Part shown: positions 1 to 49,322 of the stretch, one piece after another
Layout of the letters: every line of letters begins with the position of its first letter
Position numbering within the stretch: the first letter of the stretch is position 1
NCBI GenBank assembly: GCA_947475225.1
Contig: CANJMQ010000026.1
Coordinates: 1-49,322 of the forward strand
Direction: 5' to 3'
Length of the DNA: 49,322 nucleotides
From: Bradyrhizobiaceae bacterium
GTDB taxonomy: Bacteria > Pseudomonadota > Alphaproteobacteria > Rhizobiales > Aestuariivirgaceae
Made by a program: the position numbers and the translations under genes
Notes under the pieces: generated by a model
What the model saw: only the letters and a program-made list of their open reading frames with translations
The model's database searches: none
Told to the model about the DNA's origin: nothing

Positions 1-8
1 AAAGTGAA

Positions 9-83
9 TGGTGGGTGGTACAGGGATCGAACCTGTGACCCCTACCATGTCAAGGTAGTGCTCTACCGCTGAGCTAACCACCC
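9..83 (-). tRNA. tRNA-Val (GAC)
   Basis: On the minus strand the sequence folds as a complete cloverleaf. The acceptor stem GGGTGGT (83-77) pairs with ACCACCC (19-13), the discriminator base is A, and a CCA tail is encoded at 11-9. The D arm carries TAGCTCAGCGGTAGAGC, the anticodon loop reads CTTGACATG with anticodon GAC (valine codon GTC), and the T arm contains GGTTCGATCC. The length is 75 nt with CCA. No integrase or duplicated 3' end (attachment site) is seen nearby. Confidence 0.96.
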
Positions 84-142
84 ACTATCGACGCGGTGGC
101 GACCCTATAGCGGGGGAGGCCAAGCGGCGCAACCCCCAAAAC

Positions 143-502
143 TCAGGCTGCCATCAGGCGCTCGACCTCGTTCACAAGGTCACGCAGGTGAAAGGGTTTG
201 GAGAGCACCTTGGCGTCCTTGGGGGCCTTGGAATCGGGGTGCAACGCTACGGCGGCAAAACCGGTGATGAACATGATCTTAAGCGACGGATCAAGTTCGG
301 ACGCCCGGCGAGCCAGTTCAATTCCGTCCATCTCCGGCATAACGATATCGGTGAGAAGCAGGTCGAAATTGCTATGTTTGATTTCCTCGAAGGCGCTCAT
401 CCCCTCCCCGAAGCTGGTCACCTCGTGGCCGGCTTTTTGCAGCGCTTTCACCAGGAAATTCCGCATGTCGTCATCATCTTCTGCGAGGAGAATCTTGGCC
501 AT
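143..502 (-). CDS. cpdR: CpdR-type single-domain response regulator
   Basis: This is a stand-alone receiver domain of 119 aa starting MAKILLAEDDDD. Acidic residues lie at D9-D11, the phospho-acceptor is D52 in the LLTDIVMPEMDG block, the switch Thr sits in MFITGFAA and the conserved Lys in VLSKPF. The sequence matches the CpdR family nearly throughout, including the LVNEVERLMAA tail ending in two alanines. In Caulobacter, unphosphorylated CpdR localises and primes ClpXP for cell-cycle proteolysis, and it is phosphorylated through CckA-ChpT. An in-frame upstream ATG would add MTMTMKT, but the family N-terminus supports the start at 502. It is divergent from the next gene across about 165 bases. 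The role here is inferred from the family. Confidence 0.93.
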   Translation of the reverse strand: MAKILLAEDDDDMRNFLVKALQKAGHEVTSFGEGMSAFEEIKHSNFDLLLTDIVMPEMDGIELARRASELDPSLKIMFITGFAAVALHPDSKAPKDAKVLSKPFHLRDLVNEVERLMAA

Positions 503-667
503 GGTTTTCATCGTCATCGTCACAAATCGTCCTGAATCCCGAGCGCCACCATCGGAACGCCTTCATATCCTTGTAGGCCTGCGCCGGTAAACGGTGAATG
601 AAGCCTTGCCGGTCCCTTTCCACTAGGTGAATATCCGGCAGCAACCGCCAGGGAAACGAGAGACGCC

Positions 668-1552
668 ATGTCGGCCCCCCGCCCGTCCTTCGAAATCCTG
701 TCTCCCGAGGAGTGGACAGCCCCGGCCGTGTTCAACTCCCCCCATAGCGGCCGGGATTTTCCCGAGGACTTTCTGCGCCTGTCTCGCCTTCCGAAGATGA
801 CGCTACGGAAGTCAGAGGATTGCTTTGTGGACGAACTCTTCCTCTCGTGTGTCGCCCACGGCGCGCCCATGCTCCGGGCGCGGGTGCCGCGCAGCTATAT
901 CGACCTGAACCGGGAGCCCTATGAATTGGACCCGCGGATGTTTTCCGGCGAGTTGCCGGGCTATGCCAATACCGGTTCACCCCGCGTTGCTGGGGGCCTT
1001 GGCACCATCCCCCGGATCGTCTCCGAGGGTGAGGAAATCTATCGTGGCCGTATTGATTTCGCGGAGGCCCGCAAGCGGATCGAGCAGATTTATTTGCCCT
1101 ACCACCGCACCCTCTCGGCGCTCACCAATGCGGTTCTCTCGAAGGTCGGGGAGGTGTTGCTGGTCGACTGCCATTCCATGCCGGCCAGCGCCAGCGCCCA
1201 TGTCTCCCCGCAGTTGGCGGGCGGCATCGATGTGGTGCTAGGCGATCGATTCGGTGCCTCCTGCGCGGAGGATATTTCAGGCTTCGTGGAGGACGAACTG
1301 CGCCGCAATGGGCTCCGGGTGCTCCGCAACAAGCCCTATGCCGGGGGCTTCATCACCCAGAACCATGGCGCTCCGCATCGTGGCCAACACGCACTGCAGA
1401 TCGAGATCAACCGCAGCCTCTACATGAACGAGGTAACGTTAGAAAAAACAATGGGATTTCATGAAATTCGCGCTATTCTCGAGAAGCTCACGGCAGCCCT
1501 GCTGCCCTATCTCGAGGGGCGTTTCACGCAACAGCAGCAGGCAGCCGAATAG
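668..1552 (+). CDS. N-formylglutamate amidohydrolase family protein
   Basis: This 294-aa protein belongs to the FGase (HutG-like, N-formylglutamate deformylase) family of zinc-dependent amidohydrolases. Family motifs are visible in order: NSPHSGRDFPEDF near residue 24, RSYIDLNREPYELD near 78, LVDCHSMP near 165, and the C-terminal NHGAPHRGQHALQIEINRSLYM. The His and Glu residues in these blocks are the expected metal and substrate ligands. A GAGAG Shine-Dalgarno-like sequence precedes the ATG. No other histidine-utilisation genes are in the window, so a true HutG role (N-formylglutamate to glutamate plus formate) cannot be concluded; many alphaproteobacterial paralogues stand alone. Confidence 0.88.
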   Translation: MSAPRPSFEILSPEEWTAPAVFNSPHSGRDFPEDFLRLSRLPKMTLRKSEDCFVDELFLSCVAHGAPMLRARVPRSYIDLNREPYELDPRMFSGELPGYANTGSPRVAGGLGTIPRIVSEGEEIYRGRIDFAEARKRIEQIYLPYHRTLSALTNAVLSKVGEVLLVDCHSMPASASAHVSPQLAGGIDVVLGDRFGASCAEDISGFVEDELRRNGLRVLRNKPYAGGFITQNHGAPHRGQHALQIEINRSLYMNEVTLEKTMGFHEIRAILEKLTAALLPYLEGRFTQQQQAAE

Positions 1553-1582
1553 TCCCGGTTGGTCGGCCTGCACCATGGTCAA

Positions 1583-1729
1583 CTAGCCGAGCAGCAGTCG
1601 CCAGAGATAATTGTGATAGATGGACCCATCATTCATCTGGCTCCACAACGTGACGCCAATCATCGCGGTCGCAATAATACCCACGAGGATCAGCACCCAT
1701 CCGAAGACGTCGAATATCGCTTTGAGCAT
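1583..1729 (-). CDS. Single-span membrane microprotein (48 aa), unrecognised
   Basis: A short minus-strand reading frame encodes 48 residues beginning MLKAIFDVFGW. It has a hydrophobic stretch from about residue 11 to 29 (VLILVGIIATAMIGVTLW) and a polar, aromatic C-terminal tail ending YLWRLLLG. The composition looks like a genuine single-pass membrane peptide, with a positively charged start, a continuous apolar core and an aromatic boundary. It converges on the FGase gene, whose stop is 30 bases away. No strong Shine-Dalgarno is visible; GAGA lies 11-14 bases upstream. I do not recognise a family, and no function is proposed. Confidence 0.5.
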   Translation of the reverse strand: MLKAIFDVFGWVLILVGIIATAMIGVTLWSQMNDGSIYHNYLWRLLLG

Positions 1730-2432
1730 GGTTGGAGAGTCTCACAAATAGTGAGTCATTTGCATCCGTAGATATGAGTACGCGCTGGCCATGGGTGCTT
1801 AGCCGTGCGAAGGATCTGTTCATAAGCCTCGATCCTGGAGATGCCGCTGTTGCAGGCCACTCAAGCGACAAGCTCTCTCACGGGCGGGACATCACTGAAG
1901 ACCAGTTCTGATTTGTGCCGTGTTCAAATGGACACCCGTCATTATCATCGAGAACGCCGTACAGTCCGGCTGCCGGCAACCTGGCAATGTTGAGATGGGC
2001 AGAGTCGTTGAGATGAGCAGAGTCATGGAGATTTGGGACGCAGATTGCCGAAATCGGCTCACCAGCATCGAATGCAAGGTCGATTCCCACGAGGTTCGCC
2101 TATACGCCCAATGCAGCTTTCAATTTTTCCGGCAGGGTGCAATCCTCGCCGCAACGGAAGCTCTTTCGCTCACCTTTGCGCCCCGTCAGTTCGCCCATCG
2201 GAAAGACTTTTCAACCAAGCTCTTTACAGCAGGCAGGACGAAAAGCCGATCACAGTTTCATCAGATCATCTGGCAATTGGGGTTTCGCGGTGTCTCAAAA
2301 TCTTATCAAGATTTACCTTGCGCACAGAGCAGTGAGATATTTCAACCTTGAAGGAGGCGTCCGCCGGTCCATCAAGGTTTCATGCAAATAGATTCGAAGT
2401 CTGCAAGCGCTATGACATTGGAGAAACCAGGG
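1730..2432 (+). other. Gene-poor stretch, no recognisable gene
   Basis: About 700 bases lack a convincing coding region. The open frames here (for instance 1920-2351 plus, 1878-2090 minus and a 45-codon frame from 1773) have low-complexity or atypical amino-acid content, no family resemblance and no good ribosome site. By eye the base composition is less GC-rich than the flanking genes, with runs such as CAATTTTTCC and CTTTTCAACC. The only structured element seen is the tandem repeat at 1989-2024. It could be an eroded gene remnant or an insertion scar; the sequence alone does not decide. Confidence 0.5.
1989..2024. repeat. 18-bp tandem direct repeat, two copies
   Basis: Two adjacent copies of GTTGAGATGGGCAGAGTC (1989-2006) and GTTGAGATGAGCAGAGTC (2007-2024) differ by one base. 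A partial third copy may follow (ATGGAGAT). The period is a multiple of three, so any frame through it repeats six residues; one minus frame reads DSAHLN twice. It lies in the gene-poor stretch. Confidence 0.75.
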
Positions 2433-2837
2433 ATGGACGAAAAGCTTTTTGATAAGGGACTACAAAAGAGAAGCGAAACTCTCGGCCAGGAGTATGTCGA
2501 GCGAAATCTGAAGGCCGCCGACCTGCTCACGCGACCGTTTCAGGAAGCCATGACTGCTTGGTGCTGGGGGTTCGGATGGGGCGACGAGACGATCGACGCG
2601 AAGACCCGGTCCATGATGAATCTGGCGGTGCTGGCTGCGTTGGGAAAGATGCATGAGTGGGAAACCCATTGCAACGGTGCTATCAACAATGGCGTGTCTC
2701 TCGAGGAGATCAGGGCCATCGTCCATGTCGTGGGCATTTATTGCGGGGTGCCGCAAGCGCTCGAGTGTTTCCGAGTCGCCCGCAAGGTGCTAACCGAGCG
2801 GGGGCTGCTGCCCGTCGATGATGCCGCCAAGCCCTGA
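2433..2837 (+). CDS. Carboxymuconolactone decarboxylase family protein
   Basis: This small (134 aa) all-helical protein of the AhpD/PcaC-like CMD fold has the typical core RSMMNLAVLAALGKMHEWETHCNGAINNGVSLEEIRAIVHVVGIYCGVPQALE. This includes the E-x-H-type pair in the helix after LGKMHEWE and the GVPQALE block found in 4-carboxymuconolactone decarboxylases. There is no CxxC pair, so a redox AhpD role is unlikely. Upstream ATGs at 2382 and 2412 are in frame; 2433 is preferred because GGAG lies about 12 bases before it and the family N-terminus starts near there. Its end overlaps the next gene by 20 bases, so the two are probably translated together. The substrate is unknown. Confidence 0.82.
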   Translation: MDEKLFDKGLQKRSETLGQEYVERNLKAADLLTRPFQEAMTAWCWGFGWGDETIDAKTRSMMNLAVLAALGKMHEWETHCNGAINNGVSLEEIRAIVHVVGIYCGVPQALECFRVARKVLTERGLLPVDDAAKP

Positions 2838-3939
2838 TCTCATCGTCGGGTCAAACCGTCTTGCAGCCTGGAACACGCCTGAGCGGCGACGCCAGAGCTT
2901 TCGTATGCTGCACGATATCCACCGGCGTGGGCTGACGTTCCGGGCGCCCAATGTGCTTCACCTCGCGGCCGACGAGAATCCGTTGCTGGAACATACACCC
3001 GAACTTGCCCGGCTGCTGCGCACGCCGGCCTTTTGTGCTCTGGTGATCGCACAAGATGATCGCATCGTCCTTGAGCGTCACGCGGCCGACTTCGCCACGG
3101 ATCGCCTGCACAGCATGCAATCCATCACCAAGACTTTTGTGCATCTGGCGCTTGGGCAACTTGTCGAATGTGGACGTGTGGATCCAGCTCGTAAGGTGGT
3201 TAGTTACGTGCCTGAGGCAGGAGATGCCTATGCACAAGCCAGCGTGCAGGAGGTGCTGGACATGGATGTCAGCAGCAATTTCGGGGAGGACTATGCGGCT
3301 CCCTATGCGCCTCGCCCTGCACAAGGCGAGCCCGTTGGCTATGCCCGGCAGGAGATTGCCATGGGTTGGCGCCTGCCGCCGGCCGGGGAAGACGAATTTG
3401 GTGTGCGTGGCTTCGCCGCAGGACTGGCGGCCGCACCGCGCGAGCACGATCGCAACACGCGCTACACGTCCCCCAACACCGACATGCTGGGCTGGGTCAT
3501 CGAGCGCGCCAGTGGGCGCAAACTAGCAGTGCATGTTGAGCAGATCGTCGCCGAGGCAGGACTTGCGGCGGCATTCCACATCTCGGCAGATTGTGATGGT
3601 GTGCCGGTTCTGAGTGGCGGCGGGGTGATGACGGCGCGCGACCTCGCACGCTACGGCCTGCTGATCGCAAGGCGTGGAGGCGCCTTCATGAGGGATGCGA
3701 TGAGCGGTGCCGGCACCCGCTATGGTGGCTCGCCGACATTGCGCTACCGGAACCACCTGATGAGCAATGGCACCTGGGTGGGCCATCCGGGCTACGCGGG
3801 GCAGTTCCTGATGGTCAATCCGGCGAAACGCGCAGCAGCGGCCTTCTTCAGTGTGCTTGAAACCGAATTTGGCGAGCGCGACGGCTACTTTGCCGAGATC
3901 ATTTCCGCCCTTGAGGCCACGCTTCAGCAGCTGGACTGA
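2818..3939 (+). CDS. Beta-lactamase-fold serine hydrolase
   Basis: This 373-aa protein belongs to the class C beta-lactamase/esterase-like family (COG1680). The SxxK catalytic motif is S102-I-T-K105 (MQSITKTFVHL). A Tyr-Asn motif follows in RYTSPNTDMLGW, and the C-terminal HxG-type box is GHPGYAGQ. No signal peptide is seen, so the protein is probably cytoplasmic, like esterases or amide hydrolases of this family rather than resistance enzymes. It overlaps the CMD-family gene by 20 bases, which suggests a shared small pathway acting on a lactone, ester or amide. The next gene begins about 110 bases later with its own ribosome site. Confidence 0.85.
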   Translation: MMPPSPDLIVGSNRLAAWNTPERRRQSFRMLHDIHRRGLTFRAPNVLHLAADENPLLEHTPELARLLRTPAFCALVIAQDDRIVLERHAADFATDRLHSMQSITKTFVHLALGQLVECGRVDPARKVVSYVPEAGDAYAQASVQEVLDMDVSSNFGEDYAAPYAPRPAQGEPVGYARQEIAMGWRLPPAGEDEFGVRGFAAGLAAAPREHDRNTRYTSPNTDMLGWVIERASGRKLAVHVEQIVAEAGLAAAFHISADCDGVPVLSGGGVMTARDLARYGLLIARRGGAFMRDAMSGAGTRYGGSPTLRYRNHLMSNGTWVGHPGYAGQFLMVNPAKRAAAAFFSVLETEFGERDGYFAEIISALEATLQQLD

Positions 3940-3975
3940 GTGTCGGCGAATTCCCTGCGATGATGTCGGATTTCT

Positions 3976-3990
3976 GATAATCTCGTTATC
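3976..3990. promoter_or_regulatory. Small inverted repeat upstream of the LLM monooxygenase gene
   Basis: GATAA-TCTCG-TTATC is a perfect 5-bp inverted repeat with a 5-base spacer, about 60 bases before the start of the 4051 gene. It might be an operator or promoter element for the 4051-6859 operon. A related half-site (CGTTATAG on the minus strand) occurs in the 7921-8030 divergent region. The arms are short, so the call is weak. Confidence 0.25.
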
Positions 3991-4050
3991 GCCCCCGATC
4001 GACACTCTGCGGAATGCTCGCAGAAGCACCGGAGGCCAGGAGGGACTGCC

Positions 4051-5088
4051 ATGAAATTCCAGCTCGCCATCAATCTCGAACGCATGGACGACAGTCTCGA
4101 CATGCGCGACGTCGCTCGCCATACGCTCGAGATGGTGCAGATGGCAGAGGATGGCGGTTTCCACATCGTCTGGTCTGCCGAACACCATGCCCTCGAAATG
4201 ACCATCGCGCCGGACCCCTTCCAGATCCTCACATGGTGGGGCGCAAATACTTCGAAGATCCGGTTGGGCACGGCGGTGGCGGTTGCCCCTTACTGGCACC
4301 CCATCAAGCTTGCGGGCGAAGCGGCCTTCACCGATCTCATCACTGGCGGCCGCCTCGAATTCGGAATTGGCTCAGGCGCCTATCAGCGCGAGTTCGACCG
4401 TATGTACCCTGGCCTCAAACAGACGGACGGCTGGAAATACATGCAAGAGATGCTGCCCGCCGTGCTGGCGCTGTGGCAGGGCGATTATAAGCATAAGGGA
4501 GAGTTCTGGCAGTTCCCCACCTCCACCTCCGTACCCAAGCCACTGCAGCAGCCCCATCCCCCCCTCTGGGTGGCCGCGCGCGCACCCATCACATATGATT
4601 TCGCCGTCAAGCACGGGCTCAATATCATGTCGTGGCCGCTGACTCGCCCGATGAGCGAGGCCGAACTCTACAAGTCTCGCCTTGATGAGGCGATGGTCAA
4701 CAACCCCGGCAAGAAACGCCCGATCTTCGCGATGATGCGCCACACGGTCCTCTATGACCGCAAGGAAGACTGGATGGTGCCGGTGCGGGCGGCGCAGCGC
4801 CAGCTTGGCCAGTTCGAGAACCTGTTCAAGAACATGGGCGACGTGAAGAACGGCTTCCCGAAGGGAATTGACCTTCACGACATCGCCAACCGCAGCGAAT
4901 ACGACCCCCAGATGCTATCGACCAACCTGATGTTCGGCACGCCCGACGAGGTGATCGCCAAGCTCAGACCCTATGAGACGCTGGGTGTGGATCAGTTCAC
5001 CTACTACGCCAGCCTCGGCCTTGGCATGAAGGAACAGAAGCGCTCGCTCGAACTGTTCTGCAAGGAAGTCATCCCCGCCTTCAAGTGA
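4051..5088 (+). CDS. LLM-class (luciferase-like) flavin-dependent monooxygenase
   Basis: This 345-aa TIM-barrel protein of the bacterial luciferase-like family resembles alkanal monooxygenase alpha chains. Signature stretches are GFHIVWSAEHHALEMTIAPDP (residues about 32-52), WGANTSKIRLGTAVAVAPYWHPIKLAGEAAFTD, and GGRLEFGIGSGAYQREFDRM. Such enzymes use reduced FMN and O2 supplied by a separate flavin reductase, and no reductase gene is visible in the window. A strong CCAGGAGGGA ribosome site precedes the ATG. The stop overlaps a GTG start of the CaiD-like gene, so it is the first gene of an operon with caiD-like and carnitine dehydrogenase genes. The substrate is unknown; oxidation or C-N cleavage of a quaternary amine or a ring-opening step are possibilities. 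Confidence 0.88.
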   Translation: MKFQLAINLERMDDSLDMRDVARHTLEMVQMAEDGGFHIVWSAEHHALEMTIAPDPFQILTWWGANTSKIRLGTAVAVAPYWHPIKLAGEAAFTDLITGGRLEFGIGSGAYQREFDRMYPGLKQTDGWKYMQEMLPAVLALWQGDYKHKGEFWQFPTSTSVPKPLQQPHPPLWVAARAPITYDFAVKHGLNIMSWPLTRPMSEAELYKSRLDEAMVNNPGKKRPIFAMMRHTVLYDRKEDWMVPVRAAQRQLGQFENLFKNMGDVKNGFPKGIDLHDIANRSEYDPQMLSTNLMFGTPDEVIAKLRPYETLGVDQFTYYASLGLGMKEQKRSLELFCKEVIPAFK

Positions 5089-5903
5089 GTGTGCGCCACA
5101 TGCCACGTTTCATCGAAGTCACCCGCAACGGCCACATCCTCGAGGTCAAGCTCAACAAGCCCAAGGTCAACGCCATCGACCACTTGATGAGCCGCGAGAT
5201 GGGCGAGGCCTTCGCGCTGCTGCGCGATGACCCGGAGCTGCGCGTCGGCATCCTGACCGCCGAGGGCGAGAAGATCTTCTCGGCGGGCTGGGACCTGAAG
5301 GCCCTGAACTCAGGCGACATCAAGCTCGACAACTGGTGGGAAGACGGTGACTACGGTGATGGTGGCTTTGCCGGCCTCACCGAAAACTGGAACCTCAACA
5401 AACCGGTCATTGCCGCGCTCAACGGGCTGGCCATCGGCGGCGGCTTCGAGATTGCACTCTCCTGCGACCTTGTCATTGCGGCCGACCACGTGCAGTTCGC
5501 GCTTCCTGAAATGCCGCTCGGCATCGTGCCAGACGCAGGCGCCCTGCAGCGCCTGCCGCGCCGCATCCCCTATAACATCGCCATGGAAATGCTGCTGCTC
5601 GGTCGCCGCATGGGGGCAGAGGAGGCCGCACGCCATGGCCTCGTCAACAAGGTGGTGCCCTATGCCGAACTGATGACGGTGGCGCGCGAATGGGCAACGC
5701 AACTCGCCAAGTCGGCGCCGCTTGCCATGCAGACGGTGAAGGAAGTGCTGCGCGCCATCGAGTGCAGGCCGATGCGTGAAACCTTCGAAACGATGCGCAA
5801 GGGCGAGCTTCCCATCTACCGCGCCATGCTGAAATCGGAGGATGCGGCTGAGGGCATAAAGGCCTTCGTCGAGAAGCGCGAACCGGTTTTCAAGGGGAAA
5901 TAG
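5085..5903 (+). CDS. Enoyl-CoA hydratase family, carnitinyl-CoA dehydratase (CaiD-like)
   Basis: This 272-aa crotonase-fold protein resembles CaiD closely. Matching blocks are TRNGHILEVKLNKPKVNAID, LRDDPELRVGILTAEGEKIFSAGWDLKAL, GGFAGLTENWNLNKPVIAALNG, and FALPEMPLGIVPDAGALQRLP with the catalytic-region Glu. The C-terminal EKREPVFKGK matches the CaiD ending. CaiD interconverts crotonobetainyl-CoA and L-carnitinyl-CoA, and the adjacent carnitine dehydrogenase supports that here. The GTG start at 5085 overlaps the previous stop; an ATG at 5100 (MPRFIEVTRNG) is an equally plausible start. It is in an operon with its neighbours (2 bases to the next start). Confidence 0.85.
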   Translation: MSVRHMPRFIEVTRNGHILEVKLNKPKVNAIDHLMSREMGEAFALLRDDPELRVGILTAEGEKIFSAGWDLKALNSGDIKLDNWWEDGDYGDGGFAGLTENWNLNKPVIAALNGLAIGGGFEIALSCDLVIAADHVQFALPEMPLGIVPDAGALQRLPRRIPYNIAMEMLLLGRRMGAEEAARHGLVNKVVPYAELMTVAREWATQLAKSAPLAMQTVKEVLRAIECRPMRETFETMRKGELPIYRAMLKSEDAAEGIKAFVEKREPVFKGK

Positions 5904-5905
5904 CG

Positions 5906-6859
5906 ATGACAAGGCCAACCGTAACGGCAGTGAAGAAGGTTGCAAGCATCGGCGGTGGCCCGATCGGTGCTGGTTGGGCGGCGCATTTCCTGGCGCGCGG
6001 CTATGACGTCGCTGGCTATGTCCACTCCATGAGCGAGGAAGCCGCCTATCGCAAGGTGCTCGACACGGCATGGATCAGCCTCACCGCGCTCGGCCTGGCG
6101 CCCGGCGCTTCGCGTGACCGCCTGAGGCTCACCGACAATCTCGAAGCAGCCGTTGCCGATGCGGGCTTCGTGCAGGAAAGTGCGCCCGAGCGGCTGGAAC
6201 TGAAGCAGGCGCTTTATGAGACGCTGGGCCGTATCGTGCCCGCCGACGTGGTCATCGCATCGAGCACGTCGGGCCTGATGATGACAGACATCCAGGTGCT
6301 GTGCCCCACGCCGGAACGCACGGTCATCGGCCATCCCTTCAACCCTCCCTATCTGCTGCCGCTGGTCGAGATCATCGGTGGCAAGAAGACGTCGCCCGAC
6401 GCCGTCGCCTGGGCGCGTGACTTCTATGCGCATGCCGGCAAGGCGCCGCTGGTGATGAAGAAGGAAATCCCCGGCTTCGTCGCCACTCGCCTGCAGGAGG
6501 CGCTGTGGCGCGAGGCGTTGCACATGGTGGCCAACGGCGAAGCGACGCCAGAGGACATCGACATCGCGCTGATGAACGGCCCGGCGCCGCGCCTTGCGAT
6601 CCAGGGCCAGTGCATGGCCTTCCACGTCGCCTGCGGCGAGGGTGGCATGGCCACCAACCTCGATCAGTTCGGTCCGGCACTGAAGCTGCCGTGGACGAGG
6701 CTGGTCGCGCCCGAACTCACCAAGGAACTGCGAGACCGCATGGTGGATGGCTGCAACGAGATCGCCGCGGGCCGCCACTTCGAGGACATGGCAGCTGAGC
6801 GCGACCGCGCCATCGTCGGCGTTCTGAAGGCGGTGCGTGCGGCGCGCGCCGGGTCCTAG
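5906..6859 (+). CDS. lcdH: L-carnitine 3-dehydrogenase (3-hydroxyacyl-CoA dehydrogenase family)
   Basis: This 317-aa protein has an N-terminal Rossmann domain, VASIGGGPIGAGWAAHFLARGYDV (about residues 13-36), followed by VQESAPERLELKQALY, the ASSTSGL serine loop, the catalytic-His block VIGHPFNPPYLLPLVEIIGG, and a C-terminal 3HCDH domain with GFVATRLQEALWREALHMVANGEATPEDID. Spacing and motifs match bacterial carnitine dehydrogenases (LcdH/CdhA), which oxidise L-carnitine to 3-dehydrocarnitine with NAD+. The context agrees: a CaiD-like gene upstream, and a CdhR-type regulator and a BKACE gene adjacent. Its end overlaps the convergent regulator gene by 4 bases. Other short-chain 3-hydroxyacyl or lambda-crystallin-type activities cannot be excluded from sequence alone. 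Confidence 0.8.
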   Translation: MTRPTVTAVKKVASIGGGPIGAGWAAHFLARGYDVAGYVHSMSEEAAYRKVLDTAWISLTALGLAPGASRDRLRLTDNLEAAVADAGFVQESAPERLELKQALYETLGRIVPADVVIASSTSGLMMTDIQVLCPTPERTVIGHPFNPPYLLPLVEIIGGKKTSPDAVAWARDFYAHAGKAPLVMKKEIPGFVATRLQEALWREALHMVANGEATPEDIDIALMNGPAPRLAIQGQCMAFHVACGEGGMATNLDQFGPALKLPWTRLVAPELTKELRDRMVDGCNEIAAGRHFEDMAAERDRAIVGVLKAVRAARAGS

Positions 6860-7920
6860 GCGCGCTTGCGCGGCTTTTTCCGCGCCGTCTGCAAAAAGGC
6901 ATAGACAGTGCCCGGCCATGACGGCGCAGCGTCGGCTTCAGGCCACGCCTGGCGGTATTCGCTGGGCTTCTTGCTGAAGGCCTGAAGGAAACTCTGCGAA
7001 AAATAGGACATGGAGTTGAAACCGCAGGCGGCGGAGACTTCGCGGATCGACATGCGGGTCGAGCTGAGCAGCACGCGCGCATACTGAAGCCTCAGCAACT
7101 TGCTGTACTGCACGATGGTGCAGCCGATGTCGCGCTTGAACAGGCGCTCGAGCTTCCTTTGCGAAACGCCGAGTTCCCGGCAGACGCGCGGCACCGGGGT
7201 CGGGTCCTCGATGCGGCCTTCGAGCAACGTCATTGCGGCGCGCACATCCTGATGCACGTCATCATGCTTGCCGCCTGAGGCGTGGCGCTGCAACGACTCC
7301 GGCAGCCGGCGCGGATGGTGCATCACCTGGTTGGCGATCTCGGCCGCAAGCTGGTCACCATTCTTACGCCCCACAATATGGAGCATCAGGTCGAGCCCGG
7401 CGGTGCCACCCGCACAGGTCATCACGGGCTTGTCGACAGAATAGAGTTGCTCCACCACCTCGAGATCCGGGTAGGCTTCGGCAAGGCCCGCCATCATCGA
7501 CCAGTGGGTCGTCACCTTCTGGTCGGCGACGAGCCCAGCCTTGGCGAAGGCATAGATGCCGAGTTCGACGGCGATCATCTGCACCTGGGCGCGCGCGCTC
7601 TTGCGCAGCCAGCGGAACAGCCGCGGGTCGTTCAGGTGCTCGGCGCCCCAGCTGCCGCACACCGCGATGATGTCCGGTTTCGGAAGCCCCTCCTCGTCGA
7701 CGTTGCGGCAGGCGACGCTAAGCCCGTTACTTCCAGGCACATGGCTCGCCGCCGAGGCCCGGAAGTCCCACTCATAGAGTTTGTGCGGTGCAAGATAATT
7801 GGCGATGCGCATCGGCTCCATGAGCATGGTGAGCGTCATCATGTTGAAGCGCGGGATCAGCACGAAGCTGACGCGGGTCACCTCACCCGTCACCGCACCC
7901 GCTTCAGCCGCTTCCGTCAT
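6856..7920 (-). CDS. GlxA-family AraC-type regulator (CdhR-like)
   Basis: This 354-aa two-domain regulator has a DJ-1/PfpI-like sensor (about residues 15-190) in which the usual nucleophilic Cys elbow is replaced (IAVELGIYAFAKAGL), so it is a ligand-binding rather than enzymatic domain. An AraC/XylS DNA-binding domain follows (about 220-325), with two helix-turn-helix units around VPRVCRELGVSQRKLERLFKRDIG and SIREVSAACGFNSMSYFSQSF. In Pseudomonas the family members CdhR and GbdR activate carnitine and glycine-betaine catabolism. This gene lies between the carnitine dehydrogenase and the divergent BKACE/ABC operon, as expected for the local activator. The inducer is inferred to be carnitine or a derivative. 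Confidence 0.86.
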   Translation of the reverse strand: MTEAAEAGAVTGEVTRVSFVLIPRFNMMTLTMLMEPMRIANYLAPHKLYEWDFRASAASHVPGSNGLSVACRNVDEEGLPKPDIIAVCGSWGAEHLNDPRLFRWLRKSARAQVQMIAVELGIYAFAKAGLVADQKVTTHWSMMAGLAEAYPDLEVVEQLYSVDKPVMTCAGGTAGLDLMLHIVGRKNGDQLAAEIANQVMHHPRRLPESLQRHASGGKHDDVHQDVRAAMTLLEGRIEDPTPVPRVCRELGVSQRKLERLFKRDIGCTIVQYSKLLRLQYARVLLSSTRMSIREVSAACGFNSMSYFSQSFLQAFSKKPSEYRQAWPEADAAPSWPGTVYAFLQTARKKPRKRA

Positions 7921-8030
7921 GATTTCGTGACCGACGAAAAAAACGCATTGATGGCGAAAATTCTATAACGTCTCACTGCGTTCGGGCAAATCATTTCGGC
8001 CATAAACAGAAAACACCGGGGAGTGACAGC
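7921..8030. promoter_or_regulatory. Divergent control region between CdhR-like regulator and BKACE operon
   Basis: This 110-base gap separates the two divergent starts and is AT-richer than its surroundings. An imperfect inverted repeat is visible: ATGGC-GAAAAT (7951-7961) against CATTTCGGCCAT (7992-8003, reverse complement ATGGCCGAAATG). This is a candidate operator for the GlxA-type regulator. The sequence CTATAACG (7963-7970) shares CGTTAT with the repeat at 3976-3990. A GGGGAG ribosome site precedes the GTG start at 8031. Confidence 0.35.
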
Positions 8031-8918
8031 GTGAACTTCGAAGTCATCGTGACATGTGCCGTCACCGGGGCTGGTGACACGGTGGGCAAGCACCCCGGCG
8101 TTCCCGTGACCCCGGAGCAGATCGCGCAGGCCGCTATTGATGCCGCCAAGGCCGGCGCCACAGCCGCCCACCTGCACGTCCGCGACCCGGCCACAGGCAA
8201 GGGTTCACGTGATCCGGAACTGTTCAAGCGCGCCGTGGACATTGTTCGCTCCAGCGGCACAGACGTCGTGATCAACCTCACCGCCGGCATGGGCGGCGAC
8301 TGGATGATCAGCGAGTCTGACCCATGCAAGCCGGGACCCGGCACCGACATGATCGGCCCTGAGGAGCGGCTGCGCCATGTCGAGATGCTGCGCCCGGAAA
8401 TCTGCAGCCTCGACTGCGGTTCGATGAATTTCGGCGACGGCAACTACGTCTACATGTCCACCCCGCCCTATCTCCGCCGCATGGCGGCGCTGGTGAAGGA
8501 ATGGGGGGTGAAGCCTGAGCTCGAGGTCTTCGACCTCGGCCACATCCGACTGGCGAAGCAGCTGATCGCCGAAGGGCTGATCGAGGATCCGCCGATGTTC
8601 CAGATCTGCCTGGGCATTCCGTGGGGGGCCGACCAGTCGGTCGACAACATGAAGGCGATGAAGGACCAGCTGCCCGCCAATGCGAGCTGGGCCAGCTTCG
8701 GCATCTCGCGCATGCAGATGCCCATGGCCGCCGCTGCGGTGGCCATGGGCGGCAATGTGCGCGTCGGCCTCGAGGACAATCTCTATCTCGACCGCGGCGT
8801 GCTGGCGAGCAACGCCCAGCTCGTCGAGCGCGTCGTTGGCATCGTCGAGCGCATGGGCGCCAGGGTTCTGACCCCGGCCGAGGCGCGCAAGAAGCTCGGG
8901 CTCAAGAAGCAGGCATGA
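8031..8918 (+). CDS. BKACE (DUF849) beta-keto acid cleavage enzyme, probable 3-dehydrocarnitine:acetyl-CoA enzyme
   Basis: This 295-aa TIM-barrel protein of the 3-keto-5-aminohexanoate cleavage family (Kce/BKACE) has the Zn-binding pair H47-x-H49 in [14 protein letters not shown]. The family blocks [37 protein letters not shown] and LGIPWGADQ also follow. BKACE enzymes cleave a beta-keto acid using acetyl-CoA to give acetoacetate and a new CoA ester; members beside carnitine dehydrogenase (Pseudomonas CdhC) turn 3-dehydrocarnitine into betainyl-CoA. The GTG start follows GGGGAG. The stop overlaps the next ATG (ATGA). Substrate specificity is inferred from context. Confidence 0.85.
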
Positions 8919-9949
8919 CAGCAGGTCCCTCCGGCATCGGTGTCGTCTTCCAGAACGTCACCAAGCAGTATGGAAAGATGACCGCCGTCGACGGCGTGTC
9001 ACTCGATATCCGCGCCGGTGAGTTCCTGACGCTGCTGGGGCCATCAGGCTCCGGCAAGACAACGCTGCTCATGATGCTGGCGGGCTTTCAGGACATCACG
9101 GCGGGTGACATCCTGGTCGGCGGCAGTTCGATTGCCTCCACGCCGCCCGAGAAGCGCAACTTCGGCATGGTGTTCCAGGGCTATGCCTTGTTTCCGCACA
9201 TGACGGTGCGCAAGAACATATCCTATCCGCTGGAAATCCGCCGCAAGCCGCAGGCCGAGATCGAGGCCCGCGTCAACGAGATGCTGGATCTCGTGCAGCT
9301 CAACGGCTTCGCAGACCGCTATCCGCATCAACTCTCGGGCGGTCAGCAGCAGCGCGTGGCACTGGCCCGCGCGCTCAGCTTCTCGCCGCGCGTGCTGCTC
9401 CTCGACGAACCGCTGGGCGCGCTCGACCGCAAGCTCCGCGCCGATGTGCAGGAGCAGCTGAAGGAGGTTCACAACCGGGTCGGCACCACCTTCATCTATG
9501 TGACGCACGATCAGGAAGAAGCCCTCACCATGTCCGATCGGATCGTGATCATGGACCACGGCAAGGTGGTGCAGGTCGGCAATCCGGTCGAACTCTACGA
9601 GAAGCCGCGCACCGCCTTTGCGGCCAGCTTCCTCGGCAAGAGCAACTTCATCCATCGCGACGGCCGCACCTTTGCGCTGCGGCCTGAAAAGATCGATCTC
9701 TTCCCGGCAGGCACCGGCCATGGCCAGAACAGGCTCACTGGCACAGTTCGCGGCATCACCTACATGGGTGCTACCCTCAAGCTGCTGGTCGAGGTTCCGG
9801 GCCACCCGATGATCGAGGTTCACGTCCCCGCGTGGCGCAACACGGGGCAGTTTTCCGACTCACAAGCCGTCGATCTCTGCTGGAGCGATGACGCTCAGGT
9901 CGAGGTCGAGGGCGGTGACGGCGAAGAAGCGGGCACAAGATCCGCATGA
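8915..9949 (+). CDS. ABC transporter ATP-binding protein (PotA type)
   Basis: This 344-aa ATPase has Walker [10 protein letters not shown], a Q-loop near [16 protein letters not shown], the signature [15 protein letters not shown], Walker [13 protein letters not shown] and the H-loop [14 protein letters not shown]-terminal TOBE-like extension (after about residue 240) contains [10 protein letters not shown]. This is the PotA/FbpC class that drives importers of polyamine-type and other small cationic or acidic solutes. The ATG overlaps the BKACE stop (ATGA). It is followed by the binding protein and two permeases, making a complete importer. Import of carnitine, butyrobetaine or a related quaternary amine is inferred from the surrounding catabolic genes. 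Confidence 0.93.
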
Positions 9950-10013
9950 GACCGGGCGCAGTGCCCGCAACAACGAACGCGGCGAAGGCCGCAGCAAAAT
10001 GGAGGAAGTGACA

Positions 10014-11123
10014 ATGAAAGACAAAGCTTTCCTGAATGACCTCGCACGCGAGGGTGCGATTGCCTTCAAGTCGGGCCGCCTCGACCGCCGCAGCTTCCTG
10101 ATGCTGTGCGGCTTGGCCGGTGTCGCAACGCTCGCCGTCAAGGCGAACGATGCGGAGGCCGCCGCCAACGAGATCGTCATGTGGAACTGGGGCGGCGAGT
10201 CCGAGAAGTGCCATGGCGACGCCATTGGCAAGCCCTTCACGGCCAAGACAGGCCTGCCGTTGAAGTTCGACACCTCTGGCCCGCTGCAGGGCAAGATCAA
10301 GGAAATGGTCGACTCCGGCAAAGTGACGGCCGACGTCTGCGACGCCGATGGCTTCGACGCCATCGCACTTGGCAAGTCCGGCCACCTCGAGGCCATCGAC
10401 TACAACATCGTCGACAAGAAGCAGATCAAGGAGGGCGTTGCCTGGGAATATGGCGTGGGCGTCATCTTCTACGGCTACGCCTTCATGTATGATACCAAGG
10501 CCTTCGGCGACAATCCGCCCAAGGGCTGGGCCGATTTCTACGATACCGCCAAGTTCCCCGGCAAGCGTTCGCTCTACAAGTGGGCCAACGGCTCGATCGA
10601 GAGCGCGCTGGTTGCCGACGGCGTCGCGAAGGACAAGGTCTATCCTTGCGACGTGCCGCGCGCCATCGCCAAAATCAAGACCATCAAGGCCGACAGCCTC
10701 TACTGGGGCTCCGGCTCCGAGGCTCACGACATGATCGTCAATGGTGAAGTGGCGATGGGCATGATCTGGCAGAACCGCGGCAAGACCATCGAGGAGCGCA
10801 CCAATGGGCGCTACAAGATGGTCATGAACGAAGCGATCGCCATGCCGGGCGCCTACATCGTGCCGCGGGGCAACCCGGCGGGCCGGGACAACGTGATGAA
10901 GTTCATCGAGCAGGCGCTGCAGGTAGACTCGCAGCTCATGATCCTCGACTGCCTTGGCATGACGCCATCCAATCCGGAGGCCTTCGCCAAGATCCCCGAA
11001 GCGATGCAGCCTTACGCCATCAACTCGGCGCAGAACATCGACAAGGTGATCTTCAACGATCCGGTCTGGTGGGCCGACAACGGCGGTGACGCCGTGAACG
11101 CCTTCCTCGAAGCCATCGGCTGA
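10014..11123 (+). CDS. Periplasmic solute-binding protein (PotD-like), Tat-exported
   Basis: This 369-aa extracellular solute-binding protein carries an N-terminal twin-arginine signal, LDRRSFLMLCGLAGVATLAV (about residues 24-43), followed by an Ala-rich cleavage region (DAEAAA). The mature protein shows the PotD/family 1 pattern, with IVMWNWGGESEKCHG at its start, LQGKIKEMVDSGKVTADVCDADGFDA, and VGVIFYGYAFMYDTKAFG. GGAGGAA lies just before the ATG at 10014. Tat export suggests folding in the cytoplasm. The ligand is not readable from the sequence; a quaternary ammonium compound is inferred from context. Confidence 0.9.
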   Translation: MKDKAFLNDLAREGAIAFKSGRLDRRSFLMLCGLAGVATLAVKANDAEAAANEIVMWNWGGESEKCHGDAIGKPFTAKTGLPLKFDTSGPLQGKIKEMVDSGKVTADVCDADGFDAIALGKSGHLEAIDYNIVDKKQIKEGVAWEYGVGVIFYGYAFMYDTKAFGDNPPKGWADFYDTAKFPGKRSLYKWANGSIESALVADGVAKDKVYPCDVPRAIAKIKTIKADSLYWGSGSEAHDMIVNGEVAMGMIWQNRGKTIEERTNGRYKMVMNEAIAMPGAYIVPRGNPAGRDNVMKFIEQALQVDSQLMILDCLGMTPSNPEAFAKIPEAMQPYAINSAQNIDKVIFNDPVWWADNGGDAVNAFLEAIG

Positions 11124-11137
11124 CCAACGAAAGTGTG

Positions 11138-11166
11138 GCACGCGCCCCTTACAAGGGGGCGCGTGC
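11138..11166 (+). promoter_or_regulatory. Intercistronic hairpin after the binding-protein gene
   Basis: A 13-bp stem with one G-T pair (GCACGCGCCCCTT at 11138-11150 with AGGGGGCGCGTGC at 11154-11166) encloses an ACA loop. It begins 14 bases after the binding-protein stop and has no following T-tract. Such hairpins between a binding-protein gene and its permease genes usually protect the upstream mRNA or cause partial attenuation. Its position also argues that the permease starts at 11177 rather than at the in-frame GTG at 11135. Confidence 0.7.
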
Positions 11167-11176
11167 GCTCAACGTC

Positions 11177-12025
11177 ATGGCAACACGCACCTCACGGTTT
11201 AATCCCTACTGGTTGCTGGTAGCACCTGCCGTGCTTCTGGTGCTGGCGCTCTATGTGGCGCCGATCGTGAATGTCCTGCTGCTGAGCGTGACTGACCCGA
11301 AACCAGGCCTCGGCAACTATGTCAAAATTTTCGAAAGCGACACGGTGGCCAACCTGATCTGGCGCACCATCCGGCTTTGCCTGATCACAACCGCGGCAGC
11401 CGTGACGCTGGGCTATGTGGTGTCCTACGCCATGCTGCATGCGCTGTCTCATGTCCGCAGGCGCATGATGTCGATCCTGCTCATCTCCTTCTGGATCTCG
11501 GTTCTCGTAAGGTCCTTCGCCTGGCTGATGCTGCTCGGCCACAATGGCCTCATCAATGACCTGCTGATAGGGCTTGGCCTGATCTCCGAGCCACTGCCGC
11601 TGATGCGCAATGAACTCGGCGTGCTCATCGGCATGACTGAATACATGGTGCCTTATGCCATCCTGCCGCTGCTCGCCAACATGCAGGGCATCGACCCGCG
11701 GGTGACCAGTGCCTCTCGCAGCCTCGGCGCCAGCAGCGCCCAGACCTTCTTCCGCGTCTTCTTGCCCCTGACGAAGCCCGGCATCATCGCCGCCTCGCTT
11801 CTCGTCTTTATCAGCTCACTCGGCTTCTACGTGACGCCCGCCATCCTCGGTGGCGGCAAGGTGCAGATGATCGCGGAATATATTTCCGTGCAACTCCTCG
11901 TCACCGTGCGCTGGGGTGTTGCCGCAATGCTGGCCACGCTGATGATCGCCAGCGTCCTGGCGCTGATGTATGTGCTGAACCGCTTCATGAAGCTGTCCGT
12001 GGTCTTCGGCGGAGTGGCGCGATGA
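11177..12025 (+). CDS. ABC transporter permease (PotB type)
   Basis: This inner-membrane permease of about 282 aa has roughly six hydrophobic helices, the first at YWLLVAPAVLLVLALYVAPI. The EAA-type cytoplasmic loop reads RSLGASSAQTFFRVFLPLTKPGI, the docking site for the ATPase. It belongs to the PotB/PotC-like binding-protein-dependent family. The preferred start is ATG 11177; the upstream GTG 11135 lies inside the intercistronic hairpin. The stop overlaps the next ATG (ATGA at 12022), which indicates translational coupling to the second permease. Confidence 0.9.
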   Translation: MATRTSRFNPYWLLVAPAVLLVLALYVAPIVNVLLLSVTDPKPGLGNYVKIFESDTVANLIWRTIRLCLITTAAAVTLGYVVSYAMLHALSHVRRRMMSILLISFWISVLVRSFAWLMLLGHNGLINDLLIGLGLISEPLPLMRNELGVLIGMTEYMVPYAILPLLANMQGIDPRVTSASRSLGASSAQTFFRVFLPLTKPGIIAASLLVFISSLGFYVTPAILGGGKVQMIAEYISVQLLVTVRWGVAAMLATLMIASVLALMYVLNRFMKLSVVFGGVAR

Positions 12026-12816
12026 AGTCCTCCCTCGGCGGTCGCATCAATCACATCGCCGCATGGTTGATCCTGGCGATCCTGATCATCCCATCGCTCG
12101 TTGCCTTCCCGGTCTCGATCACCGCCAAAACCTACCTGTCACTGCCGTGGGAAGGAGTTTCGCTGCAGCATTTCCAGCATCTGCTGACGAGCCCCGAGTG
12201 GATTTCAAGCTTTGGCCAGAGCCTGCTCATCGCCATCGTCGCCTCCGCGCTGTCCACATTGCTCGGCACGTTGGCGGCCATCGGGCTGTGGCGCCTCTCG
12301 GGGCGCTTCATCGAGGCAATCCGCGCCTTCCTGTTGCTTCCGCTCATGGTGCCGCCGATCATCTCGGCCATGGCCTTCTATCGATGGTGGGTGCCACTGG
12401 GACTGATCGACAGCTATCTCGGCATCATTCTCGCCCATGCCATTCTTGCCATTCCGATGGTGGTGATCACCGTTTCTGCGGCGCTGGCCAATTTCGACCT
12501 GAGGCTCGAGCAGGCATCACGCAGCCTCGGCGCGTCGCTGCCCACCACGCTGCGCCGCGTCATCCTGCCAGCGATCCGGCCCGGCATTCTGGCGGGCGCA
12601 GTCTTTGCCTTCATCCTGTCCTGGGACGAGATCGTCGTCACCCTGTTCATTTCAAAGTTCGACGTCTTCACCCTGCCGCGCCGCCTGTGGAACGGCATGC
12701 GCGAGAACACCGACCCGACGGTCGCCGCTGCTGCGGTCGTCCTGATCTGCACAACCCTCGTGTTCCTCGTCGGCTTCGCGATCCTGTCGCGCAAGCGCGG
12801 CGAGGAGGCGGCCTGA
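12022..12816 (+). CDS. ABC transporter permease (PotC type)
   Basis: This second permease of the importer has 264 aa and about six membrane spans, beginning IAAWLILAILIIPSLVAF. The EAA loop is RSLGASLPTTLRRVILPAIRPGI, followed by LAGAVFAFILSWDEIVVTLFIS, a stretch typical of PotC relatives. It is coupled to the first permease by a 4-base overlap. The acyl-CoA dehydrogenase gene starts 18 bases downstream, so transport and catabolism appear to be one transcription unit. Confidence 0.91.
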   Translation: MKSSLGGRINHIAAWLILAILIIPSLVAFPVSITAKTYLSLPWEGVSLQHFQHLLTSPEWISSFGQSLLIAIVASALSTLLGTLAAIGLWRLSGRFIEAIRAFLLLPLMVPPIISAMAFYRWWVPLGLIDSYLGIILAHAILAIPMVVITVSAALANFDLRLEQASRSLGASLPTTLRRVILPAIRPGILAGAVFAFILSWDEIVVTLFISKFDVFTLPRRLWNGMRENTDPTVAAAAVVLICTTLVFLVGFAILSRKRGEEAA

Positions 12817-12834
12817 GACCTCCGGAGAAACGCC

Positions 12835-13995
12835 TTGAGCCTCGTCAGTTCCCACGAAAACCGCCTGCTGCTGGAAACCGTGCAGGCCTTCATGAAGGCC
12901 GAGCTTCACCCACATGAGGACCTCGTCGACAAGCTGGGCGAGGTTCCGCTCGACCTTGGCCGGCAGATCGAGAAGCGCGCCCACGAGGCGGGCCTCTATG
13001 CCGCGAACCTGCCGGAGGAGGTAGGGGGCGGGGGCTTGAGCCTCGAGGCCAAGACCATCATGGAGCGTGAGTTCGGCAAGACCAGTCATGCGCTGCACAG
13101 CTGGGTGGCGCGCCCAACCGAACTGCTGCTGGCCTGCGAGGGCGAGCAGCGCGATCACTACCTCTATCCTTGTGTCAAGGGTGAGAAGCGCGAACTCTTT
13201 GCGCTCACCGAGCCTGAAGCAGGCTCCGACGTGATGGGCATGAAGTCCAACGCGCGACGTGACGGAGACGACTGGATCCTCAACGGCTCGAAACACTTCA
13301 TTTCCGGTCCCGTGCTGCCAGATTTCGCCATAGTCTTCGCGGCAACCGGCCTGGACGAGAGCCCGCGCGGGTCGCGAAAGCGCGTAACCTCTTTCCTCGT
13401 CGACACCGGAACGCCGGGCTTCGACGTGCGCGACGGCACGCATTGCGTCAGCTATCGCGGCTACAAGACCTTCCAGCTCAGCTTCGACAATGTGCGCCTC
13501 AACAAGCGCCAGATCCTCGGCGAGGAGGGCCGCGGGCTTGAACTTGCAGGCCAGTGGCTCACCTATGGTCGCATCTTCGTCGGCGCCTCGTGCTGCGGCA
13601 AGGCGGAGCGGCTCATGGGTCTTGCTGCCGAGTGGGCGGCAAGCCGCAAGCAGTTCGGCCAGGCCATCGGCAAGTTCCAGGGCACCGGCTTCAAGCTGGC
13701 TGACATGGCAACCGAACTGCGCGCCGCCGATCTCCTCGTGGAGGATGCCATCCGCCGCGCCAATGAGGGCACCCTCACTGACGCCGACATCTCGATGGTC
13801 AAGCTCTACTGCTCCGAAATGGTGAACCGCGTAGCCGACAACACGGTGCAGATCTATGGCGGCATGGGCCTCATGGAGGAGCTTCCTGTCCAGCGCCTGT
13901 GGCGTGATGCGCGCCTCGAGCGCATCTGGGACGGAACATCCGAGATCCAGCGCCACATCATCTCGCGCGCCATCCTGCGGCCGCTCGGCGCATGA
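12835..13995 (+). CDS. Acyl-CoA dehydrogenase family, candidate gamma-butyrobetainyl-CoA dehydrogenase
   Basis: This 386-aa FAD-dependent dehydrogenase has the N-terminal helical domain, ALTEPEAGSDVMGMKSNARR (FAD/substrate contact) and a C-terminal helical domain with AASRKQFGQAIGKFQGTGFKLADM. The active-site segment reads ERIWDGTSEIQRHII, with Asp366 where many family members have the catalytic Glu (YEGT). No alternative Glu at the isovaleryl-CoA-dehydrogenase position is obvious. The start is TTG. In this cluster the fitting reaction is gamma-butyrobetainyl-CoA to crotonobetainyl-CoA, the step before CaiD. The stop overlaps the next ATG. Electron transfer presumably goes through ETF encoded elsewhere. 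Confidence 0.83.
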   Translation: MSLVSSHENRLLLETVQAFMKAELHPHEDLVDKLGEVPLDLGRQIEKRAHEAGLYAANLPEEVGGGGLSLEAKTIMEREFGKTSHALHSWVARPTELLLACEGEQRDHYLYPCVKGEKRELFALTEPEAGSDVMGMKSNARRDGDDWILNGSKHFISGPVLPDFAIVFAATGLDESPRGSRKRVTSFLVDTGTPGFDVRDGTHCVSYRGYKTFQLSFDNVRLNKRQILGEEGRGLELAGQWLTYGRIFVGASCCGKAERLMGLAAEWAASRKQFGQAIGKFQGTGFKLADMATELRAADLLVEDAIRRANEGTLTDADISMVKLYCSEMVNRVADNTVQIYGGMGLMEELPVQRLWRDARLERIWDGTSEIQRHIISRAILRPLGA

Positions 13996-16079
13996 CCCCG
14001 AAGCGCCGCGCCAATCTCGAGCGGCTGCTGAAGCCCCGCCACGTCGCGGTGATCGGCGGGCGCGACACGGAAACCGTCGCCGCCGAATGCAAGCGCATCG
14101 GGTTTTCCGGCCCATTCTGGCCGGTGAACCCGAAGCGCAGCCACATCGGCGGCCACCCCTGCTTCGCATCGATCGACGCACTGCCGGAAGCACCCGACGC
14201 GGTGTTCCTCGCCGTTCCCAAGGACGCCGCCATCGAGGCGCTGCAAAAACTTAGCGCCATGGGGGCGGGCGGCGTCGTCTGCTATACGGCAGGCTTCGGC
14301 GAGACCGGTTCCGAAGGTGCGGAGGCCGAAGCGCGCCTCGTTGCCGCGGCGGGCGATCTCGCACTCGTCGGCCCCAATTGCTACGGCGTCATCAACTACG
14401 TGGACAGGGTGGCTCTATGGCCCTTCACGCATGGCGGCTCTTGCCCGGGATATGGCGCGGCCATCATCACGCAGAGCGGCATGCTGTCCTCCGACTTCAC
14501 CATGAGCCAGCGCGGCGCGCCCTTCGCCTTCATGGTCTCGGCCGGGAACCAGACGCTGCTCAGGCTCGAGGATTTCGTCGATGCTCTGGCTGAAAGGCCG
14601 GAGGTGCGCGCCCTCGGCCTGCACATCGAGGGGCTGAAGGATGTTCAGGCCTTCGAGCGCGCCGCACTCAAGGCGCTGTCATTCGGCAAGCCCATCGTGG
14701 CGCTGAAGACCGGCACGTCGCGGCTGGGTTCCAGCCTGACGGTGAGCCACACGGGTTCGCTCTCCGGCACCGAGGAGCTTTATGATGCGTTGTTCGAGCG
14801 GCTGGGCATTATCCGCGTGAGCAGCCCCGCGCAGTTGCTCGAAACCACCAAGTTCCTCTGCGTGGCGGACGTGCCAAGGGGTCGCCGCCTTGCCGGTCTC
14901 ACCTGCTCAGGCGGCGGCGCCACAATGCTGGCGGATTATGCCGAGCGGCTCGGCCTCACCTTCACGCCGCCCGATGCCGCGACGGCGGCCAGCCTGCGCA
15001 CCCTTCTGCCGCAGACAGCCACTGTCTCCAACCCGCTCGACTACACCACCCCCATCTGGGGCATTCCTGAGAAGACACGCCCGGTCTTCGACACGCTGTT
15101 CGCGCAAGGCCATGATGCGGCGGTGATCGTGCAGGACTATCCCGCCCCCGGCCTCGACGAGAGCAAGCCCTGGTACCGCAACGACACGCTCTCCTTCATC
15201 GCCGCCGCGAAGGCGCAGGGGCTTCCCGCCGCGGTATGCAGCACGATCCCCGAGAATCTCGATGCGGAAACCCGCAACTTCCTGGTTGCCGAGGGTGTTG
15301 CCCCCATGCAGGGCATCGAGGAGTGCATGGCGGCCATCGCCGCTGCCGCCTGGCATGGAGAACGCCGCGCCGAGATCGCTACAGGCAACCGGCAGCCGCT
15401 TGTGAAGCCGCTGCCCGATGGCAGCCCGCACCTTCTTGACGAGGCCGCCGCAAAGAAGCTGCTCGCTGCGAGGAGCATCGCCGTGCCGCGCAGCCGCATC
15501 TGTAGCGGAGCCGATGCGCCGTCCCTCGCCGATGCGCTGGGCTTTCCGGTCGCCCTGAAAATGGTCAGTGCCCGGCTTCCACACAAGACCGAGGCTGGCG
15601 CCGTTCGCCTTGGGCTCTCATCGAAGGAAGCAATCGCCGAAGCCGTCCAGCGCATGAAGGCCGATGTCACAGCCTTCAACGCCGACGCCCTCACCGACGT
15701 TTTCCTCGTCGAGGCCATGGTTGCGGCTCCCGTGGTGGAATTGATGGTCAGCATCCGGCGCGATCCGCAGTTTGGGTTGGCGATGACGCTGGCGGCCGGC
15801 GGCGTCCTTGTCGAACTGCTGGAGGATGCAACCACGATCCTGCTGCCTGCCACGCGCCCTGATCTCGCCCGCGCGCTCTCCCGGCTGAAGATCAACCGGC
15901 TGCTTGATGGCTATCGCGGCAAGCCCGCCGCAAGCCGCGAGGCACTTCTCGATACGCTCGAGAGGCTCGCTGCCTTCGCAACACATGAGACCAACCAGGT
16001 GGCCGAGATCGAGATCAACCCGCTTTTCGTGGGCGTGACGGAGAGCTGTGCCGTCGACGTCCTGATGCAAGTCCGCTAG
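13992..16079 (+). CDS. NDP-forming acyl-CoA synthetase (acetate-CoA ligase family)
   Basis: This 695-aa fused protein has a CoA-binding Rossmann domain (about 12-135; VAVIGGRDTETVAAE), a succinyl-CoA-ligase-like domain with the phospho-His motif VSHTGSLSG (about residue 250), and a C-terminal ATP-grasp domain (about 475-690; VALKMVSARLPHKTEAGAVRLGL, AAPVVELMVSIRRDPQFG). It is the single-chain ADP-forming ligase architecture, distinct from AMP-forming CaiC. In context it would activate gamma-butyrobetaine, crotonobetaine or carnitine to its CoA ester. It overlaps the upstream gene (ATGA) and ends in a 4-base overlap with the convergent aldehyde dehydrogenase gene. Substrate is inferred; some related proteins are regulatory or act on other acids. 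Confidence 0.87.
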   Translation: MTPKRRANLERLLKPRHVAVIGGRDTETVAAECKRIGFSGPFWPVNPKRSHIGGHPCFASIDALPEAPDAVFLAVPKDAAIEALQKLSAMGAGGVVCYTAGFGETGSEGAEAEARLVAAAGDLALVGPNCYGVINYVDRVALWPFTHGGSCPGYGAAIITQSGMLSSDFTMSQRGAPFAFMVSAGNQTLLRLEDFVDALAERPEVRALGLHIEGLKDVQAFERAALKALSFGKPIVALKTGTSRLGSSLTVSHTGSLSGTEELYDALFERLGIIRVSSPAQLLETTKFLCVADVPRGRRLAGLTCSGGGATMLADYAERLGLTFTPPDAATAASLRTLLPQTATVSNPLDYTTPIWGIPEKTRPVFDTLFAQGHDAAVIVQDYPAPGLDESKPWYRNDTLSFIAAAKAQGLPAAVCSTIPENLDAETRNFLVAEGVAPMQGIEECMAAIAAAAWHGERRAEIATGNRQPLVKPLPDGSPHLLDEAAAKKLLAARSIAVPRSRICSGADAPSLADALGFPVALKMVSARLPHKTEAGAVRLGLSSKEAIAEAVQRMKADVTAFNADALTDVFLVEAMVAAPVVELMVSIRRDPQFGLAMTLAAGGVLVELLEDATTILLPATRPDLARALSRLKINRLLDGYRGKPAASREALLDTLERLAAFATHETNQVAEIEINPLFVGVTESCAVDVLMQVR

Positions 16080-17560
16080 CGCATCACGAAGGGGTTGGCG
16101 AGCGGCTGGTCGGAGGTGTTGATCCACACTGTCTTGGGCCGGGTATAGTCATAGATCGCCTGGAAGCCGCTCTCGCGGCCATAGCCCGACTCCTTGAAGC
16201 CACCGAATTCGGCGATGGGCGAGACGACGCGATAGGTGTTCACCCACACGATGCCGGCACGCAGTTGCTTTGTAACGCGCAGCGCCCGTGCGCCATTGCG
16301 CGTGAACACACCCGCTGCCAGCCCGTGCTTTGTGTCATTGGCTAGCCGCACCACCTCTTCCTCGTCCTTGAAGCGCAGCACGCTCAGCACCGGCCCAAAC
16401 ATCTCGGTGTCGACAATACGGTCCTGCTGGCTGCGGCATTCGATGATGGTGGGTTCGTAGAACAGGCCGCGGTTCTGCGCGGGCGGGCGCTGTCCACCAG
16501 TCAGCAATTTACCACCTTGCTCCTGCGCGAAGGCCACTTCCTTCTCGATGCGGGCCATCTGGCCGTGGGTTGCGAGCGGCCCCATCTGGGTCTCTTCCAG
16601 CAACGGGTCGCCGATGCGGATCTGCCGGGCGCGCGCTACCATGGTATCGAGGAACTGGTCAGCCACCTTGTCCTGCAGGTAGAGCCGCGAGCCCGCCACG
16701 CAGGACTGGCCCGTCGCCCCGAAGATGCCAGAAATCGAACCATTGACAGCGCTTTCGAGATCGGCGTCGTCAAACACCAGGAACGGCGACTTGCCGCCGA
16801 GCTCAAGCGACACCTGCGCAAAGTTCTCCGCCGAATTGCGAATGATCTGGCGCGCCGATTCCGGCCCCCCGGTAAAGCTGATGCGCTGCACGAGGGGGTG
16901 CGACGTCAGCACCCGCCCACATGGGTCGCCATGGCCCGTCACCACGTTGAACACGCCGGGCGGAAAGCCCGCCTCCTCCATGAGCTTCGCGAATTCCAGC
17001 ATGGGCGCCGAGGCATGTTCGGAAGCCTTCAGCACCACCGTGTTGCCCGCTGCCAGTGCCGGCCCGATCTTCACCGCGACGAGGAAGAGCTGCGAATTCC
17101 ACGGCACCACGGCCGCAACGACGCCCAGCGGCTCGCGCAGCGTCATCGCCACCATGTCCGGCTTGTCGATGGGCAGCGTGTTACCCATCACCTTGTCGGC
17201 CGCACCGGCATAGAAATGGAAGAACTCGGCGATGTATTTCGCCTGCCAGCGCGTCTCCTTCAGCATCTTGCCGGTATCGATCGTCTCGGTGCGGCCCAGT
17301 TCCTCGGACTTCTGGGCAAGAAGTTCGGCGAGGCGGCGAAGATACTTGCCGCGCGCGGTCGGAAGTGCCGTCGCCCACTCTCCTTGCGTGAAGGCCCGGT
17401 GCGCGGCCTCCACCGCCCGGTTCACGTCGGCGGCGGTGGCTTCCGGAATTTCCGACCAGTCGTCGCCGGTCGAAGGGTTCATCGAGGTGAAAGTCCGGCC
17501 GTCCGCGGCATCGACCCATTTTCCATCGATGAACATCTGGTAGCGCTGCAGCGTAGTCAT
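16076..17560 (-). CDS. NAD(P)-dependent aldehyde dehydrogenase
   Basis: This 494-aa ALDH superfamily member contains VVPWNSQLFLVAVKIGPALAAGNTVVLKASE (cofactor site), FTGGPESARQI, catalytic Glu in SLELGGKSP and nucleophilic Cys in GQSCVAGSRLYLQ. Family length is typical. Candidate roles are 4-trimethylaminobutyraldehyde to gamma-butyrobetaine, feeding the neighbouring pathway, or oxidation of a semialdehyde formed by ring opening, as TgnC does in trigonelline breakdown. Relatives of this subtype are sometimes labelled carnitine dehydratase in databases, which is misleading. It is transcribed opposite to the ligase gene and is divergent from the RidA gene, so it is regulated separately. Confidence 0.9.
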   Translation of the reverse strand: MTTLQRYQMFIDGKWVDAADGRTFTSMNPSTGDDWSEIPEATAADVNRAVEAAHRAFTQGEWATALPTARGKYLRRLAELLAQKSEELGRTETIDTGKMLKETRWQAKYIAEFFHFYAGAADKVMGNTLPIDKPDMVAMTLREPLGVVAAVVPWNSQLFLVAVKIGPALAAGNTVVLKASEHASAPMLEFAKLMEEAGFPPGVFNVVTGHGDPCGRVLTSHPLVQRISFTGGPESARQIIRNSAENFAQVSLELGGKSPFLVFDDADLESAVNGSISGIFGATGQSCVAGSRLYLQDKVADQFLDTMVARARQIRIGDPLLEETQMGPLATHGQMARIEKEVAFAQEQGGKLLTGGQRPPAQNRGLFYEPTIIECRSQQDRIVDTEMFGPVLSVLRFKDEEEVVRLANDTKHGLAAGVFTRNGARALRVTKQLRAGIVWVNTYRVVSPIAEFGGFKESGYGRESGFQAIYDYTRPKTVWINTSDQPLANPFVMR

Positions 17561-17702
17561 GGGTAGGCCTCCTTCGACGTCATCCGAGAGTGACGGTCCG
17601 CCCGGGGACGTGATGCAAGATTTTCGCCGGGCTCTGTCGGAAATCTATTACAATGCGCCGAACAGCCACGCATAGACTTTTCAACAGGTTGGGAGAGTGG
17701 GA

Positions 17703-18098
17703 TTGGCAAGGACCAAGCAGGTGATTGGTGGACCACTGGTGATCGGCGGCCGTACGCTCTCGCTTTCACGCGCCATCCGCGCGGGTGACTTCGTGTTCCT
17801 CACCGGTCAGGTCCCCTTCAGGGATGGGCAGGTGATGACCACCGGTTCGATCGAGGAACAGACCCGCGCCGTCCTGGACGACATCAAGACAACCCTGGGC
17901 GAGGGCGGCTGCGCCCTGTCCGACGTCGTCAAGGCCATGGTCTGGCTGCGCGACCGTGCCGATTTCCCCGGCTTCAATGCCGTCTATGGCGAGTACTTCC
18001 CGGAGGAACCTCCCACCCGCTCCGCCGTGGTGAGCGATCTGCTCGTCGACGTCCGGGTTGAGGTGGAGGTCATTGCCTACAAGCCGGTGGCGGGCTGA
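17703..18098 (+). CDS. RidA family (YjgF/YER057c/UK114) protein
   Basis: This small trimer-forming protein of about 131 aa has the family pattern RAIRAGDFVFLTGQVPF, IEEQTRAVLDDIKTTLGEGGCALSDVVKAMVWLRD, and the ending PTRSAVVSDLLVDVRVEVEVIAY, with the Arg and Glu that mark imine-deaminase-competent RidA proteins. Such proteins hydrolyse reactive enamines or imines; the RutC subtype assists aminoacrylate handling in pyrimidine breakdown. The TTG start at 17703 is spaced correctly behind GGGAGAG (17691-17697); an in-frame GTG at 17697 would overlap that site. It starts a four-gene unit with a hydrolase, a CoA transferase and DUF1185. Confidence 0.85.
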   Translation: MARTKQVIGGPLVIGGRTLSLSRAIRAGDFVFLTGQVPFRDGQVMTTGSIEEQTRAVLDDIKTTLGEGGCALSDVVKAMVWLRDRADFPGFNAVYGEYFPEEPPTRSAVVSDLLVDVRVEVEVIAYKPVAG

Positions 18099-18099
18099 C

Positions 18100-18897
18100 A
18101 TGGCCTCGTTCACGCCGCGCGGCACCGCCTACGAAAGCTTCGGTAACGGACCAAGGGTCATCGCACTGGTCCATGGCCTGGGTCTCAACCGCCATTCATG
18201 GCAATGGCAGGTTCCAGCGCTGGCAAGGGACTTCCGCGTCATCACCTTCGACCTGCACGGCCACGGCGACAGCAGCGTTCCGCCACAGACGCCATCGCTC
18301 ACCCTGTTCTCCGAGCAACTCAATGAGTTGCTTGATCACCTCGACGTCACCAAGTCGTCCGTCTTCGGCTTTTCGCTCGGCGGCATGATTGCCCGACGCT
18401 TCGCCATGGACCATGCGGCAAGGCTGGACAAGCTTGGCGTCCTCCACTCCGCCCATGCGCGGGACAAGGCGGCACATGACGCGATCCAGGCTCGCGTCGT
18501 GCAGGCCGCCAAGGATGGTCCCGCCGCCACGGTCGAGGCCGCCCTGTCACGCTGGTTCACCGACGGATTCCGCATGAGCCACCCGGAGATGATGGACAAG
18601 GTGCGGCGCTGGATCCTCGCCAACCGCAAGGACGTCTATGCGCCGATCTACCAGGTGCTGGTTGATGGCGTGACGGAACTGGTGGCGCCCAGCCCGCCCA
18701 TCGCCGCGCCTACCCTCGTCATGACCGGCGAGGAAGATTACGGCAATTCCCCCGCCATGAGCCGCGCCATTGCGGCAGAAATCCCGGGCTCCGAACTCGT
18801 CATCCTTCCGGGTCTCCGCCACATGGCGCTGGCCGAGGCGCCGGAGCTGTTCAACGCGAAGCTGCTCGCCTTCCTGTTGCGGGCACAAGATGTCTGA
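18100..18897 (+). CDS. Alpha/beta-fold hydrolase
   Basis: This 265-aa hydrolase has the oxyanion block LVHGLGLNRHSWQWQ, the nucleophile elbow G-F-S-L-G in SVFGFSLGGMIARRFAMDH, an acid in MTGEEDYGNSP and the catalytic His in LPGLRHMALAEAPELF. It resembles 3-oxoadipate enol-lactonase, BioH-type and RutD-type enzymes. It begins one base after the RidA stop, and its end overlaps the CoA-transferase start by 8 bases. Possible tasks are hydrolysing betainyl-CoA (no hotdog thioesterase like CdhB is present) or an enol-lactone/amide from an oxygenase step. The substrate is not determinable from sequence. Confidence 0.88.
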   Translation: MASFTPRGTAYESFGNGPRVIALVHGLGLNRHSWQWQVPALARDFRVITFDLHGHGDSSVPPQTPSLTLFSEQLNELLDHLDVTKSSVFGFSLGGMIARRFAMDHAARLDKLGVLHSAHARDKAAHDAIQARVVQAAKDGPAATVEAALSRWFTDGFRMSHPEMMDKVRRWILANRKDVYAPIYQVLVDGVTELVAPSPPIAAPTLVMTGEEDYGNSPAMSRAIAAEIPGSELVILPGLRHMALAEAPELFNAKLLAFLLRAQDV

Positions 18898-20083
18898 GGC
18901 GCCGCGCGGCATCCTCTCCGGCATCCGCGTGCTGGACTTCAGCCGCATGCTGTCTGGCCCCTACTGCACCATGATGCTCGCCGACCACGGCGCCGAGGTT
19001 ATCAAGATCGAGAGCCCCGAAGGCGACACGAGCCGCAGCAATGGTCCGTGGCGCGCCGATGACGAGGCACATGAATGGGCGGGCTACTTCGTGAGCCTGA
19101 ACCGCAACAAGAAAAGCATCGTTCTCGACCTCAAGACTGAAGCGGCAAAGAGCACGATCCGCGACCTCGTCCGCTCTTCCGATGTGCTGGTCGAGAACTT
19201 CCGGCCGGGCGTCATGGAGCGGCTTGGCCTTGGCTACGAGGAACTGGCTAAGCTGAACCCGGCCCTCGTCTATGCCACGATCCGCGGTTTCGGTGACCCG
19301 CGCAGCGGCGAGAGCCCCTATGTCAACTGGCCGTCCTATGACGTCGTCGCTCAGGCCATGGGCGGGCTGATGAGCATGACCGGGACCGACCGAGACCATC
19401 CTATGAAGTCCGGCCCCGGCATCGGCGACGTCTTCGCCGGCATGATGCTCGCCTTCGCCATCGTCTCCGCCGTGCGCCATGCCGAAAGGACCGGCCACGG
19501 CCAGTTCGTTGACATCGCCATGTATGACGCCATGCTCAGTCTCTGCGAGCGTCTCGTCTATCTCTACGACATGGAAGGCAAGGTGGCGGAGCCCGCCGGC
19601 AATGGCCATCCGCTGCTTGCCCCCTTCGGATTGTTTCCGGCGTCTGATGGCTGGGTGTCGATCGGTGTCGTCGACGATGCCTTCTGGCGCGAACTCACGC
19701 GCATCATGGAGCGCGCAGATCTTCTGGCCGACCAGAGGCTCGCCACCAAAGCCGGCCGCCGCGTCCACGCGCAGGAGGTCAACGACGCCGTCGGCGCCTG
19801 GACACGCCAGCGCAGCAAGGTGGAGCTCGGCGCGCTGCTCGGCGGCAAGTTGCCCTTCGGCCCGGTGAACGATGCGCGCGACATCTTCAATGATCCGCAT
19901 GTGGCGGTACGCGGCATGATCGCCGAGGTGGCGCATGCCGAGGCGGACAAGAAGGGCTGGCGGATTGCCGCCAATCCGATCCGTTTCGGCGCAACGCCGG
20001 CGCCTGCTCCCTTCACCCCGCCACGACTCGGCGAGCACAACCACCTGCTCGCCATGCTCGCGCGCGCCAAACCCGCAACCTGA
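18890..20083 (+). CDS. CaiB/BaiF type III CoA transferase
   Basis: This 397-aa family III CoA transferase has the N-terminal VLDFSRMLSGPYCTMMLADHGAEVIKIESPEGD, then RNKKSIVLDLKTEAAK, VENFRPGVMERLGLGYEEL, and GPGIGDVFAGMMLA containing the Asp expected to form the aspartyl-CoA anhydride. CaiB moves CoA between gamma-butyrobetainyl-, crotonobetainyl- and carnitinyl-CoA, and its presence here fits that chemistry, possibly using betainyl-CoA as donor. The start at 18890 (MSEAPRGILSG) overlaps the hydrolase end; a longer upstream frame is not family-like. Formyl-CoA-transferase-type or other substrates remain possible. Confidence 0.88.
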   Translation: MSEAPRGILSGIRVLDFSRMLSGPYCTMMLADHGAEVIKIESPEGDTSRSNGPWRADDEAHEWAGYFVSLNRNKKSIVLDLKTEAAKSTIRDLVRSSDVLVENFRPGVMERLGLGYEELAKLNPALVYATIRGFGDPRSGESPYVNWPSYDVVAQAMGGLMSMTGTDRDHPMKSGPGIGDVFAGMMLAFAIVSAVRHAERTGHGQFVDIAMYDAMLSLCERLVYLYDMEGKVAEPAGNGHPLLAPFGLFPASDGWVSIGVVDDAFWRELTRIMERADLLADQRLATKAGRRVHAQEVNDAVGAWTRQRSKVELGALLGGKLPFGPVNDARDIFNDPHVAVRGMIAEVAHAEADKKGWRIAANPIRFGATPAPAPFTPPRLGEHNHLLAMLARAKPAT

Positions 20084-20098
20084 ACGCCAGAGGCTCCC

Positions 20099-20707
20099 AT
20101 GGAACTGAAGATCAGAAAGCTCGTCAACTTCGAGGAAGAGATCCATCTCGAGGGTGAGCGCGCCGCAACCCCGCCGCTGCGCATGCTGGGCGTGGCCGCG
20201 GTCGTCAGGAACCCCTGGGCGGGGCGCGGCTATGTCGCGGATCTGAAGCCCGAGATCCGTGCCTTCGCACCGATCCTCGGCAAACTGCTTACCGAGCGCA
20301 TCGTGGCCATGGCGGGCGGGACGGACAAGATCGAAGCCTATGGCAAGGCGGCGATGGCCGGGCTCGACTGCGAGCAGGAGCACGCCTCCGCCCTCATCCA
20401 CACGCTGCACTATGGTAATTTCTATCGCGAGGCACTGGGCGCCAAGACCTATCTCGGCTTCACCAACACGCGCGGGCCCGCCAATACGCAGATCCAGATC
20501 CCGCTGATGGACAAGCACGACACCGGGCGGCGCTCGCATTACCTGACCGTCCAGTTCTCGATCGCCGATGCGCCGGCCGACGATGAACTGATCGCCGCCT
20601 TCGGTGGCGCCACTGGCGGCCGCCCGCACCACCGCATCGGCGATCGCTACCAGGACCTCGCCGACATCGGCGCCGACGTCAACGATCCGGCACGGCTGGG
20701 ACGCTAA
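20099..20707 (+). CDS. DUF1185 (amino acid synthesis, PF06684) family protein
   Basis: This 202-aa protein resembles the AA_synth/DUF1185 family, whose biochemical role is not established despite its name. Visible features are VNFEEEIHLEGERAATPPLRMLGVAAVVRNPWAGRGYVADL near the N-terminus, GLDCEQEHASALIHTLHYGNFYREALGAKTYLGFTNTRGP in the middle and a C-terminal GGRPHHRIGDRYQDL. No signal peptide or membrane segment is present. It is the last gene of the RidA/hydrolase/CoA-transferase unit, 15 bases after the CoA transferase. The co-location suggests a metabolic role with the cluster's substrate; I do not assign one. Confidence 0.8.
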   Translation: MELKIRKLVNFEEEIHLEGERAATPPLRMLGVAAVVRNPWAGRGYVADLKPEIRAFAPILGKLLTERIVAMAGGTDKIEAYGKAAMAGLDCEQEHASALIHTLHYGNFYREALGAKTYLGFTNTRGPANTQIQIPLMDKHDTGRRSHYLTVQFSIADAPADDELIAAFGGATGGRPHHRIGDRYQDLADIGADVNDPARLGR

Positions 20708-20808
20708 GCTGCAAACCGCAGGCACGCAACAGCACGTGCGGGCGTTGTCCCCAATCTGGGAGATACCCGTACGGTCATCTGAGGTTGAAGCTTTAACTAC
20801 CCGTCCCG

Positions 20809-20846
20809 AAAAGAAAAAAGGGCCGGAGGTTTGCACCGCGCGGCCC
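20809..20846 (-). terminator. Rho-independent terminator of the MmgR sRNA
   Basis: On the minus strand GGGCCG (20846-20841) pairs with CGGCCC (20825-20820), followed by TTTTTTCTTTT (20819-20809). The loop carries the conserved GTGCAAACCTC. It ends the sRNA and also lies downstream of the convergent DUF1185 gene. Confidence 0.85.
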
Positions 20847-20897
20847 AAGTCTAGGGAGGAAACGCCCAAGAAGGGCTACGAGGCATCGCTGCCTCGT
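20809..20897 (-). ncRNA. mmgR: MmgR/suhB (alpha-r8) small RNA
   Basis: The minus-strand transcript of about 89 nt has a 5' hairpin, an 8-bp stem with GCGA loop (20878-20885 with 20890-20897). A short GCCC-TTCTT-GGGC hairpin follows, then the single-stranded TTTCCTCCCT motif (20853-20862), and an intrinsic terminator. That arrangement and motif match the alphaproteobacterial suhB RNA family (Rfam RF00519), known in Sinorhizobium as MmgR, which limits polyhydroxybutyrate accumulation. It lies opposite to and upstream of an IMPase-family gene, as is usual for this family. The ends are inferred from the predicted promoter and terminator. Confidence 0.85.
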
Positions 20898-20903
20898 GAA
20901 TGC

Positions 20904-20932
20904 GATATGGCAGTGCAAAATTACATTATCAA
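20904..20932 (-). promoter_or_regulatory. Predicted sigma-70-type promoter of the MmgR sRNA
   Basis: On the minus strand, TTGATA (20932-20927) is followed by a 17-base spacer and CATATC (20909-20904). Transcription would begin about seven bases further on, at or near 20897, exactly where the 5' hairpin of the sRNA begins. The -10 hexamer is poor, so activation by a regulator is possible. Confidence 0.5.
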
Positions 20933-21167
20933 GAGGGGCGGCGGCAGAATTTTGTACAAGCGGTCAAATTCAGCATGAAGACTGCCTGCTGAATATGCAG
21001 AAGCTTATGAAATTAAAGTATTTTCAAGCTCACCCCAGACCTTTTATCAAGCCATGCGCTTGCTGCATGGGCCCTGACTGATGTTGCAGCGCAGCATTAA
21101 ACCGCATCTTGAGGACCGTCCGCGCCTCGCTTAGGAAGAACCTCACTGACGGGAGCAGACGAACAAG

Positions 21168-21959
21168 ATGACAGCGCCGGACTGGGCCGAACTCACCCGC
21201 TTTGCGATTGCCCTGGCAGAGGCATCGGCTGCCGCCATTCTCCCCTATTTCCGTCAGAACACGGCGATCGACGTGAAGGACGGTCCGGTCTGGGACCCCG
21301 TCACCGAAGGAGACCGCGCAGGCGAGCGGGCGATCCGGCAGCTGATCGAACAGCATTACCCGGATCACGCGATCCACGGTGAGGAATACGGAATCAAGCA
21401 GGGCCGCTCTCCCTTCACCTGGGTCCTTGACCCGGTGGACGGCACGCGCAGCTTCGTGAGCGGCATGCCGACCTGGGCCACGCTCATCGGCCTCAGCTTC
21501 GAAGGCCGCCCGGTGGTTGGGCTCATGAACCAGCCGGTGGTGGGCGACATGTTCTACGGCAATCCGCAAGGCGCCTGGCACTGTTATCGCGGTGCAACCG
21601 CTGCCATCACCACGCGCAAGGGCGTACCGCTCAGCCGTGCCACACTCGGCACCACCGCGCCCGAGCTCTATCGTAGTGCTGAAAACCAGCGCCGCTTCCA
21701 GAGCCTCAATTCAAAGGTGCAGCTCACCCGCTATGGCGGGGACGCCTACTTCTACTGCATGGTGGCGGCGGGCCACATCGATATTGCCATGGACTGCGGC
21801 CTGCAGCCCTATGACATCACACCCCTGCTTCCCATCGTCGCCGGTGCTGGCGGTGTTGCGGCGGAGTGGACCAAAGGCGACACGGCAAAGGGTGGAAACG
21901 TGATCACCGCAGGTTCGCAAGCCCTTCTCGACGAGGCGCTGGCCATCATGGCGCATTGA
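21168..21959 (+). CDS. hisN: Histidinol-phosphatase, inositol-monophosphatase type
   Basis: This 263-aa member of the Mg2+-dependent IMPase family has metal-binding motifs at DPVTEGDRAGERAIRQLI, HGEEYG, WVLDPVDGTRSFVSGMPTWATLIGL and PYDITPLLPIVAGAGG. The GTRSFVSGMPTWATLIGL stretch is the form found in alphaproteobacterial HisN rather than E. coli SuhB. The reaction would be L-histidinol phosphate to L-histidinol plus phosphate. It starts about 270 bases past the sRNA promoter; the leader between holds no recognised gene. It is followed by adenine deaminase after about 50 bases. Confidence 0.85.
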   Translation: MTAPDWAELTRFAIALAEASAAAILPYFRQNTAIDVKDGPVWDPVTEGDRAGERAIRQLIEQHYPDHAIHGEEYGIKQGRSPFTWVLDPVDGTRSFVSGMPTWATLIGLSFEGRPVVGLMNQPVVGDMFYGNPQGAWHCYRGATAAITTRKGVPLSRATLGTTAPELYRSAENQRRFQSLNSKVQLTRYGGDAYFYCMVAAGHIDIAMDCGLQPYDITPLLPIVAGAGGVAAEWTKGDTAKGGNVITAGSQALLDEALAIMAH

Positions 21960-21987
21960 TTGCAGATCATCTCTGGCCGTCTATAGT
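21960..21987 (+). promoter_or_regulatory. Possible sigma-70-type promoter for adenine deaminase
   Basis: TTGCAG (21960-21965), a 16-base spacer and TATAGT (21982-21987) lie directly after the hisN stop and 22 bases before the deaminase ATG. The hexamers are close to consensus, so the deaminase may have its own start of transcription. Confidence 0.4.
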
Positions 21988-22009
21988 GACTTTACGCGAG
22001 GAGCCCCCG

Positions 22010-23803
22010 ATGAACGCACCGAAGAGCTGGGCCGACACCGCCGCCATCCTTGTCGACACCGCCATGGGCCGCACCAAGGCCGATATGGTCATCCGCAAGG
22101 GCCGCTGGGTGAACGTCCATTCGGGCGAGATCATTCCGGACACCGACATCGCCATTGCGGCCGGCCGCTTCGCCTATGTGGGACCTGACGCCTCCCATGC
22201 CATCGGCCCCGGCACACAGGTCATCGAAGCCAATGGCCGCTATCTCGTGCCCGGCCTCTGCGATGCCCACATGCATGTGGAAAGCGGCATGGTCACCGTC
22301 ACCGAATTCGCGCGTGCGGTGATCCCGCACGGCACCACCTCGATGTTCATCGACCCGCATGAGATCGCCAACGTGCTCGGCCTGCCGGGCGTCAGGCTCA
22401 TGCATGACGAGGCGATAGGCCTTCCCGTCAACATCTTCGTGCAGATGCCATCCTGCGTGCCGAGTGCCCCCGGCCTCGAGAACCCCGGCGCCGAGCTGGG
22501 CCCCGACGAGGTGCGCGAGGCCATGACCTGGCCCAACATCATCGGCCTCGGCGAGATGATGAACTTCCCGGGTGTAATCGCCGCCGATCCCAAGATGCTG
22601 GCCGAGATCGCCGCCACGCAGACGGCAGGCAAGACGGTGGGCGGCCACTATGCCTCACCTGACCTTGGCCTGCCCTTCCATGCCTATGCGGCGGGTGGCC
22701 CCGCCGATGACCATGAGGGCACCCGCGCCGAGGATGCCATCGCCCGCGTGCGCCAGGGCATGCGCGCCATGCTGCGGCTGGGCTCTGCCTGGTTTGACGT
22801 TGCCGCCCAGATCAAGGCCGTGACGGAACGCGGGCTCGATTCGCGCAATTTCATTCTGTGCACAGATGACTCGCATTCCGGCACGCTGGTGAACGACGGC
22901 CACATGAACCGCGTCGTCCGCCACGCCATCGCACAGGGGCTGAAGCCCATCACCGCGATCCAGATGGCGACGCTCAACACCGCCCAGCACTTCGGGCTCG
23001 AGCGCGAACTGGGGTCGATCACGCCCGGCCGCCGCGCTGACCTGATCCTCACCTCCGACCTGGTGACGCTGCCGGTCGAACTGGTGATTGCGCGCGGCAA
23101 GGTTCTGGCCGAGCACGGCAGGCTCATCGCAGACATTCCAGCCTTTGCCTATCCGGCCAGCGCCAAGAATACCGTCAACATGAAGCGTGATCTGACAGCT
23201 GAGGATTTCGCCATCGCTGCCCCCAAGGGTGCCAACGAGGTGACCGCCCGCGTCATCGGCGTCATCGAAAACCAGGCGCCGACGCGGGCTCTGGAGAAGC
23301 GCCTCAAGGTATCCTCCGGTCTTGTCGATGCCGACAAGGGGTCAGGCGTCTGCCAGATCGCCGTGGTCGAACGCCACAAGGCGACGGGCGGCGTCACCAA
23401 CGCCTTCGTCTCCGGCTTCGGCTACAACGTCGATTGCGCGGTAGCCACCACCGTCGCCCATGACAGCCACCACATGATCGTCGTCGGCACCAACCGGGAC
23501 GACATGGCGACAGCCGCCAACATCCTGCGCAAGGTGGGTGGTGGTGCCGTGGTGGTGAGCAAGGGCGAGATGCTGGCGCTGGTGGAACTGCCGATCGCCG
23601 GGCTGATGTCTGACGAGCGCGCCGAGATCGTCGCCAAGAAGGCCGAGGACCTCGTCAATGCCATGAAGGCCTGCGGCTGCACCTTGAACAACGCCTACAT
23701 GCAGCACTCGCTGCTGGCGCTGGTGGTGATTCCCGAATTGCGGATTTCAGATGTCGGGCTGGTGGACGTCCGGACCTTCGAGAAGGTCGATCTCTTCGTC
23801 TAG
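22010..23803 (+). CDS. ade: Adenine deaminase
   Basis: This 597-aa amidohydrolase-superfamily protein of the AdeC type converts adenine to hypoxanthine plus ammonia in purine salvage. Metal-binding HxH lies in LVPGLCDAHMHVESGM. Further family blocks are TTSMFIDPHEIANVLG, QMPSCVPSAPGLENPGAELGPDEVREAM, ILCTDDSHSGTLVNDGHMN, and a C-terminal domain with TVAHDSHHMIVVGTNRDDMA. The ATG at 22010 follows GCGAGGAG; a longer frame reaching back into hisN is not family-like. A bidirectional-looking hairpin begins six bases after its stop. Confidence 0.93.
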   Translation: MNAPKSWADTAAILVDTAMGRTKADMVIRKGRWVNVHSGEIIPDTDIAIAAGRFAYVGPDASHAIGPGTQVIEANGRYLVPGLCDAHMHVESGMVTVTEFARAVIPHGTTSMFIDPHEIANVLGLPGVRLMHDEAIGLPVNIFVQMPSCVPSAPGLENPGAELGPDEVREAMTWPNIIGLGEMMNFPGVIAADPKMLAEIAATQTAGKTVGGHYASPDLGLPFHAYAAGGPADDHEGTRAEDAIARVRQGMRAMLRLGSAWFDVAAQIKAVTERGLDSRNFILCTDDSHSGTLVNDGHMNRVVRHAIAQGLKPITAIQMATLNTAQHFGLERELGSITPGRRADLILTSDLVTLPVELVIARGKVLAEHGRLIADIPAFAYPASAKNTVNMKRDLTAEDFAIAAPKGANEVTARVIGVIENQAPTRALEKRLKVSSGLVDADKGSGVCQIAVVERHKATGGVTNAFVSGFGYNVDCAVATTVAHDSHHMIVVGTNRDDMATAANILRKVGGGAVVVSKGEMLALVELPIAGLMSDERAEIVAKKAEDLVNAMKACGCTLNNAYMQHSLLALVVIPELRISDVGLVDVRTFEKVDLFV

Positions 23804-23831
23804 AAAAAATGCGCGGGACATGCCCGCGCAT
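23804..23831 (-). terminator. Intrinsic terminator between adenine deaminase and a small secreted-protein gene
   Basis: A 9-bp perfect stem ATGCGCGGG/CCCGCGCAT (23809-23817 with 23823-23831) has loop ACATG, and on the minus strand six T residues follow (23809-23804). It therefore terminates the minus-strand gene at 23860. On the plus strand it could also stabilise the deaminase mRNA end, but there is no T-tract on that side. Confidence 0.8.
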
Positions 23832-23859
23832 CGTGACGCTTCGGAAAGAGTGGTGATGC

Positions 23860-24132
23860 TTACTGCATCGCCATCTTCAGGCACTGGCCAGCGGCCATGG
23901 CGGCCGGCTTGGCGGCAGACCTCGGAACCTGGCCCGAGGTGACGAGCGACTTGGTCGTCGCGGTCACGACGGCACGGAGGTCGGCCGTCGGCGAAACCTG
24001 CGGCAGCGCGGAGTTGAAGATCAGCTGGCCGTTGGCGTCGAGGCTGGCAGCACAGCTCTTGGCTTCGGCGGCACCGGCGAAGGCCGGGGCGGCGCTGAGG
24101 GCAAGAAGGGCGAGGGCGGTGATGATGCGCAT
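23860..24132 (-). CDS. Small secreted protein, unknown function (90 aa)
   Basis: This 90-aa protein has a clear Sec signal, MRIITALALLALSAAPAFAGAA, with cleavage after AFA. The mature part of about 70 residues contains two cysteines (KSCAASLD near the start and GQCLKMAMQ near the end), which may form a disulfide in the periplasm. AAAGGAC precedes the ATG and an intrinsic terminator follows, so it is a well-defined single-gene transcript. I do not recognise a named family. It is adjacent to, but not overlapping with, dksA. Confidence 0.75.
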   Translation of the reverse strand: MRIITALALLALSAAPAFAGAAEAKSCAASLDANGQLIFNSALPQVSPTADLRAVVTATTKSLVTSGQVPRSAAKPAAMAAGQCLKMAMQ

Positions 24133-24253
24133 CGGAATGTCCTTTCGAAAATGCGTTCCGGCAAACTCCTAGCGGGGCGCGCGGAAATGGGAATCCGTAG
24201 TTCCCGAGCGTCAGGCACGAAATAAGGAAGCCACCCGCCGGCAGCCTCGTCCA

Positions 24254-24670
24254 TCAATCATCCCGGTAGACGCGCTCGCGCCGCTCATGGCGTTCCTGCG
24301 CCTCGATCGACAGCGTGGCAATCGGGCGGGCATCCAGCCGCTTGAGGCTGATCGGCTCGCCCGTCTCCTCGCAAAAGCCATAAGAACCGTCTTCGATGCG
24401 CTTCAGCGCCGAGTCGATCTTGGAGATCAGCTTGCGCTGGCGGTCGCGGGTGCGCAACTCAAGCGAACGGTCGGTCTCGGAAGAGGCACGGTCCGCCAGA
24501 TCCGGCAGGACGTGATTCTCGTCCTGCAGGTGAGCGATGGTTTCCCTGCTTTCCTTCAGTATCTCTTCCTTCCAGGTCAGAAGCTTCGCCCGGAAGTATT
24601 CGCGCTGCCGTTCATTCATGAACGGCTCGGCGTCACTGGGTTTGTAGGCTTCGTCGACTTCTGCAGCCAT
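24254..24670 (-). CDS. dksA: RNA polymerase-binding transcription factor DksA
   Basis: This 138-aa protein has coiled-coil helices around residues 25-95 (NERQREYFRAKLLTWKEEILKES, ADRASSETDRSLELRTRDRQRKLI) carrying the DxxxA-type tip (DLADRASSE), and the C-terminal DksA/TraR fold SYGFCEETGEPISLKRLDARPIATLSIEAQERHERRE. Only the first of the four zinc-ligand cysteines is present; the other positions are Thr, Ser and Ala. DksA works with ppGpp in the secondary channel of RNA polymerase. The start MAAEVDEAYKPSDAEPFM is preferred over an in-frame extension of 21 residues. Confidence 0.93.
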   Translation of the reverse strand: MAAEVDEAYKPSDAEPFMNERQREYFRAKLLTWKEEILKESRETIAHLQDENHVLPDLADRASSETDRSLELRTRDRQRKLISKIDSALKRIEDGSYGFCEETGEPISLKRLDARPIATLSIEAQERHERRERVYRDD

Positions 24671-24868
24671 TTCGAACTCTCTGTGAACCCCTGCTTGGGC
24701 GCGGCTTATAGCGTCAGGTCGCCCCTTCCACAATAGCCGGGTTGCGGCTTTTACGGGTCTTCCACAGACTCGCTATCACCCTGATTCTGCAACATTTTCA
24801 TGACATTTGCCAGACGCCCCCGGGAATGCCACAAAGGCCGGGGCGGGAACGGGAAGGACTTCGCACGC

Positions 24869-25714
24869 ATGCGCTTTGATGGAACAGCCGATTACGTTGC
24901 GACGGATGACCTGAAGACGGCCGTCAACGCCGCCATCGTGCTTGAGCGCCCACTCCTCGTGAAGGGCGAACCGGGCACCGGCAAGACCGTGCTGGCGCGT
25001 GAGATCGCCACCGCCATCGGCGCGCCGATCATCGAGTGGCACATCAAGTCCACCACCAAGGCGCAGCAGGGTCTCTATGAATATGACGCCGTGGCCCGCC
25101 TGCGCGACTCTCAGCTGGGCGACACGCGTGTGCATGACATCGCCAACTACATCCGCCGCGGCAAGCTGTGGGAGGCTTTCACCGCGCCCGAGCGCCCGGT
25201 GCTGCTGATCGACGAGATCGACAAGGCCGACATCGAATTCCCCAACGACCTGCTGCAGGAGTTGGACCGCATGGAATTCTTCGTCTACGAGACGGGCGAG
25301 ACCATCAAGGCCCATCGCCGCCCCATCGTCATCATCACGTCCAATAACGAGAAGGAACTCCCCGACGCCTTCCTGCGCCGCTGCTTCTTCCACTACATCA
25401 AGTTCCCCGATGCCGAGACCATGCAGGCCATCATCGATGTGCATTTTCCGGGCATCAAGAAGCGGCTGGTGTCGGAAGCGCTCAACATATTCTTCGAACT
25501 GCGTGATGTGCCGGGCCTCAAGAAGAAGCCCTCGACATCGGAACTGCTCGACTGGCTGAAGCTGCTCCTCAACGAGGACATCGATGTGGAGACGCTGCGC
25601 GAGCGCGACCCGCGCAAGGTGATCCCGCCGCTGCACGGCGCCCTCCTCAAGAACGAGCAGGACGTGATGCTGTTCGAACGCATGGCATTCATGGCCCGCC
25701 GGGAGGGCCGCTGA
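24869..25714 (+). CDS. MoxR-family AAA ATPase
   Basis: This 281-aa AAA+ protein has Walker A GEPGTGKTVLARE (about residues 32-44), the MoxR-type stretch IEWHIKSTTKAQQGLYEYDAVARLRDSQ, Walker B VLLIDEIDKAD and sensor 1 IITSNNEKELPDAFLRRC. It is the subgroup usually paired with a CoxE-like von Willebrand A protein; such a protein is encoded 8.4 kb away at 34135. The pairs act as chaperones for assembly or activation of target complexes. An in-frame ATG at 24800 is possible, but the start at 24869 follows GGAAGGAC. The ankyrin gene follows after one base. Confidence 0.92.
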   Translation: MRFDGTADYVATDDLKTAVNAAIVLERPLLVKGEPGTGKTVLAREIATAIGAPIIEWHIKSTTKAQQGLYEYDAVARLRDSQLGDTRVHDIANYIRRGKLWEAFTAPERPVLLIDEIDKADIEFPNDLLQELDRMEFFVYETGETIKAHRRPIVIITSNNEKELPDAFLRRCFFHYIKFPDAETMQAIIDVHFPGIKKRLVSEALNIFFELRDVPGLKKKPSTSELLDWLKLLLNEDIDVETLRERDPRKVIPPLHGALLKNEQDVMLFERMAFMARREGR

Positions 25715-25715
25715 G

Positions 25716-26234
25716 ATGGACGAGATCCGCGACAAGGACGAGCGCACCGAACTCCTCCTCGCCACCCGCACCAATGACGTGACGGCGGCCGCCGCCCTCA
25801 TTGCGGCAGGCGCAGACGTCAACGCCAAGGACAGAATCGCCGACACGCCCTTCCTCTATGCCGCCGCCGAGGGCCGGCTGGAGATCCTGCGCCTCATCCT
25901 CGCCACCGGCCGTGCCGATCTCGCCGACACCAACCGCTATGGCGGCAACGCGCTGATCCCCGCCGCCCATCACGGCCACCCCGAGGCGGTGCGCGCCTTG
26001 CTGAAGACGCCGATTGCCGTCGACCACGTCAACCGCCTCGGCTGGACCGCACTTCTCGAAACCATCATCCTCTCGGACGGCGGACCCACTCATCAGGACA
26101 TCATGGCGCAACTGATCGCCGCTGGCGCCGACGTGAACCTCAAGGACGGCGAAGGCGTCTCGCCGCTCATCCACGCCAGGAAGCGCGGGTATACTGAGAT
26201 GGCCAAGATGCTCCAGGCAGCGGGAGCGCGTTAG
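25716..26234 (+). CDS. Ankyrin-repeat protein (172 aa)
   Basis: This cytoplasmic protein consists almost wholly of about four to five ankyrin repeats. Recognisable units are AAAALIAAGADVNAKDRIADTPFLYAAAEGR, LEILRLILATGRADLADTNRYGGNALIPAAHHGH, PEAVRALLKTPIAVDHVNRLGWTALLETI and DIMAQLIAAGADVNLKDGEGVSPLIHARKRGY. No signal peptide is present. It starts one base after the MoxR stop, so the two are co-translated and it may be a protein-interaction partner of that ATPase. The end lies eight bases from a convergent oxidase gene. Confidence 0.9.
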   Translation: MDEIRDKDERTELLLATRTNDVTAAAALIAAGADVNAKDRIADTPFLYAAAEGRLEILRLILATGRADLADTNRYGGNALIPAAHHGHPEAVRALLKTPIAVDHVNRLGWTALLETIILSDGGPTHQDIMAQLIAAGADVNLKDGEGVSPLIHARKRGYTEMAKMLQAAGAR

Positions 26235-26241
26235 AAATCCC

Positions 26242-27537
26242 TCACCGATCGTTCCGGCTCATCCACTTCAGCGCGTGGGGAACGAACCAGGCATTGCCGC
26301 GATACCAGAACTTCGCCGGCGGCTCCGTGTCGAACACGCTCTCCCCGCCCTGTTCGCCTAAAATGCGCCGCGCGATCTTGGCGCCAAACAGCGTACCCAT
26401 CGGCACCCCCGCGAAGCAGTAGCCACTGCCGTAGTGGACGCCCTCATGGCAGCCGATGCGCGGCGTGATGTCGAAGGTTCCGCCGCATTTGCCTGTCCAC
26501 ACATGGTCGAACTGGATGCACTCCATGTCGGGAAAAATCCGCACCAGCCGCTGCTGCAACCGCTCGGCCATGATGCGCAGGTCGGCATCGACTTCGCCCG
26601 TCAGCCCGCCGAAGGTCATGCGTGTATTGTCGCCCGGCGCGATCCGCATCCAGTCGACGTTGAAGTTCCAGTCGATGAAGGTGCGGTCGCCCGGCAGCAG
26701 CGCACGCACCCGGTTCTCGCTCATCGGCGCAGTCACCGCCTGATAGGCATGGAACGGCATGATGCGCCGCTGCAGCCACGGGAATTCCTTGCCCCCATAG
26801 CCGTTGGTGGCAAACACAAGCTCGCGCGCCTCAACCTTCGAGCCCTTCACGAACACCGTGAAGCCTTGCGCTTGCCTGCGGAAGCCATGGACCGGCGTGA
26901 AAGCACAGATGGTGACGCCCGCCGCCCGCGCCGCTTCGAGCAGCCCCTGGTGATAAAGGCCTGGGTGCAACCCCGCATGGTCGGGAATGCGCACGCCACC
27001 GACGTAGTGGTCGGTCGCAATCTCGTCGCGCTGCTCCGTCCGGCTCACCGTCTGGAACGGCTCGCCCAGATGCGTTTGGCGCAAGCTGAATTCGCGCGCC
27101 ATGTCGTCATACATCTTGGAGGACGTCGCGAGCAGAAGGCGCCCCTGCTGATTGTAGTGGCAGTCGATCTTCTCGCGCTCCACCACATCCTTCACCGCGA
27201 GGAAGGCCTCCATCAGTTCGCCATAAGTGGCCTTGGCCTTGTCGAGGCCTTCCGTCTCCATGATCTCGCCGAAGGAGTGCTTCAGCGTGCGCCCGACGTA
27301 ACCTGCATTGCGGGTCGACGCGCCATGGCCCGGCTCCTTCGCCTCGAACACCGTGACCTGCCGGCCGCCGCGAGCAAGGTTGATCGCCGCATTCAGCCCG
27401 GTGATGCCGGAGCCCACGATGGCCACATCCGTGCGCTTCGGCGGAATTCCGCGCGTCTCTTCCTCATGCGGTGCGGCCCGCCACCAATAGGGGTCGAAGG
27501 ACGCGTTGTTGCTGAGCGCGCTGCTGCCAAAGGCCAT
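26242..27537 (-). CDS. FAD-dependent amine/amino-acid oxidoreductase (DAO family)
   Basis: This 431-aa flavoprotein has dinucleotide-binding DVAIVGSGITGLNAAINLARGGRQVTVFEA, then GHGASTRNAGYVG, a substrate domain with LVFATNGYGG and a C-terminal PRIGCHEGVHYGSGYCFAGVPMGTLFGAKIA. It belongs to the glycine/D-amino-acid oxidase-like (DadA/PuuB) group. The start at 27537 follows GGAAAGG by nine bases; an ATG at 27555 would overlap the upstream gene by 17 bases. It lies two bases behind a paralogous oxidoreductase, suggesting two flavoenzymes for related amines in one operon. The substrate is unknown. Confidence 0.87.
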   Translation of the reverse strand: MAFGSSALSNNASFDPYWWRAAPHEEETRGIPPKRTDVAIVGSGITGLNAAINLARGGRQVTVFEAKEPGHGASTRNAGYVGRTLKHSFGEIMETEGLDKAKATYGELMEAFLAVKDVVEREKIDCHYNQQGRLLLATSSKMYDDMAREFSLRQTHLGEPFQTVSRTEQRDEIATDHYVGGVRIPDHAGLHPGLYHQGLLEAARAAGVTICAFTPVHGFRRQAQGFTVFVKGSKVEARELVFATNGYGGKEFPWLQRRIMPFHAYQAVTAPMSENRVRALLPGDRTFIDWNFNVDWMRIAPGDNTRMTFGGLTGEVDADLRIMAERLQQRLVRIFPDMECIQFDHVWTGKCGGTFDITPRIGCHEGVHYGSGYCFAGVPMGTLFGAKIARRILGEQGGESVFDTEPPAKFWYRGNAWFVPHALKWMSRNDR

Positions 27538-27538
27538 G

Positions 27539-28828
27539 TCAGGCAGCCTTTCCATAGCGCCGCTCGTCGATGACGTCCTTCAATTGCATGTACCAGTAGC
27601 CCGCCTGCACGCCCACGCGCCCGAAGGGCCCGCCGGCCCAGTCCGGCGCATAGGGCGCAAAGCGGCGGTACTCGTCGTCCTTGGCGGCGATCGCGCGCGC
27701 CATCAGAATGCCACCCATCGCCGTGGTGTTCATGCCGTGGCCGCCGAAAGCGGTCGCCCACCATTGTCCCTGCCCGTCCGAGCCAATGAGCGGCATGAAG
27801 TGCCGCGTATAGCCCATCAGCCCCGCCCAGGCATAATCGATCCTGGGGTTGCCCAGTTCCGGGAACACCGAGACCATGTCGCCCTTCATGCGCTCGGCCA
27901 AGCGAGAAGGCTCGGAGACCCGCGTGGTGATGGCGCCACCCCACAACAGCCGCCCCTCGTCCACCAGGCGGTAATAGTTGCCAGCGCGCCTGGTATCCGA
28001 AATGGCACTCCGTGTACGGATTACATCCTGCGTCAGCGGCTCCGTCACCGCCACATACGTCGCCACGGGCAGCACCGCGCGCCCCGTCATCGCATGCAGC
28101 GTGCGGTCGAGAGAGGAGACGCAATAGACCACATTCGCTGCCCGCACGTCCCCCTGCGCAGTGCGCACCGACCACACTGCCCCCTGCTTCGCGACCGAGA
28201 CTGCCGGAGAATTCTCGTAAAACCGCGCCCCCGCCACCTCAGCCTTTTTCGCGATCATCAGCGCATAGCGCAGCGGATGCATGTGGAAGGCGGTCGGATC
28301 AAAGGACGACTGGAAATAGCGCTTTGTGTTTACCCGCGCCCGTGTCTCGGCAACGTTGAAGAACTCCATGGGCTGGCCATAGTCCCTTGTCATCTCGGCC
28401 ACCGACGCCTGCTTCTCGGCGGCGTTGGAATAGCGGATGCAGCCCTGCCAGCCGTCGCCCATCCTGATCGAGGGGTCCGTCTCCGCAATCTCGCGGCGCA
28501 CGAACTCGGTGCCGTGGCGCGACAGCTGGTAAAGCGCCTGTGCGGCGGGGAGCCCCACCCGCTTCACCACGTTCCCCATGCCCTCGGCAAAGCCGTTGGA
28601 CACGAAGCCGCCATTCCGCCCGGAAGCCCCCCAGGCCAATCGCCTGGCTTCCAGCAGCACCACGGATGTTCCCCGCCGGGCCAGTTCCAGCGCCGTCGTC
28701 AGCCCTGCCAGTCCGCCGCCGATCACACAGGCCTCGACCTCCACGCGGCCGGTCAGGGCGGGCCGCAACAGCCCCCGGTCAACCGTAGCCTCGTACCATG
28801 TCCGCTCGGAAACATTCGCGTCGATCAT
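27539..28828 (-). CDS. FAD-dependent oxidoreductase (PuuB/DadA-like)
   Basis: This 429-aa paralogue of the next gene has ACVIGGGLAGLTTALELARRGTSVVLLEA near residue 30, then WGASGRNGGFVSNGF and a C-terminal YAWAGLMGYTRHFMPLIGSDG...WATAFGGHGMNTTAMGG. It resembles gamma-glutamylputrescine oxidase-type enzymes. The start at 28828 follows GAGGGTGAGA directly; a longer frame to 28864 lacks such a site. It is first of a two-gene operon and divergent from the ATPase/metAA pair over about 60 bases. Oxidation of a secondary or N-methylated amine is plausible, but the substrate cannot be named. Confidence 0.87.
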   Translation of the reverse strand: MIDANVSERTWYEATVDRGLLRPALTGRVEVEACVIGGGLAGLTTALELARRGTSVVLLEARRLAWGASGRNGGFVSNGFAEGMGNVVKRVGLPAAQALYQLSRHGTEFVRREIAETDPSIRMGDGWQGCIRYSNAAEKQASVAEMTRDYGQPMEFFNVAETRARVNTKRYFQSSFDPTAFHMHPLRYALMIAKKAEVAGARFYENSPAVSVAKQGAVWSVRTAQGDVRAANVVYCVSSLDRTLHAMTGRAVLPVATYVAVTEPLTQDVIRTRSAISDTRRAGNYYRLVDEGRLLWGGAITTRVSEPSRLAERMKGDMVSVFPELGNPRIDYAWAGLMGYTRHFMPLIGSDGQGQWWATAFGGHGMNTTAMGGILMARAIAAKDDEYRRFAPYAPDWAGGPFGRVGVQAGYWYMQLKDVIDERRYGKAA

Positions 28829-28886
28829 TCTCACCCTCAATCGCGCCAGTTGCTCCCGCCCCATGCCTTCCGCTATGGAACGCTAC

Positions 28887-29744
28887 ATGCGCTTCACTTC
28901 AGGCAAAGACTTCGCGAACCAGCCGCAGAAAGCGGTCACCATATTCGGCATGTCCGGTGTGGGCAAGACAACGCTCTCGAACCTCCTGCAGGATTCGGGC
29001 TGGTACCACTATTCCGTCGATTACCGCATCGGCACCCGCTACATGGGCGAGCACATCGTCGACAATTTCAAGCGCGAGGCGATGCGGGTTCCCTTCCTCC
29101 GTGACCTGCTGCTGTCGGACTCGATCCACATCCAGTCCAACATCACATTCGATCACCTGAAGCCGCTCTCCACCTATCTCGGCAAGCCCGGCAATCCGGA
29201 CAAGGGCGGCATCTCCTTTGCCGAATACAAGCGCCGCCAGCGCCAGCACCGCGAGGCGGAGATTTCGGCGCTGCTCGACGTTCCCGCCTTCGTCGAGAAG
29301 TCACGCGAGATCTATCAGTACAGCAACTTCGTGTGTGATTCCGGCGGTTCGCTGTGCGAGATCGTCGATCCGATGAACCCGCTCGATCCGGTACTCTCCT
29401 GCCTCGCGAAGAACTCGCTGCTCCTCTACATTGAAGGCACGCCCGAACACACCCGCATGCTGGTGGAGCGCTTCCGCAAGGATCCCAAGCCCATGTACTA
29501 CCAGCCGCAATTCCTTGATCGGAAATGGGCAGAGTACAAGGAGATCAATTCCATCGCGAAGGACGACGAGGTTGATCCGGACGGCTTCGCCGTGTGGGGC
29601 TTCGAGCAGCTCCTTCACCACCGCATCCCGCTCTACAAGGCGATCGCCGACAATTTCGGCTACACGGTCCGAATGCGTGACGTGCCCAACGTCCAGTCCG
29701 AACAGGACTTCACCGCACTCGTCGCCAACGCCATCGAAAAGTAA
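28887..29744 (+). CDS. Conserved P-loop ATPase of unknown function upstream of metAA
   Basis: This protein of about 285 aa has Walker [12 protein letters not shown] near the N-terminus, followed by [24 protein letters not shown] and [15 protein letters not shown]. It looks like a nucleotide kinase-fold or small-molecule kinase-like protein, but I do not recognise a characterised family. Starts at 28863 and 28875 are in frame; 28887 is preferred because GGAA lies seven bases before it. Its stop is five bases from metAA, so the two are very probably one operon. No riboswitch fits in the gap. A link to methionine metabolism is inference. Confidence 0.7.
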
Positions 29745-29749
29745 GTCAC

Positions 29750-30667
29750 ATGCCCATCCGCATCCCGAACGACCTTCCCGCCCGCCGCACGCTCGATTCC
29801 GAGGGCGTGATGGTGATGACGGAGGCCAGCGCCGCCCGCCAGGACATTCGCCCGCTGCGGATCGGCCTCCTCAACCTGATGCCCAACAAGATCAAGACCG
29901 AGACGCAGTTCGCTCGGCTCATCGGGGCGACACCGCTGCAGGTGGAACTCACCCTCGTCAAGATCACCAGCCACACCCCGAAGAATGCCAGCCCCGAACA
30001 CATGCTCGCCTTCTACGAGGACTGGGAAGCCGTGAAAGACGAGAAGTTCGACGGCTTCATCGTCACCGGCGCGCCCGTCGAGCTCCTCGACTTCAACGAC
30101 GTCAACTACTGGGACGAGCTGTCGCGCATCTATGACTGGACGCAGACGCACGTGCATTCCACCTTCAACGTCTGCTGGGGTGCGCAGGCCGCTTTGTGGC
30201 ACTTCCACAAGGTGCCGAAGCACGCGCTGCAGAAGAAGCGTTTCGGCGTCTACACCCACCGCAACCTGAGGCCCAACTCGCCTTATCTGCGCGGCTTCTC
30301 GGATGACTTCTCGGTGCCCGTCTCGCGCTGGACCGAGAACCACAAGGCCGACTTGCCCTCTGGCAAGGGGCTGGAACTGCTGATGGAGTCGGACGATGCG
30401 GGCCTCTGCCTCATCAACGACCCCGCCAGGCGCGCGCTCTACATGTTCAACCACATCGAATACGACACGACTTCGCTGTCGGACGAGTACTGGCGGGACC
30501 GCAATGCCGGGAAGACCATCGACCTCCCTGTCAACTATTTCCCCAAGAACGATCCGGAACAGCCGCCCGAGAACCGCTGGCGCAGCCACGCCCATCTCCT
30601 GTTCGGCAACTGGATCAACGAGGTCTACCAGACGACGCCCTTCGACATGGCGAAGATCGGCGGTTGA
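29750..30667 (+). CDS. metAA: Homoserine O-acetyltransferase (MetA type)
   Basis: This 305-aa MetA-family protein carries out the first committed step of methionine synthesis. Landmarks are [34 protein letters not shown]111[10 protein letters not shown], nucleophile C142 in [15 protein letters not shown] and the FNHIEYD catalytic His/Glu region. In this family the residue at position 111 sets acyl-donor choice: Gly in E. coli (succinyl-CoA), Glu in acetyl-CoA users such as Bacillus. Here it is Glu, so O-acetylhomoserine formation is predicted, although many databases label the family succinyltransferase. It directly follows the P-loop ATPase gene (five-base gap). Confidence 0.92.
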
Positions 30668-30768
30668 GGACAGCCCTCATCCGGCCTTCGACCTCCGCCC
30701 GCCCAACGGAGCGCTTTCATTTCGTCAAGAACCCAGGCTAGCCTGAGCCCCTTTGACGGGGATATGCC

Positions 30769-31287
30769 ATGCCAGACCGCCAGCTTCTGCTCCTCCGTCA
30801 TGCCAAGGCCGTGCTCGGCGAGGGGCTCGAGGATTTTGACCGGCCGCTCGCCCTGCGCGGCGAGAAGGCGGCGCAGACCATGGGCCGCTACATGGCAGAG
30901 AATGGCCTGGCGCCCGATCTCGTCCTCTGCTCGCCAGCCCGCCGCACCGCACAGACATGGGAGATCGCCGCCCACGAACTTCCACAGACGGAACTGCACC
31001 TGCTGGAGGAACTCTACGATTTCGGCAGTGGCGAAGCGCTGCTGGAGGCGATCCGCACAAGGGGCAAGATGGTGAAGCGCCTGCTGCTGGTTACCCACAA
31101 TCCCGCCACCCAGAACCTCGCCGTGGCGCTCGCCGGGTCCGGCGACAAGGCGCTGCGCCGCGAGATGATCGAGAAATACCCGACCGCCGCACTCGCGGTC
31201 CTCACCTTTTCCGGCGGCAGCTGGGCGGATACCGCCGAGGGCCAGGGCCGCCTCGGCGCCTTCATCCGGCCCCGCGAGCTGGACTAG
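30769..31287 (+). CDS. SixA-like histidine phosphatase
   Basis: This 172-aa histidine-acid phosphatase superfamily protein has the catalytic LLLRHAKA motif at residues 7-14, CSPARRTAQTWEIAA in the middle and the second catalytic His in LLLVTHNPATQNLAVAL. Its length and motifs match the SixA branch, whose E. coli member dephosphorylates phospho-histidine on phosphotransfer proteins. A general phosphohistidine or small-molecule phosphatase role is possible. It is separated from metAA by about 100 bases and from YcjX by about 36 bases. Confidence 0.86.
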   Translation: MPDRQLLLLRHAKAVLGEGLEDFDRPLALRGEKAAQTMGRYMAENGLAPDLVLCSPARRTAQTWEIAAHELPQTELHLLEELYDFGSGEALLEAIRTRGKMVKRLLLVTHNPATQNLAVALAGSGDKALRREMIEKYPTAALAVLTFSGGSWADTAEGQGRLGAFIRPRELD

Positions 31288-31323
31288 ACTTTCCCTTGCG
31301 TTGCGGGTCGAACCGCACCACTT

Positions 31324-32784
31324 ATGCGGTTGAAAGGGGTTTGGGAGATCGTCACCTTCACCGATATCGTTGACGGCACGCGCATCGCCGCGGGCGGGTT
31401 TTCGGATTTCGCCACCGGGCTGGTGAACCCCTCGGTGCGTCTGGGCGTCACCGGGCTTTCACGCGCCGGCAAGACGGTGTTCATCACCGCACTCGTCAAC
31501 GCGCTCCTGAAGGGTGGCCGCTTCCCCGCCTTCGAGGCGCTGAGCGGCGGCCGCATCACCCGCTGCTACCTGGAGCCCCAGCCGGACGACACGCTGCCGC
31601 GCTTCGCCTTCGAGAGCCACACCAGGGCGCTCTCGGGCGAGGCCCGCCACTGGCCGGAGAGCACCAGCCGCATCAGCCAGCTGCGCATCACCGCAGAATA
31701 CGAGCCGCGCGGCCTCATCGCCCGCAACCTCGGCAGCGGCAAGCTCCATATCGACATCGTGGATTATCCCGGCGAATGGCTCCTGGACCTGCCCCTGATG
31801 CGCATGAGCTTTGCCGAATGGTCAGCCGTCACGGTGGCTGCCAGTCGCGTGGCGCCGCGCCTTGAGCACGCGGGCGAGTGGCACGCGCTGCTTTCAACCC
31901 TCGATGCCACCGAACCCGCTGACGAGCAGGACGCCATCACCGCGGCCGAGGTCTTCACCGCCTATCTGGCGCGCTGCCGCAAGGACGACGTCTCGCTGTC
32001 CACCCTGCCGCCCGGCCGCTTCCTGATGCCGGGTGACTTCAAGGGCTCGCCGCTGCTCGCCTTCGCACCGCTCGACATTGCTCCTGACACGGAGCTTCCG
32101 AAAGGCTCGCTCGGCGCGCTGATGGAACGGCGCTACCAGGCCTATGTGTCCACCATCGTGAAGCCCTTCTTCTATGGCCACTTCGCCCGGCTTGACCGGC
32201 AGATCGTGCTGGTTGATGCGCTGACCGCGCTCAATGCCGGGGCCTCGGCGGTAAAGGACCTGCAGCACGCGCTGGCCGATATCCTCTCCTGCTTCCGGCA
32301 GGGGCAGAACTCGATCCTGTCGAACCTCTTCGGTCGCCGCATCGACAAGGTGCTGTTCGCCGCAACCAAGGCGGACCTGCTGCACCACACCAGCCATGAC
32401 CGGCTCGAGAACATCCTCAAGCTCATCGTCGAGCAGGCAATCACAAACGCCGAGTATTCCGGCGCCACCATCGATGTCGCAGCACTCGCCGCCATCCGCG
32501 CCACGCGCGAGGCGAGTGTGAGGCAGAAGGGCGAGACGCTGGAATGCATCGTCGGCACGCCGCTGGCGGGTGAGACGGTGGGCGGCACCACGTTCGACGG
32601 CAACACCGAAGCGGCGATCTTCCCCGGCGACCTGCCGAAGGATGCGCAGAAGGCACTGGACGGCTCGCTCGAAGGCAGCCTCAAGTTCGTGCGCTTTCGC
32701 CCGCCCCTGCCGAAGGATGGCACCTGGCCGGCGATCCGCCTCGACCGCACCATGGAATTCCTGCTGGGAGACCGCTTCCAATGA
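31324..32784 (+). CDS. ycjX: YcjX-family P-loop protein (DUF463)
   Basis: This 486-aa protein of the DUF463/YcjX family, a conserved GTPase-like stress-associated group, has Walker A GLSRAGKT at residues 44-51, IDIVDYPGEWLLDLPLM (switch 2-like), and a KxD-type base motif in LFAATKADLL. The start lacks a good ribosome site. The stop overlaps the YcjF ATG (ATGA), the same pairing as in E. coli, where ycjX and ycjF belong to the phage-shock (psp) regulon. No psp genes are seen here. Confidence 0.9.
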   Translation: MRLKGVWEIVTFTDIVDGTRIAAGGFSDFATGLVNPSVRLGVTGLSRAGKTVFITALVNALLKGGRFPAFEALSGGRITRCYLEPQPDDTLPRFAFESHTRALSGEARHWPESTSRISQLRITAEYEPRGLIARNLGSGKLHIDIVDYPGEWLLDLPLMRMSFAEWSAVTVAASRVAPRLEHAGEWHALLSTLDATEPADEQDAITAAEVFTAYLARCRKDDVSLSTLPPGRFLMPGDFKGSPLLAFAPLDIAPDTELPKGSLGALMERRYQAYVSTIVKPFFYGHFARLDRQIVLVDALTALNAGASAVKDLQHALADILSCFRQGQNSILSNLFGRRIDKVLFAATKADLLHHTSHDRLENILKLIVEQAITNAEYSGATIDVAALAAIRATREASVRQKGETLECIVGTPLAGETVGGTTFDGNTEAAIFPGDLPKDAQKALDGSLEGSLKFVRFRPPLPKDGTWPAIRLDRTMEFLLGDRFQ

Positions 32785-33797
32785 GCGAGCAACGTCACCC
32801 GCAGGCCTTCGTGCTCGACGAGCCCGAAGGGCAGGACCAGCCGCAGAGGAAACCGCGCGCCATCACCGGCATCACCTTCGAGCCGGAGGTGGACGAGGGC
32901 GCGCTCATCGTCATGCCGCCCGCCATGTCGCGCCCTGCGCGCTTCCGCTGGGGCGCGCTGCTGTTCTCCGCGCTCTTCACCCTGGTCACCATGTGGGCGG
33001 GCCTGTCGATCACCCAGCTGGTCGAGAATTTCTTCGCGCGTTCCCCCGTCCTCGGCTGGACGGCGCTGGCTGTTGCCGCCATCGCTGCCTTCGCCGCACT
33101 CGCCATCATCCTGCGCGAGATCTGGGCACTGGCGCGCCTGCGCCGCATCGAGCACATCCAGGTCGATGCCGCCCATGCCATCAACACTGACGACACGGCC
33201 GCCGCCAAGCGCGCGGTGGACAATCTCAAGTCGCTCTATGCCGGCCGCTCCGATGCGCAGCTGGGCCTGCGCGAGATGAAGCGCCATGACGGCGACATCC
33301 TCGACGGGCGTGACCGGATCCGCCTTGCTGAGCGCCACCTCATCGACTGGCGCGACGGGGAGGCCCACCGCATCATCGCCCATGCGGCGCGGCGCATCAC
33401 GCTGCTGACCACGGTGGCCCCCACCGCCGCACTCGACATCCTGCTGGTGGCCGCGCAGAACCTGCGCATGATACGCGAACTGGCAACGCTCTATGGCGGC
33501 CGGCCGTCCACCCTCTCCACGCTGCGCCTCGCCCGCATGGTGGTGAGCCACCTCGCCGTCACCGGCGGCATCGCGCTGTCCGACAATCTTCTCCAGCACG
33601 TGGTGGGCCGCGGGCTTCTCGGCCGCCTCTCGGCGCGCTTCGGCGAGGGCACCGTGAACGGCATCCTCACCGCCCGCGTCGGCCTTGCGGCGCGTGACGT
33701 CTGCCGCCCCATCCCGCAGGAAACCTCCGCCAAGGACACGCTCGGCAGCCTGATGAAGGAACTCGTCTCAACCGCCCCGCAGGAGAAGGACGCGTGA
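32781..33797 (+). CDS. ycjF: YcjF/TIGR01620 family membrane protein (DUF697)
   Basis: This 338-aa inner-membrane protein has two spans near residues 54-75 and 92-112 (LLFSALFTLVTMWAGLSIT, TALAVAAIAAFAALAIILREIW). A soluble DUF697-like C-terminal domain contains LTTVAPTAALDILLVAAQNLRMIRELATLYGGRPS. It is coupled to YcjX by the ATGA overlap and to the next gene by a GTGA overlap. It probably anchors YcjX at the membrane; function beyond that is unknown. Confidence 0.88.
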   Translation: MSEQRHPQAFVLDEPEGQDQPQRKPRAITGITFEPEVDEGALIVMPPAMSRPARFRWGALLFSALFTLVTMWAGLSITQLVENFFARSPVLGWTALAVAAIAAFAALAIILREIWALARLRRIEHIQVDAAHAINTDDTAAAKRAVDNLKSLYAGRSDAQLGLREMKRHDGDILDGRDRIRLAERHLIDWRDGEAHRIIAHAARRITLLTTVAPTAALDILLVAAQNLRMIRELATLYGGRPSTLSTLRLARMVVSHLAVTGGIALSDNLLQHVVGRGLLGRLSARFGEGTVNGILTARVGLAARDVCRPIPQETSAKDTLGSLMKELVSTAPQEKDA

Positions 33798-34135
33798 AGC
33801 GCCTCGCCGCCCTGTTCCTTCTGCCGCTGCTGGCAAGTCCCGCCGCAGCCGAGAGCCGCGGCACGCGCATCGCCATGGCGGTGGCGCTCCTCGACGTCAC
33901 GGCAGAGCATTGCGAGGGCCGCTACAAGCTCGACGCGCAGGTGAAGGCCACCCTCTTCGAGCACTTCCACGAATATGACATCGCGGGCCTCGCCTCGCTG
34001 CTCTCGAAGCCTCTCAACAATTTCTACGAGGACTTCACCTACCAGGTGAAGCAGGGCCGAGACGCCTTCTGCCGCAAGGCGCCCGAGGTGGCGGCGCGCA
34101 CCGGCTATCCGGTGATCGTGGCGGGCGGCGGCTGA
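33794..34135 (+). CDS. Small secreted protein between YcjF and VWA genes
   Basis: This 113-aa protein starts with GTG and has a Sec signal, MKRLAALFLLPLLASPAAA. The mature part of about 94 residues has two cysteines (TAEHCEGRYKL and DAFCRKAPEV), a possible disulfide. It overlaps both neighbours (GTGA upstream and a one-base overlap with the next ATG), so it is translated in the same operon. I do not recognise the family. Co-translation with YcjF and a VWA protein suggests a periplasmic partner. Confidence 0.75.
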   Translation: MKRLAALFLLPLLASPAAAESRGTRIAMAVALLDVTAEHCEGRYKLDAQVKATLFEHFHEYDIAGLASLLSKPLNNFYEDFTYQVKQGRDAFCRKAPEVAARTGYPVIVAGGG

Positions 34136-35310
34136 TGTTCCTCACCTTCTTCACGGAGCTGAAGGGCGCGGGCGTCCCCGTCTCGCTCAAGGAATACTTG
34201 ACCCTCATCGAGGCCCTGAATGCCGACCTCGGTCAATATTCAACCGAGCAGTTCTACTATCTCTCGCGCGCCGCACTGGTGAAGGACGAGCGCAACCTTG
34301 ACCGTTTCGACCGCGTCTTCGGCCACGTCTTCAAGGGCCTCGAAAATCCCGGCGATGCGCTGCTGGCCGAGATCCCCGAGGAGTGGCTGAGGAAGCTCGC
34401 CGAGAAGCACCTCAGCGAGGAAGAGAAGAAGCTCGTCAAGTCACTCGGCGGTCTCGACAGGATTCTCGAGGAGCTGAAGAAGCGCCTCGATGAGCAGAAG
34501 GGCCGCCATCAGGGTGGCAGCAAATGGGTCGGCACCGCCGGCACCTCGCCCTTCGGCGCCTATGGCTACAACCCGGCGGGCGTCAGGATTGGGCAGGACA
34601 AGAACCGCAACAACTCCGCCGTGAAGGTGTGGGACAAGCGCGAGTTCAAGGACCTCGACGACACGGTGGAACTCGGCACCCGCAACATCAAGGTGGCGCT
34701 CAGGCGGCTGCGCAAGTTCGCCCGCCAGGGCGCAGCGGAGGAACTCGACCTCCCAGACACCATCCGCTCCACCGCGCGGCAGGGCTGGCTTGACGTGAAG
34801 CTGGTGCCGGAGCGGCGCAACACGGTGAAGGTGCTGATCTTCTTCGACGTCGGCGGTTCGATGGACCCGCACATCCGCATCTGCGAGGAGCTGTTCTCGG
34901 CGGCGCGCGCCGAGTTCAAGCACCTCGAATATTTCTACTTCCACAACTGCGTCTATGAGGGCGTGTGGAAGAACAACCACCGCCGCAATAGCGAGCGCCT
35001 CGACACCCGGAAGCTGCTTCACACCTACCCGCACGACTACCGGGTGATCTTCGTTGGCGATGCCGCGATGAGCCCCTTCGAACTCACCCATGAGGGCGGC
35101 TCGGTCGAACACTGGAACGAGGAGCCGGGCATCGCCTGGCTCACACGCATCGCCGCAACCTATCCCAAGGCCGTATGGCTCAATCCTTCACAGGAAAAAT
35201 ACTGGGGCTACTCGCCGTCGATCAGCCTGGTCGCGCGTACCTTCGAGGGCCGCATGTTCCCGCTGACGCTCGACGGCATCGACCGCGCCATGCGCGAACT
35301 GGTGCGTTGA
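34135..35310 (+). CDS. CoxE-like VWA domain protein
   Basis: This 391-aa protein has an N-terminal CoxE-type region (FFTELKGAGVPVSLKEYLTLIEALNADL, then FDRVFGHVFKGLENP) and a C-terminal von Willebrand A domain (from about residue 225). Its metal site reads VLIFFDVGGSMDPHI, with Gly in the place of the first Ser of DxSxS, followed by RVIFVGDAAMSPFEL. It is the usual partner of the MoxR-type ATPase, here encoded 8.4 kb upstream. Together they are expected to act in maturation of a target complex; the target is not evident. Confidence 0.9.
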   Translation: MFLTFFTELKGAGVPVSLKEYLTLIEALNADLGQYSTEQFYYLSRAALVKDERNLDRFDRVFGHVFKGLENPGDALLAEIPEEWLRKLAEKHLSEEEKKLVKSLGGLDRILEELKKRLDEQKGRHQGGSKWVGTAGTSPFGAYGYNPAGVRIGQDKNRNNSAVKVWDKREFKDLDDTVELGTRNIKVALRRLRKFARQGAAEELDLPDTIRSTARQGWLDVKLVPERRNTVKVLIFFDVGGSMDPHIRICEELFSAARAEFKHLEYFYFHNCVYEGVWKNNHRRNSERLDTRKLLHTYPHDYRVIFVGDAAMSPFELTHEGGSVEHWNEEPGIAWLTRIAATYPKAVWLNPSQEKYWGYSPSISLVARTFEGRMFPLTLDGIDRAMRELVR

Positions 35311-35407
35311 ATGACCTACCGCGGCGTCACCAGGGTCTTGGCCGGGCAGCGACGGAAACGCCGCGCCGGCACGTCTTACCTGCATCGGATCACAATGGAG
35401 CATCACA

Positions 35408-36034
35408 ATGCGTAATCGAACCAAGTTTCTCCTCGGCTTTGGCGCCGTGGCCATGCTGGCATTGGGCGGCCTCGCAGGCCTCGCCCAGGCGGACATGGAC
35501 GGCGGCATGCATGGCGGCCATTGCGGCATGGGCGGCGGCCATGGCCCCGGCATGATGGGCCGCCGGCTGATGGAGCGTTACGACGCCAACAAGGACGGCA
35601 AGATCACCCAGGCCGAGATCGACCAGAACCGCCAGCAGTGGCTGGCCGACGCCGACACCAACAAGGACGGCACGCTGTCGCTCGAGGAATTCAAGGTGTT
35701 GTGGCTCAAGTCGCGCAACGAGATGATGGTGCGCGATTTCCAGTTCTTCGACCGTGATGGCAGCGGCCAGGTGACGGTCGAGGAATACAAGGGCCCGATG
35801 GCAGACATGGTGGCCAACCGCGACCAGAACGCCGATGGTTCGCTCGGCGCCGATGATCGCCCGGCACGCGGTGAAGGCCGCGGCTGGCGCCATGGCTGGA
35901 TGATGGGCCACGGCAAGATGGGCGAAGGCATGGGCCACGGCATGATGGACGGCGGCAAAGGCTCCTGCGTGGGCGGCGATGGCGGCCCGGACCAGCCCGG
36001 CGAGGCACCGGCAGACGAACCTTCCAATCCCTGA
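35408..36034 (+). CDS. Periplasmic EF-hand protein with His/Met/Gly-rich flanks
   Basis: This 208-aa protein has a signal peptide (FLLGFGAVAMLALGGLAGLAQA). Four EF-hand loops follow: DANKDGKITQAEI, DTNKDGTLSLEEF, DRDGSGQVTVEEY and a degenerate DQNADGSLGADD. Both flanks are rich in His, Met and Gly: MHGGHCGMGGGHGPGMMG just after cleavage, and HGWMMGHGKMGEGMGHGMMDGG at the C-terminus. That composition suggests additional soft-metal binding (Cu or Ni) beside Ca2+. GGAG precedes the ATG. A Ca2+/H+ antiporter gene lies 2.5 kb further on. The role, sensor or buffer, is unknown. Confidence 0.88.
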   Translation: MRNRTKFLLGFGAVAMLALGGLAGLAQADMDGGMHGGHCGMGGGHGPGMMGRRLMERYDANKDGKITQAEIDQNRQQWLADADTNKDGTLSLEEFKVLWLKSRNEMMVRDFQFFDRDGSGQVTVEEYKGPMADMVANRDQNADGSLGADDRPARGEGRGWRHGWMMGHGKMGEGMGHGMMDGGKGSCVGGDGGPDQPGEAPADEPSNP

Positions 36035-36048
36035 CCTCGCAGCGCCCT

Positions 36049-36108
36049 GAACCCCCACCCCTCCCCTCTCCACAAGGGGCAGGGATAGGGGGGCCAAGGG
36101 GTGGGTCC
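36049..36108. repeat. C/G-run palindromic intergenic element
   Basis: Between the EF-hand and YeeE genes, ACCCCCACCCCT (36050-36061) is mirrored by AAGGGGTGGGT (36096-36106). An inner CCCCT...AAGGGG hairpin lies within. This form of REP-like element, with alternating CCCC and GGGG runs, is common between genes of Hyphomicrobiales. It may end or stabilise transcripts. Confidence 0.6.
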
Positions 36109-36152
36109 TTTTCCTGCTTGAGCGGCGGCCTCTTTGCCGTCATCAAGGGCTC

Positions 36153-36608
36153 ATGGACCAGCTTGACGGACATTCCTTCGCAACGGCTTTCACGCCGCTT
36201 TCCGGCCTCACCGGCGGCATCCTGATCGGCCTTTCGGCAGTGCTGCTGATGGGCGGGCTGGGCCGCGTGGCCGGTGTTTCCGGCATTTTCGGCGCCCTGC
36301 TGGGGCGCTGGACAGCGGGCAGCACTTGGCGCGTCCTGTTCATCATCGGCCTGCTGGCGGGAACCTTCCTCACCTCGCGGCTGGGCGGTTTTGATTCGGA
36401 CACCATGCACTTCCCCGGCAATCCGCTGACCACGGTGCTGGGCGGCCTGCTGGTCGGGCTGGGCACCATGCTGGGTTCGGGCTGCACCTCGGGCCACGGT
36501 ATCTGCGGCATCGCCCGGCTGTCCGTCCGCAGCATCGTCTCGACGGCGGTGTTCATGTTCTTCGCGGTGGCCACCGTCTACATGCTGCGCCACGTGATCG
36601 GAGCCTGA
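36153..36608 (+). CDS. YeeE/YedE family membrane protein, N-terminal half
   Basis: This 151-aa protein has four to five membrane spans. It carries the hallmark GSGCTSGHGICGIARLS near residue 108, the motif with the Cys that relays sulfur in thiosulfate/sulfide uptake proteins of the YeeE/PmpAB family. In this organism the transporter is split into two genes, this half and the next one two bases downstream. Transport of thiosulfate or another sulfur species is predicted from the family. Confidence 0.9.
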   Translation: MDQLDGHSFATAFTPLSGLTGGILIGLSAVLLMGGLGRVAGVSGIFGALLGRWTAGSTWRVLFIIGLLAGTFLTSRLGGFDSDTMHFPGNPLTTVLGGLLVGLGTMLGSGCTSGHGICGIARLSVRSIVSTAVFMFFAVATVYMLRHVIGA

Positions 36609-36610
36609 GG

Positions 36611-37045
36611 ATGGACAAGCTCACCGCACTGCTTGCAGGCCTGCTGTTCGGCGCAGGCATCACGCTCTCCGGCATGGTGAACCCCATGAAGGTGCAGAAC
36701 TTCATGGACATCTTCGGAAGCTGGGACCCGACGCTGCTCTTCGTCATGGCCGCCGCACTCGCCGTCACCTATGCGGGCTACCAGCTGGTGCTCAAGGCGC
36801 CGCGCCCGCGCTTTGCCCTCGCCTTCATCATCCCGTCGCTGCAAGGGATCGACGAGCGGCTGATCGGTGGTGCTGTGGTCTTCGGACTTGGCTGGGGCCT
36901 GTCGGGCTTCTGCCCCGGCCCAGCCATCGCCTCGCTGGTCTTCGGCTACTGGCCGTCAGTCCTGTTCGTCGTCGCCATGGCGGTGGGCATGATGCTGGCC
37001 CGCCACCTGTTCCTCGGCACCGACGAGACCAAGTCAGGCGGCTAG
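36611..37045 (+). CDS. YeeE/YedE family membrane protein, C-terminal half
   Basis: This 144-aa protein has four membrane spans and the partner motif GWGLSGFCPGPAIASLVFG around residue 97. It complements the preceding half, giving the two-component PmpA/PmpB form. It overlaps by four bases at its end with the convergent DUF2892 gene, another sulfur-associated membrane domain. Confidence 0.9.
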   Translation: MDKLTALLAGLLFGAGITLSGMVNPMKVQNFMDIFGSWDPTLLFVMAAALAVTYAGYQLVLKAPRPRFALAFIIPSLQGIDERLIGGAVVFGLGWGLSGFCPGPAIASLVFGYWPSVLFVVAMAVGMMLARHLFLGTDETKSGG

Positions 37046-37245
37046 GCCTTCGTCACGCCGCAGCTGTTGACACCGAGGATCGAATAGAGCGGACAATTGC
37101 CGACCAGCGCGGTCAGCAGCGGGATGACGCCGAGCCAGCCGACCCAGTTGTAGCCCGTCGCCGGTGCGAGCAGCGCATACCACAGGAACACCAGGCCAAT
37201 GATGATGCGCAACGCGCGGTCGACGTTGCCGATATTCTTGGTCAT
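37042..37245 (-). CDS. DUF2892 family inner-membrane protein
   Basis: This 67-aa protein has two membrane helices (ALRIIIGLVFLWYALLAP and WLGVIPLLTALVGNCPLYSILG). It matches the DUF2892 domain found C-terminal to rhodanese in YgaP. It starts MTKNIGNVDRALR and has two Cys (GNCPLY, NSCGVT). No rhodanese gene is adjacent, but the YeeE/YedE pair next to it supports a sulfur-related role. Confidence 0.9.
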   Translation of the reverse strand: MTKNIGNVDRALRIIIGLVFLWYALLAPATGYNWVGWLGVIPLLTALVGNCPLYSILGVNSCGVTKA

Positions 37246-37297
37246 GTGAGACTCCCTCGCCCGGCGCGGCCAGTCCGCAACCCGGAAACTACTTATA

Positions 37298-38383
37298 TCA
37301 GATTCGCTGATAGTTACGCATCAATTGCAGAAGCGCGTCTGCGGGCAGGGCCACGGCAGTGTTGCCGTCGCGGCCGACCATCGTCTCGGCCATCAGCATG
37401 GCATCGATGACCGCTTCTTCCGTGGCCTCCACCGTGGCCAGGAACAGCTTGTCGATATCAGCGTTGCCCAGCGTCTCCATGCGGGCGACACCGCTGCGCT
37501 GGCTGAGGGCCTGCTCGTTGGCCGTCGAGAAGGCGAGGAAGATGTCACCCGATGAGTTGTTGCCCACCGTCCCGGTGCGCGCCAGGCCCAGCGGCACGCG
37601 GCGCGCGAGGCGCTTCAGCTGGTGTGCCATCAGCGGCGCATCGGTGGCGACGATGGCGATGACCGAGCCCTGCTCCTTGCCGCGCAGCTTGCCCTCCGGC
37701 AAATGGCGGCCCACCGGCACGCCCAGCACCGTGAAGTCCTCGCGCCGCCCGAAATTCGACTGCACGAAGACGCCCAGCGTGTAGCGTTGTCCGGAAATCT
37801 CGACGACCCGCGAGGCCGACCCATTGCCCGCCTTGAAGTCATAGGTCAGCATGCCGGTGCCACCGCCCACGCTGCCCATGGCCACCGGGCCCGAGATGGC
37901 GGAATCCAGCGCCGCCATGGTGTGCTCCGCCGTCACGTGGAATCCGTTGATATCGTTGAGGTCGCCGTCATAGGTCTCGGCGGCCACCGGCAGGCCCCAG
38001 TCCTGCCCGGTTCCCACGCCTTGGGTCACGAGCCAGCGGATCGTCGCATCGCGGGTCACCCCGCAGGAATGCGTGTTGGTGATGGTGATGGGCGTCTGCA
38101 GCTCGCCGCACTCCTCGATCCACACCACGCCCGTCATCTCGCCATTGCCGTTGAGTGCATAATATCCCGCAGCACACGGCACATGCGCCTTGGCACGCCC
38201 GCGCGGCAGGATGGCGGTGACACCGGTGCGCACCGGGCCGTGGCCCACCTTCAGGGGGCCCTCGCCCGAGATCAGCGTCACCTGCCCGACCTCGACGCCC
38301 GGAACGTCGGTGATGGCGTTCCACTGTCCGGGTGTTCCCGGAAACGGCAGGCCCAGCTCCCGGCCCCGCTTGCGCTTGCTCAC
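37298..38383 (-). CDS. P1 (S58, DmpA-type) family peptidase
   Basis: This 361-aa Ntn-hydrolase-like L-aminopeptidase/D-esterase has the family start NAITDVPGVEVGQVTL, PVAMGSVGGGTGMLTYDFKAGNGSASR, and the autocleavage/nucleophile region GTVGNNSSGDIFLAFSTAN. The precursor splits before the catalytic Ser into alpha and beta chains. The GTG start (MSKRKRG) at 38383 is preferred because GAGGGAGAG is four bases upstream; an upstream TTG extends it by five residues. No signal peptide is seen. The natural substrate is likely a peptide or amide. Confidence 0.9.
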   Translation of the reverse strand: MSKRKRGRELGLPFPGTPGQWNAITDVPGVEVGQVTLISGEGPLKVGHGPVRTGVTAILPRGRAKAHVPCAAGYYALNGNGEMTGVVWIEECGELQTPITITNTHSCGVTRDATIRWLVTQGVGTGQDWGLPVAAETYDGDLNDINGFHVTAEHTMAALDSAISGPVAMGSVGGGTGMLTYDFKAGNGSASRVVEISGQRYTLGVFVQSNFGRREDFTVLGVPVGRHLPEGKLRGKEQGSVIAIVATDAPLMAHQLKRLARRVPLGLARTGTVGNNSSGDIFLAFSTANEQALSQRSGVARMETLGNADIDKLFLATVEATEEAVIDAMLMAETMVGRDGNTAVALPADALLQLMRNYQRI

Positions 38384-38486
38384 GGCACTCTCCCTCAAAC
38401 GGTCAAATTCCTGTCGAACCTAGCAAATGTGCTTGCCGCGTCGAGGCCCAGCCTCTTTAACTCGAGTGCCTCAAAAGGAGACGCCT

Positions 38487-39584
38487 GTGGCCGGATCGAA
38501 GCATGCCGACAACCCGTGGTGGACGATGGCTTTCCCGCTGCTCGCCGCGGCGCTGGTCATCGCCTATTTTGCCGGGCTGGTGCCGAAGGATCAGCCGCTG
38601 GTCTTCGCACTCGAGGCGCTCATCCTGCTGGGTGCGGTGTTCTCCGCTGTGCACCACGCCGAGGTGGTCGGCAACCGGGTGGGCGAACCCTTCGGCTCGA
38701 TCATCCTCGCGGTCGCGGTCACCATCATCGAAGTCGGCCTCATCGTGGCGCTGATGCTGGCGGCCGATGACGGCGGCCCCACCATCGCGCGCGACACCGT
38801 CTATTCCGCCGTCATGCTGGTGCTCACCGGCCTGGTCGGCCTCTGCCTCGTGGTCGGCGGCCACAAGCACTATGAACAGACCATCAAGGTCAGTGGCACA
38901 TCCTCCTATCTTGCAGTGCTGGGCACGCTCACCGTCACCGCGCTGATCCTGCCGAACTTCACCACGTCCTCCACCGGCCCCACCTACAGCCCGGTGCAGC
39001 TCACCGCCGTGGCGCTGATCTCCATCATGCTCTATGGCGCCTTCATGTTCGTCCAGACGGTGCGCCACCGCGACTACTTCCTCGCCGCGGCGGATGACAC
39101 GCATGCCGAGGACTATGTGCTGCCCACCAACCGGCAGGCCTATGTCAGCCTGGCCTTCCTCTTTGTTTCCCTGGCGGGCGTGGTGCTGCTGGCCAAGATG
39201 CTGGCGCCGGCGCTCGACGATCTGATCGAACTGGCGGGCCTGCCGCCAGAGTTCACCGGCGTGGTCATCGCCGCGCTGGTCCTGGCGCCGGAGAGCATTG
39301 CCGCGGTGCGCGCCTCGCTCGCCAACCGGCCGCAGACCGCCATCAACCTGGCGCTGGGCTCGGCGCTGGCCTCGATCGCGCTGACCATTCCCATCATCAC
39401 GCTGCTCGGCGCCTTCGACAACGTGACGCTGTCGCTTGGCGTGCCGCCCGCCAAGATCGTGCTGCTGTCGCTCGCCCTCTTCGTCAGCGCCATCACCCTG
39501 CTGCCGGGCCGCACCACGGTGCTGCAGGGCTTCGTGCACCTCGGTCTGTTCATCATGTTCGTGGTGGTCGCCGCCGTGCCCTAG
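38487..39584 (+). CDS. Ca2+/H+ antiporter (CaCA family, ChaA-like)
   Basis: This 365-aa membrane protein has about eleven spans and two inverted CaCA repeats with the ion-binding acidic motifs GEPFGSIILAVAVTIIEVGL and FTGVVIAALVLAPESIAAVRASLANR. It is homologous to ChaA and related cation/proton antiporters, exporting Ca2+ (or Na+/K+). The GTG start at 38487 follows AAGGAG with a six-base spacer; an upstream in-frame ATG at 38427 has no such site. It stands alone between the peptidase and a long palindrome. Confidence 0.9.
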   Translation: MAGSKHADNPWWTMAFPLLAAALVIAYFAGLVPKDQPLVFALEALILLGAVFSAVHHAEVVGNRVGEPFGSIILAVAVTIIEVGLIVALMLAADDGGPTIARDTVYSAVMLVLTGLVGLCLVVGGHKHYEQTIKVSGTSSYLAVLGTLTVTALILPNFTTSSTGPTYSPVQLTAVALISIMLYGAFMFVQTVRHRDYFLAAADDTHAEDYVLPTNRQAYVSLAFLFVSLAGVVLLAKMLAPALDDLIELAGLPPEFTGVVIAALVLAPESIAAVRASLANRPQTAINLALGSALASIALTIPIITLLGAFDNVTLSLGVPPAKIVLLSLALFVSAITLLPGRTTVLQGFVHLGLFIMFVVVAAVP

Positions 39585-39765
39585 CAGGGCAGCCAGCTTG
39601 CCATGCGCGGGAAACCAAAAAGACAGGATCAGTCTTCCGAGGCAGGCCAGGAATGTCGGAATCATATCTTTTCCTAGCACTCCGAGCGCGCGCTGTCAAG
39701 GACTAAATTCCGTTCAGTGTGCTGTCCTCGCTCTCGTCCTGCCTCCCGGCTCTCCCGCTTCCCCA

Positions 39766-39862
39766 TTCACCCTGCGCGGGCTTGACCCTGGCATCCTTTT
39801 GCTCGGCTCCAAAAAAGGATCGCCGGGTCAGCCCCGGCGAAAGTGAAATGAAGCAGGGTGAA
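39766..39862. repeat. Long imperfect intergenic palindrome (39585-39894 gap)
   Basis: The 310-base gap between the antiporter and the ferredoxin reductase gene holds no gene. A palindrome fills its right half: outer arms TTCACCCTGC (39766-39775) and GCAGGGTGAA (39853-39862) are perfect. The inner arms CGGGCTTGACCCTGGCATCC (39777-39796) and GGATCGCCGGGTCAGCCCCG (39818-39837) are near-perfect. It resembles dispersed GGGTCAAGCCCGGCGATCC-type elements seen in Hyphomicrobiales. It separates two convergent genes and may act as a shared terminator. Confidence 0.65.
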
Positions 39863-39894
39863 GCGGAAAGAGGTAACTGCTCCGCCGGCCGGTC

Positions 39895-41310
<1,416 letters not shown>

Positions 41311-41347
41311 CTAGGGGATCAGCCGTTGAAACACAACAACGGGCGCG

Positions 41348-41719
41348 TCAGTTCACGGTAATGGGATAGGCGGTGCTGGCCGCCTGGCGGAATTCCACCG
41401 CCGCCGCCTTCAGACCCTGAAGGCGCAGCAGGCGCAGCTCGCCATCGCCCGGGAAGGCCAGCATTTCGAGACAAGCGGCCAGGTTCTGCAACTTTTGTGC
41501 GCCAACCGCCGCGCAGGACCCTTTCAGCGTGTGGGCGGCAAATTTCCAGTCCGCGCCCGACGCGGCGTCCTCCAGAAGCTGCAGCGTGGCTGGCAGCTGG
41601 GCCAGGAAAAGCCCCAGGACCTCTGCCGCAAGCCTTTGATCATGCATGGTATTATGCTCAAGACCCAGGCGGTCGAACACCGCGCTGTCGGCCCCGGGCT
41701 TCAGCTTGACACTTGCCAT
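41348..41719 (-). CDS. Histidine phosphotransfer (Hpt) domain protein
   Basis: This 123-aa four-helix Hpt protein has the phospho-acceptor H63 in KFAAHTLKGSCAAVGAQKLQ. It would relay phosphate between hybrid kinases and response regulators. The start MASVKLKPGAD at 41719 follows GGGAG; a 15-residue extension is less convincing. It is divergent from the giant membrane protein gene, and a CtrA-like box lies in the shared region. A hairpin CGTTCG-loop-CGAACG at 41288-41305 lies downstream but has only a weak T-run. Its partner kinase is not in the window. Confidence 0.87.
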   Translation of the reverse strand: MASVKLKPGADSAVFDRLGLEHNTMHDQRLAAEVLGLFLAQLPATLQLLEDAASGADWKFAAHTLKGSCAAVGAQKLQNLAACLEMLAFPGDGELRLLRLQGLKAAAVEFRQAASTAYPITVN

Positions 41720-41836
41720 GGTCTTTACACTCCCACACACCCCGTGGCGCAGCCTAGGCGCCAACCCCTGAGCAGTTGGTAAAGGGACTGCAGGAAAATC
41801 TCATTTTCCACAATTTTTTCAACGTTCTCCCGACCT

Positions 41837-41851
41837 TTAACCAATTTTTAA
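41837..41851. promoter_or_regulatory. CtrA-like box TTAA-N7-TTAA
   Basis: TTAA-CCAATTT-TTAA lies in the 331-base region between the divergent Hpt gene and giant-protein gene. The full TTAA-N7-TTAA form is the binding site of the alphaproteobacterial cell-cycle regulator CtrA. It is 118 bases before Hpt and about 200 bases before the giant gene, in a locally AT-rich stretch. Control of one or both genes by CtrA is inferred. Confidence 0.55.
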
Positions 41852-42050
41852 ATATTCGTGCCCGGCGGGCCGATGGCGGGTTCAACCGGCCCGCCCGATG
41901 GGCTATGGTAAAGTTTGCGAAGCCGTGTCCGGATGGGACCAGCCCGCGGCCGGTCATACAAAAGCCGGTCGGGGGCGGCATCGGATGCGTTTTGGGCAAC
42001 GCGGCATCCCGGCGGGAGCTGCATGTTTGTAATTGTGCGGGAATTGACAC

Positions 42051-45000
42051 ATGGCCAACACGACCGACACGCGCCGTTCTGACCGTCGCCAGGCCGACGC
42101 AGACGCCATGAGGCGCGACACGCCAAGGCTGTCGGGTGAGCCGGCTCCGGTGAAGGGCCGCCCGGCCAACGAGAACGACCCCGCCACGGCCATGCTGCTG
42201 GCCAAGATGCGCCGGCGCCCCTCCTTCACGCCCTATGCGCTGGTCTCCGTCATCCTTACCGCCCTGTGGTCGGGCGGCTGGTTCTTCGTCAATGCCGGCG
42301 CCCTCGGCGCCAGCGGCCTGTCCTCCGCCATGCTGCAGGCGCTGGCCCTGCTGCTCGTTCCGGTTGCCGTCATCTGGATCGGCGCGGTCACCCTGTGGCG
42401 CGCCGCCGACATGCGCCAGGTCTCGGAAGCCCTGTTCCAGTCCGCCATGCGCCTCGTCCGCCCGCAGGACATCGCCACCGAAGGCCTCACCACCATCGCC
42501 CAGGCGGTGCGCTCCGAAGTCGACCTGCTGGTCGGCGGCGTCGAGCACGCGGTGCAGCGCGCCGCAGTGCTGGAGGAAATCGTCCACAAGGAAATCGCCG
42601 CCATCGAGCGCGCCTTCGGCGGCAACGAGGAGCGCATCCGCAACCTCGTCGCCGGCATCGAGAACCAGCGCTCGGCGCTGCACCAGGCGGCCCTGCTCAT
42701 CTCAAACGACACCAACCCGCTCATCACCCGCCTCGAGAACAACACCAAGAACCTCGACGGCATCATGATCGCCGCACAGGACACGCTCGGCCGCCTCGAG
42801 GGCGGGCTGCGCGAGATCTCGGGCTCGGTCGTCAACGCCATGGAGGACATGGCCGACCGCGCCAATGCCGCGGGCTCCGAGGTCAGCATGCAGACGGCCC
42901 ACATGGAGGACGTCTCGACCCAGATGATCGGCCAGTTGCGCGACTTCTCGCATCAGGTCGGCTCGCATATCGACCAGATGAAGATGGCCTATTCCTCGCT
43001 GAATTCCGAGACCGTCGATTTCAGCCGCACCGTGCAAGACATGGAATCGAACATGACCGGCCTGGTGCGCAACGCGGTTGATTCGCTGGCCGCGGTGCAC
43101 GAGGACATCTCGCGCGTCATCGAGCGCTCGAGCATTACCTCGGCCGACCAGATCCGCCAGCAGGTGGCCGATCTCGCTGAAATCGTCCAGACCACCGGCA
43201 GCAACCTCGGCTTCCACCTCAAGTCGATCGCCGACGACGTCACCGGCAACCTCGAGCGTGTCAGCGTCGATACCTCGCAGCTTCTCGAGCAGAGCCGCAC
43301 CATGGTGACCAATGGCATGCAGGGGGTCGCCGCGGACTATATCGAGCGCGTCGCCCAGTCACGCGCCGAGCTCATCAACTACCTCGACCAGTCGGCGGCG
43401 GGTGTTTCCGCGGCGGTGGACGAAGCGACCGACACCGTGGCGGGCCGCCTCAACGCCGCGGGCACGCAGTTCCTCACCGGCCTCGACCAGACCTCCGCCG
43501 CGCTGCTCGAGGAACTGGGCTCGATGAGCACCGGCGTTTCGGGCCGCATCGAGCAGACGACCGGGCGCCTGATCGACGAGATCGGCAATCGCGCCGACAC
43601 CATCATCACCAGGCTCGACGATTCGGCGGGCGGCGTCTTCGCCCGCCTCGACGAGCAGGCCGGCCTGATCTCCACCCGCGTTGAGGAAACTGCCACCCGC
43701 ATCCTCTACACGATCGAGGACCGCACCGCGGCCGCCGCAGCCCGCGTCGGCGAATCCTCCCAGCAGGTTCTTGCCGCCCTCGATCTGCAGAACATCGATT
43801 CCGCCGAGCGCGTCACCGACTCCGCGGCGCGCGTCGAGATGGCCATTGCCCGTGCCACTGACGAGTTCACGGCGCGCATCAGCGCCTCGCAGGGCGACAT
43901 CGTGGCCCGCGTCGACGACGCCGTGGGCGCCGCGCTTGCCCGCCTCGAGGACACCTCGACGGAACTCCGTGCACTGATGAGCCAGACCAGCGGCGACGTG
44001 CTCGGCCAGCTCGATGGCCGCACCCGCGACATGCTGGACCATCTCGACAACATCCTCGGCACCGCCAATACCCGCCTCACCGATGCCGCCACCACCTTCC
44101 ACACCGTCATCGGCCAGACCAGCGACCGGCTGGAGGACCGCATCGGCGTGTCCGGCGAGGCACTCAACGCCCTCATGGCGACCGCCGTCGAAACCGCCCG
44201 CTCGCGCATCGACGATGCGTCGGGACTGTTCCACGACATCGTGGAGCAGGTGACGGGCAACATCGAGCAGCGGCTCGGCACCTCCACCACGCTGATCGAG
44301 GACCAGGTGTCGCGCGCCATCGCCGCTGCCTCGGGCCGCCTCGACGACACCACCCGCATGTTCCAGGAACTGATCGGCGGCGCCTCGGAGGAAATCGAGC
44401 GCCGTGTCGATGGTGCGGCCGAGCGCTTCTATGGCCAGATCGAAACCTCGGTCAGCTCCGCCACCGGCTCGCTCGACCAGGCGAACCGGACCTTCCAGGA
44501 CGTCATCACCGGCACCGCCGGCTCCGTGGTCACCCAGATCGGCACCGCCACCCGCGACATCATCGGTTCCGTCGAGAATACCGTCAACGAGGCCTTCGGC
44601 CGCTTCTCGAATTCCGCCACCTCCTTCCAGTCGCTCATCGCGGGCTCCGCCGATGATCTCGAGCAGAAGGTCGACGGCGCGGCGGAGCGCCTCTATGTGA
44701 GGATGGCCGAGACCGCCGAAACGGTGGCCAGCCGCATCGATGACGCCAACGATCAGGTCAACGCCCGCCTTGGCGAGACCTCGGGCAGCGTCACCGCCCG
44801 AATCGAGACAGTGTCGCGAAGCGTCAACGACCTGATGGCCGCGACCAGCAGCACCATCGCCTCGCACCTCAGGGACACCGCCGATATCGTCAACCGCGAA
44901 ATGGCCGAGTCCGGCGTGGCGCTGGCCGAGCGCATCGAGAATTCGGGCGGCCAGGTCACCGACAAGCTGATCACCGTGTCGGACAGCTTCACCCACAACC

Positions 45001-47039
45001 TGGCGCGGGCCCGCGAAGACCTGCTGACCATGATCACCACCTCCTCCGAGGACGTGACCAAGCGCCTCGCCGACACCACGATGCAGCTCTACAGCAAGCT
45101 CGATGGCACCACGAGCTCGATGACCGGGCAGCTCGAGACCACGGCGACCAAGCTCTACACCAGGCTCGACCAGGTTTCCGCCCACATGTCGGGCGAGCTG
45201 GAAAACACCGCCCAGCGCATCACCGACTACATCAGCACCTCGGCGGGCGATGCCGTGACCAAGGTGGCCTCCGTCACCGACCGGCTCACCACCCAGCTCG
45301 ATGCTTCCTCGCAGCAGCTGGGTCAGCTTATCGATCACACCTCGGAACGCCTCGGCAGCCAGCTTGACCAGGCGGCGACCGACATGTCCTCGCTGTTCGG
45401 GAACTCCACCGAAACACTCACCACGCGCCTCGACGAGACCTTCTCGAACCTCTCGGAGATCTTCACCACCAATACCGAGATGCTCAACGGCCAGCTTGAG
45501 GACACCTCGCTCAAGCTTTCCGACCTCTTCACCACCAACACCGGCAAGCTCAGCGAGGAACTCGGCCAGACCTCGAACCGCCTGTCGAACCTGTTCTCGG
45601 TCAACGCCAAGAGTCTCAGCGAGACGCTGGACAATACCTGGAACAGCTTCTCCACGCTGTTCAACGACAAGACCGAAGCGCTCACCGAGCAGCTCGACCG
45701 CACCTCGGTCGACCTCAACGAACTGTTCATCGCCAACACCCGCATGATGGCGCAGCAGATCGACAAGACCGCCACGGAGATGACCGGCAGCTTCTCCGAG
45801 ACGGCGGTGCGCGTCACCCAGCAGGTGAGCGACGTCAACCGCGTCATGGGACAGCGCCTGAGCGATGCCTCCTCCGAGGTCACCTCGCAGCTCGACACCG
45901 CCGGCACCTCCATGCTCGCCCGTATCGAGAAGACGGCTGAACTGCTGCGTCAGCGCTTCGACAATTCGACCGGCATGCTGGAGCGGGTCACCGATGAACT
46001 CAACACCAAGCTTGATGGCACCGGCATGCGCTTTGCCGACATTCTCGACCAGGCCTCGGGCGCCATCCTCACCGACCTCGGCAAGGCCGGCCAGATGCTG
46101 TCGCAGGAGCTCGCCGCCACCACCGATCAGGTCACCAGCCGCATCGCGCAGGATTCGACCCAGCTCTCCTCGCGCGTCGAACAGGCGGCGCGCGATCTCG
46201 AGCAGATTTCGATCAGCACCACGATGAAGCTCGAGGATGCCAACCGCAAGTTCTCCAAGCACGTCGAAACGGCGACGAGCTTCCTCGCCGAGCAGCTGGC
46301 AAGTGCCGCCAGCACCATGGACGAGCGCCTCGATACCGTCTCGAGCGACCTCACGGGCCGCCTCGAGAGCACATCTACCCGCGTCTCGGATCGTCTCGAT
46401 GACGCGACGGTCCTGGTGCAGCGCTCGATCGAGCGCTTCAACGGCGAAATGGAGCGTGTGCTGTCGGACCGCAAGCAGGCGCTCGAGAGCCTGGTCTCTG
46501 ACGCCGCACGGCAGGCGGGCGAGATCGACCAGGTCATGGGCGGTTACATGAACCTCATCGAGAGTTCGCTTGCCGCCTCGGAAACCAAGGCCCGCGACAT
46601 CAGCCGGATCGTCGCCGAGCAGTCGGCAGTGGCAACCCGCAACCTCGAGAAGGAAATCGAGCGGCTGCAGGAAACCTCGGGAGGCCAGATCACCCAGGCG
46701 GTGCGCGTGCTGCGTGACCAGCATGAACGCGCCATGGCGGCGATGAACGAAATGCTGTCCTCCACCGCCACCGACTTCCAGCAGACCGCGCAGGACATGC
46801 GCCTCACCGCCCAGCAGGTGGTGAAGGACATCGACTTGGCACGGGGTGACCTGATGCGTGCCCTCATCGAACTTCCGGAGGAGACCCGTTCCAACGCTGA
46901 CGCCATGCGCCGCGTGGTGGCCGACCAGATCGGCGCGCTGGCGGCACTTGCCGACGTGGTGAAGCGCCAGGCCGGCACGCTGGATGTCTCGGGCCCCGGC
47001 GCCTCCACCGGCCGCGGCAAGTCCCCGACGAAGAACTGA
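42051..47039 (+). CDS. Giant two-TM, apolipoprotein-like coiled-coil protein (Growth Pole Ring/RgsE-like)
   Basis: This 1662-aa protein has a charged N-terminus (residues 1-58) and two membrane spans at about 61-83 and 95-116. Some 1500 residues of Ala/Thr/Asp/Leu-rich amphipathic helix follow, with 11- and 22-residue periodicity. The clearest 22-mers run from residue 1072 to 1247, each ending roughly L-D-x-T-S-x-x-L-x-x-L-F. This architecture matches the apolipoprotein-like GPR of Agrobacterium tumefaciens (about 2100 aa) and Sinorhizobium RgsE, which form a ring at the growing pole and guide unipolar elongation. The present protein is shorter. The assignment is by architecture and lineage, because low-complexity helices align poorly. 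The reading frame is continuous with no internal stop. Confidence 0.8.
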   Translation: MANTTDTRRSDRRQADADAMRRDTPRLSGEPAPVKGRPANENDPATAMLLAKMRRRPSFTPYALVSVILTALWSGGWFFVNAGALGASGLSSAMLQALALLLVPVAVIWIGAVTLWRAADMRQVSEALFQSAMRLVRPQDIATEGLTTIAQAVRSEVDLLVGGVEHAVQRAAVLEEIVHKEIAAIERAFGGNEERIRNLVAGIENQRSALHQAALLISNDTNPLITRLENNTKNLDGIMIAAQDTLGRLEGGLREISGSVVNAMEDMADRANAAGSEVSMQTAHMEDVSTQMIGQLRDFSHQVGSHIDQMKMAYSSLNSETVDFSRTVQDMESNMTGLVRNAVDSLAAVHEDISRVIERSSITSADQIRQQVADLAEIVQTTGSNLGFHLKSIADDVTGNLERVSVDTSQLLEQSRTMVTNGMQGVAADYIERVAQSRAELINYLDQSAAGVSAAVDEATDTVAGRLNAAGTQFLTGLDQTSAALLEELGSMSTGVSGRIEQTTGRLIDEIGNRADTIITRLDDSAGGVFARLDEQAGLISTRVEETATRILYTIEDRTAAAAARVGESSQQVLAALDLQNIDSAERVTDSAARVEMAIARATDEFTARISASQGDIVARVDDAVGAALARLEDTSTELRALMSQTSGDVLGQLDGRTRDMLDHLDNILGTANTRLTDAATTFHTVIGQTSDRLEDRIGVSGEALNALMATAVETARSRIDDASGLFHDIVEQVTGNIEQRLGTSTTLIEDQVSRAIAAASGRLDDTTRMFQELIGGASEEIERRVDGAAERFYGQIETSVSSATGSLDQANRTFQDVITGTAGSVVTQIGTATRDIIGSVENTVNEAFGRFSNSATSFQSLIAGSADDLEQKVDGAAERLYVRMAETAETVASRIDDANDQVNARLGETSGSVTARIETVSRSVNDLMAATSSTIASHLRDTADIVNREMAESGVALAERIENSGGQVTDKLITVSDSFTHNLARAREDLLTMITTSSEDVTKRLADTTMQLYSKLDGTTSSMTGQLETTATKLYTRLDQVSAHMSGELENTAQRITDYISTSAGDAVTKVASVTDRLTTQLDASSQQLGQLIDHTSERLGSQLDQAATDMSSLFGNSTETLTTRLDETFSNLSEIFTTNTEMLNGQLEDTSLKLSDLFTTNTGKLSEELGQTSNRLSNLFSVNAKSLSETLDNTWNSFSTLFNDKTEALTEQLDRTSVDLNELFIANTRMMAQQIDKTATEMTGSFSETAVRVTQQVSDVNRVMGQRLSDASSEVTSQLDTAGTSMLARIEKTAELLRQRFDNSTGMLERVTDELNTKLDGTGMRFADILDQASGAILTDLGKAGQMLSQELAATTDQVTSRIAQDSTQLSSRVEQAARDLEQISISTTMKLEDANRKFSKHVETATSFLAEQLASAASTMDERLDTVSSDLTGRLESTSTRVSDRLDDATVLVQRSIERFNGEMERVLSDRKQALESLVSDAARQAGEIDQVMGGYMNLIESSLAASETKARDISRIVAEQSAVATRNLEKEIERLQETSGGQITQAVRVLRDQHERAMAAMNEMLSSTATDFQQTAQDMRLTAQQVVKDIDLARGDLMRALIELPEETRSNADAMRRVVADQIGALAALADVVKRQAGTLDVSGPGASTGRGKSPTKN
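45396..45791 (+). repeat. Six tandem 66-bp (22-residue) units inside the giant gene
   Basis: Within residues 1116-1247 the protein repeats every 22 residues with Phe at each unit start (F1116, 1138, 1160, 1182, 1204, 1226). Examples are FTTNTEMLNGQLEDTSLKL and FTTNTGKLSEELGQTSNRL. Two further units without Phe precede them (from residue 1072). Codons vary between units, so the periodicity is under protein-level selection rather than from very recent duplication. Confidence 0.8.
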
Positions 47040-47059
47040 CGCTTCGTCGGGTTTCGTCC

Positions 47060-48037
47060 ATGCTGCTCAACATCGCCGAGGAACGCTGGCCGATCGCCGG
47101 CACCTTCACCATCTCGCGCGGCAGCAAGACCGAGGCGCATGTGGTGACGGTGCGCCTGGAAGACGCAGGCCATGTGGGCCACGGCGAATGCGTACCTTAC
47201 CCCCGCTATGAGGAGACGGTTCCGCAGGTCATGTCGGCACTCGAAGCCGTGCGCGGGCGGATCGAGGCGGGCGTGACGCGGGACGAGTTGGCCTCCATCC
47301 TCTCACCACATGCCGCACGCAACGCGCTCGACTGCGCGCTGTGGGACCTGGCGGCGAAGACGTCGGGCAGGCCCGTCTGGCAACTCGCCGGCCTGCCCGC
47401 GCCGAAGTCCGCCGTCACGGCCTATACGCTGAGCCTCGATGCGCCGGAGGCGATGGGCGAGGCGGCAGCGCGGGCCGCCGGGCGCCCGCTGCTCAAGCTC
47501 AAGCTCGGGCGCGAGGGGGATGCCGATCGGTTGAAGCTGATCCGCCGCAACGCGCCATCGAGCCGCCTGATCGTCGATGCCAATGAAGGCTGGACGCCAG
47601 ACAATCTCGCGGCAATGCTCTCTGCCTGCGCCGACGTGGGCGTCGAACTCGTGGAGCAACCGCTGCCGGCAGGAAACGACGAGGCGCTGCGCACTGTTTC
47701 GCGCGCCGTCACCGTCTGCGCCGACGAGTCGGCCCACGGCCTCGACACGCTCGACCAGCTGATCGGCAAGTATGATGCGATCAACATCAAGCTCGACAAG
47801 ACGGGTGGCTTGACTCCCGCCATCGCGCTCGCCCGCGCGGCGCGCGAGCGTGATCTCGACATCATGGTCGGCTGCATGCTGGCCACCTCGCTCGCCATGG
47901 CGCCCGCCTTTCTGCTCTCGCCTCTTGCCGAGGTGATCGACCTCGACGGCCCGTTGCTGCTGAAGCAGGATCGCGTGCCGGGGATCCGCTTCGACGGCAG
48001 CCTCATGCAGCCGCCACCGCCAGACCTCTGGGGCTGA
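47060..48037 (+). CDS. Dipeptide epimerase (L-Ala-D/L-Glu epimerase type)
   Basis: This 325-aa enolase-superfamily enzyme has catalytic KxK at K146/K148 (LLKLKLG), metal ligands D173 (VDANEGW), E199 (VEQPLP) and D222 (CADESAHG) and the second catalytic Lys at K244/K247 (NIKLDKTGG). The DxD motif typical of these epimerases lies in the last barrel strands (DLDGPLLL). It would interconvert L-Ala-D-Glu and L-Ala-L-Glu in murein peptide recycling. The ATG is 20 bases after the giant gene. Its 3' end overlaps the convergent MFS gene by 35 bases. Confidence 0.88.
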   Translation: MLLNIAEERWPIAGTFTISRGSKTEAHVVTVRLEDAGHVGHGECVPYPRYEETVPQVMSALEAVRGRIEAGVTRDELASILSPHAARNALDCALWDLAAKTSGRPVWQLAGLPAPKSAVTAYTLSLDAPEAMGEAAARAAGRPLLKLKLGREGDADRLKLIRRNAPSSRLIVDANEGWTPDNLAAMLSACADVGVELVEQPLPAGNDEALRTVSRAVTVCADESAHGLDTLDQLIGKYDAINIKLDKTGGLTPAIALARAARERDLDIMVGCMLATSLAMAPAFLLSPLAEVIDLDGPLLLKQDRVPGIRFDGSLMQPPPPDLWG

Positions 48038-49181
48038 TCGCCTGAAGCAGAACGGCGAGGCCGCAGGCCAGCGCCGAAATCAACGCCATCACGAAGAAGG
48101 CACCACCGCCCAACCCCGCATAGAGCGTGCCCGAGGCCCACATGGTGCCGGACATCAGGATACCGCTGGAGAGCACGGAGAAGAGTCCCTGCGCGGTATT
48201 GCGCATGTTGGCCGGCACCCGCTCGCGGATGTAGTGCATGGTGCCCAGATGCGTGAGGCCGAAGGAGCCCGCATGCAGCGTCTGCACCAGGAACAGCAGA
48301 GCCAGCGGCGGGGCCAGCGCCGTGACCGCCCAGCGCAGCGTGGCAATGACGGTGCCAAGCATGATGAGTCGCACCGAGCCGAAGGCCTTGTAGAAGCGGT
48401 TGGAGAAGGCAAACATCAGCACCTCCGCCATGACGCTCGCCGCCCACAGCATGCCTATTACGAACTTCGAATAGCCGAGCGCCTCGAAATAGACCGAGCC
48501 GAAGGCATAGAGGAAGCCGTGGCTCGCCTGACCGAGCCCCGCCGCCAGCATGAAGACGATGAAGCTCGCCGCACTCGCCAGCGCAATGAAGGCTGAGAGT
48601 CGGATCGGCTCCACCTTGCTGGCGGCGCGCACCGCCTTGTCCTGCGGGAGCAGCAGCGTGACCAGTGCGCCCAGCGCCTGCGCGGCGGCAATGAGCAGGA
48701 TCACCCAGCCCACCGGGATCACCTCCAGCAGCGCGCCCGCCCCGAGGCTCCCCGTGAGGAAACTGAGTGACGCCCACAGCCGGATGCGGCCATAGTCGAG
48801 GCCATAATGGGCACTCCCCTCCACCGCCAGCGTCTCGGTGAGCGGCACGATGGGTGCCAGCAGGGCGGCGGCCAGCATGCCGGCGAGCAGGATCGGCCAG
48901 AAGCTGGCCATGAAGCTCAGCAGAACATAGGCCGCCGTCGAGCCGAAGGCACAGGCGATGATCACCGCGCGGCGGCGCTGCGTAAGGTCGGCGATGAATG
49001 TGCCAAGCGGTACCCCGAGGATCCTGACCGCCATCATTAGCGCCACCACCAGTGCAACCTGGGAGTCCGGAAGGCCCCTGTTCTTCAGCCAAAGGGGCAA
49101 AAAGGGGAGCTGGATGCCGCTGCCGAGGAACAGCACGGCATTGAACAGCGATAGCCTGAGGCTGAAATTGCGGGATGGCAT
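48003..49181 (-). CDS. MFS transporter (HcaT/PPP-like family)
   Basis: This 392-aa protein has about twelve membrane spans. It starts MPSRNFSLRLSLFNAVLFLGSGIQLPFLPLWLKNRGLPDSQ, typical of the nucleoside-H+/phenylpropionate (HcaT-like) MFS group, with the loop-2/3 motif GTFIADLTQRRRAV. The substrate is unknown. The 35-base tail-to-tail overlap with the dipeptide epimerase is unusual in length and may couple expression by antisense effects. The remaining 140 bases to the window end contain no recognised gene. Confidence 0.88.
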   Translation of the reverse strand: MPSRNFSLRLSLFNAVLFLGSGIQLPFLPLWLKNRGLPDSQVALVVALMMAVRILGVPLGTFIADLTQRRRAVIIACAFGSTAAYVLLSFMASFWPILLAGMLAAALLAPIVPLTETLAVEGSAHYGLDYGRIRLWASLSFLTGSLGAGALLEVIPVGWVILLIAAAQALGALVTLLLPQDKAVRAASKVEPIRLSAFIALASAASFIVFMLAAGLGQASHGFLYAFGSVYFEALGYSKFVIGMLWAASVMAEVLMFAFSNRFYKAFGSVRLIMLGTVIATLRWAVTALAPPLALLFLVQTLHAGSFGLTHLGTMHYIRERVPANMRNTAQGLFSVLSSGILMSGTMWASGTLYAGLGGGAFFVMALISALACGLAVLLQAISPRGLAVAAA

Positions 49182-49322
49182 GGGTTGGCGGTCTCGGATT
49201 AACCGCGTCTAAACCGACATCCACCGGATGACCGGCCTGTTAGGTGGAAGACTTGCGCAATTTTGGGCCGGATGCAAGACAGGCCCTTGGCAAACAGCGT
49301 CGACAGTCTGCCATGACCGCAA

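Follow-up and report, generated by a model that had tools for sequence, protein, structure and literature searches.

The trigonelline (Tgn) pathway of Acinetobacter baylyi was reportedly described by Perchat in 2018. The Rut pyrimidine pathway draws on LLM, RidA, alpha/beta hydrolase and flavin reductase (FR) families. In part of its text, PMC7913881 describes TgnF as a homologue of a DUF1185 protein. In work on strain HK4 and on HK13, a mutant of it in the dehydrogenase (PMC2131755), gamma-butyrobetaine (GBB) is converted to L-carnitine by a fatty-acid-like route, followed by carnitine dehydrogenase. The concept of such a route joined to carnitine dehydrogenase is old.

We found that carnitine-type enzymes and a Tgn-like flavin-oxygenase module, of the type responsible for ring opening in trigonelline, form a conserved, widespread combination, and that this combination may break down a carnitine-like compound. 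In the window, the whole 49,322-nucleotide stretch of DNA analysed here, a profile search bore out the gene inventory of an earlier note, which had read 4051-20707 as a GBB/carnitine island: every family that it named, including a full PotABCD-type importer (about 8942-12816), was found in its place with a strong Pfam match (Table 1). Two genes outside this span, encoding CMD and a serine hydrolase, probably also belong to the cluster; both recur next to the LLM flavin monooxygenase (LLM). The CMD is 75-87% identical to those in six close loci and in L007, and 50-53% in six SUP05-type loci. Homologues of the serine hydrolase were found in nine loci (L007, L045-L049, L072, L093, L125), all of which have LLM. 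The FGase gene (668-1552) had no match in the flanks of the best 80 of 354 LLM loci and was rejected as a member.

Table 1. Members and probable members of the cluster in the window.
Feature	Position	Strand	Family match	Remark
CMD (carboxymuconolactone decarboxylase family)	2382..2837	+	PF02627	probable member, outside 4051-20707
Serine hydrolase (beta-lactamase family), possible esterase	2818..3939	+	PF00144	probable member, outside 4051-20707
LLM flavin monooxygenase	4051..5088	+	PF00296	oxygenase of module A
CaiD-like enoyl-CoA hydratase (ECH)	5100..5903	+	PF00378	module B
LcdH/CdhA-like 3-hydroxy-acid dehydrogenase	5906..6859	+	NF005471, 328/414 bits	module B; own clade
GlxA/AraC-type regulator, GbdR/CdhR-like	6856..7920	-	PF12833 + PF01965	
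BKACE (CdhC-like)	8031..8918	+	PF05853	L169 + R173 in place of T + W
PotA-type ABC ATPase	8942..9949	+	PF00005	
PotD-type solute-binding protein	10014..11123	+	PF13416	
PotB-type permease	11135..12025	+	PF00528	
PotC-type permease	12022..12816	+	PF00528	
Acyl-CoA dehydrogenase (ACAD)	12835..13995	+	PF00441	module B
NDP-forming acyl-CoA ligase	13992..16079	+	PF13549, PF13607, PF13380	module B
Aldehyde dehydrogenase (ALDH)	16076..17560	-	PF00171	reassigned to module A (probable); TgnC-like place
RidA imine/enamine hydrolase family	17697..18098	+	PF01042	module A
Alpha/beta hydrolase (abH)	18100..18897	+	PF00561	module A; TgnD-like place
Class III CoA-transferase	18890..20083	+	PF02515	
DUF1185/AA_synth protein	20099..20707	+	PF06684	TgnF-like place

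LLM, abH, DUF1185, ALDH, CMD and FR match Tgn-like (trigonelline-type) gene sets, and in such homologous sets LLM, FR, ALDH, abH and DUF1185 were found together. Module A genes match those for FR, ALDH, LLM, abH, CMD and DUF1185 in A. fabrum pAt, Azospirillum, Thalassospira and Mesorhizobium at 36-51% identity. By protein, identity of the window to Tgn-like gene sets is 48-51% for LLM, 48-51% for DUF1185, 44-58% for ALDH, 42-47% for CMD and 36-37% for abH. The window LLM is 74-97% identical across the best 80 of 354 loci, and RidA joins the module in LLM loci (65-81% identical where present among these 80). No module A FR was found within the window; the likely FR of this genome lies on another contig. 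In relatives, the predicted CoA-transferase is fused to FR: this is the case in L007, and 14 of 16 clustered CoA-transferase homologues are 692-712 amino acids long. The earlier note had left LLM, RidA, abH and DUF1185 without a step. They do share the cluster, and they are not strays: the LLM, abH and DUF1185 proteins belong to a Tgn-like module that RidA joins. ALDH, taken in that note for the trimethylaminobutyraldehyde step, is probably better read as a member of the LLM module, because it stays with LLM in loci that have no carnitine-type genes.

The reading that we prefer, at a little short of an even chance, is a single pathway whose substrate is a cationic acid resembling carnitine but distinct from it, and in which BKACE cleavage is coupled to a Tgn-like oxidative opening. 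We infer its reactions, their order and the substrate from gene content, conservation, co-occurrence, homology and residue changes. Module B (importer, ligase, ACAD, CaiD-like hydratase, CoA-transferase, LcdH and BKACE) would take up a cationic C4-type acid resembling GBB, activate it with CoA and convert it to a 3-hydroxy acid, the CoA being handed by transfer to incoming substrate. The 3-hydroxy acid would then be oxidized to a 3-keto acid, which with acetyl-CoA would give acetoacetate and an acyl-CoA two carbons shorter. Module A (LLM oxygenase with FR, ALDH, abH, RidA, DUF1185 and sometimes CMD) would catalyse an FMNH2-dependent oxidative opening beside the cationic nitrogen, after which an aldehyde would be oxidized, an amide hydrolysed and an imine hydrolysed. 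We prefer an order in which module B shortens the chain and module A then opens the remaining nitrogen ring; alternatively, module A could act first and module B degrade the opened acid. The points that we count for one pathway are conservation of the block, homology to Tgn-like sets, co-occurrence of LcdH and LLM, the CoA-transferase/FR fusion, the pairing of two distinct LcdH lineages with one LLM type, the W173R change in both BKACE lineages, the lack of a CdhB-like match in LLM-linked loci, and the presence of another carnitine-like cluster elsewhere in this genome.

It is possible, though unlikely, that the locus is the GBB/carnitine island of the earlier note, running from GBB through GBB-CoA, crotonobetainyl-CoA, carnitinyl-CoA, carnitine, dehydrocarnitine and betainyl-CoA to glycine betaine, with LLM, RidA, abH and DUF1185 as accessories that might, for example, deal with by-products or with acyl esters. 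Every enzyme of this route is present in the window, and among NCBIfam models ECH matches CaiD best, while LcdH matches L-carnitine dehydrogenase best. However, both fall below the model cut-offs: ECH scores 324.6 bits with CaiD (NF002936, cut-off 500), and LcdH scores 328/414 (NF005471) and 262/592 with the carnitine dehydrogenase models (bits/cut-off). LcdHs that pass carnitine models are those of L011 (615/414) and L143 (602/592), the latter passing both. The window proteins also miss the cut-offs of the other Cai CoA-ester equivalogs. ACAD (53-54% identical to those of L135, L143 and L144) is not clearly CaiA, scoring 160/540 with that model and at best 243 with acryloyl-CoA reductase, all below cut-off. 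The CoA-transferase scores 417/700 with its best NCBIfam model, succinyl-CoA:mesaconate CoA-transferase, and 140/413 with CaiB; the earlier label CaiB-type thus fits it only at the level of the class III superfamily. The proposed merger of Cdh and Cai routes stands insofar as CoA-ester beta-oxidation enzymes are joined to a CdhA/CdhC-type dehydrogenase and BKACE, and falls short at the model cut-offs. The regulator, rightly called CdhR-like, counts for the carnitine reading; it scores 221/480 with GbdR, and a GlxA/AraC regulator also adjoins LLM in 12 of 38 loci without module B (among the best 80 of 354).

The window LcdH is 317 amino acids long with no fused thioesterase domain, and window-type LcdHs form a separate clade in LcdH trees (one with 81 rows thinned to 63; one comparison excluded duplicate loci and loci 133-144). 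LcdHs of two distinct lineages accompany this one LLM type, a single clade being disfavoured by an AU test (p 0.006, post hoc, in a set without 25 named loci, including the long-branched L003, L135 and L043 and the short L016-L021). No CdhB-like thioesterase matched in LLM-linked loci, in a search that likewise failed to pick up the fused domain that L143 should have; this tells against carnitine. Three LLM genomes (L041, L193, L194) do have LcdH loci with a thioesterase at other places.

The BKACE bears on the substrate from both sides. It matches PF05853 (344.9 bits, cut-off 24.8), and its E165 aligns with Kce E143, which we take to be the conserved BKACE-family position, assuming the Kce numbering and role. 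In favour of carnitine, it is 64% identical to the BKACE of L011, a carnitine operon (binding protein, BKACE, L-carnitine dehydrogenase, thioesterase), and shares with it the motif TGAGDT, common to most carnitine-type BKACEs. Because this motif is retained, a quaternary amine may be the substrate. Against carnitine, positions 169/173 are L/R in the window and T/W in the carnitine-type relatives examined (18 rows from a hand list of 23 loci); position 173 is Trp in 21/21 other related rows of a later comparison. The earlier note had held that residues off the carnitine type would tell against it, and BKACE is off type at 169/173 and on type at TGAGDT. W173R is found in both LLM-linked BKACE lineages (the window stands twice among the 36 window-type rows, once as L002) and apparently arose twice, each time beside LLM, with moderate support from the tree. 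The two lineages remain separate without columns 169 and 173 (98/95 support, AU p 0.035, post hoc; 48 rows of at least 50% identity, after removal of 15 named loci that were near-identical). In addition, the window genome holds a second carnitine-like cluster, C31, whose BKACE has Trp173 and with which a carnitine route in the window would likely be redundant. The LcdH of C31 also misses its cut-off (351/414), so C31 is unproven as a true carnitine cluster. We conclude that the substrate is probably other than L-carnitine or GBB. The proposed route to glycine betaine and acetoacetate holds for the types of reaction; it is doubtful for the substrate, given the LcdH score, BKACE 169/173, the missing CdhB-like match and C31.

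More improbable still is a betaine island of two independent pathways under one regulator, with module A serving a ring betaine (trigonelline/homarine type) and module B serving GBB/carnitine, adjacent because plant or algal food would supply the two compounds together. This reading gains from loci that have module A without module B (18 of the best 80 of 354), and from the absence of window-type LcdH from five Tabrizicola genomes among those searched (the search covered 24 of 38 LLM loci holding at most one module B gene, and 4 with module B). Any LcdH-like gene is also commoner in LLM genomes without window-type LcdH (5/7) than in other genomes (72/371; Fisher 0.005). The S. meliloti pSymA LLM operon includes a Pot-type importer, to whose ATPase the window PotA-type protein is 56% identical over 238 residues, and Goldmann is said to have found in 1991 that genes for trigonelline, stachydrine and carnitine are linked on pSym. 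The CoA-transferase/FR fusion and the identical residue change in two BKACE lineages stand against two independent pathways, as does the co-occurrence of the modules. Two samples together yielded 10 genomes with window-type LcdH, LLM was present in 10/10 (on different contigs in G079 and G034), and neither these genomes nor two plasmids had window-type LcdH without LLM. Within the class, 7/385 genomes have window-type LcdH (at least 60% identity); LLM is present in 7/7 of these and in 14/385 overall (Fisher 1.5e-11, uncorrected for relatedness, with four of the seven genomes in one family). In another family, 4/61 genomes have it, with LLM in 4/4 of those and 14/61 overall. Yet of the 84 genomes of the class that carry an LcdH-like gene of whatever kind, 72 have no LLM of at least 55% identity, which also tells against the carnitine island. 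PotD-type binding proteins occurred only with module B (21 loci among the best 80 of 354). In Aestuariivirga litoralis, LLM and module B were the only parts seen.

That the four step-less genes are random neighbours is ruled out by the plasmid blocks and by their recurrence in LLM loci. Plasmids of Parasedimentitalea marina and Aminobacter sp. SR38, members of two orders, carry nearly the same gene set as a single block, and its conservation extends to many genomes and MAGs. At least two of ECH, LcdH, BKACE, ACAD and ligase occur in 42 of the best 80 of 354 LLM loci, so the composition of the cluster is not chance. These locus counts hold for flanks of up to 10 kb, a set with many short contigs, and the identity thresholds chosen. 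At those thresholds 20 of the 80 loci had neither module (7 of them at least 18 kb), an observation that weighs against a single pathway. Two further results weigh against it: one shared change of the W173R kind occurred in 5/135 other BKACE clade pairs, and LcdH columns shared by the LLM-linked pair were no more numerous than in control pairs. LcdH residues 238/292/301 were accordingly dropped as proof of convergence.

Under the single-pathway reading, we know of no natural substrate that requires both modules. A speculative candidate, which we consider unlikely as it stands, is a cationic nitrogen-ring acid isosteric with GBB (for example, a pyridinium with a three- or four-carbon acid chain): its chain would be shortened with release of acetoacetate, the ring betaine opened by a TgnAB-like oxygenase, and Trp to Arg at BKACE 173 would mark the switch from trimethylammonium. 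The distribution of such a pathway, which takes in SAR116, SUP05-type, Rhodobacterales and soil bacteria, would suggest that some betaine is abundant and has gone unrecognised. Homarine is chemically attractive for module A, with RidA acting on a 2-imino acid; PMC8269262 regards an action of TgnA/TgnB on this compound as unlikely, and we set homarine aside.

Module A, alone or joined to a carnitine-type module, occurs in many marine and soil bacteria. If the single-pathway reading is correct, a gene set that many marine bacteria carry under the annotation of carnitine degradation serves another compound; carnitine turnover is then overcalled, and the consumption of some other dissolved organic nitrogen compound goes unnoticed. 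RidA and DUF1185 would gain a defined pathway, BKACE 173 might serve as a one-residue marker separating both kinds of cluster, and the search for the substrate would be a short experiment, for which Parasedimentitalea marina, Aminobacter sp. SR38 and Hwanghaeella grinnelliae are available in culture.

Among open-licence papers, none of the five listed for the combined gene names brings them together. A Rut-type pyrimidine pathway was rejected, the window scoring 58/169 bits for RutC and 80/239 for RutD, below cut-off. Like the Tgn pathway, module A combines an LLM oxygenase, FR, ALDH, alpha/beta hydrolase and a DUF1185 homologue (TgnF). Unlike it, the window has RidA and an attached carnitine-type module; the likeness is drawn from Tgn-like gene sets. 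The window LLM is only 40% identical to the S. meliloti pSymA type. The GBB/carnitine-like clusters L143 and L144 have the same five families (BKACE, LcdH, ACAD, ligase, ECH), 40-58% identical to those of the window, with LcdH frames of about 500 amino acids (that of L143 passing as carnitine 3-dehydrogenase), BKACEs with W173 (rows L029, L030) and no LLM called in the loci. The SAR11 genomic island, in the part of PMC12421898 that lists its genes, shares carnitine dehydrogenase, BKACE, an importer and ALDH with the window; it has gamma-butyrobetaine dioxygenases (BBOX), and no LLM is among the genes listed there. With caiX-cdhCAB-hocS of P. aeruginosa, as given in part of PMC5806209 and compared by gene content rather than by proteins, the window shares a dehydrogenase, BKACE and a divergent AraC-type regulator; no CdhB-like gene was seen in the window, which has in addition a ligase, ACAD, a hydratase and the LLM module.

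The gene cluster described in the earlier note was confirmed. All of the named genes are present in the window, as determined by ORF and Pfam searches with a check of start codons. The genes can be read as two modules: module A (LLM, ALDH, alpha/beta hydrolase, RidA, DUF1185, sometimes CMD, and a flavin reductase that lies outside the window) and module B (Pot-type importer, ligase, ACAD, CaiD-like ECH, CoA-transferase, the carnitine-dehydrogenase-like LcdH and the CdhC-like BKACE). A search of the open-licence literature on the gene names together found no paper describing this combination.

Genes and open frames of the window, and related loci elsewhere
Feature	Position	Strand	Basis or observation
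CMD, serine hydrolase, LLM, ECH, LcdH	window, in this order	+	ORF, Pfam
Regulator	after LcdH	-	ORF, Pfam
BKACE, PotA, SBP, PermB, PermC, ACAD, ligase	after regulator	+	ORF, Pfam
ALDH	after ligase	-	ORF, Pfam
RidA, alpha/beta hydrolase, CoA-transferase, DUF1185	after ALDH	+	ORF, Pfam
N-formylglutamate amidohydrolase-type gene, upstream	window 668-1552		no matches beside LLM in 80 loci (best 80 of 354)
Shadow frame	window 12652-14190	-	no Pfam match
Shadow frame	window 18851-20866	-	no Pfam match
1662-aa ORF	window 42051-47039	+	
1121-codon open frame	window 43359-46724	-	antisense to 1662-aa ORF
Flavin reductase match (L153)	G000:C22:21094-22002		within 463-aa frame; N-terminal part without assignment; neighbors resemble oligopeptide-type ABC genes by eye
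Second LcdH/BKACE cluster (L135)	G000:C31:33780-35637		
Tandem DUF1185 pair (L136)	G000:C55:1292-2418		35-38% to window copy
DUF1185 and hydrolase matches, S. meliloti AK57 pSymA	L182:6611-8048		split in pieces; genes may be broken

We found that the LLM, RidA, alpha/beta hydrolase and DUF1185 genes, previously left unassigned, can be placed with ALDH. The trigonelline (Tgn) pathway reportedly comprises TgnA (reductase), TgnB (LLM), TgnC (ALDH), TgnD (hydrolase), TgnE and TgnF. LLMs 48-51% identical to that of the window are accompanied by flavin reductase, ALDH, alpha/beta hydrolase, CMD and DUF1185 genes in A. fabrum C58 pAt, Azospirillum (adjoining nicotinate-type genes), Thalassospira and Mesorhizobium; in both Thalassospira and Mesorhizobium, DUF1185 is divergent. 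These gene sets have importers for betaine (ProXWV) or amino acids nearby. Each of the six genes is matched in the window's module or close to it (36-51% identity; flavin reductase was compared via two related loci, L007 and L008), and TgnF of the trigonelline cluster is homologous to HcdD, a DUF1185-type protein, according to one paper (PMC7913881). Based on these similarities, we read the four genes plus ALDH as a Tgn-like oxygenase module. More versions are on plasmids of Leisingera and Arthrobacter and on S. meliloti pSymA; the last also holds a second ALDH-like stretch and an importer of the Pot type (PotA 56%). The window genome has its closest flavin reductase match on another contig (C22); this is 43% identical to the L008 module A reductase.

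Module B of this type was not seen without module A in the genomes sampled, and module A can stand alone. Among 385 genomes of the class, 7 had window-type LcdH (at least 60% identity) and 14 had the LLM (at least 55%). All 7 LcdH genomes also had the LLM, in two of them (G079 and G034) on separate contigs (Fisher p 1.5e-11, with relatedness ignored; 4 of the 7 are from one family). In a second family, the numbers were 4/61 and 14/61, and all 4 LcdH genomes had the LLM. Pooled, this was true of 10/10 genomes, one being common to both samples. The reverse did not hold. Of 24 genomes with an LLM and no module B linked to it, 3 had window-type LcdH elsewhere; 18 had only a more distant LcdH-like gene, often in a ~500-aa frame, and 3 had no LcdH-like match at E 1e-50. 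In the LLM tree, genes with and without linked module B interleave, with 10 changes.

We also compared loci around LLM relatives in named genomes (the best 80 of 354, 74-97% identical) by tblastn. At least two of ECH, LcdH, BKACE, ACAD and ligase were found in 42/80, and at least two of ALDH, RidA, alpha/beta hydrolase, DUF1185 and flavin reductase in 44/80. That is, 26 had both modules, 18 A only, 20 neither and 16 B only, with 10-kb flanks that in some B-only loci stop short of module A's window position. Module B was present in all 21 of these loci with a Pot-type SBP and in 14 of the 15 with CoA-transferase. Only two plasmid records had LcdH at 60-80% identity, from Parasedimentitalea marina and Aminobacter sp. 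SR38. Both carry LLM, RidA, alpha/beta hydrolase, DUF1185 and ALDH, as well as ECH, LcdH, regulator, BKACE, importer, ACAD and ligase. CoA-transferase and flavin reductase are one fused protein in L007, and flavin reductase occupies the CoA-transferase position in L008; of the 16 CoA-transferase homologues that were clustered, 14 have the size of the fusion (692-712 aa). A SUP05/Acidiferrobacteraceae-type version has LcdH of the other lineage (L100, L105, L111, L113, L114, L120, L123, L124), and some such loci also have MmgE/PrpD, a second ECH and an FAD oxidoreductase.

The earlier interpretation, a gamma-butyrobetaine/carnitine island, is right in outline and doubtful as to substrate. NCBIfam gave the closest curated families, and every pathway-specific model scored below cut-off: L-carnitine dehydrogenase for LcdH (328/414 bits), CaiD for ECH (325/500), CaiA for ACAD (160/540) and CaiB for CoA-transferase (140/413). 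PotA was narrowly above the general polyamine-ATPase subfamily model (357.9, cut-off 355.6). BKACE has Arg at position 173 in 38/38 LLM-linked rows (31 of the window type and 7 of the SUP05 type); carnitine-type rows have Trp there in 18/18 cases (21/21 in a wider set). At position 169, the LLM-linked rows have Leu in 38/38 and the carnitine-type rows Thr in 15/18. In alignments with more distant BKACE structures, residue 173 corresponds to Leu, His, Tyr or Asp, which would fit a specificity position. In the predicted model (mean pLDDT 83.6), strand 161-166 contains residue 165, aligned with Kce Glu143. The helix that follows (169-180) begins with residues 169 and 173, separated by one turn. 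This would place both residues on the side at which TIM barrels bind substrate.

With columns 169 and 173 removed, SUP05-type BKACEs group with that of the thioesterase-linked locus L023 (98/95), and a single clade with the window type was rejected (AU p 0.035). R173 therefore apparently arose twice, each time beside an LLM. Of 135 other BKACE clade pairs, 5 have one such change in common, though of a milder kind, so the double R173 is suggestive and falls short of proof. Retention of the TGAGDT motif counts against a different substrate, since a positive charge near it has then probably been retained as well. LLM-linked LcdHs also form two separate lineages (AU p 0.006), sharing no more columns than control pairs.

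CdhB-type thioesterase matches (14 locus rows, 11 distinct places, 3 of them in genomes with an LLM elsewhere) included none in LLM-linked loci, even at E 1e-5, in a search that missed the fused domain expected in L143. Clusters with BKACE, LcdH, ACAD, ligase and ECH also occur free of LLM; the LcdH of one (L143) exceeds both carnitine cut-offs. The window genome (a 4.1-Mb draft with six BKACE matches) has a second cluster of this kind on C31, with ECH, ligase, ACAD and an extra SDR reminiscent of D-carnitine dehydrogenase. Its BKACE has Trp173 (row L003) and its LcdH scored 351/414 bits, below cut-off. This is possibly the real gamma-butyrobetaine/carnitine cluster.

We prefer a pathway, its reactions inferred from protein families, in which module B acts before module A. 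After import, the substrate would be activated by ligase or CoA-transferase, and the CoA ester dehydrogenated and hydrated. CoA would then be exchanged with incoming substrate, followed by oxidation and BKACE cleavage to acetoacetate and a shortened acyl-CoA; an acetoacetate-CoA ligase gene after the L008 cluster is as expected if BKACE frees acetoacetate. LLM and flavin reductase would open a nitrogen ring, followed by ALDH, hydrolase and RidA. This order would account for module B not being seen without A. The reverse order, in which module A comes first and module B degrades the acid that it has opened, is compatible too and is mildly favored by other LcdH-like genes in 18/21 genomes that have A and lack window-type LcdH.

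The Tgn-like operons and the window have alpha/beta hydrolase, ALDH, LLM, CMD and DUF1185 in common. The window differs by adding RidA, which is missing from the operons of all four Tgn-like examples, with RidA genes within ~10 kb in 3/4.
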